Shown in pieces: positions 1 through 64,000 of a stretch of 64,000 nucleotides of DNA. The notes under the pieces are model-generated. The model was not told where the DNA came from, ran no database searches, and saw nothing but the letters and a program-made list of their open reading frames with translations. Position numbers and translations under genes: made by a program. How positions within the stretch are numbered: position 1 is the first letter of the stretch; the number at the start of each line of letters is the position of its first letter. Location: contig NC_046358.1 in the NCBI RefSeq assembly GCF_004027225.2, positions 2,508,720 through 2,572,719 of the forward strand. The letters run 5' to 3'. This DNA is from Strigops habroptila. Taxonomy: Eukaryota; Chordata; Aves; Psittaciformes; Psittacidae.

Positions 1-1359
1 GAAGCATTTGGCTCCTTCTAACGTCACTGAAAGTAAAAGGGGCCATTCCAGATGCTCTTTTAATTAAAAATCTAAGAGAAATACAGTGAATTGCCTCTGG
101 AGATTCTTGCTGCTCTTCAGGCTCTGTAGGAAGAACATATACAATGAGTTCAGATAAGATGCCTCACTTCATATTAAACTGCAAAGTTTAGATGACCATT
201 ACTGTCAGAACTCAGTTCTGTGGGAGGAAGATTGTTTTCACTAATATATGTTTCTTGGTGTATAAGAAACTCCTACAGCCACTGAAGGTGATCTCTGGAC
301 AGCCCAAATATGTCCTGTATGGATGCCAAAGGCAGTGTCTTTCTGGGCAGACAACAGGGCCTCAGGACCTCTGAATCACAGGATCATTCAGGTTAAAAGG
401 GTTTTCATATATTTATACATCATATATCATATCAGAGTCATATGTTCTGACCTGCATATACAAAGGTTAAAAAGGGACAGGAATAAAGAAGAGTTCCTAT
501 GTTCCACATGGATATGTCTGGTATCAGGTTGTTTTATTCAGGTGTGGTGTCTGGAATACAACACCACTCTTGAAGAACTTAAAAGGATACAGGGCAGAGA
601 TGCAGGAAAAGCTAAAGGTTTAGGAAAGTTCCTTACTGTAGAAGAATAAAATTGTCAGAGCTCCTTGAGCCCAATAAAAGAAGAGGCAGAGACTTGATTA
701 TAAAATGAGAAATTTTATAGCAAAGAGTACTTCAATCTGCCAATGATAAACACTCAGTAGCCGAAATGTGAATCAATACCAGTTAAATCTATACAGAAGG
801 TACAGATTCTTAGTACCAAGGTTCATTAATGTTCAATAGAACATAGATAGATTGTGATAGTGATAGATAGTGACAGCTTGTACGTTAAGGGAAATAACAA
901 AATTCAAGGATAACTTAATTTTCTAGAAGACAATCCCTTGTAAACTATAGCTGTTGTTTGCTTTGACTCAGAAAGAGATCAGGACAGTCCTGTGGGCAGT
1001 ATTAACATAATTAGGTCACCTCCTGCATAATAGACTTTTGGGATGAACATGAGTGCTTCTAAAACACCCATTTAGATACACAGCCAGATAGAATGATAAC
1101 TTCTGCTGGCAAAAAAACCCCAACAAAACAAATGACCTAACAAGTGAGTCTGAATTCCTTTTCAGCATCATCTCACAATCAATTATGAAAATGAAACAAG
1201 ATGAAATAATAAATGCTGGGTGTAGCCTAAGTAAAAGAAGAGGTGAATGAAGATGCTGCCAGTGAGCTCAGGTTATGTCTTGGTCATTTTGAAGTTCTGT
1301 TTATTTTATTCCCTCTTCTTCCCTCATTCAAGAGGAATATCAGAAACATTTGAAGCTAC
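1..1359. other. Intergenic, no gene seen
   Basis: AT-rich DNA with short chance frames. No repeat family or conserved coding recognised. Confidence 0.6.
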
Positions 1360-1838
1360 TGTGTACAGTTCTGGTGTCCTCAACACAAGAAGGACATGGA
1401 GCTGTTGGAGCAAGTCCAGAGGAGGCCACGAAGATGATCAGGGGCTGGAGCACCTCCTGTATGAAGACAGGCTGAGAACAGGCTGGAGAAGAGAAGCTGC
1501 GTGGAGGCACCTGAGCAGCTTCCAGTATCTGAAGGGGGCTACAAGGATGCTGCAGAGGATCTCTTCTTCGGGGACTGTAGTGATAGGACAAGGGGTGATG
1601 GTTTTAAACTTAAACAGGGGAAGTTCAGGTTAGGCCCTTTACTAGGAGGGTGGTGAGGCACTGGCACAGGTTGCCCAAAGAAGTGGTAAATGCTCCATCC
1701 CCGGCAGTGTTCAAGGCCAGGTTGGACAGAGTCTTGGGTGGCATGGTCTAGTGTGAGGTGTCCTGCCCATGGCAGGAGGGTTGGAACTAGATGATCTTAA
1801 GGTCCTTTCCAACCCTAACTATTCTATGATTCTATGAA
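1360..1838 (+). mobile_element. CR1 LINE, 3' fragment
   Basis: Starts in the late coding part (tacagttctggtgtcctcaa) and ends in the ATTCTATGATTCTATGA tail. Frame broken. Donor of the 3' half of the chimeric CR1 at 3995-4646. Confidence 0.88.
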
Positions 1839-2387
1839 GTATTTCTGTCTTGAGCAAATATTCCAAAATTACCAAAATAGAGGAATAAATAAAGGGAAAA
1901 GGCCTGCTGGTATCTAATTCAGATTCCAGACCGGACATTAGCTGGTTCATGTTATGGTCTCTGTCTTATAGACAACTTAATTATGAGTTGTGTGTATATA
2001 TACATATAAAATAATAATAATTCTTGAAGAAACCTTTTCTTCTGAAAGAACAACATCACTTTCGCAAAGACAGTCACCACCCATAACTGCTGTGAGGCAG
2101 AACATGTCAAGGCAGGGATAGACTCGGATAGATTCCTAAACTTGGTGTCATCAGATGCAAGACTAGAGGCATAATGTGAAAAATTCTTTTTCTCGAAAAT
2201 AAAAAAAGAATTTGCAAAATTGCCAAAGTCAGAGCAATAGAACTCATCAGGATTAGCTGCTGTCTTAGTTTGTTCAAGAACTGAAGCCATGGTGTACTCC
2301 AGCCTGTTGTACCTGGCAATGAAGAACCTGTTAGACGGAACCAGGATGATTGGCCCAAAAGTAGGAGTTGGGACTTCCTGTATCATG

Positions 2388-2437
2388 AGTTGGAACTAAA
2401 TGATCTTAAGGTCCTTTCCAACCCTAACTATTCTATG
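2388..2437 (+). mobile_element. CR1 3' tail remnant
   Basis: Only the terminal gatcttaaggtcctttccaa block and one ATTCTATG are left. Duplicated at 5196-5245. Confidence 0.7.
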
Positions 2438-3274
2438 GGAGGAAAGCAGGATTGCCTTGGCAATACCTGTCCTCAAAGGCTATCTGAGTTGTGTAAAACT
2501 TTTACTCAGGCTCTTGAAGCATGAATAAGACTCATGCTGGCTCAGACCATTTGTAGAATTAACTGTACGTGGGAAGTTGACTACCTGGCAGATGGATGTT
2601 CTAGTCTCAGAGTTAAAATGAGATCTAGCATGATACCTTCTTGATTAAAACGGATAGTGGCTGAACTTCTTATCATAAGACAGATCTACATGTCCCTACA
2701 TGTAGATCTACATATTTTAGATGAGAATCTAAAAAGCCACACACCTACTCCATGCTACCTCAGATTTTAGGGTAGTGATAAAGCCTTAGTTATTCCGGGG
2801 ATGAAGAGGTCTGCACAGTTATGTGGCATGCTACCCCAGGAGACTGCATACTTAATGGGAAACCTGGATGGAGCAACTGGAAATAGATTGACATTGGACA
2901 TGATCTGCCATCAGAGATAAAGGAACTGGCAGTTAGGAGTGTGTGTGCATCCAAATCAGAGCTACGTGTCCCAGCTTAGCTACACTGGACTCAAGCCTCT
3001 GCTGCTTTTGTTTAAGAGCAAGGTTTGGCAAATGAAAGAAGCTGATCATTGCAGTCAGTGAGAGTAAAGAGCTCTGTCATGATCTGGAGGAGTCTTAGAC
3101 TATAAGAACTTTATAAGACTTAAGCTAATAGTGAGAAACAAACTGGAGATCATTTTGGATTGGTAAGAAACTATTTGTGAGGCAGATTGGGAATGCAAAG
3201 AGTAGGGAAAGGTCATGGAAGTGCAAGTAGGAACTGCTAGTGTCTTCAGCCATATAAATAAAAAATGTCATCCT

Positions 3275-3566
3275 GGACTCTTGTAATAGGACAAGGGACA
3301 ATGTGTTTAAACTCAAACAGGGGAGATTTGGGTTGGATATTAGGAAGAAATTCATCACTGTGAGAGTGGTGAGGCACTGGCACAGGCTGCCCAAGGAAGT
3401 TGTGAATGCTCCATCCCTGGCAGTGTTCAAGGCCAGGTTGGACACAGGGGCTTGGAGCAACCTGCTCTAGTGGAAGGCGTCCCTGCCCGTGGCAGGGATT
3501 GGAACTGGGAGCTTTAAGGGAGCTTTAAGATCCCTTCCAACCCAAACCAGTCTGTGATTCTGTGAA
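3275..3566 (+). mobile_element. CR1 LINE, 3' fragment
   Basis: Runs from the ggacaaggg block to gattctgtga. Different subfamily wording (lggagcaacctgctctagtgg type) from the 1360 element. Copied at 6083-6374. Confidence 0.85.
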
Positions 3567-3994
3567 TATGACTGACCTGGTGGAGAGGGGAAAATAGAAA
3601 TTTAAGGTTGATGCATATCTCAAAATGCATATGTTGCCCTGCTAAGAGTTTACATCACAATATGTACCTGAGGAAAGACAGTGTAGAAGGGACGTGGTGA
3701 AGGCCAGAGAACTAAATGATGGTTGAACAGTGCAGAGGGCAAGTTGTTGCAGGATTTCTACCTCATATGTTGCAGAAGCTGGGAGGTTACCCAAGACCCA
3801 GAGGAAGGATAGGCGAAGGAGAGTGCGCTGTGTGTAGGCTGTAGAACCATTGTGGGTGTTTTAATCCTCCTTATGCCACGTCATTCCTAGTCGGTGTTGC
3901 ACAAGCCATGTATTAAAAGAACCCTTTCAAGCATGGCCACCTTTTGTAGAGTTCTTCTTTTGTGGATGCAAGATTTCAGACAGCAAGAACATTC

Positions 3995-4646
3995 AGAAGG
4001 GTGTCTGTGTTGGTTGATGAGAAACTGAACATGAGCTAGCTTCAGTGTGTGCTCGCAGCCCAGAAACCAACTGTATCCTGGGCTGCATCAAAAGAAGCAT
4101 GACCAGCAGGGTGGAGGAGGTGATCCTGCCCCTCTACTCTGCTCTCATGAGACCTCACTTGGAGTATTGTGTACAGCTCTGGTGTCCTCAACATAAGAAG
4201 GACATGGAGCTGTTGGAGCAAGTCCAGAGGAGGCCACGAAGATGATCAGGGGCTGGAGCACCTCCTGTATGAAGACAGGCTGAGAACAGGCTGGAGAAGA
4301 GAAGCTGCGTGGAGGCACCTGAGCAGCTTCCAGTATCTGAAGGGGGCTACAAGGATGCTGCAGAGGATCTCTTCTTCGGGGACTGTAGTGATAGGACAAG
4401 GGGTGATGGTTTTAAACTTAAACAGGGGAAGTTCAGGTTAGGCCCTTTACTAGGAGGGTGGTGAGGCACTGGCACAGGTTGCCCAAAGAAGTGGTAAATG
4501 CTCCATCCCCGGCAGTGTTCAAGGCCAGGTTGGACAGAGTCTTGGGTGGCATGGTCTAGTGTGAGGTGTCCTGCCCATGGCAGGAGGGTTGGAACTAGAT
4601 GATCTTAAGGTCCTTTCCAACCCTAACTATTCTATGATTCTATGAA
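3995..4646 (+). mobile_element. Chimeric CR1 at the tandem junction
   Basis: The 5' part (LVDEKLNMS ... [17 protein letters not shown]) follows the 6803-7468 element. The 3' part from 4238 follows the 1360-1838 element. Switch lies between 4195 and 4237. Confidence 0.88.
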
Positions 4647-5195
4647 GTATTTCTGTCTTGAGCAAATATTCCAAAATTACCAAAATAGAGGAATAAATAA
4701 AGGGAAAAGGCCTGCTGGTATCTAATTCAGATTCCAGACCGGACATTAGCTGGTTCATGTTATGGTCTCTGTCTTATAGACAACTTAATTATGAGTTGTG
4801 TGTATATATACATATAAAATAATAATAATTCTTGAAGAAACCTTTTCTTCTGAAAGAACAACATCACTTTCGCAAAGACAGTCACCACCCATAACTGCTG
4901 TGAGGCAGAACATGTCAAGGCAGGGATAGACTCGGATAGATTCCTAAACTTGGTGTCATCAGATGCAAGACTAGAGGCATAATGTGAAAAATTCTTTTTC
5001 TCGAAAATAAAAAAAGAATTTGCAAAATTGCCAAAGTCAGAGCAATAGAACTCATCAGGATTAGCTGCTGTCTTAGTTTGTTCAAGAACTGAAGCCATGG
5101 TGTACTCCAGCCTGTTGTACCTGGCAATGAAGAACCTGTTAGACGGAACCAGGATGATTGGCCCAAAAGTAGGAGTTGGGACTTCCTGTATCATG

Positions 5196-5245
5196 AGTTG
5201 GAACTAAATGATCTTAAGGTCCTTTCCAACCCTAACTATTCTATG
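5196..5245 (+). mobile_element. CR1 3' tail remnant (tandem copy)
   Basis: Tandem copy of 2388-2437. Confidence 0.7.
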
Positions 5246-6082
5246 GGAGGAAAGCAGGATTGCCTTGGCAATACCTGTCCTCAAAGGCTATCTGAGTTGT
5301 GTAAAACTTTTACTCAGGCTCTTGAAGCATGAATAAGACTCATGCTGGCTCAGACCATTTGTAGAATTAACTGTACGTGGGAAGTTGACTACCTGGCAGA
5401 TGGATGTTCTAGTCTCAGAGTTAAAATGAGATCTAGCATGATACCTTCTTGATTAAAACGGATAGTGGCTGAACTTCTTATCATAAGACAGATCTACATG
5501 TCCCTACATGTAGATCTACATATTTTAGATGAGAATCTAAAAAGCCACACACCTACTCCATGCTACCTCAGATTTTAGGGTAGTGATAAAGCCTTAGTTA
5601 TTCCGGGGATGAAGAGGTCTGCACAGTTATGTGGCATGCTACCCCAGGAGACTGCATACTTAATGGGAAACCTGGATGGAGCAACTGGAAATAGATTGAC
5701 ATTGGACATGATCTGCCATCAGAGATAAAGGAACTGGCAGTTAGGAGTGTGTGTGCATCCAAATCAGAGCTACGTGTCCCAGCTTAGCTACACTGGACTC
5801 AAGCCTCTGCTGCTTTTGTTTAAGAGCAAGGTTTGGCAAATGAAAGAAGCTGATCATTGCAGTCAGTGAGAGTAAAGAGCTCTGTCATGATCTGGAGGAG
5901 TCTTAGACTATAAGAACTTTATAAGACTTAAGCTAATAGTGAGAAACAAACTGGAGATCATTTTGGATTGGTAAGAAACTATTTGTGAGGCAGATTGGGA
6001 ATGCAAAGAGTAGGGAAAGGTCATGGAAGTGCAAGTAGGAACTGCTAGTGTCTTCAGCCATATAAATAAAAAATGTCATCCT

Positions 6083-6374
6083 GGACTCTTGTAATAGGAC
6101 AAGGGACAATGTGTTTAAACTCAAACAGGGGAGATTTGGGTTGGATATTAGGAAGAAATTCATCACTGTGAGAGTGGTGAGGCACTGGCACAGGCTGCCC
6201 AAGGAAGTTGTGAATGCTCCATCCCTGGCAGTGTTCAAGGCCAGGTTGGACACAGGGGCTTGGAGCAACCTGCTCTAGTGGAAGGCGTCCCTGCCCGTGG
6301 CAGGGATTGGAACTGGGAGCTTTAAGGGAGCTTTAAGATCCCTTCCAACCCAAACCAGTCTGTGATTCTGTGAA
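6083..6374 (+). mobile_element. CR1 LINE, 3' fragment (tandem copy)
   Basis: Tandem copy of 3275-3566. Confidence 0.85.
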
Positions 6375-6802
6375 TATGACTGACCTGGTGGAGAGGGGAA
6401 AATAGAAATTTAAGGTTGATGCATATCTCAAAATGCATATGTTGCCCTGCTAAGAGTTTACATCACAATATGTACCTGAGGAAAGACAGTGTAGAAGGGA
6501 CGTGGTGAAGGCCAGAGAACTAAATGATGGTTGAACAGTGCAGAGGGCAAGTTGTTGCAGGATTTCTACCTCATATGTTGCAGAAGCTGGGAGGTTACCC
6601 AAGACCCAGAGGAAGGATAGGCGAAGGAGAGTGCGCTGTGTGTAGGCTGTAGAACCATTGTGGGTGTTTTAATCCTCCTTATGCCACGTCATTCCTAGTC
6701 GGTGTTGCACAAGCCATGTATTAAAAGAACCCTTTCAAGCATGGCCACCTTTTGTAGAGTTCTTCTTTTGTGGATGCAAGATTTCAGACAGCAAGAACAT
6801 TC

Positions 6803-7468
6803 AGAAGGGTGTCTGTGTTGGTTGATGAGAAACTGAACATGAGCTAGCTTCAGTGTGTGCTCGCAGCCCAGAAACCAACTGTATCCTGGGCTGCATCAAA
6901 AGAAGCATGACCAGCAGGGTGGAGGAGGTGATCCTGCCCCTCTACTCTGCTCTCATGAGACCTCACTTGGAGTATTGTGTACAGCTCTGGTGTCCTCAAC
7001 ATAAGAAGGACATGGAGCTGTTGGAGCAAGTCCAGAGGAGGCCACAAGGATGATCAGAGACTGGAGCACCTCCCGTATGGAGACAGGCTGAGAAAGTTGG
7101 GGCTGTTCAGCCTGGAGAAGAGAAGCTGCGTGGAGACCTCAGAGCAGCTTCCGGTATCTGAAGGGGCTACAAGGATGCTGGAGAGGGACTCTTCATCAGG
7201 GACTGTAGTGATAGGACAAGGGGTGATGGGTTCAAACTTAAACAGGGGAAGTTCAGGTTAGGCCCTTTACTAGGAGGGTGGTGAGGCCCTGGCACAGGTT
7301 GCCCAAAGAAGTGGTAAATGCCCCATCCCTGGCAGTGTTCAAGGCCAGGTTGGACGGAGTCTTGGGTGGCATGGTCTAGTGTGAGGTGTCTCTGCCCATG
7401 GCAGGGGGGTTGGAACTAGATGATCTTAAGGTCCTTTCCAACCCAAACCATTCTATGATTCTATGAAT
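6803..7468 (+). mobile_element. CR1 LINE, 3' fragment
   Basis: Begins in the RT C-terminal region (LVDEKLNMS) and ends in ATTCTATGATTCTATGA. Downstream partner in the unequal exchange; coding frame broken near 7050. Confidence 0.88.
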
Positions 7469-8722
7469 CAGTGGGTGCTCTGCACCAAGCATAAAAAAAG
7501 TTATTAAAATGCTGACTCCTCTAAAAAAAAAACCAACCCCAAACAAAATGGGTTTGTTTTCCTTGTTAAATTGGCATTTACCTTGAATCACTCTGTGTCA
7601 TATTTTCTCTTTGTAACAATATATAATGCTACCTGTGTGCTTGAGAGAGGGACATTGTAACAGTTGTTAGAATTTATCACTTTAGATCCACTAAATTTAG
7701 ATCTTAAGCCACAGAAGAGCCCCTGGGGTTCTCACTTCTGGGAGTTAGAGAATGTGAAGGGTATATTTGATAGGAATTGCTTAAATTCATAGGAATTATC
7801 TTAACTGAGATACACAAAACAGAAAACTACATGATGATTGCTGAAGAGATTAATACTGACCCTGTTATGAAAGAATCTGGGGTGTGCAATTACAGATGAT
7901 GTGTGCACATGAGAAGGCCTCGTCAGAACTGCGATAGCAAAGCACAGCAAATTTTAAAGCTTCAGTGTGCAGCGTTGCAGCGTTTTCTGTGTAGAGGTTT
8001 TAGTAACTTAGGAGCACAAAAAAATTATATACATGTAAGTTTATATAGTTCAGTGTCTTAATGCAACTTATTGTTCCTTGGAGAGTTACAGATGAGAAGG
8101 TCTGCAGTGCTTATTCAAGAACCTAATTCTACACCTCATTATAATTAACATATAATAAATCCATCTTGGTTTTTTATTGTTTCCTCATAAAATAAAACCA
8201 GAAGCTAGGAGTGGAAGCAAAGTTTGCCACCACCTAAATGGTGGTATTTCACAAGTGTTTTTTTCTCTTTTGCAAAGGGTATAAAGATTGCTTTCACAGA
8301 GGAAACAAAATCCCATGTGTTACCTTACTTCTGCTATCTGGATTAAGTTGTGAAACAAAGTTAATCAAGACTTTGAGTATCTGAGCAAACCGAAGCCCTC
8401 AAGGCAATGAGAGAAGAGGGCCTCCATTGTAAATTTGTCTCTCTGTCCTTGGTTTTACCTTTGGTTTTGCTTCTCTTTCCTCAAGTACATGAGGTTCCTG
8501 AAGAACAGCCCCATCTGAGATACGTGGAGGTGTCTCATTAATTCACAATATCTAAAACCAGGAAAACCTGTTCTTTCCACCTCCTGACTGACATGGTGTC
8601 TTTTAATGTTCTAATCAAGTAAGTAATTGATGGATATTTTCATTTCCTCCAAAACATTTCTTCAAAACAATGTTTTGCAGTCTTCAAAAGTGATTGTCTC
8701 TTGAAATGACTGAGGAGATGTT
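7469..8722. other. Intergenic, no gene seen
   Basis: AT-rich, with short A and T runs (about 7524-7562). Nothing recognised. Confidence 0.6.
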
Positions 8723-9222
8723 TTAGAATGTTGCCTTGTCCTGAATTATGGATTCCCAATAAGGTTCTGTGCTGGTGAGAAAAAAAATTTCAACTATTTC
8801 AGTTTCCTTGCTGTGTTTGGAAAGAGACATGTCATAATCACAGAAGAGCGTCTTGAATGAGAGTCCACGAAATCCATGAAAGAACACAGGCTCTACCTGC
8901 AGGAGTAGGAGCAGATGGGTGCCGGTCATCTCCCTGCCAGAGCACAGAGCATCCATGAGCCCTCCACAAAGGTAAGGTGCTATTCCAGCATGCATTCAGA
9001 CCAGCCAGAGCAGGGCAGAGAGACTCAGGTCTGCCTACACAGATAAATGCAGCTGTAATTATAGATGCTTACCTCCAAGGTCATGCTTTTCAAACTCTTT
9101 GTACTGTTGACATCTAACTCTGGAGACACATACAAGCCATAACTGTCTGTCTTTCTGACATCTAAGTTCTCCTGGGTGAGACTGTACAGCTCGTAAAGTT
9201 CTTCATCCAGTCTTGCCAAGGA
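8723..9222 (-). other. Two possible exons of an unrecognised gene
   Basis: Candidate last exon at complement 8723-8896: a pyrimidine-rich tract and ctgcag precede an open frame starting VEPVFFHGFRGLSF and ending QDKATF and TAA. Candidate preceding exon at about complement 9073-9222: open frame ending KSLKSMTLE with a consensus-like GTAAGC donor in matching phase 0. The 176-bp gap would be the intron. The upstream acceptor is weak and I recognise no family. It may be a lineage-specific gene, a pseudogene or chance. Confidence 0.25.
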
Positions 9223-9305
9223 GCCTTACTTGGTAGGTATTCTGACAGCATGTGTAACAGGCTCCATGGTAAATTTAGTTTCTGTAGAAAAGGTGGTCAA
9301 AAGAT

Positions 9306-9352
9306 GATGATCTTTAAGGTCCCTTACAACTCAAACCTTTCTATGATTCTAA
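9306..9352 (+). mobile_element. CR1 3' tail remnant
   Basis: Short degenerate tail: gatctttaaggtcccttaca followed by tctatgattct. Confidence 0.6.
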
Positions 9353-10097
9353 AAGAACCATAGGTGTCATCCTGTATGACAAAATTACTCAGAACTTCAA
9401 GGACTTGCCTGAAGCATAAGATTTTCTTAGAAACAAGCTCCAGTGTATCTTAGTACCAGTGGATTAAGTGTAAACGTGATGGGGGATAAAAATATTGTTG
9501 TAATAACTATGAGCTCAGTAGTCACGTCACTGGCATACTGGAAAGCTGGGGGAGCAATGTCAACTGTCTGGGGAAGGAGACTCTTAGTCACAAAAGCAGT
9601 GATGTAGAATAGCTCTGTGCACATGTACTTGCTCCCAGATGCATGTGACATGGATTTTGACAGGTGTGTGAGTAGCTGTTGCAGAACACTGTCTATGTTG
9701 TAAATTCACTTGAACTGATTTCTCAATAGTTTCTCTGGGTGAGCATGACTGTGACTTTCTCTACCTACGTGGGCTTTTCAAAGTGACTTTGACATTTGTT
9801 TGGTGACCTGGATAATACCGACAGAGACAGCTTCTGCTTTCAAACTGGGAAAGGACTTGTTTGGTTTGATTCTAATGTAATGGGCATTACAGGACCCTCT
9901 GGATGGGATTTGATGCTAAAGAAATTCAGACATGAAATACTATGCACACTGCTAATATGGAAGATAACTATCTTAGAGTTCCTAAACTTAATTCACCTGA
10001 GTAACAACACTGTTTTGGTGGACAGTGGCACCCACAGTGTGTGTTAGCTGTGAAAGTCATGACATGACTGTGTGTGTATAGGCAGAGACATCCCATA
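9353..10097. other. Upstream flank of the pseudogene
   Basis: No recognised gene. A minus-strand 74-codon frame at 9427-9651 has hydrophobic content but no supporting splice context. Confidence 0.5.
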
Positions 10098-10361
10098 CTT
10101 GATAGGACAAGGGGTAACGCCTTCGAGCTAGAAGAAGTGAGATTTAGATGAGATATTAGGAAGAAATTGTTCCCTGTGAGGGTGCTGAGGTACTGGCACA
10201 GGATGCCCAGAGAAGCTGTGGCTGCCCCATCCCTGGCAGTGTCCAAAGCCAGGTTGGAGCAACCTGCTGTAGTGGAAGGTGTCCCTGCCTGTGGTAGGGG
10301 GTTGGAACTGGATGAACTTTAAGATCTCTTCCAACCCAAACCTGTCTGTGATTCTGTGATT
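10098..10361 (+). mobile_element. CR1 LINE, 3' fragment beside the left arm
   Basis: Runs from ggacaagggg to tgattctgtga. This fragment and about 45 bp of 3' flank reappear at 43148-43440 in direct orientation, so it was duplicated rather than inserted twice. Confidence 0.85.
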
Positions 10362-10586
10362 TGACTGGCTACAAAACTGAATCTAGTAACAGATGCTCTG
10401 AAGAAAGCTGTTCTCCCTAGAAGGATCTGCATTCATTCTTGGAAGTATCAATTACCATTTGCAAACACACTAGATATGTGTCAAAGTGTCCAGTGTGAAC
10501 GTGGAAGAGGAGGGAGCTATGGAAGGGTGTGTTTGGGCAAGGGGAGCCAACCAGCCTAGAAGCACAGGGAGTGGCTTGGAGAGGAC

Positions 10587-10593
10587 TTTATAA
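10587..10593 (+). promoter_or_regulatory. Possible TATA box of the desaturase pseudogene
   Basis: The same TTTATAA, about 96 bp upstream of the ATG. The promoter region was duplicated with the gene, so the broken copy may still be transcribed. Confidence 0.35.
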
Positions 10594-10688
10594 CGGGCAG
10601 GCTGAGATGGTTCACTCTCTGCCCGGACACAGTGCTGCAAAGCTTAGAGCAGTGCATCTCAGCGCCACCTGCACATCTACCAGGACAG

Positions 10689-10907
10689 ATGGCTCCACAG
10701 ACTGGCCCCGCTGGAAAGGAGACGCGACCCATTTCAGCCTTCCTGCAGCTTTTCACTTGGGAAGAGATCAGAATCCACAATGGCCGTGGGCAAGGGCAGG
10801 AGCAATGGCTGGTGATTGATAGGAAAGTGTATGATGTTGGCAGGTTTTCCAAACGACACCCTGGAGGCAGCTGAGTTCTAAGCCACTATGCTGGGCAAGA
10901 TGCTACG
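10689..10907 (+). pseudogene. FADS1L: FADS1-like pseudogene, exon 1 with nonsense codon
   Basis: Colinear with intact exon 1. TGA at 10872-10874 replaces CGA (Arg 62), a CpG transition, two codons after HPGG. Other visible changes are Ser-to-Pro at residue 7 and Val-to-Ile at residue 15. The donor GTAAGG is kept. Confidence 0.93.
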
Positions 10908-11993
10908 GTAAGGTCTAGGAGGGCAGAGGAGCAAGGCTGTGCCGTTGTCAGGGCAGGAGGGCATGATGGGATGCCAGTGGAGAGTGCTCATGCTAGTTGG
11001 CACTGTGCTTGGGGCATGGCTTTGCCTAAAGCCAGGATCCAGGATTTTTTTCCAAGTTCTCTTGACTACTGTAGAGCTCATAATTGTGTCTATATGATGA
11101 GAATTGTGTGTATATGGTGAGAATTATCTTCCTCTGTGGATTACTTTGTATATGTAGACGATATGCATTGCAGAACATTATGCTGGTATCACATGTTGAA
11201 GGATAGATGAGTTGCAGATGATAGTCCTTAAAGTTAATCTCTCATAAGATAGGAATCAGGGCTTAAGAGCAGGGAGGAGAAAGGACAGGTTGCAGGACTG
11301 AAAGGCTTACGTTTCTGTGATACAAACCTGTGGTACTGGTGTTGTGGATAGGAAATTCTGCTTGAAAGGTTCTGGCCCCTGTTTCTAAGGTGCAGTATCG
11401 ATACTTACAGCTTGACTCAGTTCTAGAATTCCGGGCAAAAGGGAGCTACATAGAAAATATTTAAAATCCTGGAGAATAAGGGGGACAGAGAACATAAAGG
11501 AAAGATTTCCCCAGTCCTCTGGGTCTGAACTCATTTGTCACTGTGACAAAGGGCTGCAAGATATTTATAGAAAGCTCATCAGTCCAAAACGTCACCTTGC
11601 TCTGACTTCTTCTGGACTAACATACTCAAAGATAGACTGTCTCTAAACAAGAGACCCCAGAAGCATGGGAAAAAAGTTCGCTGAGAATATGAAGTAAAGA
11701 AGAGTTTAGGTTTTTCTGGAATTTCATCCTTTATTCCATAGTTTGTGTTTGATTTTGAAGCTGGTATTTCAAACGGTTCTTGGACAGACCTGTTTTTATG
11801 TCACTGGTGCTAGTCAGTTCCTCAAAACACCGAACTTAAGGGAACCAGTAAGAGATACCCAGATAGTCCTGCTGTGTAGGGAGCTTCACTGTATATCTCT
11901 CACGGTCCTAGAGTAATTAAGACAAGACTTTAAAAGCATCATTCTAAGCATGGCAAAGACACACTTTCATGTTTATTACCAGCCTCAAACAAG

Positions 11994-12598
11994 TAGAATC
12001 ATAGAATCATAGAACAGTTAGGGTTGGAAAGGACCTTAAGATCATCTAGTTCCAACCCCCCGCCATGTGCAGGGACACCTCACACTAAACCATGTCACCC
12101 AAGACTCTGTCCAACCTGGTCATGAACACCGCCAGGGATGGAGCATTCACAACTTCCTTGGGCAACCTATTCCAGTGCCTCACGACCCTCACTGTAAAGA
12201 GCTTCTTCCTTATACCCAATCTAAACTTCGCCTGTTTAAGTTTGAACCCATTACCCCTTGTCCTACCACTACAGTCCCTAAGGAAGAGTCCCTCCCCAGC
12301 ATCCTTATAGGCCCCCTTCAGATACTGGAAGGCTGCTATGAGGTCTCCACGCAGCCTTCTCTTCTCCAGGCTGAACAGCCCCAAATTTCTCAGCCTGTCT
12401 TCATACGGGAGGTGCTCCAGCCCTCTTATCATCCTCATGGCCCTCCTCTGGGCTTGCTCCAACAGCTCCGTGTCCTTTTTATGTTGAGGACACCAGAACT
12501 GTACACAATACTCCAAGTGAGGTCTCACAAGAGCAGAGTAGAGGGGCAGGATCACCTCCTTTGACCTGCTGGTCACGCTTCTTTTGATGCAGCCCAGG
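11994..12598 (-). mobile_element. CR1 LINE in intron 1 of the pseudogene (minus)
   Basis: Starts with the reverse-complement tail tagaatcatagaatcatag and reaches the [14 protein letters not shown] region (163-codon open remnant). Absent from the intact copy, whose unbroken site is at about 34038-34047. Confidence 0.92.
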
Positions 12599-12721
12599 TA
12601 TTTTTATGAAATTTAGTTTCTTGAAACTTCTCCAGCTTCCTTGGGCCAAGCTCCAGTTGATGGCAAAGAACTACAGGAGCAACCAAAGAGACAAAAATGG
12701 ACAAAAGGAACTGGATTGTAT

Positions 12722-13015
12722 ATTCTTAGGGACTGTAGTGGTAGGACAAGAGGTAATGGCTTCAAACTTAAACAGGAGAAGTTTAGATTAGATATAAGGG
12801 AAAAGTTCTTTACAGTGAGGGTGGTGAAGCACTGGAATGGGTTGCCCAGGGAGGTCGTGGGTGCTCCATCCCTGGCGGTGTTCAAGGCCAGGTTGGACAG
12901 AGCCTTGGGCGACATGGTTTAGTGTGAGGTGTCCCTGCGCATGGCAGGGGGGTTGGAACTAGATGATCTTAAGGTCCTTTCCAACCCTTACTATTCTATG
13001 ATTCTATGATTCTAT
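12722..13015 (+). mobile_element. CR1 LINE in intron 1 of the pseudogene (plus)
   Basis: Begins cttagggactgtagtggtag and ends with three ATTCTATG repeats. Absent from the intact copy (empty site about 33905-33912). Head-to-head with the minus CR1 123 bp upstream. Confidence 0.92.
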
Positions 13016-13108
13016 ATTATATACGAAAGACCGGTAAAAAGGAGAGGCTCAGCATCTGGCGTTTAGTCCCATATCCTTTCTGAACCCTGTCCTTTGTGTC
13101 TTTCTCAG

Positions 13109-13219
13109 GATGCCTTTATAGCATTTCACAATGATAAGTCCCTGGTGGAGAGATACTTGAAATCACTGCTGATTGGGGAGCTGGCACCAGATCAACCCAG
13201 CTTTGAGTCTAATAAAAAA
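13109..13219 (+). pseudogene. FADS1L: FADS1-like pseudogene, exon 2
   Basis: Open 111-nt exon encoding DAFIAFH...LLIGEL...SNKK. Acceptor ctcag, donor GTGAGT. The residues match the intact copy. Confidence 0.9.
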
Positions 13220-13618
13220 GTGAGTGTCCTGGAATCCAGCTGTGGGAATGGCTTGGGGTTTGGTATGGGAGGAGAAGGAAAATAAGAGAAATAGCAGCGT
13301 GCCTGACACTGTGCCGTAGGCATGGAAACTTGCAGTGTCCCAGAATCACTAAATCCACACCTGGGTGTGAGGAACAAACCCAAAGCCCCAAATTCTGCTC
13401 AGTTTTTACCATTTCAATGTGTCACTACCAAAGCTTGTCGGCAAATTGTTCTCCATTGTGAAAGCAAATCCAAGATCTGTTTATTTGATGCTCATTTTTG
13501 CACAGAGAACCCTCTGAGAGAATATTTCCTCTCACTTCCATGTCCACTTTGGGATCCTTGGGTCTGCCGTGTTTCATTTTCAATGTAGACAGTGCATTAA
13601 TACTCACTTTTCCCACAG

Positions 13619-13816
13619 AAAGCACTTTTAGAGGATTTTCGTGAGCTGCGCTGCTCAGTTGAGAAGATGGGACTTCTGAGGCCAAATTACAGCTTTTTCT
13701 TCCTGATTTTCCTTCACCTCCTGGTACTGGACGTTGCATCCTGGCTCGTGGTCTGGCACTTTGGAATATCCTTTGTGCCTTTCGTGCTTGGCATGGTATT
13801 CTTTACTGTTGCTCAG
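13619..13816 (+). pseudogene. FADS1L: FADS1-like pseudogene, exon 3
   Basis: Open 198-nt exon ([11 protein letters not shown] ... FTVAQ). By eye it is base-for-base the same as the intact copy, although intron 2 just upstream is diverged. Confidence 0.9.
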
Positions 13817-14631
13817 GTAAACTGCTGACACTCGTTCAACACTGAAGACCTGTTTGGTTCTCCCAGGCGGAGACAATAATGAATGTTGATATCACAGTTG
13901 TTGCTTTACTTCCTTGTCTTAGATCCTGTTCTCTGGCTGAAGACAACAAGCATGTTCTACGGCACAGTTTTTATTGCATCCGCAAATCTCATTTTGCTGA
14001 CAAGCTGCTCGCCAGGGTTGGTGGGGTGGTGTGAAGTTGGCATTTCATAAGATGGGATGAGCTGATCTCATCACTTACCCCAAGCAAAAGGGGGAATATT
14101 TCATTCTCAACTCCATTGTTGAATGTCTGATAGCTCTGGTGCTCGTTGAGTCCTTTATGAGCCAGTTACATTCACTAGTCCTGAATAATAGAAGGGTATG
14201 ATACATGTCAGGGTTGGTGGAGGGAAGGAGGGAATAGGACTTTGTGATCCATAGATGGAAGACACTGGAGAGTGAAGGGAGGTAGAAAGCAAGAGTTTCT
14301 TAGTGGCGCCGAAACCTTTGGTTTGCTCAGACATCTGTGGACAGGGTGTGAAGTAACTCGTGTTTTTTAAACAATCTGTTCTCTTTGCCCAGTATCTGCT
14401 AAGGCAGATACTCCTCAAAGAGCATTCTTGTATTTCCATAGGAATATGTAATGTAATCAAGTTGTGGATTTGGAAATTCTTACATTTTCTAGCTAATTGC
14501 TAGGAAATTATATATTTGCAATGGGGGCAAAAGACTTTCATGCTGTAACAAATTAATTACATTACAAATTAATTTTAATGGTACTTTGTTACTTTCCCTT
14601 CAGCTGCTACAATGAAATCAGTATCTTGTAT

Positions 14632-14702
14632 CTGAAAAGTTGGACCAGATGATCTTTGAAGTCTCTTCAACCTGGTACTCTATGATTTCATAGCATTCTA
14701 TG
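14632..14702 (+). mobile_element. Old CR1 3' tail in intron 3 (left copy)
   Basis: ttggaccagatgatctttga followed by ctatgatttcatagcattctatgat. Shared with the other arm, so older than the duplication. Confidence 0.7.
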
Positions 14703-14885
14703 ATACTGAGCAGCTTTAGGACAGTAGTCTGGAAGGAAGTTCTCAGCATCTAAGATAGCTGGTGAGGTTTCTTCCCCAAACCAGGAGGAAGATGCGCTCA
14801 CACTCTGACATTACGGAGACTCCTGAGACAAATGAATGCAATGCTGCTGTGACTCTTCTTCCTCAGTGACTCTTTTGTCTTCCAG

Positions 14886-14987
14886 ATCCAGATGGGCTGG
14901 TTCCAACATGATCTGGGGCACTGCTCTGTCCTCAGGAAGCCTAAATGGAATCGACTTCTGCATTTTGTTGTGATGAATATTCTGAAG
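14886..14987 (+). pseudogene. FADS1L: FADS1-like pseudogene, exon 4 (box 1)
   Basis: Open 102-nt exon with HDLGH kept. Acceptor ttccag, donor GTAGTT. Confidence 0.9.
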
Positions 14988-15170
14988 GTAGTTGCCTCAT
15001 GGAGGGAATATCGTCTGGGGCTAATATGGACTAAAAAATGAATGGGAGTGTCCCTACATTCAGGCAATATGGCCTGTGAGGGAAGTGTAGTGCAGCCATC
15101 AATAAGAGGTGGATAAATAGTAGTTGTTGATATTGTTCTAGTTTGAATCCCTGGTCTTCATGTTTTCCTG

Positions 15171-15299
15171 GGGTTACCAGCCAGCTGGTGGACTCACCTA
15201 CATAACCAGCACCATGCCAAACCCAACTGCTTCCGCAAAGACCCTGACCTCAACATGCACCCTCTCCTCTTCAGCTTGGGAAAGACGCTCTCCGTGGAG
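15171..15299 (+). pseudogene. FADS1L: FADS1-like pseudogene, exon 5 without acceptor
   Basis: Coding part ([11 protein letters not shown]) is open, but the acceptor AG before GGGTTACC is missing: three bases (cag) present in the intact copy are deleted at about 15170/15171. The nearest downstream AG (15179-15180) would drop 10 nt and shift the frame. Confidence 0.9.
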
Positions 15300-17396
15300 G
15301 TGAGCATGGGCATGTTTGGAGAAACAAAGATTTTACTGACAGAAAGCTATACCCAGCCCAACCCGAGCAGCAATCTGGGCTTTCCGGGTAACTCCCCCCG
15401 GTTTCTATATTGGGCACCACATGCTTTGGTATGGAATAGCCCTTTGGCTAGTTTGGGTCAGGTGTCCTGTCTCCGCTCCCTTCCGGCTTCCCGTGCCCCT
15501 CCTCACTGGCAGAGCATGAGACTGAAAAGTCCTTGATCAAAGTAAACATTATTTAGCAAGAACTAAAACCATCGGTGTGTTACCAGAGTTGTTCTCAGAT
15601 TAAAGCCGAAACATAGCACTGTACCAGCAACTAGGAAGGAGAAAAATAGCTGTTATAGCTGAAGCCAGGACAGGCACCAGCTTCTGAGTAGCAACATCTT
15701 CAAATCAGTGCTTAAGTTCTCTGTGTTGCTAGAAGAGCAGGGTAAGCACCTTGCAGGCAGCGCAAATAATGAGTCAGTCCACTTGCATTAGTGTTATATG
15801 TTGTTAGTGATCCTGTAGATAGTGAGTCAGATGTTCCCTCTGGATCCTTTTGACTGTGGGAACTGTTTGGCACCTAAATCCTTCAGGACCAATAGAGCTG
15901 CTATGCACAAAACACAAGCATAGGAAATGATTTCTTAATCATAAATTTTATGGCTTTCATAAAAATAAAAACCATGAACAGGCCCTCTCTGCATTCTTAT
16001 GATTTCTGATATCATCAGGATAGGCAAAGTCTCTTTTGCTTCTTTTTTCCCTGGCAATTCTGTTTACCCATGGGATGATGAAATGGTCTCTTTGCTAAAT
16101 AACCAGCTCTCAAACTAACATCTTTTTCTCCTTTAGCTGGTGGTAAGAAAAGATCTTATAGCTCTCCAAGGCATGAGGAAAATTCCAGCTCCACTGTCTC
16201 CAAAAGACTCCAGTAAATAGAGTTTGCACAAAATACTTATCCACTGTTAGCTGCAAGTGGGAAGGAATTTGTCCACGATCTTCTGAAAGATCTCTCACAG
16301 TTGTATATGAGCATAAGCATCTCGAGTGGCTGTGCTAGATTGGGTTGGATGGAAGTGACAATGTAGGAAATCAGTTCTCATGTCTTCCTGCTTTTTAAGA
16401 GAGAAGAATCAGGCACATTGTGGATGGGCAAAGTGGATTTCATTTAGTCCAGTTCATTTAGTCCAGTTCATTTGTTTTGTTTCAGTTTTGATCCAGTGAA
16501 GACATCTTTGAAATGTTCTTGGGGGTTTTTTTCTCACTAATAGGGAAGCTCTGAAATAGTTTGCTTTGCTTTCTTGTTATTTTGTCGTTTGAAGAATTAA
16601 AAGCACAAGATTTGCAGATGATGTTAAGAATCCTTTTGTGTAAATAGTGAAAAGATACACTGCGAAGAAAGGAACTTCTTGTGCTTTTTGTAAATATTTC
16701 ATCTCTTTGCTGTTTTGTGTAGTTGAAAGCAAAGTATTCAAGGAACTAAAAAGGTCGATGTCTTTATAGAGTGCTGGCTGCCTTGACCTTGCAGAAATTA
16801 TTGTACAGTCATTATAGGATAGCATCTAAATGCTTATGTCATTTCTGACCACTATCTCCTTTATTACTCCAAAATTTGGAATGTCTGCATCCTATCTCAC
16901 CTGATACAGCAATTCAGATGTAGCTTTCACAGCAAACACATCCTGCATTCATCACCCTCCAAGATTCCTGTCTTAGTCTTCCTGTTACTAACTTGTTCCT
17001 CCCCGAGCACTGGTAGTCTCAGCAATCTGCGGTGAATACGTGGTTAGATGGGACTTTCATTACTAGCACTAGAAACTTCTACAAAATTAAAATAACCTGT
17101 GAGCATATTTTGTGATTTTTGAGCATTTTTGTATCCTGCCACGAGTTTTGGAGCCACCCTAAAAAATGGCTCTGTTCTGACATTGACATAAAGTTGATAT
17201 CTAGATATAGAGGCTCAAATGAAATCTGCTTCTCTCTATTGCTTTGGAACTTCAGTACCTGCTTTTCAAGAGGAGGGGTTGAATTAGAGAGATTAAGAGA
17301 TAGTTCTCAGTGCATTCATTAGACAGGACTAAGAAATACCTTATAAAGGATCTCAGGTCTCCAACTGGCGCATTGCAATGTCTTTTCATCTTTCAG

Positions 17397-17454
17397 CTTG
17401 GAAAAAAGAAGAAGAAGTTCATGCCTTACAATTATCAGCATAAGTATTTCATCT
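17397..17454 (+). pseudogene. FADS1L: FADS1-like pseudogene, exon 6
   Basis: 58 nt, [18 protein letters not shown], with intact splice borders. Confidence 0.88.
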
Positions 17455-17870
17455 GTGAGTATCCCTACATACTTCCTTGCAGTGCTGTGGGAACTTCACC
17501 TAAATATCATGACTGCATCTCTTCCACAAAATAAAAGTTTTTAAGATACTCCCATTGAAGTCACAGCTTCAGGAAGCCTCCTTCACACCAAAGTAGTTTC
17601 ACATGAGAAGGAATTGCCCCTTATGTCGCTGTTAGGATTATGTGGTGTTAGGTGCTATATAGGGGTGAATCAAGTTTAAGTATGAAAGGGATGGGAAAGA
17701 ATTAAAGACTGGTGACATGAAAAGAGGAAGAGAATATGCTGACATGTGAAAGTTGGTGTAAATGGAAGACAGCATTTTTATTTCCACTGGAAAGACGGTC
17801 TTACAGAAGAATATTCTGTAAGATTTATGATGCAGTGAATTGATAAATGTCTCTCTGTTCTTTCCTTCAG

Positions 17871-17947
17871 TATTGGCCCCACTTGCACTTGTACCCTTCT
17901 TCCAGCTGTCTACATTCTACTTTGCAATCAAGAGGAAAAAGTGGTTG
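17871..17947 (+). pseudogene. FADS1L: FADS1-like pseudogene, exon 7
   Basis: 77 nt with acceptor cttcag and donor GTAAGC; encodes the hydrophobic stretch ending IKRKKWL. Confidence 0.88.
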
Positions 17948-18407
17948 GTAAGCACTGCTTACACTGTCTATACAGACCATTCAAAAACTGTCTCCACTCT
18001 GTGGCTATGTCAACCTTCCCTTCAAGTGATTGAGGGTTTAAGCCAGAAAAGGCTGATTCTAGGCTTGCTGCAGCAGGAATGCAGTCAATGGGTCTGGGAA
18101 GAATTTTCTAGAAGCTTTTTAGCCTTTTAGCAGCTGAGTAAAAGTTAACAGAAAACTATCAATCAGACCTAGTCCCAAAACAGGGCTGTTTGCTGTCTTT
18201 TTGTTACTGAAGGTGAGTGCTATGGGGATGTTTCAGGGAAACACTCATTGTGGGGCAGAATGATGGTGTGGAGCCTCCTCTTGATAAATAAGAGATCAAT
18301 AACTAAAAACATTTTTAATGCTGGAGTTCAAGTAAAAGGAGGAGGAGGGAGTGGAGGAGGTTCATCAACGAAGCCATATTTTCATCTTGTTTTGTTTCGT
18401 TGTACAG

Positions 18408-18505
18408 GACCTCTTCTTGATTGTGTCTTTCAACATTCGAGTCTGCCTCATGTATATTCCTTTAATGGGATTTAACAACTTCATGGTCTACTACTGGCTG
18501 TCCAG
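18408..18505 (+). pseudogene. FADS1L: FADS1-like pseudogene, exon 8
   Basis: 98 nt, [12 protein letters not shown] ... WLSR, with intact splice borders. Confidence 0.88.
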
Positions 18506-18872
18506 GTAACACGCAACATACCCAGAGTTCCCATGACTAATATTTGGAAACAATGTCGAGTTTCAGTGGAAATAAATGAAAAATAATAATACTCATTACA
18601 ATTTTCTGATGTTTATTTTCTAACAGACAGTCAGCTAAGAAAAAACAGGGTATTTCAGGGGAGGGGTGGTGGCTGCTCAGCAACATCTGCAACTACAAAT
18701 TGAGTGGTTCTCAAAAGAAATTTCAAAATTTAGGAGGCAAATGGATGATACAGAAAATCCTGAATTATGTAAAAGTGCTCTTTCACTAAAGATGAGATTC
18801 AGGAAGGTGCTTTAATGGTAAATTTGGATGGGATTAGAGATATGAGAAGTGTTTCTGTGTTTATCTGTGCAG

Positions 18873-18969
18873 GTACCTGGAGAGTACCTGGTTTATTTGG
18901 GTGTCTCAAATGAATCACATTCCAATGGACATCGATTACGATAAGAACGAAGACTGGGTATCTACTCAG
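18873..18969 (+). pseudogene. FADS1L: FADS1-like pseudogene, exon 9
   Basis: 97 nt, open. Encodes MNHIPMDID and NEDW, where the intact copy has MNHIPMHID and NKDW. Loss of the His fits relaxed constraint. Confidence 0.88.
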
Positions 18970-19958
18970 GTGAGAATCTCTTTTTTTCTGGAGGAATGGG
19001 TCTGCAGTTCTGAATTGTAGGACAATGTTGTTATTGTCTCAGCTATAATGCTGTGTTAATGAGGTTTGTCCTTGCTTTTTGTTAAATAGGCATTTCTGGA
19101 ACAGTAAAAACATTAGTTGTAACAAAGGACATCTAGGGTAAAAAAATCCTACCCTTTCACTGAAATGTTTTGATGTATTTTTCACAATGCTTTTCCCTTC
19201 CTATTACGAAAAAGTACTGATGATCTAAAAGTCAATCTCCTTTTTAGGCCAACTAAAGAGAAACAAAATGGGACTGGATACCTTTAATTTTTACCCTACA
19301 TGTTACAGCTATAGTACAGATAAATCTTTAGGTCTGATAAAGTGAGTATGTTAATACAACTTTACTCACATCTCTGTTGCCTCCAGCAGTATAGTCCCAT
19401 TCATTGGAGAGAAAGAGCCATTCCTAGAGCATGATTCACCTTACTCTAAAATTGACACCTAAAGCAGGTCAGAAGAATAGCACCTGGTTTTCTCCAATGA
19501 GTGTAAGGTGATGAGCTCAGATGCAGATTTCAGACCAAAGGTGCCCAAATCAGGTGAGATGAAGCCTGGGTACACAAACCTTTCCCTCATACATTTGCAT
19601 CTGACTCCACTTGTACTTGTTGGAGGAGACTAGAAGATTGGGTTTTTTTTCTTTACTGGGTATATTTCTTTCTGTCCAAGTGAAAAATGTGAGAACCTCT
19701 TAAAAGAATGGCAGTTGAGGTTGCGTGCGTGCCAGTGAAGTCGTTCTTTCTGAACAAAGAGCTATTTAAATTGACCTATATCCTAACAACCCGTTTAGAC
19801 TTTGTTAAATTCTTCAGGGCAATCATGGCTATAATCCCTGAATCTAACTTGCCACTTATGGTAGAGAGGGGTGGATAATGGTTGCTGGGGTTCAGTTATC
19901 AGACTTGCAGAAAAATTTAATCTAAATCATGTATTTCTTTGGTGTCTTTTGCTCCCAG

Positions 19959-20038
19959 CTCCATGCAACATGCAACGTGAACCAATCTTTGTTCAATGAC
20001 TGGTTCACTGGGCACCTGAACTTCCAAATTGAACACCA
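19959..20038 (+). pseudogene. FADS1L: FADS1-like pseudogene, exon 10 (box 3)
   Basis: 80 nt, same as the intact copy by eye; carries NFQIEH with donor GTAAGT. Confidence 0.88.
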
Positions 20039-20237
20039 GTAAGTACGATTATGGGGAGAAGAGTGGGAATGATATGGGCACTTAAGAGACAGAAAGACCA
20101 TGTCATCTCACATTAAACCATCTCAGGACACCCTTTGCTCTCCTTCCGGGGGAGGGCAGGGAAATACTTCGGACAGAGGGACCAGAGAGTGGTGCAAGTC
20201 GAGTCTTACAATAATTCCCTCTCTTTCAATTCTGCAG

Positions 20238-20363
20238 CCTTTTCCCCACAATGCCTCGACACAACTACTGCAAAGTAGCTCCGCTGGTGAGAGCCCTTTG
20301 TGATAAGCATGGCATTGAGTATAAAAGCAAGAGTTTACTGACAGCATTTTCGGATATTTTGCA
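20238..20363 (+). pseudogene. FADS1L: FADS1-like pseudogene, exon 11
   Basis: 126 nt, [17 protein letters not shown] ..., same as the intact copy by eye. Confidence 0.88.
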
Positions 20364-20700
20364 GTAAGTATCACTTAACAAGATAGTTTTGCACTCTAAT
20401 TGCGTGCAAGCAAGGGACATAGGCAACCATTTCAAATCTGTATCAACGGGGAGATCAAACCTGGAGTTTATTTCGGTTTTTCTAAAGGCACTTTCATTTT
20501 CAGAAATTTCCAAAGTTTCAAAGATTTGTTTTCTCTTATTAAATCCTCTCAACTCATTCCCTCTACACAGACTTTGCAATGAGATGTCCATCCAGCTTTT
20601 AATCCATTTTTTCCATTTACTTCATTTTAATGCTAAATTGCTTCCCATGAAGTTGAATATTGCCTCCCCATAAGTGATGTTTTACTTTCTGTTCCTGCAG

Positions 20701-20752
20701 TTCACTGAAGGATTCTGGGGAGCACTGGCTTGAAGCTTATCTGCATGGATAG
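20701..20752 (+). pseudogene. FADS1L: FADS1-like pseudogene, exon 12 and stop
   Basis: 52 nt encoding [16 protein letters not shown] and TAG at 20750-20752. Confidence 0.88.
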
Positions 20753-21091
20753 AAACTGGCAACTCTCAAAGGGAACCTCTTCACCAGGCAACTGCTGCAA
20801 AGAGTCTGCACAGACCAGCAGTGTTTGTGTGTGTGTTCTGGCATAGAAACTTGGGAGCTGGGCAAAGCTAATTTCAGTAAGAATGGGTGGGAAAGTGGCT
20901 TCAGGAGACATTTTTTTCTTGTTCTCAACCATGGACCTCTCTTTTTCCTGCTCTCAATCTCAGACCTTAGAGCCATGATGAACTGTGCCTTTAAACTGGG
21001 AAGAAGTAGCTCTGGAATCGGCTTGATCGGTTTACTTCATTGGAAGTGTCGGCTCATTTCATATGGAAATGTTTGAAAGGAAATCCTTCCT

Positions 21092-21450
21092 AGAATCATA
21101 GTACAGTTTGCGTTGAAGGGACTTTTAAAAATCATCTTGTCCAAAGCCCTGGCATGGGCAGGGACACCTTCCACTAGAGCAGGTTGCTCCAAGCCCCTGT
21201 GTGCAACCTGGCCTTGAACACTGCCAGGAATAGGGCAGCCACAGCTTCTCTGGGCAGCCTGTGCCAGTGCCTCAGCACCCTCATAGGGATGAACTTCTGC
21301 CTAAGATCTCATCTCAATCTCTCCTCTGGCAGTTTAAAGCCATTCACCTTGTCCTATCATTACAAGCCCTGGTAAAAAGTTTCTCTCCAACATTCTTACA
21401 AGCCTTCTTTCAGTATTGAAAGGCTGCAATAAGGTCTCCTTAGTGTTTTT
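21092..21450 (-). mobile_element. CR1 LINE, minus, just past the left arm
   Basis: Starts tagaatcatagtacagtttg and runs through the CR1 block with agcaggttgctccaagcccc to aaggtctcctt. Not present at the end of the right arm. It begins about 14 bp beyond the arm boundary. Confidence 0.82.
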
Positions 21451-22109
21451 GGCTCAGCGGATCAGTGAAAATGGGATAGTACAAAGCAAAGTGCAGGAAG
21501 TCAGGACACATTAGGACAGGGGGAGGTTCTTTAAGGAATATTCTAGAACAGATAAATAAGTATGCAAAGAACAATATGAGCTGGTGGATGTCCCCATAGC
21601 TACTGATCATATGTACACTACTTGCTTTAACTACTTAGGAGCTATAACTAGTACTGGTCATGGATTGAATAGGGAGGCAGATAATTAGATGCTAAGTTTT
21701 ACACCTGTAATGCTGGGTTTGAATACAGTCCAAAGAGTCTGTATAGCATATATTATTTATATGCATAAATACATATATACAGTTTAATTGCATGGTGATG
21801 GTGCTGTCTGATTAGCTTTTTGATGTAGACCTGCTTTGAATAAGCCTGAGAAGCCTAGGCACTGAGGCATACGTCCAGGTTGCAAGGCCATTTAGACTAC
21901 TCTTGCTTTCATTAAGTTTTATATATAAATAAATGCTTACTTCCTGGTGAATCCAAATGCTTACTTCCTGATGAATCCAAGGCCCTGTGGGCATCTACAT
22001 TTCTGCTCTGTTCCTAGATCCAGAAAAAGAATGAAATTATACCTAATTCTGTCATCTCATACGGGTCTCTTTGGGCCTTGCAAACTTTTCTCCTCTCCAA
22101 GGATCAGAT

Positions 22110-22185
22110 TAGATATTAGATTAGATATTAGGTAGAAGTTCTTCCCTTTGAGGATGGAGAGACACTGGAACTCACTCTTAGCAGT
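22110..22185 (+). mobile_element. Possible CR1 fragment
   Basis: gatattaggtagaagttctt and a following gagacactggaa block resemble the CR1 3' region, without a tail. Weak. Confidence 0.4.
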
Positions 22186-22617
22186 TTTGTACCTGGTACT
22201 TAGTTGTTTGGCTCCGAGAAGGACCTGGCCTCTCCATGCTTATGGTCAAGGACAGCTTTTTCTAGTGGAAAGTGTCATGATCACCTCTGTAGAGGCACAG
22301 TAGCTCTCCAAGAATGTTACTGGTTTCTGAGAGAGCCCACAAAATGAAGAAACTAGGAATAGGAAAGGTAAACTGTAAATGAGGAGAGGCGAACATTGAA
22401 TTACACACAAAAAAGATGGAGGATGTATGAAAGAACAAGGAGATGTACGGGTATCAGTTAATAGCAGGGAAAACAGAAAGAGGTGGTAACATGGATACAG
22501 GACAAACAGAAATGACAAGAATATCAATAAAGCTCCTTTTCCTGGTTTTTAGATTAAAAGTCAATACCTGTTTTAGAAAGAGTGTATGACCTCTGATGAA
22601 TCTTCCTGATTTTGCAG

Positions 22618-25600
22618 AGGCCCACATACTGCCGTAGGTTAGTACCCTTTTTGGTTCTGTCATGAGGAAAGATCATCTCTGAGTATTTCTCCCTCCCAAA
22701 CAGGGTTTTGAAAGCTGAATATTTCTCCATATGAAAACCAGAGAATTCAAGCATACAGGAATCTTCTAAAATGCAAGCAGTGACTATTCATTCACCTTTA
22801 GTTTAGCAATACTTGTTGGTTTCCTTGCCATGCAAAATCCCAGTGCTGAAAGTAGGTTTTCATTTGCAAGGGCCAAAAAGATTCATTTACTTTTTATTGC
22901 TATTTAAATAATTTTCCAAGTTCACACCAAAGTGTGGAGGAAATAAAAGCTTCCTACACTTGCAGGTCTTAAAGAGAGCATATCACTTTATCTTTAGTTC
23001 TAGTTGTAGTCACATACATTAAACACAGAAATTACACTGTTCTCATTGAAGTGCATTTAGCAACATCCCTGTACACATTGTCAATACAATAGCAACGCCA
23101 GTCCTAAAGGAGTGCCTACATTGCATGACATAGCATGTTAACATAGAATCACTACACTGGCCTCTTTCCCACTTTATCTCGTGTGCAGGCAATCACTACA
23201 CTCCATTAAAGAGCCCATTCCTGGCTCTTGGAGATGCTGCAAGGCAAAGTTGGCACATTCAACACCAAACACCTCATTGAGAAGTAAGGAATTGGCATGT
23301 TGGCTTCACTCAGAGTCTAACTTGTACCTGCAGAGCCTAACTTGTAGTTGGCTCTACCAGCACTTTACTCTACCAGTAACTGAGAACATCCTATACCATA
23401 ACAAATGCTTCCAACTAGCTCTTGCAACAGCATTATAAAAGTTACCACTTCAAATTGCACACAACTTGTATTCAAGGCACATTGTTGTTTTATTCTCTGT
23501 GCAGTAATGAGTGCAGAAGTAAGGACAGGAGAGGCACTATCCTGATTTTAAACTGCTTCTTCCTCATACTGGAGAGCCATCATGGTGCTTCTCAGTGTAA
23601 AGCGTGTGCCTGGGGCATGTCCCTTGTTAGAAATTCCTCAAAAAGGATACTGAAAAGCAGCATTTGAACAACTGGTTCAGTTCTGGCACACCATTTTCTA
23701 GTCCCTTGAGGAGTTAGAGCAACAACAGGATGAGAAGTAGAAGTGAAGAACCCAGGCTGCCTAAGATAACAACTTAGGTACCATGTCATTGTTATGGAGC
23801 CAACTACAAAGGATGGAAATTGCTGTTGCAATTGTTGGTAGCCATTGAATCCAAGGTGTAGAAAGCATCTAAAATGGGGATTGAATTCCTGCCCAAAAAG
23901 TATTCCACGAACCACAGAAGAAATGCCATAAATGAGAGGCCGGTTCTGCCAGTCTTGAATTCTTGTTGCACAGCCACAAAACCTAAACTTGCTTTTCCTT
24001 AAATAAAAACCCTTAGGTGGGTGGCAAGATGAACATTGTGTAGATCCAGGCAGTTTGGTACATGCACAGGACCATAGCTCAGGATTTAAACGCACCTACT
24101 GAGCCAGCTGTAGGCAACACCAGAAGAAAAGGCATTTCAAGTGGTGAGTTAGAGTACGGTCACCTATATCATCAGACTTCATTGTAGATATTACTTCTAT
24201 TTCTGGTTGACTGCTCCTTAGTGGATATACATTATATATATATAAAGTTCTTTCAAGTCATGTAACAAACACCTTGGCCACCAAGTAAGAATTTAAGAGT
24301 TATGCAGTAACACTGAAGGACTCCAGCAGTTTTTTGCAGGGGTGAGTGGTAAGAGGAATCATTCAACAAGTCCTTTATGGGAATCATTCTACCCTTTGGT
24401 GGCAGGAGAGAGGGCAGGTGCTAAGCTGAGGTCCTGCCACACAGAGCAAGGAATCCACGGAAAAGTGAGTTGTTCTTTCCATTTCCAAATTCTTTCAGTC
24501 AGATTCCACCCAAACCATCTTATCCAACTGCATCCCTAAATCTAGAGCCTGAGTGAAGAGCAAAAGCAAAGATCCAGTTTAGGAGAGGGATTGTAAGCAT
24601 ATAGGCCTCCCTTCATGAAATTAGCCTTGTTAAGCCAAGGAGATGGAGTGTCCATTACCAATTAGAGAGAGAATCTTGTAGCGAGAAGTGACTGCTGAGT
24701 CAGTTACAAGAGATGAAGGGAACAGTGACTTGAAGAATCTTCTTAGTCTCTGTCATGTAAGTTTTCTGTCCAACAAGCCATCACTGAGCAGTTTATTCTC
24801 CTTCTATACCGTGGTATAGCTGGGGGAGTCTCCAATTATTACTCTTTAAGATCAGATTATTGAGGCCTCAGTATTAGTGCAAGTGCAAAAGTGGCTTACC
24901 AACTTCCACCAAGACCTACCCTGACCCCCGGAAGTTTGTGAACCACCTTAGAATTTGGTAAAGGTAAACCACCTCAATTGTTAATAACCTTTATGAGATA
25001 GATAAAGAAATGAATATTCACACAGAGCCTGTTGAACCAGTTACAGGGACAGAAACCTTTGAATTCAAATGAGGTTCCAAAAAGACAGACTCAATAAATT
25101 ACTACGTTCACATGAGTAGAATGACATGTAAATGCAACAAATAATCAGTTTGGTTTGTGAGACTGACACCAGAAAGAACCATTTTGTTCTTGTACAGTCT
25201 TGTATTTAGAGGATTCCAGTGGGACTCAGGATCTAATAGCACAGCTTTTGAGTCTCACCAAGTAAAAAAGGTAGGAATCCTTACTAGTTATAGTACCTTC
25301 ACCAAGACTTCCATTTGGGAATGTCTTTGTGTATTCCCAAATACAGCATGCAGTGAAATCCATGCATTCATCTTAAGACAGTACTATCACTCAAACACTC
25401 ATAAAATGTTAGTGCTGTAGCACATAACAGTGGCTATCACCATTCCAACCACCTTTGGATTTGGGAACACAGAATTGTTCCAGGTACAGGTTAGAAGGGA
25501 TTTTCAAATTGCATTCAAAGCACTTTTTTAGTAACTACTTTTAAAATCAGGATGCTTTTCAAGGACATCTGTGAGCTGTTATTAGGAAATAACCAGAACA

Positions 25601-25800
25601 GTGTTATAAGTACCTGCACCTACACACAAACCAATATAAATAGAAAGGATAAATGGAGGTGTTCTTAAAAAACAAGGGCAAAAATAAGAAGTCCAAATTC
25701 CTCCTGCTTTGTGCATTGGGCTTGATAGAAGGCAGCTGCTGTTGTCTATAGTGCATAATATATCTAATTTTCTCAACAGGTTGTAGATGGTCTTGTTCAC
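22618..25800 (+). repeat. Spacer segment duplicated in inverse at 39.4-42.8 kb
   Basis: Noncoding. Its reverse complement recurs at 39440-42828. Marker blocks pair in order: 22.7 with 42.7 kb, 23.3 with 42.1 kb, 25.2 with 40.0 kb, 25.7 with 39.5 kb. No gene recognised. The 24360-24835 part has no counterpart in the other copy. Confidence 0.85.
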
Positions 25801-26147
25801 TTTTTCAAACTCTTTTTTGTTGTTCAAACACTTCCACAAGCAATGACCCGACAGCTCCAATGAAGTAAACTGACCAAGCCGATTCCAGAGCTACTTCTTC
25901 CCAGTTTAAAGGCACAGTTCATCATGGCTCTAAGGTCTGAGATTGAGAGCAGGAAAAAGAGAGGTCCATGGTTGAGAACAAGAAAAAAATGTCTCCTGAA
26001 GCCACTTTCCCACCCATTCTTACTGAAATTAGCTTTGCCCAGCTCCCAAGTTTCTATGCCAGAACACACACACAAACACTGCTGGTCTGTGCAGACTCTT
26101 TGCAGCAGTTGCCTGGTGAAGAGGTTCCCTTTGAGAGTTGCCAGTTT

Positions 26148-26199
26148 CTATCCATGCAGATAAGCTTCAAGCCAGTGCTCCCCAGAATCCTTCAGTGAA
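26148..26199 (-). CDS. FADS1L: FADS1-like gene, exon 12 and stop
   Basis: Last 52 nt encoding [16 protein letters not shown] and TAG (26148-26150). The C-terminus is colinear with the FADS ending in AYLH plus one residue. Arm homology continues about 325 bp past the stop. Confidence 0.93.
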
Positions 26200-29100
26200 C
26201 TGCAGGAACAGAAAGTAAAACATCACTTATGGGGAGGCAATATTCAACTTCATGGGAAGCAATTTAGCATTAAAATGAAGTAAATGGAAAAAATGGATTA
26301 AAAGCTGGATGGACATCTCATTGCAAAGTCTGTGTAGAGGGAATGAGTTGAGAGGATTTAATAAGAGAAAACAAATCTTTGAAACTTTGGAAATTTCTGA
26401 AAATGAAAGTGCCTTTAGAAAAACCGAAATAAACTCCAGGTTTGATCTCCCCGTTGATACAGATTTGAAATGGTTGCCTATGTCCCTTGCTTGCACGCAA
26501 TTAGAGTGCAAAACTATCTTGTTAAGTGATACTTACTGCAAAATATCCGAAAATGCTGTCAGTAAACTCTTGCTTTTATACTCAATGCCATGCTTATCAC
26601 AAAGGGCTCTCACCAGCGGAGCTACTTTGCAGTAGTTGTGTCGAGGCATTGTGGGGAAAAGGCTGCAGAATTGAAAGAGAGGGAATTATTGTAAGACTCG
26701 ACTTGCACCACTCTCTGGTCCCTCTGTCCGAAGTATTTCCCTGCCCTCCCCCGGAAGGAGAGCAAAGGGTGTCCTGAGATGGTTTAATGTGAGATGACAT
26801 GGTCTTTCTGTCTCTTAAGTGCCCATATCATTCCCACTCTTCTCCCCATAATCGTACTTACTGGTGTTCAATTTGGAAGTTCAGGTGCCCAGTGAACCAG
26901 TCATTGAACAAAGATTGGTTCACGTTGCATGTTGCATGGAGCTGGGAGCAAAAGACACCAAAGAAATACATGATTTAGATTAAATTTTTCTGCAAGTCTG
27001 ATAACTGAACCCCAGCAACCATTATCCACCCCTCTCTACCATAAGTGGCAAGTTAGATTCAGGGATTATAGCCATGATTGCCCTGAAGAATTTAACAAAG
27101 TCTAAACGGGTTGTTAGGATATAGGTCAATTTAAATAGCTCTTTGTTCAGAAAGAACGACTTCACTGGCATGCACACAACCCCAACTGTGATGCTTTTAA
27201 GAGGTTCTCACATCTTCAGCTTGGACAGAAAGAAAAGATGCCCAGTAAGCTAACAAAACCCAATCTTCTAGTCTCCTCCAACTAATACGAGTGGAGCCAA
27301 ATGCAAAAGTATGAGGGCAAAGGTTCGTGTACAGGCTTCATCTCACCTGATTTGGGCACCTTTGGTCTGAAATCTGCATCTGAGCTCATCACCTTACAGT
27401 CAGTGGAGAAAACCAGAAATTTTTATGCTGCCATTCCTCTGACCTGCTTCAGATGTCTGTTTTAGAGTAAGGTGAATCATGGTGTTTAAATGGTTCTTTC
27501 TCTCCAATGAATATAGTAGGTGTTCACATGCAGACATCCAGATGTAGTCAGAAGAATACCAAGCTCCTTTGTTTTTTCTCCTTACCGTAAGCAAAAATGC
27601 TTAAAACCACTATGTGGGATTATACTGCTGGAGACAGCAGAGCCGTGAGTAAAGTTGCATTTTTGTACTAATTTTAATCAGACAAATATTGTCAGTTTAT
27701 CTCATCTGCAGTAAACCTGTAATGTGTAGGGTAAAAACTAAAAGTATCCAGTCCCATTTTGCTTCTCTTTAGTTGGTCTAAAAAGGAGATTGGCTGTTAT
27801 ATCATCAGTGCTTTTTCATAATAAGGAGGGAAAAGCATTGTGAAAAACACATAAAAGCAGTTCAGTGAAAAAGTAGGATTTTTTTTTACTCTAGATGTCC
27901 TTTTTTCCAACTAAAGTTTTAAATGTTTTGACTACTACAGAAATGCCTATTTAATAAAAAGCAAGGACAAACCTCATTAATACAGCATTACGGATAACAG
28001 AATAACAACATTGTCCTACAATTCAGAACTGCAGACCCATTCCTCCAGAAAAAAGAGATTCTTACCTGAGTAGATACCCAGTCTTTGTTCTTATCATAAT
28101 CAATGTGCATGGGAATGTGATTCATCTGGGACACCCAAATAAACCAGGTACTCTCCAGGTACCTGCACAGATAAACACAGAAACACTTCTCATATCTCTA
28201 ATCCCATCCAAATTTACCATTAAAGCACCTTCCTGAATCTCATCTTTAGTGAAAGAGCACTTTTACGTAATTCAGGATTTTCTATGTCATGCCTTTGCCT
28301 CCTACATTTTGGATTTTTTTCTGAGAACCACTCAATTTGTAGTTGCAGATGTTGCTGAGCAGCCATCACCCCTCCCCTGAATTACACTGTTTCTTCTTGG
28401 CTGACTAACTATTATGCTGTGTGTTACCTGGACAGCCAGTAGTAGACCATGAAGTTGTTAAATCCCATTAAAGGAATATACATAAGGCAGACTCGGATGT
28501 TGAAAGACACAATCAAGAAGAGGTCCTGTACAATGAAACAAAACAAGATGAAAATAAGGCTTCATTGATGAACCTCCTCCACTCCCTCCTCCTCCTTTTA
28601 CTTGAACTCCAGCATTAAAAATGTTTTTAGTTATTGATCTCTTATTTATCAAGAGGAGGCTCCACACCATCATTCTGCCCCACATTGAGTGTTTCCCTGA
28701 AATATTCCACAGCACCCACTTTACCTTCAGTAACTAACGGCCTGCAAACAAACAGCCCTGTTTTGGGATTAGGTCTGATAGTTTTCTGTTAACTTTAACT
28801 CAGCTGCTAAAAGGCTAAAAACCTTCTAGAAAATTCTTCCCAGACCCATTGACTGCATTCCTGCTGCAGCAAGCCTAGAATCAGCCTTTTCTGGCTTAAA
28901 CCCTCAATCACTTGAAGGGAAGGTTAACATAGCCACAGAGTGGAGACAGTTTTTGAATGGTCTGTATAGACAGTGTAAGCAGTGCTTACCAACCACTTTT
29001 TCCTCTTGATTGCAAAGTAGAATATAGACAGCTGGAAGAAGGGTACAAGTGCAAGTGGGGCCAATACTGAAGGAAAGAATGAAAAAAACAGAGAGACATT

Positions 29101-32100
29101 TATCAATTCACTGCATCATAAATCTTACAGAATATTCTTCTGTAAGAAGACTGTCTTTCCAGTGGAAATAAAAATGCTGTCTTCCATTTACACCAACTTT
29201 CACATGTCAGCATATTCTATTCCTCTTTTCATGTCACCAGTCTTTATTTCTTTCCCATCCCTTTCATCCTTACACTTGATTCACCCCTATATAGCACCTA
29301 ACACCACATAATCCCAACGGCGACATAAGGGGCAATTCCTTCTCATGTGAAACTACTTTGGTGTGAAGGAGGCTTCCTGAAGCTGTGACTTCAATGGGAA
29401 TATCTTAAAAACTTTTATTTTGTGGAAGAGATGCAGTCATGATATTTAGGTGAAGTTCCCACAGCACTGCAAGGAAGTATGTAGGGATACTCACAGATGA
29501 AATACTTATGCTGATAATTGTAAGGCATGAACTTCTTCTTCTTTTTTCCAAGCTGAAAGATGAAAAGACATTGCAATGGGCCAGTTGGAGACCTGAGATC
29601 CTTTATAAGGTATTTCTTAGTCCTGTCTAATGAATGCACCGAGAACTATCTCTTAATCTTTCTAATTCAACCCCTCCTCTTGAAAAGCAGGTACTGAAGT
29701 TCCAAAGCAATAGAGAGAAGCAGATTTCATTTGAGCCTCTGTATCTAGATATCAACTTTATGTCAATGTCAGAACAGAGCCATTTTTTAGGGTGGCTCCA
29801 AAACTCGTGGCAGGATACAAAAATGCTCAAAAATCACAAAATATGCTCACAGGTTATTTTAATTTTGTAGAAGTTTCTAGTGCTAGTAATGAAAGTCCCA
29901 TCTAACCACGTATTCACCGCAGATTGCTGAGACTACCAGTGCTCGGGGAGGAACAGGTTAGTAACAGGAAGACTAAGACAGGAATCTTGGAGGGTGATGA
30001 ATGCAGGATGTGTTTGCTGTGAAAGCTACATCTGAATTGCTGTATCAGGTGAGATAGGATGCAGACATTCCAAATTTTGGAGTAATAAAGGAGATAGTGG
30101 TCAGAAATGACATAAGCATTTAGATGCTATCCTATAATGACTGTACAATAATTTCTGCAAGGTCAAGGCAGCCAGCACTCTATAAAGACATCGACCTTTT
30201 TAGTTCCTTGAATACTTTGCTTTCAACTACACAAAACAGCAAAGAGATGAAATATTTACAAAAAGCACAAGAAGTTCCTTTCTTCGCAGTGTATCTTTTC
30301 ACTATTTACACAAAAGGATTCTTATCATCTGCAATCTTGTGCTTATAATTCTTCAAATGACAAAATAACAAGAAAGCAAAGCAAACTATTTCAGAGCTTC
30401 CCTATTAGTGAGAAAAAAACCCCCATGAACATTTCAAAGATGTCTTCACTGGATCAAAACTGAGACAAAACCAACCTGACTAAATGAACTGGGCTAAATG
30501 AAATCCACTTTGCCCATCCACAATGTGCCTGATCCTTCTCTCTTAAAAAGCAGGAAGACATGAGAACTGATTTCCTACATTGTCACTTCCATCCAACCCA
30601 ATCTAGCACAGCCACTCGAGTTGCTTATGCGCATATATAACCGTGAGAGCTCTTTCAGAAGATCGTAGACAAAATCCTTCCCACTTGCAGCTAACAGTGG
30701 ATAAGTACTTTGTGCAAACTCTATTTACAGGAGTCTTTTGGAGACAGTGGAGCTGGAATTTTCCTCATGCCTTGGAGAGCTATAAGATCTTTTCTTACCA
30801 CCAGCTAAAGGAGAAAAAGATGTTAGTTTGAGAGGCTGGTTATTTAGCAAAGAGACCATTTCATCATCCCATGGGTAAACAGAATTGCCAGGGAAAAAAG
30901 AAGCAAAAGAGACTTTGCCTATCCTGATGATATCAGAAATCATAAGAATGCAGAGAGGGCCTGTTCATGGTTTTTATTTTTATGAAAGCCATAAAATTTA
31001 TGATTAAGAAATCATTTCCTATGCTTGTGTTTTGTGCATAGCAGCTCTATTGGTCCTGAAGGATTTAGGTGCCAAACAGTTCCCACAGTCAAAAGGATCC
31101 AGGGGGAACATCTGACTCACTATCTACAGGATCACTAACAACATATAACACTAATGCAAGTGGACTGACTCATTCTTTGCGCTGCCTGCAAGGTGCTTAC
31201 CCTGCTCTTCTAGCAACACAGAGAACTTAAGCACTGATTTGAAGATGTTGCTACTCAGAAGCTGGTGCCTGTCCTGGCTTCAGCTATAACAGCTATTTTT
31301 CTCCTTCCTAGTTGCTGGTACAGTGCTATGTTAATCTGAGAACAACTCTGGTAACACACCGATGTTTTTAGCTCTTGCTAAATAATGTTTACTCTGATCA
31401 AGGACTTTTCAGTCTCATGCTCTGCCAGTGAGGAGGGGCACGGGAAGCTGGGAGGGAGCGGAGACAGGACACCTGACCCAAACTAGCCAAAGGGCTATTC
31501 CATACCAAAGCATGTGGTGCCCAATATAGAAACCGGGGGGAGTTACCCGGAAAGCCCAGATTGCTGCTCGGGTTGGGCTGGGTATAGCTTTCTGTCAGTA
31601 AAATCTTTGTTTCTCCAAACATGCCCATGCTCACCTCCACGGAGAGCGTCTTTCCCAAGCTGAAGAGGAGAGGGTGCATGTTGAGGTCAGGGTCTTTGCG
31701 GAAGCAGTTGGGTTTGGCATGGTGCTGGTTGTGTAGGTGAGTCCACCAGCTGGCTGGTAACCCCTGCAGGAAAACATGAAGACCAGGGATTCAAACTAGA
31801 ACAATATCAACAACTACTATTTATCCACCTCTTATTGATGGCTGCACTACACTTCCCTCACAGGCCATATTGCCTGAATGTAGGGACACTCCCATTCATT
31901 TTTTAGTCCATATTAGCCCCAGACGATATTCCCTCCATGAGGCAACTACCTTCAGAATATTCATCACAACAATATGCAGAAGTCGATTCCATTTAGGCTT
32001 CCTGAGGACAGAGCAGTGCCCCAGATCATGTTGGAACCAGCCCATCTGGATCTGGAAGACAAAAGAGTCACTGAGGAAGAAGAGTCACAGCAGCATTGCA

Positions 32101-35100
32101 TTCATTTGTCTCAGGAGTCTCCGTAATGTCAGAGTGTGAGCGCATCTTCCTCCTGGTTTGGGGAAGAAACCTCACCAGCTATCTTAGATGCTGAGAACTT
32201 CCTTCCAGACTACTGTCCTAAAGCTGCTCAGTATCATAGAATGCTATGAAATCATAGAGTACCAGGTTGAAGAGACTTCAAAGATCATCTGGTCCAACTT
32301 TTCAGATACAAGATACTGATTTCATTGTAGCAGCTGAAGGGAAAGTAACAAAGTACCATTAAAATTAATTTGTAATGTAATTAATTTGTTACAGCATGAA
32401 AGTCTTTTGCCCCCATTGCAAATATATAATTTCCTAGCAATTAGCTAGAAAATGTAAGAATTTCCAAATCCACAACTTGATTACATTACATATTCCTATG
32501 GAAATACAAGAATGCTCTTTGAGGAGTATCTGCCTTAACAGATACTGGGCAAAGAGAACAGATGATTGTTTAAAAAACACGAGTTACTTCACACCCTGTC
32601 CACAGATGTCCGAGCAAACCAAAGGTTTCGGCGCCACTAAGAAACTCTTGCTTTCTACCTCCCTTCACTCTCCAGTGTCTTCCATCTATGGATCACAAAG
32701 TCCTATTCCCTCCTTCCCTCCACCAACCCTGACATGTATCATACCCTTCTATTATTCAGGACTAGTGAATGTAACTGGCTCATAAAGGACCCAACGAGCA
32801 CCAGAGCTATCAGACGTTCAACAGTGGAGTTGAGAATGAAATAGTCCCCCTTTTGCTTGGGGTAAGTGATGAGATCAGCTCATCCCATCTTATGAAATGC
32901 CAACTTCACACCACCCCACCAACCCTGGCGAGCAGCTTGTCAGCAAAATGAGATTTGCGGATGCAATAAAAACTGTGCCGTAGAACGTGCTTGTTGTCTT
33001 CAGCCAGAGAACAGGATCTAAGACAAGGAAGTAAAGCAACAACTGTGATATCAACATTCATTATTGTCTCCGCCTGGGAGAACCAAACAGGTCTCCAGTG
33101 TTGAACGAGTGTCAGCAGTTTACCTGAGCAACAGTAAAGAATACCATGCCAAGCACGAAAGGCACAAAGGATATTCCAAAGTGCCAGACCACGAGCCAGG
33201 ATGCAACGTCCAGTACCAGGAGGTGAAGGAAAATCAGGAAGAAAAAGCTGTAATTTGGCCTCAGAAGTCCCATCTTCTCAACTGAGCAGCGCAGCTCACG
33301 AAAATCCTCTAAAAGTGCTTTCTGTGGGAAAAGTGAGTATTAATGCACTGTCTACATTGAAAATGAAACACGGCGGACCCAAGAATCCCAAAGTAGACAT
33401 GGAAGTGAGAGGAGATATTCTCTCAGAGGGTTCTCTGTGCAAAAATGAGCATCAAATAAACAGATCTTGGATTTGCTTCGACACTGGAAAACAAGTTGCC
33501 CACAAGCTTCGTTACTGAGACATTGAAGTCGGCAGAACCGAGCAGAATTTGGGGCTTTGGGTTTGTTCCTCACACCCAGGTGTGGATTTAGTGATTCTGG
33601 GACACTGCAAGTTTCCATGCCTACGGCACAGTGTCAGGCATGCTGCTAGCTTCTCCTCCCATACCAAACCCCAAGCCATTCCCACAGCTGGATTCCAGGA
33701 CACTCACTTTTTTATTAGACTCAAAGCTGGGTTGATCTGGTGCCAGCTCCCCAATCAGCAGTGATTTCAAGTATCTTTCCACCAGGGACTTATCATTGTG
33801 AAATGCTATAAAGGCATCCTGAGAAAGACACAAAGGACAGGGTTCAGAAAGGATATGGGACTAAACGCCAGATGCTGAGCCTCTCCTCTTTCCAGGTCTT
33901 TGGTATATAATGTGCAATTCAGTTTCCTTTGTCCATTTTTGTCTCTTTGATTGCTCCTGTAGTTCTTTGCCATCAACTGGAGCTTGGCCAAAGGAAGCTG
34001 GAGAAGTTTCAAGAAACCAGATTTCATAAGAATACCTGGGAGAGGCTGGTAATAAACATGAAAGTGTTTGATGAAAAACCCTTTGCAGAGGAAAACATGC
34101 TCTTTCATCTGCTTGTTTCAGCACAATCCTTCCCTAGAAGGCTCCAGCCAGCAGCCCTGCCCTATGGATGGGACCCAGAAGGAGGAAAACATGGCAGTGA
34201 ATAAGGTGTGCCTTTGCCGTGCTTAGGATGATGTTTATAAAATCCTTATTATATTAGGACCATGGGAGATATACAGTGAAGCTCCCTACACAGCAGGACT
34301 ATGTGGGTATCTCTTACCATTCCTTGTAAGTTTTCAGACTGATTGATATTTTGGAGAATTGGGTAACACCAGTGACACAAAAATGGGTCTGTCCAAGAAC
34401 CATTTCAAATACCATCTTCAAAATCAGACACGAACTATGGAATAAAGAATGAAATTCCAGATAAAAAAAACCTCTTCTTTAGCTCATGTTCTCAGTGAAA
34501 TTTTCCAGAAGAAGGTTAAAGAGACTGATTATACTCCAGAAAGAGTAGATGTAACAGAATCCTCAGTGTCTGAGCAGCCAAATACTGGCTGATTTTGGCT
34601 TTGAAAATCAATGTGGGTGACCATGACGCAAACAAATTTTGCACATGTCTGGTAGGGATTAAGTCTCTGGAAGAGATCAGAGGATTTCTACAGTCTGACA
34701 TTCTTCTGGGGTCTCTTGTTTAGAGACAGTCTATCTTTGAGTATGTTAGTCCAGAAGAAGTCAGAGCAAGGTGACGTTTTGGGCTGATGAGCTTTCTATA
34801 GATATCTTGCAGCCCTTTGTCACAGTGACAAATGAGTTCAGACCCAGAAGACTGGGGAAATCTTTCCTTTATGTTCTCTGTCCCCCTTATTCTCTAGGAT
34901 TTTAAATATTTTCTATGTAGCTCCCTTTTGCCAGGAATTCTAGAACTGAGTCAAGCTGTAAGTATCGATACTGCACCTTAGAAACAGGGGCCAGAACCTT
35001 TCAAGCAGAATTTCCTATCCACAACACCAGTACCGCAGGTTTGTAACACAGAACATAAGCCTTTCAGTCCTGCAACCTGTCCTTTCTCCTCCCTGCTCTT

Positions 35101-35676
35101 AAGCCCTGATTCCTATCTTATGAGAGATTAACTTTAAGGACTATCATCTGCAACACATCTATCCTTCAGCATTTGATACCAGCATAATGTTCTGCAATGC
35201 ATATCGTTGACATATACAAAGTAATCCACAGAGGAAGATAATTCTCACCATATACACACAATTCTCACCATATAGACACAATTATGAGCTCTACAATAGT
35301 CAAGAGAACTTGGAAAAAAATCCTGGATCCTGGCTTTAGGCAAAGCCATGCCCCAAGCACAGTGCCAACTAGCATGAGCACTCTCCACTGGCATCCCATC
35401 ATGCCCTCCTGCCCTGACAACGGCACAGCCTTGCTCCTCTGCCCTCCTAGACCTTACCGTAGCATCTTGCCCAGCATAGTGGCTTAGAACTCGGCTGCCT
35501 CCAGGGTGTCGTTTGGAAAACCTGCCAACATCATACACTTTCCTATCAATCACCAGCCATTGCTCCTGCCCTTGCCCACGGCCATTGTGGATTCTGATCT
35601 CTTCCCAAGTGAAAAGCTGCAGAAAGGCTGAAACGGGTCGCGTCTCCTTTCCAGCGGAGCCAGTCTGTGGAGCCAT
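26148..35676 (-). CDS. FADS1L: FADS1-like front-end fatty acid desaturase, intact 12-exon gene
   Basis: Seen: twelve exons (complement 35458-35676, 33708-33818, 33124-33321, 31950-32051, 31635-31763, 29495-29552, 28990-29066, 28428-28525, 28066-28162, 26862-26941, 26537-26662, 26148-26199), each with GT/AG borders, join to 1,347 nt: 448 codons plus TAG. Cytochrome b5 domain at residues ~22-95 (FTWEEI, HPGG 57-60, second heme His about 80). Two hydrophobic segments lie in exon 3. Histidine boxes are HDLGH 184-188, HNQHH 221-225 and QIEHH 386-390. Known: this is the front-end desaturase layout; FADS1 adds the delta-5 double bond in arachidonate and EPA synthesis in the ER membrane. Wording such as [20 protein letters not shown] and the SLK-SG C-terminus is closer to FADS1 than FADS2. 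Inference: it looks too diverged for the ordinary FADS1 orthologue, so I call it a FADS1-like paralogue. The ATG at 35676 is the first in-frame ATG. Confidence 0.92.
26537..26662 (-). CDS. FADS1L: FADS1-like gene, exon 11
   Basis: 126 nt encoding [20 protein letters not shown]...[26 protein letters not shown] directly follows box 3 in FADS proteins. Acceptor ctgcag, donor GTAAGT. Confidence 0.93.
26862..26941 (-). CDS. FADS1L: FADS1-like gene, exon 10 (histidine box 3)
   Basis: 80 nt encoding [26 protein letters not shown], with the split His codon completed in exon 11. QIEHH is the third box; Gln as its first residue marks front-end desaturases. Confidence 0.93.
28066..28162 (-). CDS. FADS1L: FADS1-like gene, exon 9
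   Basis: 97 nt encoding [21 protein letters not shown] and then DWVSTQ. The MNHIPMHID wording is FADS1-type. His in MHID and Lys before DW differ from the pseudogene, which has Asp and Glu. Confidence 0.92.
28428..28525 (-). CDS. FADS1L: FADS1-like gene, exon 8 (membrane segment)
   Basis: 98 nt, the usual length. Encodes [12 protein letters not shown]... and YYWLSR, a membrane-spanning part of the desaturase domain. Acceptor tacag, donor GTAACA. Confidence 0.9.
28990..29066 (-). CDS. FADS1L: FADS1-like gene, exon 7
   Basis: 77 nt, the usual FADS exon 7 length. Encodes a hydrophobic stretch and then a basic turn, IKRKKWL. Acceptor cttcag, donor GTAAGC. Confidence 0.9.
29495..29552 (-). CDS. 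FADS1L: FADS1-like gene, exon 6
   Basis: 58 nt starting [18 protein letters not shown], ending in phase 1 with donor GTGAGT. The YNxQHxY motif is conserved across FADS proteins. Confidence 0.9.
31635..31763 (-). CDS. FADS1L: FADS1-like gene, exon 5 (histidine box 2)
   Basis: 129 nt, codons 211-253. Contains [15 protein letters not shown], the second box (HxxHH). The acceptor reads tttcctgcag and is complete, unlike the pseudogene. Donor GTGAGC. Confidence 0.93.
31950..32051 (-). CDS. FADS1L: FADS1-like gene, exon 4 (histidine box 1)
   Basis: 102 nt, codons 177-210. Contains GWFQHDLGH, the first histidine box (HDxGH), followed by KPKWN. One visible change from the other copy: CAT ATT (His-Ile) here against CAT TTT (His-Phe) there. 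Confidence 0.93.
32238..32310 (-). mobile_element. Old CR1 3' tail in intron 3 (right copy)
   Basis: Reverse-complement counterpart of 14632-14702, at the same intron position. Confidence 0.7.
33124..33321 (-). CDS. FADS1L: FADS1-like gene, exon 3 (first membrane pair)
   Basis: 198 nt, codons 111-176, the length of the equivalent mammalian FADS exon. Begins [11 protein letters not shown] and then holds two hydrophobic stretches ending FTVAQ. I see no base difference from the pseudogene copy. Confidence 0.93.
33708..33818 (-). CDS. FADS1L: FADS1-like gene, exon 2
   Basis: Codons 74-110 (DAFIAFH...[18 protein letters not shown]), phase 0 at both ends, acceptor ctcag and donor GTGAGT. Carries the probable second heme ligand (AFH, His 80). 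LLIGEL is a shared desaturase motif. Confidence 0.93.
35458..35676 (-). CDS. FADS1L: FADS1-like gene, exon 1 (cytochrome b5 domain)
   Basis: Codons 1-73, from ATG to ...AGQDAT, with donor GTAAGG. Holds [16 protein letters not shown] and the heme-binding HPGG. Codon 62 is CGA at 35491-35493, the site of the nonsense change in the other copy. Confidence 0.93.
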
Positions 35677-35771
35677 CTGTCCTGGTAGATGTGCAGGTGG
35701 TGCTGAGATGCACTGCTCTAAGCTTTGCAGCACTGTGTCCGGGCAGAGAGTGAACCATCTCAGCCTGCCCG

Positions 35772-35778
35772 TTATAAA
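35772..35778 (-). promoter_or_regulatory. Possible TATA box of the intact desaturase gene
   Basis: TTTATAA on the minus strand, about 96 bp upstream of the ATG and near the outer end of the duplicated arm. Position fits a core promoter with a short 5' UTR. No transcript evidence. Confidence 0.4.
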
Positions 35779-36742
35779 GTTCTCTCCAAGCCACTCCCTG
35801 TGCTTCTAGGCTGGTTGGCTCCCCTTGCCCAAACACACGCTTCCATAGCTCCCTCCCTTTCCACGTTCACAACAGACACTTCGACACACCCTTGAATAAA
35901 AGCCCTGTTCCTTCTTGCCCTTTGTGAGTTGCCTTTGGAAGGTCTGATTACTCATGAGAGCTGTAGACTACTTCACTGAATACAAATATGCATAAAAAGA
36001 AAAACTTCAGAGGATTATCTATTAGAGATGGCAAAAAACCAGAAAGGACTATTAAGTGAGCACCTCTATAGAGCATTAGGAACTGGATAAGGTAAGCTGT
36101 TAACTTACATCCATACTGCTGAGTCAATACTAGGGATTAACCAGAAGAGAAAGCTGAGGAAGTCTGTGAGCAGCTCCTCTGCAGCAAATATCCAGTGACT
36201 GTCATAGCAAACTGAAGCACTGTCAGCATCCTGTAATTCTTTAATCAGTCATTAACATTAGGAAATCCTGCATTTGCCATAGAGAGGAGCTTCATAATGT
36301 CGTCCAACACCAAAATGTAAACCTGTACAGGAGCCTGTGTGAAGAGCCAAAAGCTGCTATTAAATGTATTTGCTAACATCTCTCATTCAACTGTAATTTC
36401 TGCCTTCAAGGCATAGAGCCAACTTGTGCACTAGCATAGGGAAAAGAGCAGAATGTTCCAGTCTCTCCATGAGGTCTCTCTTAACAATCTTGTCACTACC
36501 CAAAACCTTCAGGTTGTCCTTGATCTTTGAAATGCTAAATTTATGTCTCATTTTTAACTGAAAGCATTGTTATGTACTGTTATTAAGGAAACATTATTCT
36601 CTCCAGTTAATTTAGTTTGCACATTGACAACTCTTTGCATACAGTTGCTTTCAGTTTCCTGCATATACTCCAGTCATTCAGTCATCTCATTGTTCAACAA
36701 ATTCCTTCACAAGTCAACAACAAACATCAAAAGATTTTGGGA

Positions 36743-36783
36743 ATAATAATAATTACAATAATAACAACAACAACAACTATTAA
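36743..36783. repeat. (AAT)n/(AAC)n simple repeat
   Basis: aataataataattacaataa then an acaacaacaac run; an imperfect trinucleotide microsatellite. Confidence 0.85.
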
Positions 36784-37073
36784 CACCAAGTGTGGCTGTC
36801 AATTAAATTATGTCTAATGGCACTATGTACGTAATTAACCTTACTTACATCTTAGACCTGTAGAGCCGAAGTCTAAATATCTCTGATGTTCAGAGAGGAT
36901 CTGCTATGCAGTAAAAAAATGAGAGTTCTCAGCTGTAATAAATAGCAAAGAGAAGGGAATGCCATGTTCCTAGAAAGTCACATCAATTTTGCGGGTGACC
37001 CAGAAAAAACTAAGCCTGCATATGTGAAATATTCATCTACTTGAGATTTAGAATTCTCTCATTCTTATGCAAT

Positions 37074-37168
37074 AGAATCCTAGAATCAACTAGGTTGGAA
37101 AAGACCGCTAAGATCATCAAGTCCAACCTTTGCCCCAGGACTGCCAAGTCCACCAGTAAACCATGTCA
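37074..37168 (-). mobile_element. CR1 3' fragment, minus
   Basis: tagaatcctagaatcaacta followed by gttggaaaagaccgctaaga, an older CR1 tail in reverse. Confidence 0.75.
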
Positions 37169-38319
37169 GATATTGAGTTAAATACTGAATAATGAGTTTT
37201 CCACCTTACTCCAAACTTCTTCTTTATGTTTATAAGTTTAGTATGTTTATAAGCATAAATATTATCTACAGAAATGACTAGTCCCTGCATGAAGCCTAAG
37301 TTCTAGGTCTCGACTATCTTGTGACAGTGAGTTTCACAGACTATTCACATACCGTGATTCAAAGAACAGTGGTTGTTAGGATGAGCACCCAGTTCTGAGA
37401 AGGACTGAGAAAACCCAGCTGAAGCTGCAAGCTTCAGGAAGGACAGAAAGATAAGAAACCCAAACTTCATTCTTGACCAAGGTTCCTCCACAGGGTGAGG
37501 TGAAATTACAGCTGTGTTCCCTGTTTCCCAAGCAGATGGCATGCAGGAAGCCTAGGCAAGGGCTGATCAAAGCAGAGATGATCTGATAGGCCTCTGAATC
37601 AGGAAAAAGCAACCATTTAATTTATATAAAAAAACTTTATTTTGAAGAGTTTGTCCTTAAAGGACTCTGGAATGGAGTTTACAGGAGATTTGTGCTATAA
37701 TGTGATGACGAAGCTTTGCAGCTTACAGTTATTTTTCTTAGCACACTACAAATCTCAGATGGCAAACACAGTGGCAAGTGTGAAGACTTGGGCTTTGTCT
37801 TCCTTGTTTCCCAGTGAAGTAACAGTAGCCCGAAAACAGTTGGATGAAGACAGATGAAATCTCACATAGCAGAGTCTCACATAGTCCTGCATGGAATGGG
37901 CAGTCTTTCTGGTTGACACAGAACTGTAAATGATGCAATTCTAATTCTTTAAATCATGTAGCATCTTGCAAATAAATCAGTCAAGCCTAAACCAGCTCTT
38001 TAAGAGTTTCTGACATGTGGCAATGATTGAACCATTGAGAAAGAGAGATGTGACTATTGGTATGCATTGGAAGGCAGTGCGAAAAGAATGGGAGGAACAA
38101 TTTCTACTGTGCTGTCACATTGCATTTTGTAACCGTTTATCTTGCTCTAAATAAAAGTTAAGAGTGTCCAAATAAATAATGTGTTTATGTTCTAGCATGG
38201 AATATGTGTAAAGTCTTACACAAATCATGTTCAGTAGGTGGTGATAAAATGCGCAATAGTTGTTGCAAATTTCTGCATCTGGAGAGTTTCTATATACAGG
38301 CAAACCCCCCCAAGTTACT

Positions 38320-38757
38320 CCATATCAGTACACAATTTTTTTTGGCACAAGAATTGTGCAGAGATAAATAGGTAACTCTAAAATACATTACATTTTTTAC
38401 ATTGGAGACTTACACCAAACCAGAGAGAAGCTGCTGCCACAAATGGGCACTTACAGAATCAATCTGAGCAACCCTCTGATACCACATGACATAAGAAACA
38501 AAGTTCCCGATGCTGCTTTTCCTTACACAAGGATTTCCATGTCTCTTGTGCTCAGTTGACACTTCCCACACACCTTTAAGACAGTAATTCTTGACTGCTG
38601 TTCTTCTGTCAAATTTGATGCAGAAGAGCAAGCATGATCCTGTATGTGAAAGAACCCAACAACCAGCAGTCAGCATACAGGGATGGCTTCCATAGGAAAC
38701 TAGGCTTATAAAACACATCTAAGATTGATTCACACTGGAGTCTGATGTTGGAGATTC
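38320..38757 (-). repeat. Short inverted-duplicate segment, left partner
   Basis: About 440 bp whose reverse complement recurs at 43487-43930. A shared 102/103-codon frame shows the similarity but has no recognisable protein features. Function unknown; possibly an undescribed repeat. Confidence 0.75.
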
Positions 38758-40417
38758 TAGAAATTCACGGTAGGTTTGTTGTGTATCATATACAAGAAAA
38801 AGAACAAAAACCAAAACAACAAAAGAAAAGAAATATTGCTTTAAAAAATTGCCCTTATTTTCACTTCACTAATATATGTAGACTGAATCTCTTCTCACCC
38901 AATGTAGGTCAGAATGTCAGCTCTAGTGGACACCCTTGTGTCAACACCCTTGAATCAATAAACTTGATTCATTGGCCCAAAAAGATAGTATGAATCAAAG
39001 TACATATTTCCAACATTCAACATATCGCAAAAGCAAAACCTCAAATACCAGCATATTTGCTTATGCTAAGCAAAACCACCCTGCTGATAAAATATACAGC
39101 TAGTGCAACTGTTACTTGAGTGGTAAATATATGTAAGAATAGGGCAGTTCTGCTGGTTAAGGTTCAATTTGAGTCTAAAACTATAGAACAAACTCTTCTT
39201 TGATAGTAACTGCTGTGTGATTTCTTATCAAGTTGCCAACATTTATGTTTTAGTTATTGCTGTATTTATTATACTGTTGCTAGTACGGTATTACTGACAG
39301 AATGCTGAAAATTTATCTTTCCATCATCTTACCCTCTTGATCATCCTACTTGGTTTCCCTGACTCTCTGCCTCAGCTTTCTGTGGACAAACCACCCAAAG
39401 GAGGAAAACATGAAAGATCTTAAGTTGAGATACCACCATGAACAACATGACCCATCTGCAACCTGTTGAGCAGCTTACATGTATTACGAACTTAGGGACA
39501 ACAACAGCCTTCTTCTAGGTAACAGATAGTATCAAGCCCAATGCACAAAGCAGGAGGAATTTGGACTTCTTTTTTTTGCCCTTATTTTTTAAGAACACCT
39601 CCATTTATTCTTTCTATTTATATTGGTTTGTGTGTAGGTGCAGGTACTTATAACACTGTTCTGGTTATCTCCTAATAACAGCTCACAGATGTCCTTGAAA
39701 AGCATCCTGATTTTAAAAGTAGTTACTAAAAAAGTGCTTTGAATGCAATTTGAACATCCCTTCCTACCTGTACCTGGAACAATTCTGTGCTCCCAAATCC
39801 AAAGGTGGTTGGAATGGTGATAGCCACAATTATGTGCTACAGCACTAACATTTTATGAGTGTTTGGGTGATAGCACTGTCTTAAGATGAACACATGGATT
39901 TCATTGCATGCTGTATTTGGGAATACACAAAGACATTCCCAAATGGAAGTCTTGGTGAAGGTACTATAACTAGTAAGGATTCCTACTTTTTTTACTTGGT
40001 GAGACTTCAAAGCTGTGCTATTAGATCCTGAGTCCCACTGGAATCCTCTAAATACAAGACTGTACAAGAACAAAATGGTTCTTTCTGGTGTCAGTCTCAC
40101 AAACCAAACTGATTATTTGTTGCATTTACATGTCATTCTACTCATGTGAACGTAGTAATTTATTGAGTCTGTCTTTTTGGAACCTCATTTGAATTCAAAG
40201 GTTTCTGTCCCTGTAACTGGTTCAACAGGCTCTGCGTGAATATTCATTTCTTAATCTATTTCATAAAGGTTATTAACAATTGAGGTGGTTTACCTTTACC
40301 AAATTCTAAGGTGGTTCACAAACTTCCGGGGGTCGGGGTAGGTCTTGGTGGAAGTTGGTAAGCCACTTTTGCACCTGCACTAATACTGAGGCCTCAATAG
40401 TCTGATCTTTAAGAGCA

Positions 40418-40806
40418 ATAATGGGAAACTACAGACCAGTCAGTCTCACCTATGTGGAGACCTCATAGCAGCCTTCCAGTATCTGAAGGGGGCCTACAAG
40501 GATGCTGGAAAAGGACTCTTCATCAGGGACTGTAGAGATAGAACAAGGGGTGATGGGTTCAAACTTAAACAGGAGGAGTCCAGGTTAGATATAAGGAAGA
40601 AGTTCTTCCCTGTGAGAGTGGTGAGGCCCTGGAACAGGTTGCCCAGAGAAGTGGTAAATGCTCCATCCCTGGCAGAGTTCAAGGCCAGGCTGCACAGAGC
40701 CTTGGGCAACACGGTCTAGTGTGAGGAATCTCTGCCCATGGCAGGGGGTTGGAATTAAATGATCTTAAGGTCCTTTCTAACCCAAACCATTCTATGAGTC
40801 TATGAT
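40418..40806 (+). mobile_element. CR1 with internal deletion
   Basis: Opens with the RT segment NYRPVSLT and then jumps directly to the late [12 protein letters not shown]-like region, so most of the RT is deleted. Ends in ATTCTATGAGTCTATGA. It replaces about 480 bp of the paired segment at 24360-24835. Confidence 0.85.
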
Positions 40807-40918
40807 TCCTCTTACCACCCACCCCTGCAAAAAATTGCTAGAGTCTTTCAGTGTTGCTGCATAAACTCTTAAATAATGGACTGGTGGCCAATGTGTTTGT
40901 CACCTCACCTGAAGGAAA

Positions 40919-40963
40919 TTTATATATGCACATATATAAATACATATATATATACTGTATATC
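40919..40963. repeat. AT-rich TATATA microsatellite
   Basis: Alternating tatatatgcacatatata units. A shorter version lies at the paired position near 24226-24245. Confidence 0.7.
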
Positions 40964-43147
40964 CAGTAAGGAACAGCCAACCAGAAATAGAGTTGATATC
41001 TACAATGAAGTCCGATGATACAAGTGACTATATTCCAGCTTATAAACTAAAATGCCCTTTGTTCTGGTGTTGCCTACAGCTGGCTCAGTAGATGCGTTCT
41101 GCTATCACTCTAAAGGTCTTTAAATGCTGAGCTGTGCTTCTGTGCGTGTACAGAACTGCCTGAGTCTACGCAATGTTCATCTTGTCACCCACCTAAGGGT
41201 GGGGCATGTTCAATTTTCCTTTCTGCCATATCCCCTGAGGGGCCTGGTCCCATAGGCATGCTCAGAACATGCTTGACATGCTGGCAGGACTGTGCTCTTC
41301 AGAGAACATTGGTGTTTTCTTTCTAAAATGGAGCTGGAAGAGGTAATCCTCTACTTTGCTTTCATAATATGGTGGTCATACACTTGTTATGGTGGTGTAA
41401 TCACCTATGTTTTATTCTCTCACTAGCAAAAGTGATTCAAAGCCATAATTCCCGCATGTGGACTGGAGGTGTACCACAGCACAAGAAAGAGTTCAGGACT
41501 GGCAGAACTGGCCTCACACAGGATTTCTTGTCTGGTTCTCAGAATCCCTTTGAGGCAGGAATTCAATCCCCATTTATATGCTTTCTACATCTTGGATTCC
41601 ATGGCTACCGACAATTGCAACAGAAAGTTCTATCATTTTTAATTCGCTTCCTAAGAGTGATACAGTAGTGAAGTTGTTATCTTAGGCAGCCTGGCTCCTT
41701 CAGTTGTATTACTGATCCTGTCGTTGCTCAGACTCCTAAAGACACTACAAAATGGTGTGCCAGGACTGCATCAATTGTTCAAATGCTGGTTTCCAGTATC
41801 TTTTTTGAGGAATTGCGATTAAAGGACGTGCCCAAGGCACACACTTTACACTGAGAAGCACCACGAGGGGTCTCCAGTATGAGGAAGAAGCAGTTTAAAA
41901 TCAGGATAGTGCATCTCTTGTCTCCAGTCCTGCACTCATTACTGCACAGAGAATAAAACAACAATGTGCCTTTAATATGACAGGATGAACAGTTGTGTGC
42001 AATATGAAGTGGTAACTTTTATAATGCTGTTGCAAGAGCTAGTTGGAAGCATCTGCTATGGTGTATGATGTCCTCTGTTACACAGTGCTGGTAGAGTCAA
42101 CTACAAGTTAGGCTCTGCAGATACAAGTTAGAGTCTGAATGAAGCCAGCGTGCTAATTCCCTGTTTCTCAATGACGTGTTTGGTGCTGAATGTGCCAACT
42201 TTGCCCTATAGCATCTCCAAGAGCCAGGAATGGGCTCTTTCATGGAATGTTGTGGTTTCCTGCACACAGAGGATAAAGTGGGAAAGAGGCCAGTGTAGTG
42301 ATTCTATGTTAACATGCTATGTCATGCAACATAGGCACTCTTAGGACTAGCGTTGCTATTGTATTGACAATGTGTACAGAGGTATTGCTAAATGCATTTC
42401 AATGAGAACAGTGTAATCTCTGTGTTTAATGTATGTAACTAGAATAAGAACTACAGATAAAGTGATATGCTTTCTTTAAGATCTGCAAGTGTAGGAAGCT
42501 TTTATTTCCTCAACACTTTAGTGTGAACTTGCAAAATTATCTAAACAGCCATAAGAAGTAAATGAATTTGGCCCTTGCAAATGAAAACCTACTTTCAGCA
42601 CTGGGATTTTGCATGGCAAGAAAACCAACAAGTATTGCTAAACTAAAGGTGAATAAATAGTCGCTGCTTGCATTTTCTAAGATTCCTATATGCTTGAACC
42701 CTCTGGTTTTCACATGGAGAAATATTCAGCTTTCAAAACCCTGTTTGGGAGGGAGAAATACTCAGAGATGATCTTTCCTCATGACAGAACCAAAAAGGTT
42801 ACTAACCTACAGCAGTATGTGGGCCTTTATGAAGCCTTAATCAGCAGAACATTTCCAGGTGGTAACCAGCCTAATGAACTTCTGCTGCTTCCATTTACAC
42901 AGAGGGGGATGTTTCTCAGTATATTCTTCATCTTCTCTATGGATTGGAGATTTCTCTTGTGGCAGCTTTGTATCAGAATATGAATTATGTCACTTTGCTT
43001 CAAGTATTCTTTTTTGATGAGTTGTGAAGATTTTCCTCATTTACATCCTTGGTCCCTTAAGGGTATTTAGATCTCATCAGAAAGATGGCATGGCTGTAAT
43101 GGCTGAGGATACCTGAGGAAAAATGAGAATCAAGTGAAATAATCTTG

Positions 43148-43380
43148 ACACAGGGGAGATTTAGGTTGGATATTAGGAGGAAATTCTTCCCTGTGAGGGT
43201 GGTGAGGCCCTGGCACAGAGAAGCTGTTGCTGCCCCCATCCCTGGCAGTGTTCAAGGTCAGGCTGGACAGGGCTTGGAGCAACCTGCTCTAGTGGAAAGT
43301 GTACCTGCCTGTGGCAGGGGGTTGGAATTGGATGAGCTTTAAGGTACCTTCCAACCCAAACCATCCTGTGATTCTATGAT
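43148..43380 (+). mobile_element. CR1 3' fragment sharing flank with the one at 10.1 kb
   Basis: Same CR1 end and same following unique sequence (tttgactg ... gctctgaggaaa) as 10098-10405. Small internal deletion. Confidence 0.82.
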
Positions 43381-43486
43381 TTGACTGTCTACTAAACCGA
43401 ATCTAATAACATATGCTCTGAGGAAACTTTTTGGTTTTTTGTTTTGTTTTTATTACATATAATACCTGAGAAATCTAACATGAATA

Positions 43487-43930
43487 TCCAGAATCTCCAG
43501 TTCAAACTCCAGTGTGAATTAATCTGAGATGTGTTTTATAAGCCTAGTTTCCTATGGAAGCCATCCCTGTATGCTGACTGCTGATTGTTGGGTTCTTTCA
43601 CATACAGGATCATGCTTGCTCGTCTGTATCAAATTTGACAGAAAAACAACAACGTCAAGAATTACTGCCTTAAAAGGTGTGTGGGAAGTGTCAACTGAGC
43701 ACAAGAGACATGGAAATCCTTGTGTAAGGAAAAGCAGCATTGGGAACTTTGTTTCTTATGTCATGTGGTTTCAGAGGGTTGCTCAGATTGATTCTGTAAG
43801 TGCCCATTTGTGGCAGCAGCTTCACTCTGGATTTGTGTAAGTCTCCAATGTAAAAAATGTAATGTATTTTAGAGTTACCTATTTATCTCTGCACAATTCT
43901 TGTGCCAAAAAAATGGTGTGCTGATACACA
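43487..43930 (+). repeat. Short inverted-duplicate segment, right partner
   Basis: Reverse-complement partner of 38320-38757. The two flank the 39.4-42.8 kb inverted block. Confidence 0.75.
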
Positions 43931-45359
43931 CAGTTTTGTACCAGCACAGTGTGGAGAACGTTGAGTAAGAGCAAGCTAATTATGCAAAGCCTATGTACTC
44001 TACCAGGATTGCTGCATACACAATCCACATGACCTTAATTTTCACTCTGACTCATAATTCCATTTTAGCACACAGAACTGTGCATAGCAGTTGCATACCA
44101 TTTGGTATGTAACTGGGGACTGCTTACATGGGCATTTCTACCCATTTACAACCTCTTGTATCAGTGTTACACAGATAGATTAAGGCTTCAATTATCAGTG
44201 TCTATGGGCTATCTGGAACATAGGCATGAGTTGGCAGAAGAGAAACCATGTTAGGTCAGAGCAATAGTCCAGCCAGCCCAGTGTCCAAAAGTGGATGCCT
44301 AAAGAAGGATATAAAACCAGATTCAATAGGGATTAATTACAATATCTATTTATTATCATATATTCAGTGACTTATCCAATGTGGGAAGGAAAATAATGGC
44401 AGCGCTGGCTATTGAGACTGTTGCTGGTCGTGATTTAAAGGGTAGTTCTCAGTAATTACTCATTCCACTTCCACTGACGTAGTAGGACCGTTGAAATCCC
44501 ACCCTCATGCTAGATGTCTGGTGTATTAGTCTAACCACCTTCTATTCCTTTTGAATTATAAAATAGCCTAAGACACTTTGACTAATTGCAATAGAAGTGG
44601 ATTTACCGGGCTGCGTCTCCTCATGGACCTGAAAAAAGATTTGTCTTCATTTTTTAGCATTTGTTGAAGTGGGAATTAGAGCTACACACACCATCAGATA
44701 CAATCACAATAATAATACACAGGAAAATATCATCACTGCTTTGGTTTTGTGTGATTTTTCCTTCCTAAGTATTTGGAGAATGCACACTCTTAGCTATAAC
44801 ATCACAGTAGGAGCTTACCTGAAACCAGAGAGGTATGCCATAGAAATAAGTTGTTTCAAACTAAGATTCCCTATATTATTCCTGTTATGTCTGGGTGAGC
44901 AGTCAACTAATTTTGGAATGTTTTATCTTGCTTTGTCTCAGGGCCTGCTGCGATTTCTGATGCCCTGTTTCAACACCCCATTATGAAGCTCCAATCTGCT
45001 GAATCAGAAATGCTTTTGATTCATCAGCCATGCACCAATGAGCAAAGCAAAGCAGTCATGTACTACCCATAAAAATACTCATTATAATAGCTTTAAACAT
45101 CAGCTGTGAGGCATGAGCTAAAAGTTTGATATTGCAGCATACAGAATTTGCTCAATGTATGGGGTGATGATGTAAGCTTCATAACCCTATGAATAAATAT
45201 GAAAGCTGTGGGTATGTGAAAATGAAAAAGAGGTTCTCAGGGCACTTTCTAATCTTTTTTCTTAACTCACTTCTTCTTTGTACTGCTCTTACCAACTTTT
45301 AAATTAAAAAGTACCTCCATAAGAAGCTGTGGCATGCTGAGAGCCAGTGAGACAAAACT
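43931..45359. other. Intergenic, no gene seen
   Basis: AT-rich. The stretch around 44240-44320 (cagagcaatagtccagccag) has the wording of an old dispersed amniote repeat, but I cannot name it. Confidence 0.5.
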
Positions 45360-45575
45360 CAACCTTCAACCATCATGCGACCATCCAGCCAATTCCTTAT
45401 CCACCAAATAGCCCATCCCTCAAATCCACATCTCTCCAGTTTAGACCTAGAGATAATATGAGATAATAGAGATAAAATATACCTAGACATAATGGAGATA
45501 CAATATGACCTAGAGAGAAGGATGTTGTAGAGGACCATGTCAAATGCCTTACAGAAGTCCAGACAAAGTAAGTAA
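45360..45575 (-). mobile_element. CR1 RT fragment, minus, with repeat insertion
   Basis: The reverse frame reads [17 protein letters not shown], then a 70-bp foreign block (45442-45512), then [23 protein letters not shown]. This is CR1 RT of another subfamily, cut by the plus-strand CR1. Confidence 0.8.
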
Positions 45576-47708
45576 GGTTTCATGGGATGCAGTCCTAGAG
45601 GGCAGGGGGGCCCAAGACTGCTGGTTGGTATTCAAGGATCACCTGCTATGTGCTCAAGAGTGTTGCATCCCGACTAGAAGAAAGTGCAGCAGGAGGGCCA
45701 GGAGACCTCCATGGATGGACAAGGAGCTGCTGAGGAAACTTAGAGGGAAAAAAGAAGCTTATAGAAGGTGGAAGCAAGGACAGGCGGCCTGGGAAGAATA
45801 CAGGAGCATTGCCCGAGAAGCTAGGGACCAGGTTAGGAAAGCTAAGGCCCAGCTAGAATTAAGTTTGGCAAGGGATGTAAAAGATAACAGGAAAGGATTC
45901 TATAGATACGTAGCAAATAAAAGACAGGCTAGGGACAATGTAGGCCCTCTCCAGAAGCTATCAGGAGAACTGGCTACCATGGATTTGGAGAAGGCTGAGG
46001 TTCTTAATGACTTCTTTGCCTCAGACTTCACCAGCAAATGCTCTGACCACGCAACCCAAGTCTTGGAAAGCAAATGCAGGGACTGTGAGAATGAAGACCT
46101 TAGGCCCACTGTAGGAGAGGATCAGGTTCGAGACCATCTTAAGAACCTGAACGTGCACAAGTCCATGGGACCTGATGAAATCCATCCACGGGTCCTGAAG
46201 GAACTGGTGAATGAAGTTGCTAAACCACTGTCCATCATATTCGAAAAATCCTGGCAGTCAGGTGAAGTTCCCGATGACTGGAAGAAGGGTAATATAACCC
46301 CCATTTTCAAGAAGGGGAAGGTGGAAGACCCGGGGAACTACAGACCAGTCAGTCTCACCTCTGTGCCTGGCAAAATCTTGGAACAGTTTCTCCTGGAAAA
46401 CATGCTAAGGCACATGAAAAACAACGAGGTGGTTGGTGACAGCCAACATGGCTTCACTAAGGGGAAATCCTGCCTGACCAATTTGGTGGCCTTCTATGAT
46501 GGAGCCACGGAACTGATGGACAGCGGCAGAGCAGTTGATGTCATCTACCTGGACTTGTGCAAAGCATTCGACACTGTCCCACATGACATCCTTGTCTCTA
46601 AATTGGAGAGACATCAATTTGATAGATGGACCACTCAGTGGATAAAAAACTGGCTCGATGGCCGCACGCAAAGAGTTGTGGTAAATGGCTCGATGTCCAG
46701 TTGGAAACCTGTAACGAGTGGTGTCCCTCAGGGATCGGTGTTGGGACCGGTCCTGTTCGACATCTTTGTCGGTGACATGGACAGTGGGATTGAGTGTGCC
46801 CTCAGCAAGTTTGCCGATGACACCAAGCTGTGTGGTTCGGTTGATATGCTGGAGGGAAGGGATGCCATCCAGAGGGACCTTGACACGCTTGTGAGGTGGG
46901 CTGATGCCAACCTTATGAAGTTTAACCAAGCCAAGTGCAAGGTCCTACACCTGGGTCGGGGCAACCCCAGGCACTGCTACAGGCTGGGCAGAGAAGAGAT
47001 TCAGAGCAGCCCTGCAGAAAAGGACTTGGGGGTGTTGGTTGACGAGAAGCTTAACATGAGCCGGCAATGTACGCTGGCAGCCCAGAAAGCCAACCGTATC
47101 CTGGGCTGCATCAAAAGAAGCGTGACCAGCAGGTCGAAGGAGGTGATCCTGCCCCTCTACTCTGCTCTTGTGAGACCTCACTTGGAGTACTGCGTACAGT
47201 TCTGGTGTCCTCAACATAAAAAGGACATGGAGCTGTTGGAGCGAGTCCAGAGGAGGGCCACGAGGATGATAAGAGGGCTGGAGCACCTCCCATATGAAGA
47301 CAGGCTGAGAAAGTTGGGGCTGTTCAGCCTGGAGAAGAGAAGGCTGCGTGGTGACCTCATAGCAGCCTTCCAGTATCTGAAGGGGGTCTACAAGGATGCT
47401 GGGGAGGGACTCTTCCTTAGGGACTGTAGTGGTAGGACAAGGGGTAATGGGTTCAAACTTAAACAGAGGAAGTTTAGATTAGATATAAGGAAGAAGTTCT
47501 TTACAGTGAGGGTGGTGAAGCACTGGAATGGGTTGCCCGGGGAGGTTGTGGATGCTCCATCCCTGGCGGTGTTCAAGGCCAGGTTGGACAGAGCCTTGAG
47601 CCACATGGTTTAGGGCAAGGTGTCCCTGCCCATGGCAGGGGGGTTGGAACTAGATGATCTTAAGGTCCTTTCCAACCCTTACAATTCTATGATTCTATGA
47701 TTCTATGA
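45576..47708 (+). mobile_element. Long CR1 LINE with open reverse transcriptase frame
   Basis: 5'-truncated CR1 with one open frame reaching 47613. In order: pre-RT basic region ([12 protein letters not shown]), RT motifs [47 protein letters not shown], the catalytic KFADDTKL, and the RT C-terminal region ending in [12 protein letters not shown]. The 3' UTR ends with three ATTCTATG units near 47708. The 5' endonuclease domain and ORF1 are missing, so it cannot move on its own. The computed start at 45544 lies in antisense of the neighbouring CR1 and is not a native start. The full-length open RT frame implies recent insertion. Confidence 0.93.
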
Positions 47709-49965
47709 AATGACATCCTTAACACTTCCCTTGTCCACTAGTGTAGTCACTCCATCATGATTTATTCATTTCTGACTTGCCAACCTTATACATTACAAAT
47801 TAGTATTTTTGGTTTATCACTTACAGTAAAAAGCTACTATTGACACAAGTGAGACAAAAAACTTCAAATAGCAGCCTGGATTGTAGTGGGAAAACACATT
47901 CCAAAGTGTAACTTCTTTTACAGCTTTCTTAAGACGAGTTTGCTTGGGTGGTTTTGCAACAGCTGGGTTGTCCCAGCTATATGCTGGCAGGTTCAAACTT
48001 GCAGAACTCATGTTTATCTATCTGATGAATTAATTGTGTCCTACATTTATTTTAGATTCATTAAATAAAATGAAATATTAAAAGCTTCCAATTTAATTGG
48101 GTTTATTCCCCTGCTTTTTAATCCTTCAGAGTGCATGGAAAGCCTTCACTTCCAGTTAGTAGTCTCTTATTTATGTTATGTCGCATGAAGAATGAAAGAG
48201 AAGATGGGTATGTGGACTTCAAGTCCAGCTCTGAGCGTCAAAGGTGCTGCATGAAGTTTGCATTTTATAGCAATATCTATAGATTGCAAACCTAAGCCAT
48301 GTATTTTATTTACTGTGTAGAAAGACTTGTAAGCAGGGTTGTGTGCAAGTTAGCAATTATTTATCATCTAATGTATGTAGTAAATGACTGGTGTTGGAAA
48401 AGGGTTCTTCCATTGCCTCTCTCTGGTTGTAGCTAAAACTCTGCAGTATTCCTTGCCCAAATCTTCCTTTGCTAGATTTCTTCTGCAACAAACTACTTAT
48501 GTTGAGAGCAAGCTCCAAGTGCTGTTTTCCATCTTGGACAGGCTTTGTGGGCAGGTAAAAAGGAGTGGTTTGAGTTGGAAGGTGAAATATGGACCACTTC
48601 TAAGTAGAAGCAGTTTGTGATTTTATCCAGAGAATGTTAAGGTGGCAGCAGGCTAGTGCTACATCTCGACTTCTGTGCTGTCTGGCATAGAGATGAACTT
48701 TAGCAGTGCATAATAATGTAGTAGAAAAAGTACTGAGGAAGCTTTTCCCTGACTCAAATACTGTGTTCTTGGGACTGTGATTTACAATTTGACCATCCCT
48801 CTAAAATGCGCCATCCAATGAACCGAGGGACTGTGTTTCATGAAAAATCTCACCTCCTTCTCATCCCTTTAATCCTTTTAATTCTCTCTATCACAACCAT
48901 GAGTTCCTCATTTCAACTACTTACATTTAAAAGTATTTGATGACTAAAGGCACTGTGTTTTATCTTAAACTAGTGCCCCCTTTTTTCCCGTATACACTGT
49001 TAATTTGCACCCTTGCTACAATACAAAATCTGAACATCCCTAGACAGTTTCATTGTAGTAGTAAATAGGATCTGTGTAAGTTATCTTGCCACCTTCATCT
49101 CTTGCTAATAACAGCTAATGAAGGGATTTACCTCTGGGCCACTATCTCCAGTTTTGTTACTCCTGGTATTTTGCCAGTCTTTCTTCCCATTCTAAGTTCA
49201 TTTGATATAAATACTGGTAGGATATCAAGTATAATGGCTGGATTTAGGCCGTTGGACTGTTCCTGTGCAAGCTGTCCTTCCTTGTAAAAGTCTACTGTTA
49301 CTTCTTACAAGTACAGCCAAGGTCTTACGTGCAGCAGCAATCACAGCTGATTTCTTATAAATTTATTAAAAGTATACCAAACATAACAGAGACAATGGCA
49401 ACAAATCAAGCAATTGGCTCTTCCAGGGAGCTGCACAAAAGCCCTGTTCCCTATCCTTTTATTACGATGCCTTTCAGGCCTCGATCAGCATCAGATGCAG
49501 TCTTTTTATGCTGCCGTCTTCATTCAACTCAAGTGGCTCTTCACTTACCAACTTGTTGCAGCAAGAGAGAGAAACCCAGGTTTGGTTCTACATGCTGCCT
49601 CTTCTTCAGAACTGCAATTCTTATGGAGCCGAAGATTCCTGGAAAAGGAATACTCTTTTGATAGCAAGTTTGTAAATATGTCCTGAGATATTATAAGCAA
49701 GGCTGAGGCATTTCTGCCTTGGTTATACAGACTATTTTGTTGCCTTCCATGAGTGTGTTTCACTGTTTAGTTGCGTGAACCAGGGTGTGTCTTGCATTCT
49801 TCTGGCTGTAGTGTCTGAACCTGCTGACAGCAATATAATCACACTTGTCTCTACAAAAAATAGCTCTTAACATGTTTCCCACTGGTAGAACTACCCTGGG
49901 GACAAGGCAAGGTTGCATGGGTTTTAAATAAAATCTATGGCAAGGCAATCAGGGGTTGTCTCTGG
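47709..49965. other. Intergenic between the two long CR1s
   Basis: Short frames in several phases only. No family recognised. Confidence 0.55.
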
Positions 49966-50125
49966 TCATAGAATTGTTTGGGTTGGTTGGATGATCTTTA
50001 AAGGTCATCTAGTACAACCCCCCTGCAAAGAGCAGGGACATTTTTCACTAGATCAGGTTGCTCAAAGCCCCATCCAACCTGACCTGAATACTTCCAATGA
50101 TGGGGCATCCAGAAGACTGTTATTC
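49966..50125 (-). mobile_element. CR1 3' fragment, minus
   Basis: tcatagaattgtttgggttg, then aaggtcatctagtacaaccc, then the agcagggaca block. Degenerate. Confidence 0.75.
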
Positions 50126-51189
50126 ATTTTTGTGTCTAGACTATAGACTTTGGTTTGTTAATATGAGGGGATTTCAGGTAAGAGCTCTACAGGTGAAGAG
50201 AAAATTTAAGCAGTGTCTAGAAGCTTCTGTAACTCCACAATGGCAGTGTCTGATCATCCCTTGTGTCTTTCTCATGCATTGATCTTCAAACTCCTTTTGG
50301 GAGCTGGGAAAATGCTATGTCCATTATAGAGAGAGAAGTCTCAACGTCTATTGATGGTCATCAGTAGCTGGTGGCCTCTAAATGGTCATTTATTTTTATA
50401 AGACAACTGTTGTGGAGAAGGTAAGTAAGTCCAAATTTCCTCCATCACTGGACCATTTGGGAAAGCAAATGGCCATATAGATGTTTGTTAATATGAAGGG
50501 AAGAGATATGGAAAGAGATATGGATGTAAAAAAGATGATAAATAAACACAAAATGGCAAGTTAGAAACAGGTTGGACACCTTTGAAGATGAATGTTTCCA
50601 CTAGTAAGAGAAGTGGTCTTAGACCCTTCTTGCCTGGCTCTGTCTTTGTTTTGTGTCTCATGTCTTGTGCCTACCGTATGGTACATCTATCATCTCTTTC
50701 TCTGTATGCATTCCAGCAGCCTTTCACATTTCATTGTGATATTAATGCTGATGAAAAAGTACATGAACTTGGTGCTAAGTGGTGAACTGGCATTTGATAA
50801 GCCCGGTGCTCAGCCACCCTAAATTCTACATTTGTCTTTGTGAGTGCTTGCATGGTGCAAGTGCTTGCATGGTGCAAGTGCTTGCATCTCTCTGCCAGGA
50901 GAAGATGGTAAGACCTTCTACTTACTGGCAACTAGATCTTCCCATTTACACTGCACTATAGCTTGGAATCACTCCCCACTGAACTCATCTCCAAGCTGAA
51001 CTTGCCCTTTGGGTCCCTGCTTGACACTTTTGGTGTCGTTCCCATCCGGAACTGGAAGCAAAACTTACCTGCTCCGTGACCTTTAGTAGCTCATGTGCTT
51101 ACTAAAGTCAAATAGTAGGCACGGCACTGTGCACCCCCCAGTGGCAAATGAATCAAAATGAAGGTTAAATACATGCTAGCATTCAACTT
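50126..51189. other. Intergenic between the two long CR1s
   Basis: Holds the 17-bp minisatellite. No gene seen. Confidence 0.55.
50844..50887. repeat. 17-bp minisatellite, 2.6 copies
   Basis: The unit gtgcttgcatggtgcaa occurs twice in full and once in part, with no mismatch. Confidence 0.9.
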
Positions 51190-52577
51190 ATAGAATCATA
51201 GAATCGTAAGGGTTGGAAAGGACCTTAAGATCATCTAGTTCCAACCCCCCTGCCATGGGCAGGGACACCTTGCCCTAAACCATGTGGCTCAAGGCTCTGT
51301 CCAACCTGGCCTTGAACACCGCCAGGGATGGAGCATCCACAACCTCCCCGGGCAACCCATTCCAGTGCTTCACCACCCTCACTGTAAAGAACTTCTTCCT
51401 TATATCTAATCTAAACTTCCTCTGTTTAAGTTTGAACCCATTACCCCTTGTCCTACCACTACAGTCCCTAAGGAAGAGTCCCTCCCCAGCATCCTTGTAG
51501 ACCCCCTTCAGATACTGGAAGGCTGCTATGAGGTCACCACGCAGCCTTCTCTTCTCCAGGCTGAACAGCCCCAACTTTCTCAGCCTGTCTTCATATGGGA
51601 GGTGCTCCAGCCCTCTTATCATCCTCGTGGCCCTCCTCTGGACTCGCTCCAACAGCTCCATGTCCTTTTTATGTTGAGGACACCAGAACTGTACGCAGTA
51701 CTCCAAGTGGGGTCTCACAAGAGCAGAGTAGAGGGGCAGGATCACCTCCTTCGACCTGCTGGCCACGCTTCTTTTGATGCAGCCCAGGATACGGTTGGCT
51801 TTCTGGGCTGCAAGCGCACACTGCCGGCTCATGTTAAGCTTCTCGTCAACCAACACCCCCAAGTCCTTTTCTGCAGGGCTGCTCTGAATCTCTTCTCTGC
51901 CCAGCCTGTAGCAGTGCCTGGGGTTGCCCCGACCCAGGTGTAGGACCTTGCACTTGGCTTGGTTAAACTTCATAAGGTTGGCATCGGCCCACCTCACAAG
52001 CGTGTCAAGGTCCCTCTGGATGGCATCCCTTCCCTCCAGCGTATCAACCGAACCACACAGCTTGGTGTCATCGGCAAACTTGCTGAGGGCGCACTCAATC
52101 CCACTGTCCATGTCACCGACAAAGATGTCGAACAGGACCGGTCCCAACACCGATCCCTGAGGGACACCACTCGTTACAGGTTTCCAACTGGACATCGAGC
52201 CATTTACCACAACTCTTTGCGTGCGGCCATCGAGCCAGTTTTTTATCCACTGAGTGGTCCATCTATCAAATTGATGTCTCTCCAATTTAGAGACAAGGAT
52301 GTCATGTGGGACAGTGTCGAATGCTTTGCACAAGTCCAGGTAGATGACATCAACTGCTCTGCCGCTGTCCATCAGTTCCGTGGCTCCATCATAGAAGGCC
52401 ACCAAATTGGTCAGGCAGGATTTCCCCTTAGTGAAGCCATGTTGGCTGTCACCAACCACCTCGTTGTTTTTCATGTGCCTTAGCATGTTTTCCAGGAGAA
52501 ACTGTTCCAAGATTTTGCCAGGCACAGAGGTGAGACTGACTGGTCTGTAGTTTCCCGAGTCTTCCACCTTCCCCTTT
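51190..52577 (-). mobile_element. Long CR1 LINE, minus, open RT frame
   Basis: Reads in reverse from [16 protein letters not shown] through [26 protein letters not shown] to RALSHMV without a stop. The 3' tail is at 51190. 5'-truncated inside the RT, about 740 bp shorter than the plus-strand copy at 45.6-47.7 kb. The translations differ at only a few positions (VDTLEG for [14 protein letters not shown] for [14 protein letters not shown] for KRSVTS), so both belong to one young subfamily. Confidence 0.93.
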
Positions 52578-52963
52578 ATGTTTTCTAACACCAAAAAGGC
52601 AATCCTTAGCTACAGAAAAAGCGGTCAGGGTGCTTAATAATTTTAATACAGTTGTCCATGTGATCTCATTTGCTTTGTAGAGAGAAACATTTAATGCATG
52701 CCTGGGAAAAAGTTTTCCATGTGAAATTACCTTATTTTGGAGTGCGCTTCTCAGCTACTAGGTGCGTTTTACCTCAATTCAGCACTCAGCAGTTCCCCTT
52801 AGGACCTGAAGTCAAATCAAAGCTTTTTTCTTATTTATGAAGTGCTTTCAAAGGAGTGTTTGACTAGATCCAGATCTGGAGAAAACTATTGTGTCTTTTT
52901 TCACTCACTAGGAAGAAACATCTGAGTTTACAATTGATTGACATGGGGACAATTAATGGGTGG

Positions 52964-53018
52964 AAGGGTAGAGAGCCTCAAGAATTCTCTACCCTCAAGG
53001 GTAGACAGCCTCAAGAAT
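52964..53018. repeat. Short direct repeat, 33-bp spacing
   Basis: aagggtagagagcctcaagaa at 52964 recurs at 52997 with one mismatch. The gap holds ctctaccct, which can pair with the first copy. Confidence 0.75.
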
Positions 53019-53385
53019 GGAGGGGTTGAGAAAGTCAGAGCAGTATGCACATCATTTAACTTGAATACATTTTGGTAGCACAGGCTTACCACAAATAACA
53101 TGAAGAGGGATGCAGTTTGGTGCTTTGAAGCACCCTTGCCTCCTGAGAGGTAAGGTGTATATTGATACAGTCATCAGGACTGATTATGGTCTTTGCATTG
53201 GATCAAATCTTGGTCACTGGATCAAATCCTTAATTGGTGGCCTACAGTATTCTGTACTGGTTTGGTCTTTCTCTGGCTCAATTCTCTTGCACCTCTTGAT
53301 GCACAATGGCAGTCTTACTAGTAGAGAATAACGGACTTAAGGAAGGGAGTGGGCTGAAAAGGGGGCAGACACAGCTTTAAGTGAG

Positions 53386-53515
53386 TTGTTGGAAGGGACC
53401 TTAAAGCTCATCTAGTTCCAACCCCCTGCAACAAGCAGGAACATCTTCAACTATATCAGGTTGCTCAGAGCCCTGTCCAACCTGGCCTTGAATGTTTCCA
53501 GGGGTGGAGCTCCTT
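53386..53515 (-). mobile_element. CR1 3' fragment, minus
   Basis: gttggaagggaccttaaagc through cctggccttgaatgtttcca. No octamer tail left. Confidence 0.75.
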
Positions 53516-54982
53516 GAATTCTGACAGGCTTGATGCCATGACCACCTAACTTGGTGGAATATCCTGGCATGATTTCCACAGGAGGAAATTTATTTGCAAT
53601 TTGAACAGTTTAGAGGTATAGCCTCTCAAAGAGAAAAGTAGAAAAGGATAAGGAAAACTAATCCAGGTTTTCCTCCTTGTGGTACTGTCCTGCTGTTACA
53701 CCTAGAAATGGATCGCTTTTTCCTTTCCTTTGTGTGAATTCCTCCGTTTGTCACTGAGATTGGAATCATCATGTTCATAACATATTGCTTATAGCATCAC
53801 TGGACTTTCAGCACTTCAGTTCCGATTTTGGAGACTCTTAATGCCAGCCGGAACTGTTCAGGTAGAACAAAGACAGATAATATCCAACACTACAATGCAG
53901 TGCTCCTGCATTGAAGTCCTGTGTGCATAACACTGAAATGTTCTCCAAAGAAGCGTAATGACCGTATAAAAAACTGTAATATCTGTCTCCTGGATTATTA
54001 CTATTGTCGTTTGTATTAGGTGCATTTGAAAACAAGAAAGCAGTGAAATTGTATCACGTAATTAATAGCACACAGTTATGCAGTGGAGCTATTCAATCAA
54101 AGCACTGTTCTGTGGGTAAAAGAACCCAAATTGTATTCAGCAAGAGTCTGGTAGTATTTGAGAGAGAGCAGGAAGCCAACAAACATTAAACATATAAGGA
54201 CTTGCAGGGAAATATAAGGAATTACAGGAAAAGGCTCAGCCAATGGTAAAGGGCTTTTCTCCTTCAGCAGCTCCCTTCCACGGATGAAAGAACCTCATCC
54301 TCTGGCAGGTTTATGAAACATCTTATGTCCAGGGAGGACTGGAACACCATTTTTGAGTCAGGTGGATTGGTGAATGACAAAGGATCACTAACCAAGGTGA
54401 GTATTTAGTTATTCCATGCATTTTCAAATTCAAATAAATCTACAAGCAAGGATATTGCTACTCCACTTTAACATGCAAAGTCAGTTAACAAATGTCTCAA
54501 GAGAGAGCACAGTGCTTGGAGTATGGAGATTGAGTCTAAATATCAGAGCCTAGTTTCTCATAACTTTGTTTTCCTTAACCTCAAGTTCCAGTTGAAAGGT
54601 TTATTTCTTTTTATTTTGTTAACAGTTGTTAGATTCTCTGTTTCATAATAGCTGAGCCCTCAATGGAGACACTTGAACAAGGTTTCAGAACCAACTGCCA
54701 GTTTACACAGACTTGTAAAAACTTATTCTCGGCTTATTTTAAGCAAGTTCAAAATGGTGTAGAGGTCTGGGCTGGGAGGAGAAGTGAGCTGAGAAACAGG
54801 CAGGCTCCTGTTAAATCTCATTTTCTTAGAAAACTAAGCTAAAAAAGCTCAAGGAGATGTTTGTGACATAAGCTGTGATTCATTTTTCGCATGAAACAGG
54901 AAAGAAAAGGCCAAAGAAACTTCTTTTGACCTATTGCTTCTTCAGGACACTCCCCACTCACCCTGTATTAGTGCCCCTACGG

Positions 54983-55450
54983 GACATGGAGCTGTTGGAG
55001 CAAGTCTAGAGGAGGCCACGAGGATGATCAGGGGGCTCGAGCACCTCTTATATGAAGACAGGCTGAGAAAGTTGGGGCTGTTCAGCCTGGAGAAGGGAAG
55101 CTGCATAGAGACATCTGAGCAGCTTCCAGTGTCTGAAGGGGGCCTATAAGGATGCTGGAGAGGGACTCTTCATCAGGGACTGGAGCGACAGGACAAGGGG
55201 CGATGGGTTCAAACTGAAACAGGGGAAGTTCAGGTTAGATATAAGGAAGAAGTTCTTTCCTGTGACAGTGGTGAGGCACTGGAACAGGCTGCCTAAAGAA
55301 GTGATAAATGTCCCATCCCTGGCGGAGTTCAAGGGCAGGTTGGACAGAGTCTTGGGTGACATGGTCTAGCGTCCCTGCCTGTGGCAGGGGGGTTGGAACT
55401 AGATGATCTTAAGATCCTCTCCACCCTAAACCATTCTATAATTTTATGAT
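54983..55450 (+). mobile_element. CR1 LINE, 3' fragment
   Basis: From ggacatggagctgttggagc to attctataattttatgat. Frame broken by several changes. Confidence 0.87.
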
Positions 55451-58400
55451 ATCTGAGATGCAGCCTACCTGAAGGCTCCGTCTGGTTGATGAGTTCATGC
55501 AGTAAATACAGAAGCAGCATGAGTAACTGGTGTGAATTCTTTAGGGTCCATGATCATTTTCCATCCACTTTCCACAGCTAATTGTTATGTGTAAGCTTTG
55601 CACCTGTGGTGGGAAAAAAGACGTGTGTATTTTAAAAGCTCTGAATAGAAATTCTGCACTTAGATCAAGGTCTTGCTTGAGGAGAGGAGAATAGAAAGTA
55701 AAGGAGGAGGTGACATGGGGCTGGGCCATATTTGGATCCATAGATTCCCTAAGGTGGGATGCTGGCAGAGCATCAAAACCTGGTCCACTGCAGAAAACTA
55801 TTGGCAACATCACAGTGACTGCAGTAGGTGTTTGCTTTCAGGGCTGATGTGGTAAAAACTGTTAACTGTTCTTAACCTGTTTCAAGTTGGCTCATGAATG
55901 TTGTGGAAACCCAGGGGTGTTCCTATCAAAAGTGGTTCCCACTTCCTTATGCAGGACAGATGGACCTTTTCTGGAATATATCTAAAATCAGATTGTAACC
56001 CCAAGCTACAGAGTTAAAGTAACGATATAGGGCTTTTTTAAGGCTACAAATACCAACAATATTTTGAGCATTAAACATTTTAACAACTTAAGAGGAAATG
56101 CTTTTCCCCCCTTTTCCTACCTCTGCCCCAAGAAACCTCCCACCACTTCTGAGTTCTTATTATGCACAGAGGTCAATGTTGCATGCTTTTCTGAGCAAGT
56201 GTAAGGCATCTTTTCCCCTTCTTCACTCCATGAATACAGGATTTATTTATTGATTTGTTAATTTTGGGACTTCCAGGAAAGGAGCTATTAAGAAAAATAT
56301 CCAGAACTGACTGTGGGACTCACAATAGAAGAGCAAGTGTTGATGCCACCACTGAAAGCGCATCCCAAAAGGAAACAACAGAGGTCAGTGTCTTGGGATA
56401 AACAAGAATGCATTAGGAATAGCACAAGTTTTTCAGCTTTCTCCTGATTAGGCCATGTCTAAGAGCAGTTTATGGAGAAATGTGGTGTCATGGACTGGGA
56501 TTAAGTTTGCAGCTCCTTCGCTTGCTCCATATAATGTCTACAACACACTGCTAGTGACTGGGACTGATTCCAGCAGCCTAGCTTAATGAAGCTCAAGATT
56601 ATTCCTTTGCCTCAATCTGCAGCTCACAAAGCCCTTTTATGCCTCTTCCAAGGGGAAATGAAATTGCATTATGCCCCTGATACAATCCCTTTAGTTTCAA
56701 ACTAATTTAATTATGTTGCCTTCCGCCTTTTGTCCCAGAAATCTAGCACATCCTGCTATGTAGAAGGTCATATTTCAATATCCAGACCTCCCATGTATAA
56801 TCCCAGCTGCCGTAAATCTTTATGCTTCATGCACAGAAGACAGTGCTTGCAGCCAGTATATCATGGGGTGGTTTGTGTGTCTGGCATTGCCACCTCCTTA
56901 GGTTTACAATCAGTGAGCAGTCAGTATATAAGCAATTAGTAGCTGCCCAGGGCTAAGATTAAACAATTAGTACTCCAACTGCACTTTCAGAAGCATCCCA
57001 CAGGCCTCTGTTCATCTAATCAAGGATTAGGAGCAATTAAGAGAAGTAAAATGCGATACTTGCATGATGCCCACTAATACCCATCATGCTGGGCTGGCAC
57101 AAAACATTTTGGAAATGTGTTTTTTAAATGCAATCCATTTCCTCCCAAGGTTAGTCCTCCAGTCATATCATAGTACATCGAAAGAAAACACCATACTAGG
57201 ACCTGGTGTCTATAGGCACAGAAGAAAAAAGCATTCCAACTAGTTAATAACCTATGTAACAGTAATCCAGAAATCTGAAGAAAGATCCAGGCTCTGTGCC
57301 TCAAGGAGCTAGTTTCAGCGAGAAGAGGAGAGCTCTTGATCCATCAGTTCAAGGATGTGGAACTGAAAAGCAATGGACTGTGGTCCCTTCCCTGGGCACC
57401 CTGTGCCAGCGCCTCAGCACCCTCACAGGGAAGAACTTCTGCCTAAGAGCTCATCTCAGTCTTCCCTCTGGCAGGTTAAAGCCATTCTCCCTTGTCTTGT
57501 CACTACAGGTCCTTGTCCAAAGCCCCCCCCCAGGTTTCCTGTTGGCCCCTTTAGGCACTGGGAGCTGCTCTAAGGTCTTCTCAGACACTTAAAAGTTCTG
57601 TTTGAAAAATAAGAAACTTTTATTAGAGGGAAGTTGGACACAGAAACTTTGAGCTTAACTGAACAATGTGCAACTGCTTGTTTTGTCCCTGAGCACGAAC
57701 AACAACATGACCATTTCCTGCACTCAGATGAAGCTGTTTATTGTTTATAATATGGTAACCCTCTTAAAGGAGGTACCACAATGCAACATTCACTTATCTG
57801 TGGTTAACTACCTAACACCACCTACACTGGTTGGTTGAATTATATTATCTGTTCTTTGTAAGTTGGACCCCTATACTTCTACTGTGAAGGAATTATATTA
57901 TTATGGTTCCTTATCAACATTTAAGAAGCTTTCAGCAGATATTGATTATTGCTATACATATTCAAAAGCACAGAGGAAGGTGACTTATCTGTGATTTGCA
58001 TGGCATAGATTGTTTGAACTGAAGCCTGTGTTTTATAACACTGAAGTTGTGGTTAATAAATCCATCTAGTTTCCAGAGCTCAATACACTTGTGGGCCCAG
58101 GAATGTGAAGTAAAGTTGGTGTGTATCCTATAGCTATGCCGTCTATACAGATTCACATTTCCAAACTCAACTGCAAGCCAAAGCCTCTGTTAACCTGATA
58201 AATGTTGTTTGGGAAGCAAGAATTATTTGGCTAGTTTGGTTAACACAATACCTAGCATCAACTTCCCATTTCTGCTTCTTTCCCCTCAGCAGGGAAGCAG
58301 AAGGAAGAAGATCCTAAAAAAAGGGATAAGTAGTGATGAAATGTGGGCCCAGTCACTCCAGGTGAAACAAGACAATCAGGTAACCCGGTTGGTGGTAGGC

Positions 58401-59892
58401 ACTGGTTGTGCAAGGAACCAGTCCATCTAAAAAATATAGCTCCTCCCTTTTAATCTTGATAACGGTTCCCAAGTGACAGAATTAATTATATTGCCCTGCT
58501 TTGCTCCCCCTCCTTTCCCTCAAATAAAAAAGACTAAATTCTTCTCACAGAGTGAGTGGGTGTCTAGGATTTTGTAAGGCAATTCTAAGTGTGCAACACG
58601 CCAATTCTCGGTTGAGACTGGTTGAATGACTTGATCTTGATTTTAATATTCTCTCTCCCTTGGAGAGAATAAAGAAGAATCACATAGCTCATTACTTAAG
58701 GTGAGGGACGGGGAGTGCACATTGGTGATTGTAAGATAATCGTAAGAGAGTAATTCTGCAAAAGCGTATTGTAATTGTTGCATTTTCTATTTCAGTACTG
58801 CTCAGGCTCTTTCTGAAATTTGTTTAACTCATTTAAAAAGAAAAGAAAAGATGGTCATTAGAGCTGAAAGTAAGATTCCTTGAACTCTTATTTCATATAT
58901 GAAAGAGAAGATGAAGGGGAAGCTGGTTGCTTAACGATGGACATTGGTCATACTAACAAATGGAAGGAATGACAAGAAATCTGAGTAGAACTTAAGTGCT
59001 TTGGCTTTCTTCACATCTTAAACTTCTGCTACCTCCAGCAATGACTGTTTAGAAAAAGAACATTATCAACCCTAACACTGAAGGATTCATTAAATAGGAT
59101 TTATCTTGGCTAACTTTATAAAGTTAAGCATCTAGTCTGAGCTAGTGTCTAGATTCTCTTCTCAATGAAGCGAGATAGTCATCTCCAGAAGTAATTTATG
59201 CTGTCCACTTTTCCCAAATTATAATAGAGCAAGAATAAATAAATCATTTAGATTGTGAATTTTTAGGCAGCTAAAGCTAAGTGAATGAATTCATTCACTG
59301 TATCTGAACTATTCTGATGCTCGTATCATCCTTCTCTGAGACAGAGATGCCACGGAGTGCTTTCTATATCCATACCATCAAACAGCATAATCCTTAAACC
59401 TGTAGAGGATAAAAAGAGGTTAGTTTGTTAAAGGAAATTGTCTACTTGAAACAAAGATGAGTTAAAAATACTTCTGTTTACCTACTACTATTGTTAACTC
59501 TTCCTATTTTGTTATGATTTCATAGTCATATATTTCTGTCCTTCATTTTCAGGTCATTCTGTTTCTGTGTTAGTTACAAACACAGCAAAGGAAGCTGCTC
59601 AAATTAAAAGTACTTTTTAATACAGTCTGCATATTCTATATCCTGTATACATTGCTTGAACACTTTAGTGTAAGTAGATATTAATATGCCTTTTAAAAAG
59701 TTGTATTTGCAGTGCTGTCGTATTGGCTATATTAGCCCAGGAAAATGTCATATGGCTATTCTTTTTCCAATGCCTGAATTACCTGAAAGAGTTAAGACTA
59801 GAGCCATATGAGCTCAGCCTCACTCAAGATAACTCATTCTTGTCCATTTAGAGTCTCTAGAGTATATATTCATGGGCACTGAGATTTTCTCT
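55451..59892. other. Intergenic with one CR1 remnant
   Basis: No gene recognised on either strand. The only named element is the CR1 piece at 57377-57590. Confidence 0.5.
57377..57590 (-). mobile_element. CR1 fragment, minus, tail missing
   Basis: cctgggcaccctgtgccagc through ggttaaagccattctccctt and on to a caaggtcttct-like end. The 3' tail is absent, so it is truncated at both ends. Confidence 0.78.
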
Positions 59893-59960
59893 GTCGGTAG
59901 AGAGGAGCTGGACTCGATGATCCTCATGAGTCTCTTCCAACTTGAGATATTCTATGGTTT
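59893..59960 (+). mobile_element. CR1 3' tail remnant
   Basis: gagctggactcgatgatcct followed by tcttccaacttgagatattctatgg, a different CR1 subfamily tail. Confidence 0.65.
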
Positions 59961-60968
59961 TAACATGATCTGGCTGGGAACACATGGGAAGTCAAAGGCT
60001 GAGAAAGAACACTGTAAATTTCCAACTCCTGGAATAAAATCCCAAGTGGTGTTTTTACTAGTAACGTCTTGAGTGGGCCAGTGCCACTGTCTGATAACCA
60101 CCTACACGCAACAAGGTGGGGAAAAAGCCATGGGAGAGCAATGATGTCTACAAGCCAATGTTGTTGTGCAAAGAGGAAAAAGCAAACTTACATCCATCAA
60201 GGAATTATCAGTAGTGAAAGAATACATTTAGTGCACAAGACTGGGGAAATCTCTTCTAGATGATTGTACAAGATGTTGGTTGCCCATTCCAGAAGGATTA
60301 ATTCAAACCTAAAGAGGGAAGGCTACTTGGTAGATCAGAGAAATGCTGTGTTGATCATATGATAGAAGCTAAAAGAACCTTTTAGCAAATTCTCAGGTGA
60401 TGTTTCCAGTATTTTTCTCTAAATGAAAAGAACCACTACAACTATAATGTGTGTATGTATGTATTTAGATTTTCTAGAACAATATGATTTTCAGCTGTTC
60501 TTTGTAGGGGCCTAATAGGTGTGAAGAAATACTATGTTTATTCTTGCTGATGTTATGCTTAGACAGATGAAATACTTTTCATGAGATCCAGTTAAAGAAG
60601 CACACGTTATGCCCATATTATTATAGAAGCAACTTCTCAGGAAGATAATTTATAGTGTTGTGCAATGTGTTTTCACCTACTTCTTGCTGTGACTTGTCTT
60701 CACTTGTTGACATACCTCAGATGGGAAGGCTGGGTTGATCTTTATCTTATGAGGCAAGTTGTAATAACCAGTTTTCTCCAAATACTAGCATAGACCAAGC
60801 TTTCTACAAACGATATCTGTGAGTCTATGCAGAGTGTGGACACAGTCTATAAGCTCCATGCACAGGAAATCATTGCTGGCTTACTAGCATTGTGCTGCTT
60901 CATGTCTTGGAATTCAGAGTTCCTGTCCTGTATAGGAAAAAGAGGGAGTGCAGTGGCATATACATAGA

Positions 60969-61030
60969 GAATCATAGAATGGTTAAGGTTGGAAAGGACC
61001 TTAAGATCATCTAATTCCAACATCCCTGCT
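60969..61030 (-). mobile_element. CR1 3' tail remnant, minus
   Basis: gaatcatagaatggttaagg then aaggaccttaagatcatcta; only the terminal ~60 bp remain. Confidence 0.72.
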
Positions 61031-61959
61031 CCTCCCTTTGTCTTCCTTCCCAGGAGAATACATGCGGTTACTGTGGACACTGTCACAAGTTTCTCTCCAG
61101 ATTTATTTACGAATATTAGGTTTATTTCCAACCAAAATGATGATGATATGATTCTGATTCCAGGGTTTCTGCACTTCCTCGTCCTTGCCACTAATGTGAT
61201 GGCAACATAATTACTACCCTTACACGGTCTCTCTGCTGACTTCCCATGCCCAGTGAGAAAGAACCATGTTTCACCTTCTATACCATATAAATTGAAATTG
61301 GTTTTGTTCCTTTCCTTTCATAACTCCAATGCCTTTTGTTGCTTTTGCTAAAACCTATTTAGAGGTGCTAGGCAATTTCTTCGGCCTTCTCCAAATACCA
61401 TCTTCATCAGAACATCACTCTGAAGCTGAGGAAAGGAAGTAATTATAATTATGACATATTTCTGAAAACCGAGGATTAAGAAATTAAGATTTATGCAATA
61501 TTAATCCCTGTATCCCCCACAGATTGGCAATGTGAAGCTGAAATCAGCCAAGAATATTTCACATACGCCTAACGTAAGCAGTTAATGAACTGGATGGTGA
61601 GAGGTCACTTCAGCGGCACTGTGATACAGGATTATCTGAAAGAGACAAGAACTTCTAAGGGATTTCAGCTTCTCTCTGACCCTTTTGTGTACAGAGAACA
61701 GTGTTCCACTTGAACTCTCAAATGCTCAGCCATAACTCATATCTGTGCTAGTTTGCATAGATTAGAACAAGCAGTAGGAAATAGGGATTTTCTTGCTGTG
61801 AAGATTACCCAAAGTAAAGCAGCTGTTATTTGATCTATGTATTTGATGATAGGGAGGTGAAAGTGTAGTGCCAGAATCCTGACCAAGAGACTAAAGAGGA
61901 TCCACATTTTGAGACAGTGTGGTAGTTTGAGGCAGTGCGGTAGTCTGAGACAGTGCAGT

Positions 61960-62288
61960 AAGGGGTGGGGGCTACAAGAAACCTGGAGAGGGGCTTTTGA
62001 CAAGGGCCTGTAGTGATAAGACAAGGGGGAATGGCTTTAACCTGCCAGAGGGGAGATTGAGATGAGATCTTGGGCAGAAGTTCTTCCCTGTGAGGGTGGT
62101 GAGGCGCTGGCACAGGGTGCCCAGAGAAGCTGTGGCTGCCCCATCCCTGGCAGTGTTCAAGGCCAGGTTGGACACAGGGGCTTGGATCAACCTGCTCTAG
62201 TGGAAGGTGTTCCTGCCTGTGGCAGGGGGTTGGGACTGGATGAACTTTAAGGTCCCTTCCAACCCAAACCAGTCTGGGATTCTATGAT
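61960..62288 (+). mobile_element. CR1 LINE, 3' fragment
   Basis: Runs from the aagggg...gctacaagaaac block to gattctatgata. Same subfamily style as the 3275 and 10098 elements (cttgg.tcaacctgctctagtgg). Confidence 0.85.
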
Positions 62289-64000
62289 AATCTGTACGGG
62301 GTGAGCTATGGCCGCATAGAATTGAATCATCCATCCAAAGTGTATATCTCACTGCACTGGCAAGGGAGAGTCTAACTGGCCTCCTAATGCAAGCGGTCAA
62401 CTGAAGTTAGACACTTAAAGTTAAGTATAAAGTGTGTGTGTACATGCATATCTAAAGTTAAGTATAATGAGCCCAGACCTGTAGGGAAAGTAGACCCTGT
62501 AGGGAAAATGTAGATAAAATCTGTTCACTGCAATTCTAAAGTAAAGTAAGAGCATCTGCCCATGCAGGGCGAGACGGAGGAAGAGAGAGGCTGGTGGATC
62601 AGGACATCATTCAACTAAAGTAAAGATCTGGACAGAAACTTAACTCTGTTTTCAATCCTTCATATGGCTGAGTTTGAAATACTTTAGCTGCTTCCTGATT
62701 TTCAGGTGTTTGGGTTTGCAGAACAGCTACTCTCTAAAAGGAACAGGATAACAGGAGGGAAGTTTATGTGGACTGATAAAGCTTTCAGTTGCTGAAGTTC
62801 ATACTTGTTCTAATAAGAAAGTGATGCTTCCTGTGGAAGTAACTGATCATGCATGTAATTTTGTGTGTAGATTTCATGAAGAGGTGGTGTGTGATTCTTT
62901 ATGATGTCTTCCCTTTTTGTCCTCTGTTGTAGTAGCAGGTTAACTGCTGCCATGCATTGTAAAGTTTGAGGTGTGAGAAACAAGGCTGATGACAGAAATA
63001 ACTTTCCTTTTAATGTTACAAAATCTCTTCTATTATGCAGCATTTTAAAGCATGTGAGTACAGACATCTCCATAGCTTTTGTAACCAGCATCTTTCTCAT
63101 CTTATCTTCCATTTATCCTATTAATAGTACTAGAAGTTATTCCATATTAACTTACTCCAGGAAGCAGAGTGTTAGGTGAATGCCTCTTTTCTTTGCTGTG
63201 TTGCCTGAGTTGGAGAGAAATTTGATTGTTTGGGTCTGAATGAGTTATCCTTCTCCACTTACAGCATGTAGTAATAGTTCCCACAAACTACCATGCCACA
63301 AAGAATATACATTCTTTGTATATTTTGCTCAAGTTCTCTTCCCTATTCTTGTGATATAGTATTCATAGCTTGGCTCAACTGACTCTCAAATATGTTTTGT
63401 GTTTCCATGGCTCTGGGAAGCTTCTCCTTCATCTTGACATTCTTACCTGCCTTGTTCAGACATGCAGAGACACATATTTAGTGCCTCTTCAGCACTGAAT
63501 TTGTGGCAGGGAACTTCTGGTCTGATTTAGATGGAAGTATGGTCATCTGGTGCTTTGGAAAGCAAGTTGGAATGAAGTAAACAGGAATAATGCAAGGTTT
63601 TCTTAAGAGTTCAAGTGGTTGGAAGTAAGGAAAAGTTAGTGGGAGAATGCTTCCATGTGTTTCCATACTTTCTTCACGGGGTTAAGGCATCCATGATTGC
63701 GGGTAAAGTTATCACCAAAACAGGGCATAATCAGCTGTACTAGCCAGAAAGGGTGTAACGTGGTAGGGCAGAAAAGAGATTATATCACTCTTCTATTCAG
63801 CAAGTCTGTGCTGCAGATCTTGAGTCATACGCTGGTGCTGTTTGGGGAGCAGTAGATAAGATCTGCTCTTAGGAAAGAACGTGTTACATCATATGAAGAT
63901 GCAAGGATACCATTCTGTCAATGCCACCCTTCCATTCATCCTGTAAAAGCTTTTATCTATGTTTCAGCAGAGATATCTCATGCAAACACAGCAGCCATAG

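Follow-up and report, generated by a model that had tools for sequence, protein, structure and literature searches.

An inverted and permuted duplication of a FADS1-like desaturase gene in the kakapo, with a strong signature of gene conversion

The window analysed here is a stretch of 64,000 nucleotides from the kakapo, Strigops habroptila (G000, contig C4, NC_046358.1, 2508720-2572719), and our whole-genome searches covered 1.149 Gb on 89 contigs. The window holds two FADS1-like genes in inverted orientation, inside a desaturase cluster. When the protein of the right-hand copy was searched against the genome, all 44 matches listed fell on C4 between 2,466,484 and 2,590,948 (54/54 candidates scored), where the gene models run in the order FADS2 (-), FADS1 (+), the inverted pair and a further FADS1-like gene (+). 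The names FADS2, FADS1 and FADS1-like for the neighbours are provisional, drawn from similarity to human sequences, and we take the gene of the inverted pair to be a putative FADS1L1 by its position, a name also found in a paper on the willow warbler. The right copy shares 303/444 amino acids with the FADS1 neighbour, 280/429 with the other FADS1-like gene and 237/435 with FADS2; it is a 12-exon gene within the FADS cluster and, judged by these identities, nearer FADS1 than FADS2. The avian Z is marked by DMRT1-3, and three DM-domain matches lie inside 95 kb on a different contig, C26; C4 is therefore probably an autosome. Exon 1 of the FADS1 neighbour (C4 2494596-2494826) and that of the outer FADS1-like gene (2578294-2578461) are 93-94% alike over a DNA match of 200 bp, whereas most other exons of these two genes are 42-86% alike (exon 11, 90%), so conversion seems to reach these paralogues too.

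Front-end desaturases are recognized by an N-terminal cytochrome b5 domain carrying HPGG, an FA_desaturase domain and three histidine boxes, the final one starting with Q. The translated right copy contains HDLGH, HNQHH and QIEHH along with HPGG, and Pfam finds both a Cyt-b5 domain (PF00173, 4.4e-22) and an FA_desaturase domain (PF00487, 1.2e-32) in it, so that by domains and motifs it is a FADS front-end desaturase of the FADS1-like type. The left copy is broken in two places: codon 62 (10872-10874) reads TGA where the right copy has CGA, and a 3-bp deletion has removed the AG acceptor of exon 5, with TG now at 15169-15170. One fragment of exon 5, searched against solved structures, had no meaningful hit (best E 0.66). 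Pfam runs on six-frame pieces left seven of nine proteins without a match, the only matches being to desaturase and reverse transcriptase. Two long reading frames for the reverse transcriptase of a CR1-like LINE lie at 45514-47613 (+) and 51275-52609 (-), Pfam having been run on the second only; the intervals 46312-47698 and 51190-52576 are inverted copies, 99.2% identical. The repeat name CR1 is a presumed assignment throughout.

An earlier note on this DNA had described a whole long-chain fatty acid desaturase gene with its flanks, one copy intact and one broken, converging tail to tail around a spacer of about 4.7 kb, and had proposed checking this by self-comparison and arm alignment. Both were run, and they recovered inverted arms at 10477-21077 and 25823-35888 that are two copies of the FADS1-like gene, in matches of 87.6-97.5% (Table 1). 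The spacer between them measures 4,745 bp (21078-25822), the 3' flank within the arm is 325 bp, as had been estimated, and is accompanied by ~210 bp of 5' flank, spliced alignment bears out 12 exons in both copies, and the left gene on the plus strand and the right gene on the minus strand both face the spacer. The domains place the open right copy in the family that the note had named, and the left copy is the broken one. Over 9,537 aligned columns the arms differ at 342 (3.6%; mean identity 96.4%), in an alignment that leaves out gap columns and the CR1-disrupted stretch at 11975-12600 of the left arm. Two CR1-like fragments in intron 1 of the left arm (11994-13012), within a stretch of high divergence, are missing from the right arm. 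Immediately upstream of the left arm lies a direct tandem duplication (1347-4646 / 4156-7467; 98.6% over 3,314 columns, offset ~2.8 kb); Tandem Repeats Finder at score 150 returned 0 rows.

Table 1. Positions in the window of the duplicated segments, the gene copies and the pieces between them (identities from self-comparison).
Feature	Position	Strand	Remarks
Left arm G1	10477..21077	+	5' flank, 12 exons, introns, 325 bp 3' flank of FADS1-like gene; pseudogene
Left copy, coding span	10689..20752	+	12 exons; stop at codon 62, exon-5 acceptor gone
Identical 1,296-bp tract, left	19730..21025	+	exons 10-12, introns, 3' flank
x	21078..22617	.	partnerless part of spacer; CR1 fragment 21088-21439
D2	22618-25797	-	spacer; 3'-flank segment adjoining G2; inverted copy of D1
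Right arm G2	25823..35888	-	inverted relative to G1
Identical 1,296-bp tract, right	25875..27170	-	
Right copy, coding span	26148..35676 (CDS 35676..26148)	-	12 exons, 448 aa, GT-AG introns, stop TAG
y'	35889..38322	.	between G2 and F2; 2.4 kb; partnerless within 98 kb save a ~60 bp CR1-like piece
F2	38323-38816	-	upstream of G2 in gene sense
z	38817-39443		partnerless piece
D1	39444-42826	+	beyond right arm; other D copy; CR1 at about 40454-40808
F1	43429-43926	+	downstream of D1
Inverted match	34699-35888 / 11667-10477		97.5%
Inverted match	28413-33911 / 18520-13016		97.2%
Inverted match	27615-28406 / 19399-18629		87.6%
Inverted match	25823-27512 / 21077-19399		96.5%

The differences between the arms are strongly clustered, with a variance/mean of 12.7 in 200-column bins. 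The longest run without a difference extends over 1,296 bp, a length that direct comparison confirms as exact, whereas the longest obtained from 2,000 shuffles reached 381. A hidden Markov model with two rates, 0.9% and 16.9%, described the arms better (BIC 2518) than one with three rates (2546) or one (2957), though the high-rate class is chosen because it is high, and aligning beside gaps can push its 16.9% upwards. The identical tract directly borders sequence that is 15-17% diverged. A young inverted duplication (about 3-4%) that never underwent conversion, its local differences reflecting constraint, mutation-rate variation and insertions, would account for the mean arm difference, and it could draw on the fact that 260 of the 1,296 positions in the tract are coding. 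Non-coding sites alone, however, differ at 0/1036 within the tract against 105/696 on one side and 9/52 on the other (tract borders were set post hoc, so that P values for tract versus flanks are nominal), and the same mixture appears in single-copy DNA beyond the arms, in segment D, where 28/901 adjoins 142/1327 and 53/346. On the non-coding contrast we rejected a uniformly young duplication, which we regard as very improbable. Conversion from arm to arm, to which the note had thought such a palindrome prone, is the simplest cause of this mosaic, for which the patchwork of identity is strong evidence. A mean identity of 97% thus hides older divergence: so sharp a mosaic of identical and 15-17% diverged stretches indicates a duplication much older than that figure suggests.

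As for the plain two-arm palindrome that the note had pictured, the inverted arms stand and the simplicity does not, as two further segments, D and F, are also duplicated and the second copy is permuted. The distal part of D (41487-42826) has two scored matches in the genome, both in the window, and so does F; D and F are therefore duplicated single-copy DNA, and common repeats are ruled out for both. In gene sense, copy 1 reads G1 and then, after 18.4 kb, D1-F1, and copy 2 reads F2-G2-D2. Homology between G1 and G2 ends at 21077/25823 and that between D1 and D2 starts at 39444/25797; copy 2 has only 26 bp between the end of G and the start of D, which makes G1 and D1 look like a single locus split by 18.4 kb. 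F1 and F2 differ at 33/492 positions, and a difference of only 6.7% would mean that F was either converted or is younger than D. Partners for x, y', z and the stretches that follow D1 and precede the left arm were sought by short-word blastn across the 98,001 bases of the window plus neighbouring sequence, and only CR1-like pieces turned up; part of x (21440-22617) matches elsewhere only through a repeat piece of ~60 bp (40/153 candidates scored).

The arrangement also bears on whether the structure is an assembly artefact, made of misjoined haplotypes or a false duplication. The junctions are checkable only with reads, and the identical tract, although shorter than long reads, could confuse polishing. 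Against this, the arms are 3.6% apart, carry unequal CR1 insertions and include stretches that differ by 10-17%; their flanks differ, D and F are permuted, neither the window nor the 98,001-base stretch contains a single N, and the C4 contig is 86 Mb long. We rejected an artefact as the leading view on the arm difference, the unequal CR1s and the absence of N, and consider it the least probable of the readings weighed here.

We think it probable that a FADS1-like gene was duplicated long ago together with D and F, that one copy was inverted, that conversion repeatedly overwrote parts of the copies and that the left one was lost late. The gene would have been copied with D and F, which lay downstream of it, inside the FADS cluster. 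The layout route that we favour would begin with a direct tandem duplication, (G-D-F)(G-D-F), of which the middle F-G piece was then inverted, after which the arms, by then inverted, would have crossed over and so flipped the spacer. Such a past inversion of the spacer is plausible, the order and orientation of D being compatible with one flip under one model only. Counting against the tandem route, x, y' and z are without a partner in the 98 kb compared where it predicts one. The main rival for the layout is a permuted inverted insertion: a single complex event, either template switching or a G-D-F circle that opened between D and F and was inserted backwards between G1 and D1, with conversion following. 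It would take one step instead of three, and the order F-G-D of copy 2, which sits exactly at the G1/D1 border, is that of G-D-F permuted circularly. Yet such an event would be unusual, and the FADS1-like genes next to the pair resemble ordinary tandem copies; the rival likewise leaves the 2.4 kb of y' between F2 and G2 unexplained, and we judge it unlikely, if a serious competitor. On our account of the whole history, recurrent conversion between the inverted arms would have replaced one portion or another on separate occasions, which would give a mean identity of ~97% even with stretches that escaped conversion and are 10-17% apart.

Assumed clock rates (1.5-3.5e-9 per site per year) would place the duplication, as a very rough estimate, tens of millions of years ago, to be read as an order of magnitude only. 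For the distal part of D, 10.7% (substitutions only; 12.6% with gaps counted) translates into about 16-39 My; for the high-rate class of the arms, 16.9% (biased upward by its choice as the high class) translates into 27-64 My. An age below about 0.8 My suits the identical tract. F, at 6.7%, gives 10-23 My, a misfit with the age of D unless F was partly converted.

The last step would have been the loss of the left copy by the stop and the splice-site deletion. The two proteins agree at 441/448 positions, the stop counted as a difference, and the 17 coding differences comprise 10 synonymous and 7 non-synonymous ones, one of the latter being the stop; seven or fewer non-synonymous changes arose with P=0.0047 in 20,000 simulations. 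With the stop codon excluded, dN between the copies is 0.0057 and dS 0.036. For most of the time there was probably protein-level constraint on both copies or, as could also explain the synonymous bias, on a single copy coupled with conversion. Since synonymous changes predominate in the coding sequence, the death of the broken copy was probably recent, and because the stretch holding the exon-5 lesion shows only 4 differences in 1,256 columns, that lesion probably postdates the last conversion there. More tentatively, the locus may be a palindrome on an autosome, tens of millions of years in age, whose two FADS1-like copies were kept similar and functional by arm-to-arm conversion; on this reading the copy in ancestral orientation would later have died, its role passing to the inverted one, and the spacer could still flip in the population. 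The comparison covered a single genome, from which any direction of conversion or ancestral orientation is conjectural.

Both the gene family and this kind of structure have known counterparts. In birds and reptiles a lineage-specific expansion of Fads1-like genes is reported, of which chicken has three and green anole five, and whose functional consequences are given as unknown (Castro et al. 2012, PMC3285190); the portion of that paper available to us describes labelled cluster genes and mentions neither a near-identical pair in inverted orientation nor conversion nor a pseudogene, all of which are seen or indicated here. In the willow warbler, FADS2, FADS1L1 and FADS1L2 are reported in tandem in one interval of chromosome 5 (PMC9883250), which matches the present cluster; the inversion described in the accessible part of that account is a megabase one between subspecies, and a gene-scale inverted pair like ours is not mentioned there. 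Sex-chromosome palindromes, as far as the available text of two reports goes (PMC8981503, PMC3403216), likewise have gene-carrying inverted arms homogenised by conversion, but these exceed 99% identity from end to end and are sex-chromosomal, whereas the pair here is on a contig other than the one with the DMRT cluster. In the kakapo locus the inverted arms are long, the spacer between them is short, and near-identity is patchy in a way indicative of conversion; identity above 99% throughout the arms is not found (mean 96.4% over 9,537 columns), and old stretches are left.

We conclude that this is a real and well supported inverted segmental duplication with gene conversion in the already known FADS family, unusual for its layout and for the clarity of its conversion record. 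A literature search, mostly outside subscription journals, found no earlier report of the same structure. Textbook palindromes with conversion are mostly sex-chromosomal, and this one, which involves a gene family of long-chain fatty acid synthesis, apparently sits on an ordinary chromosome. The locus keeps its own record of conversion, with tracts of differing apparent age next to unconverted sequence. Counts of FADS genes in bird genomes that are based on similarity can include a dead copy, and a comparison with related birds could tell if it was conversion that maintained both desaturases and if dose or diet played a part.
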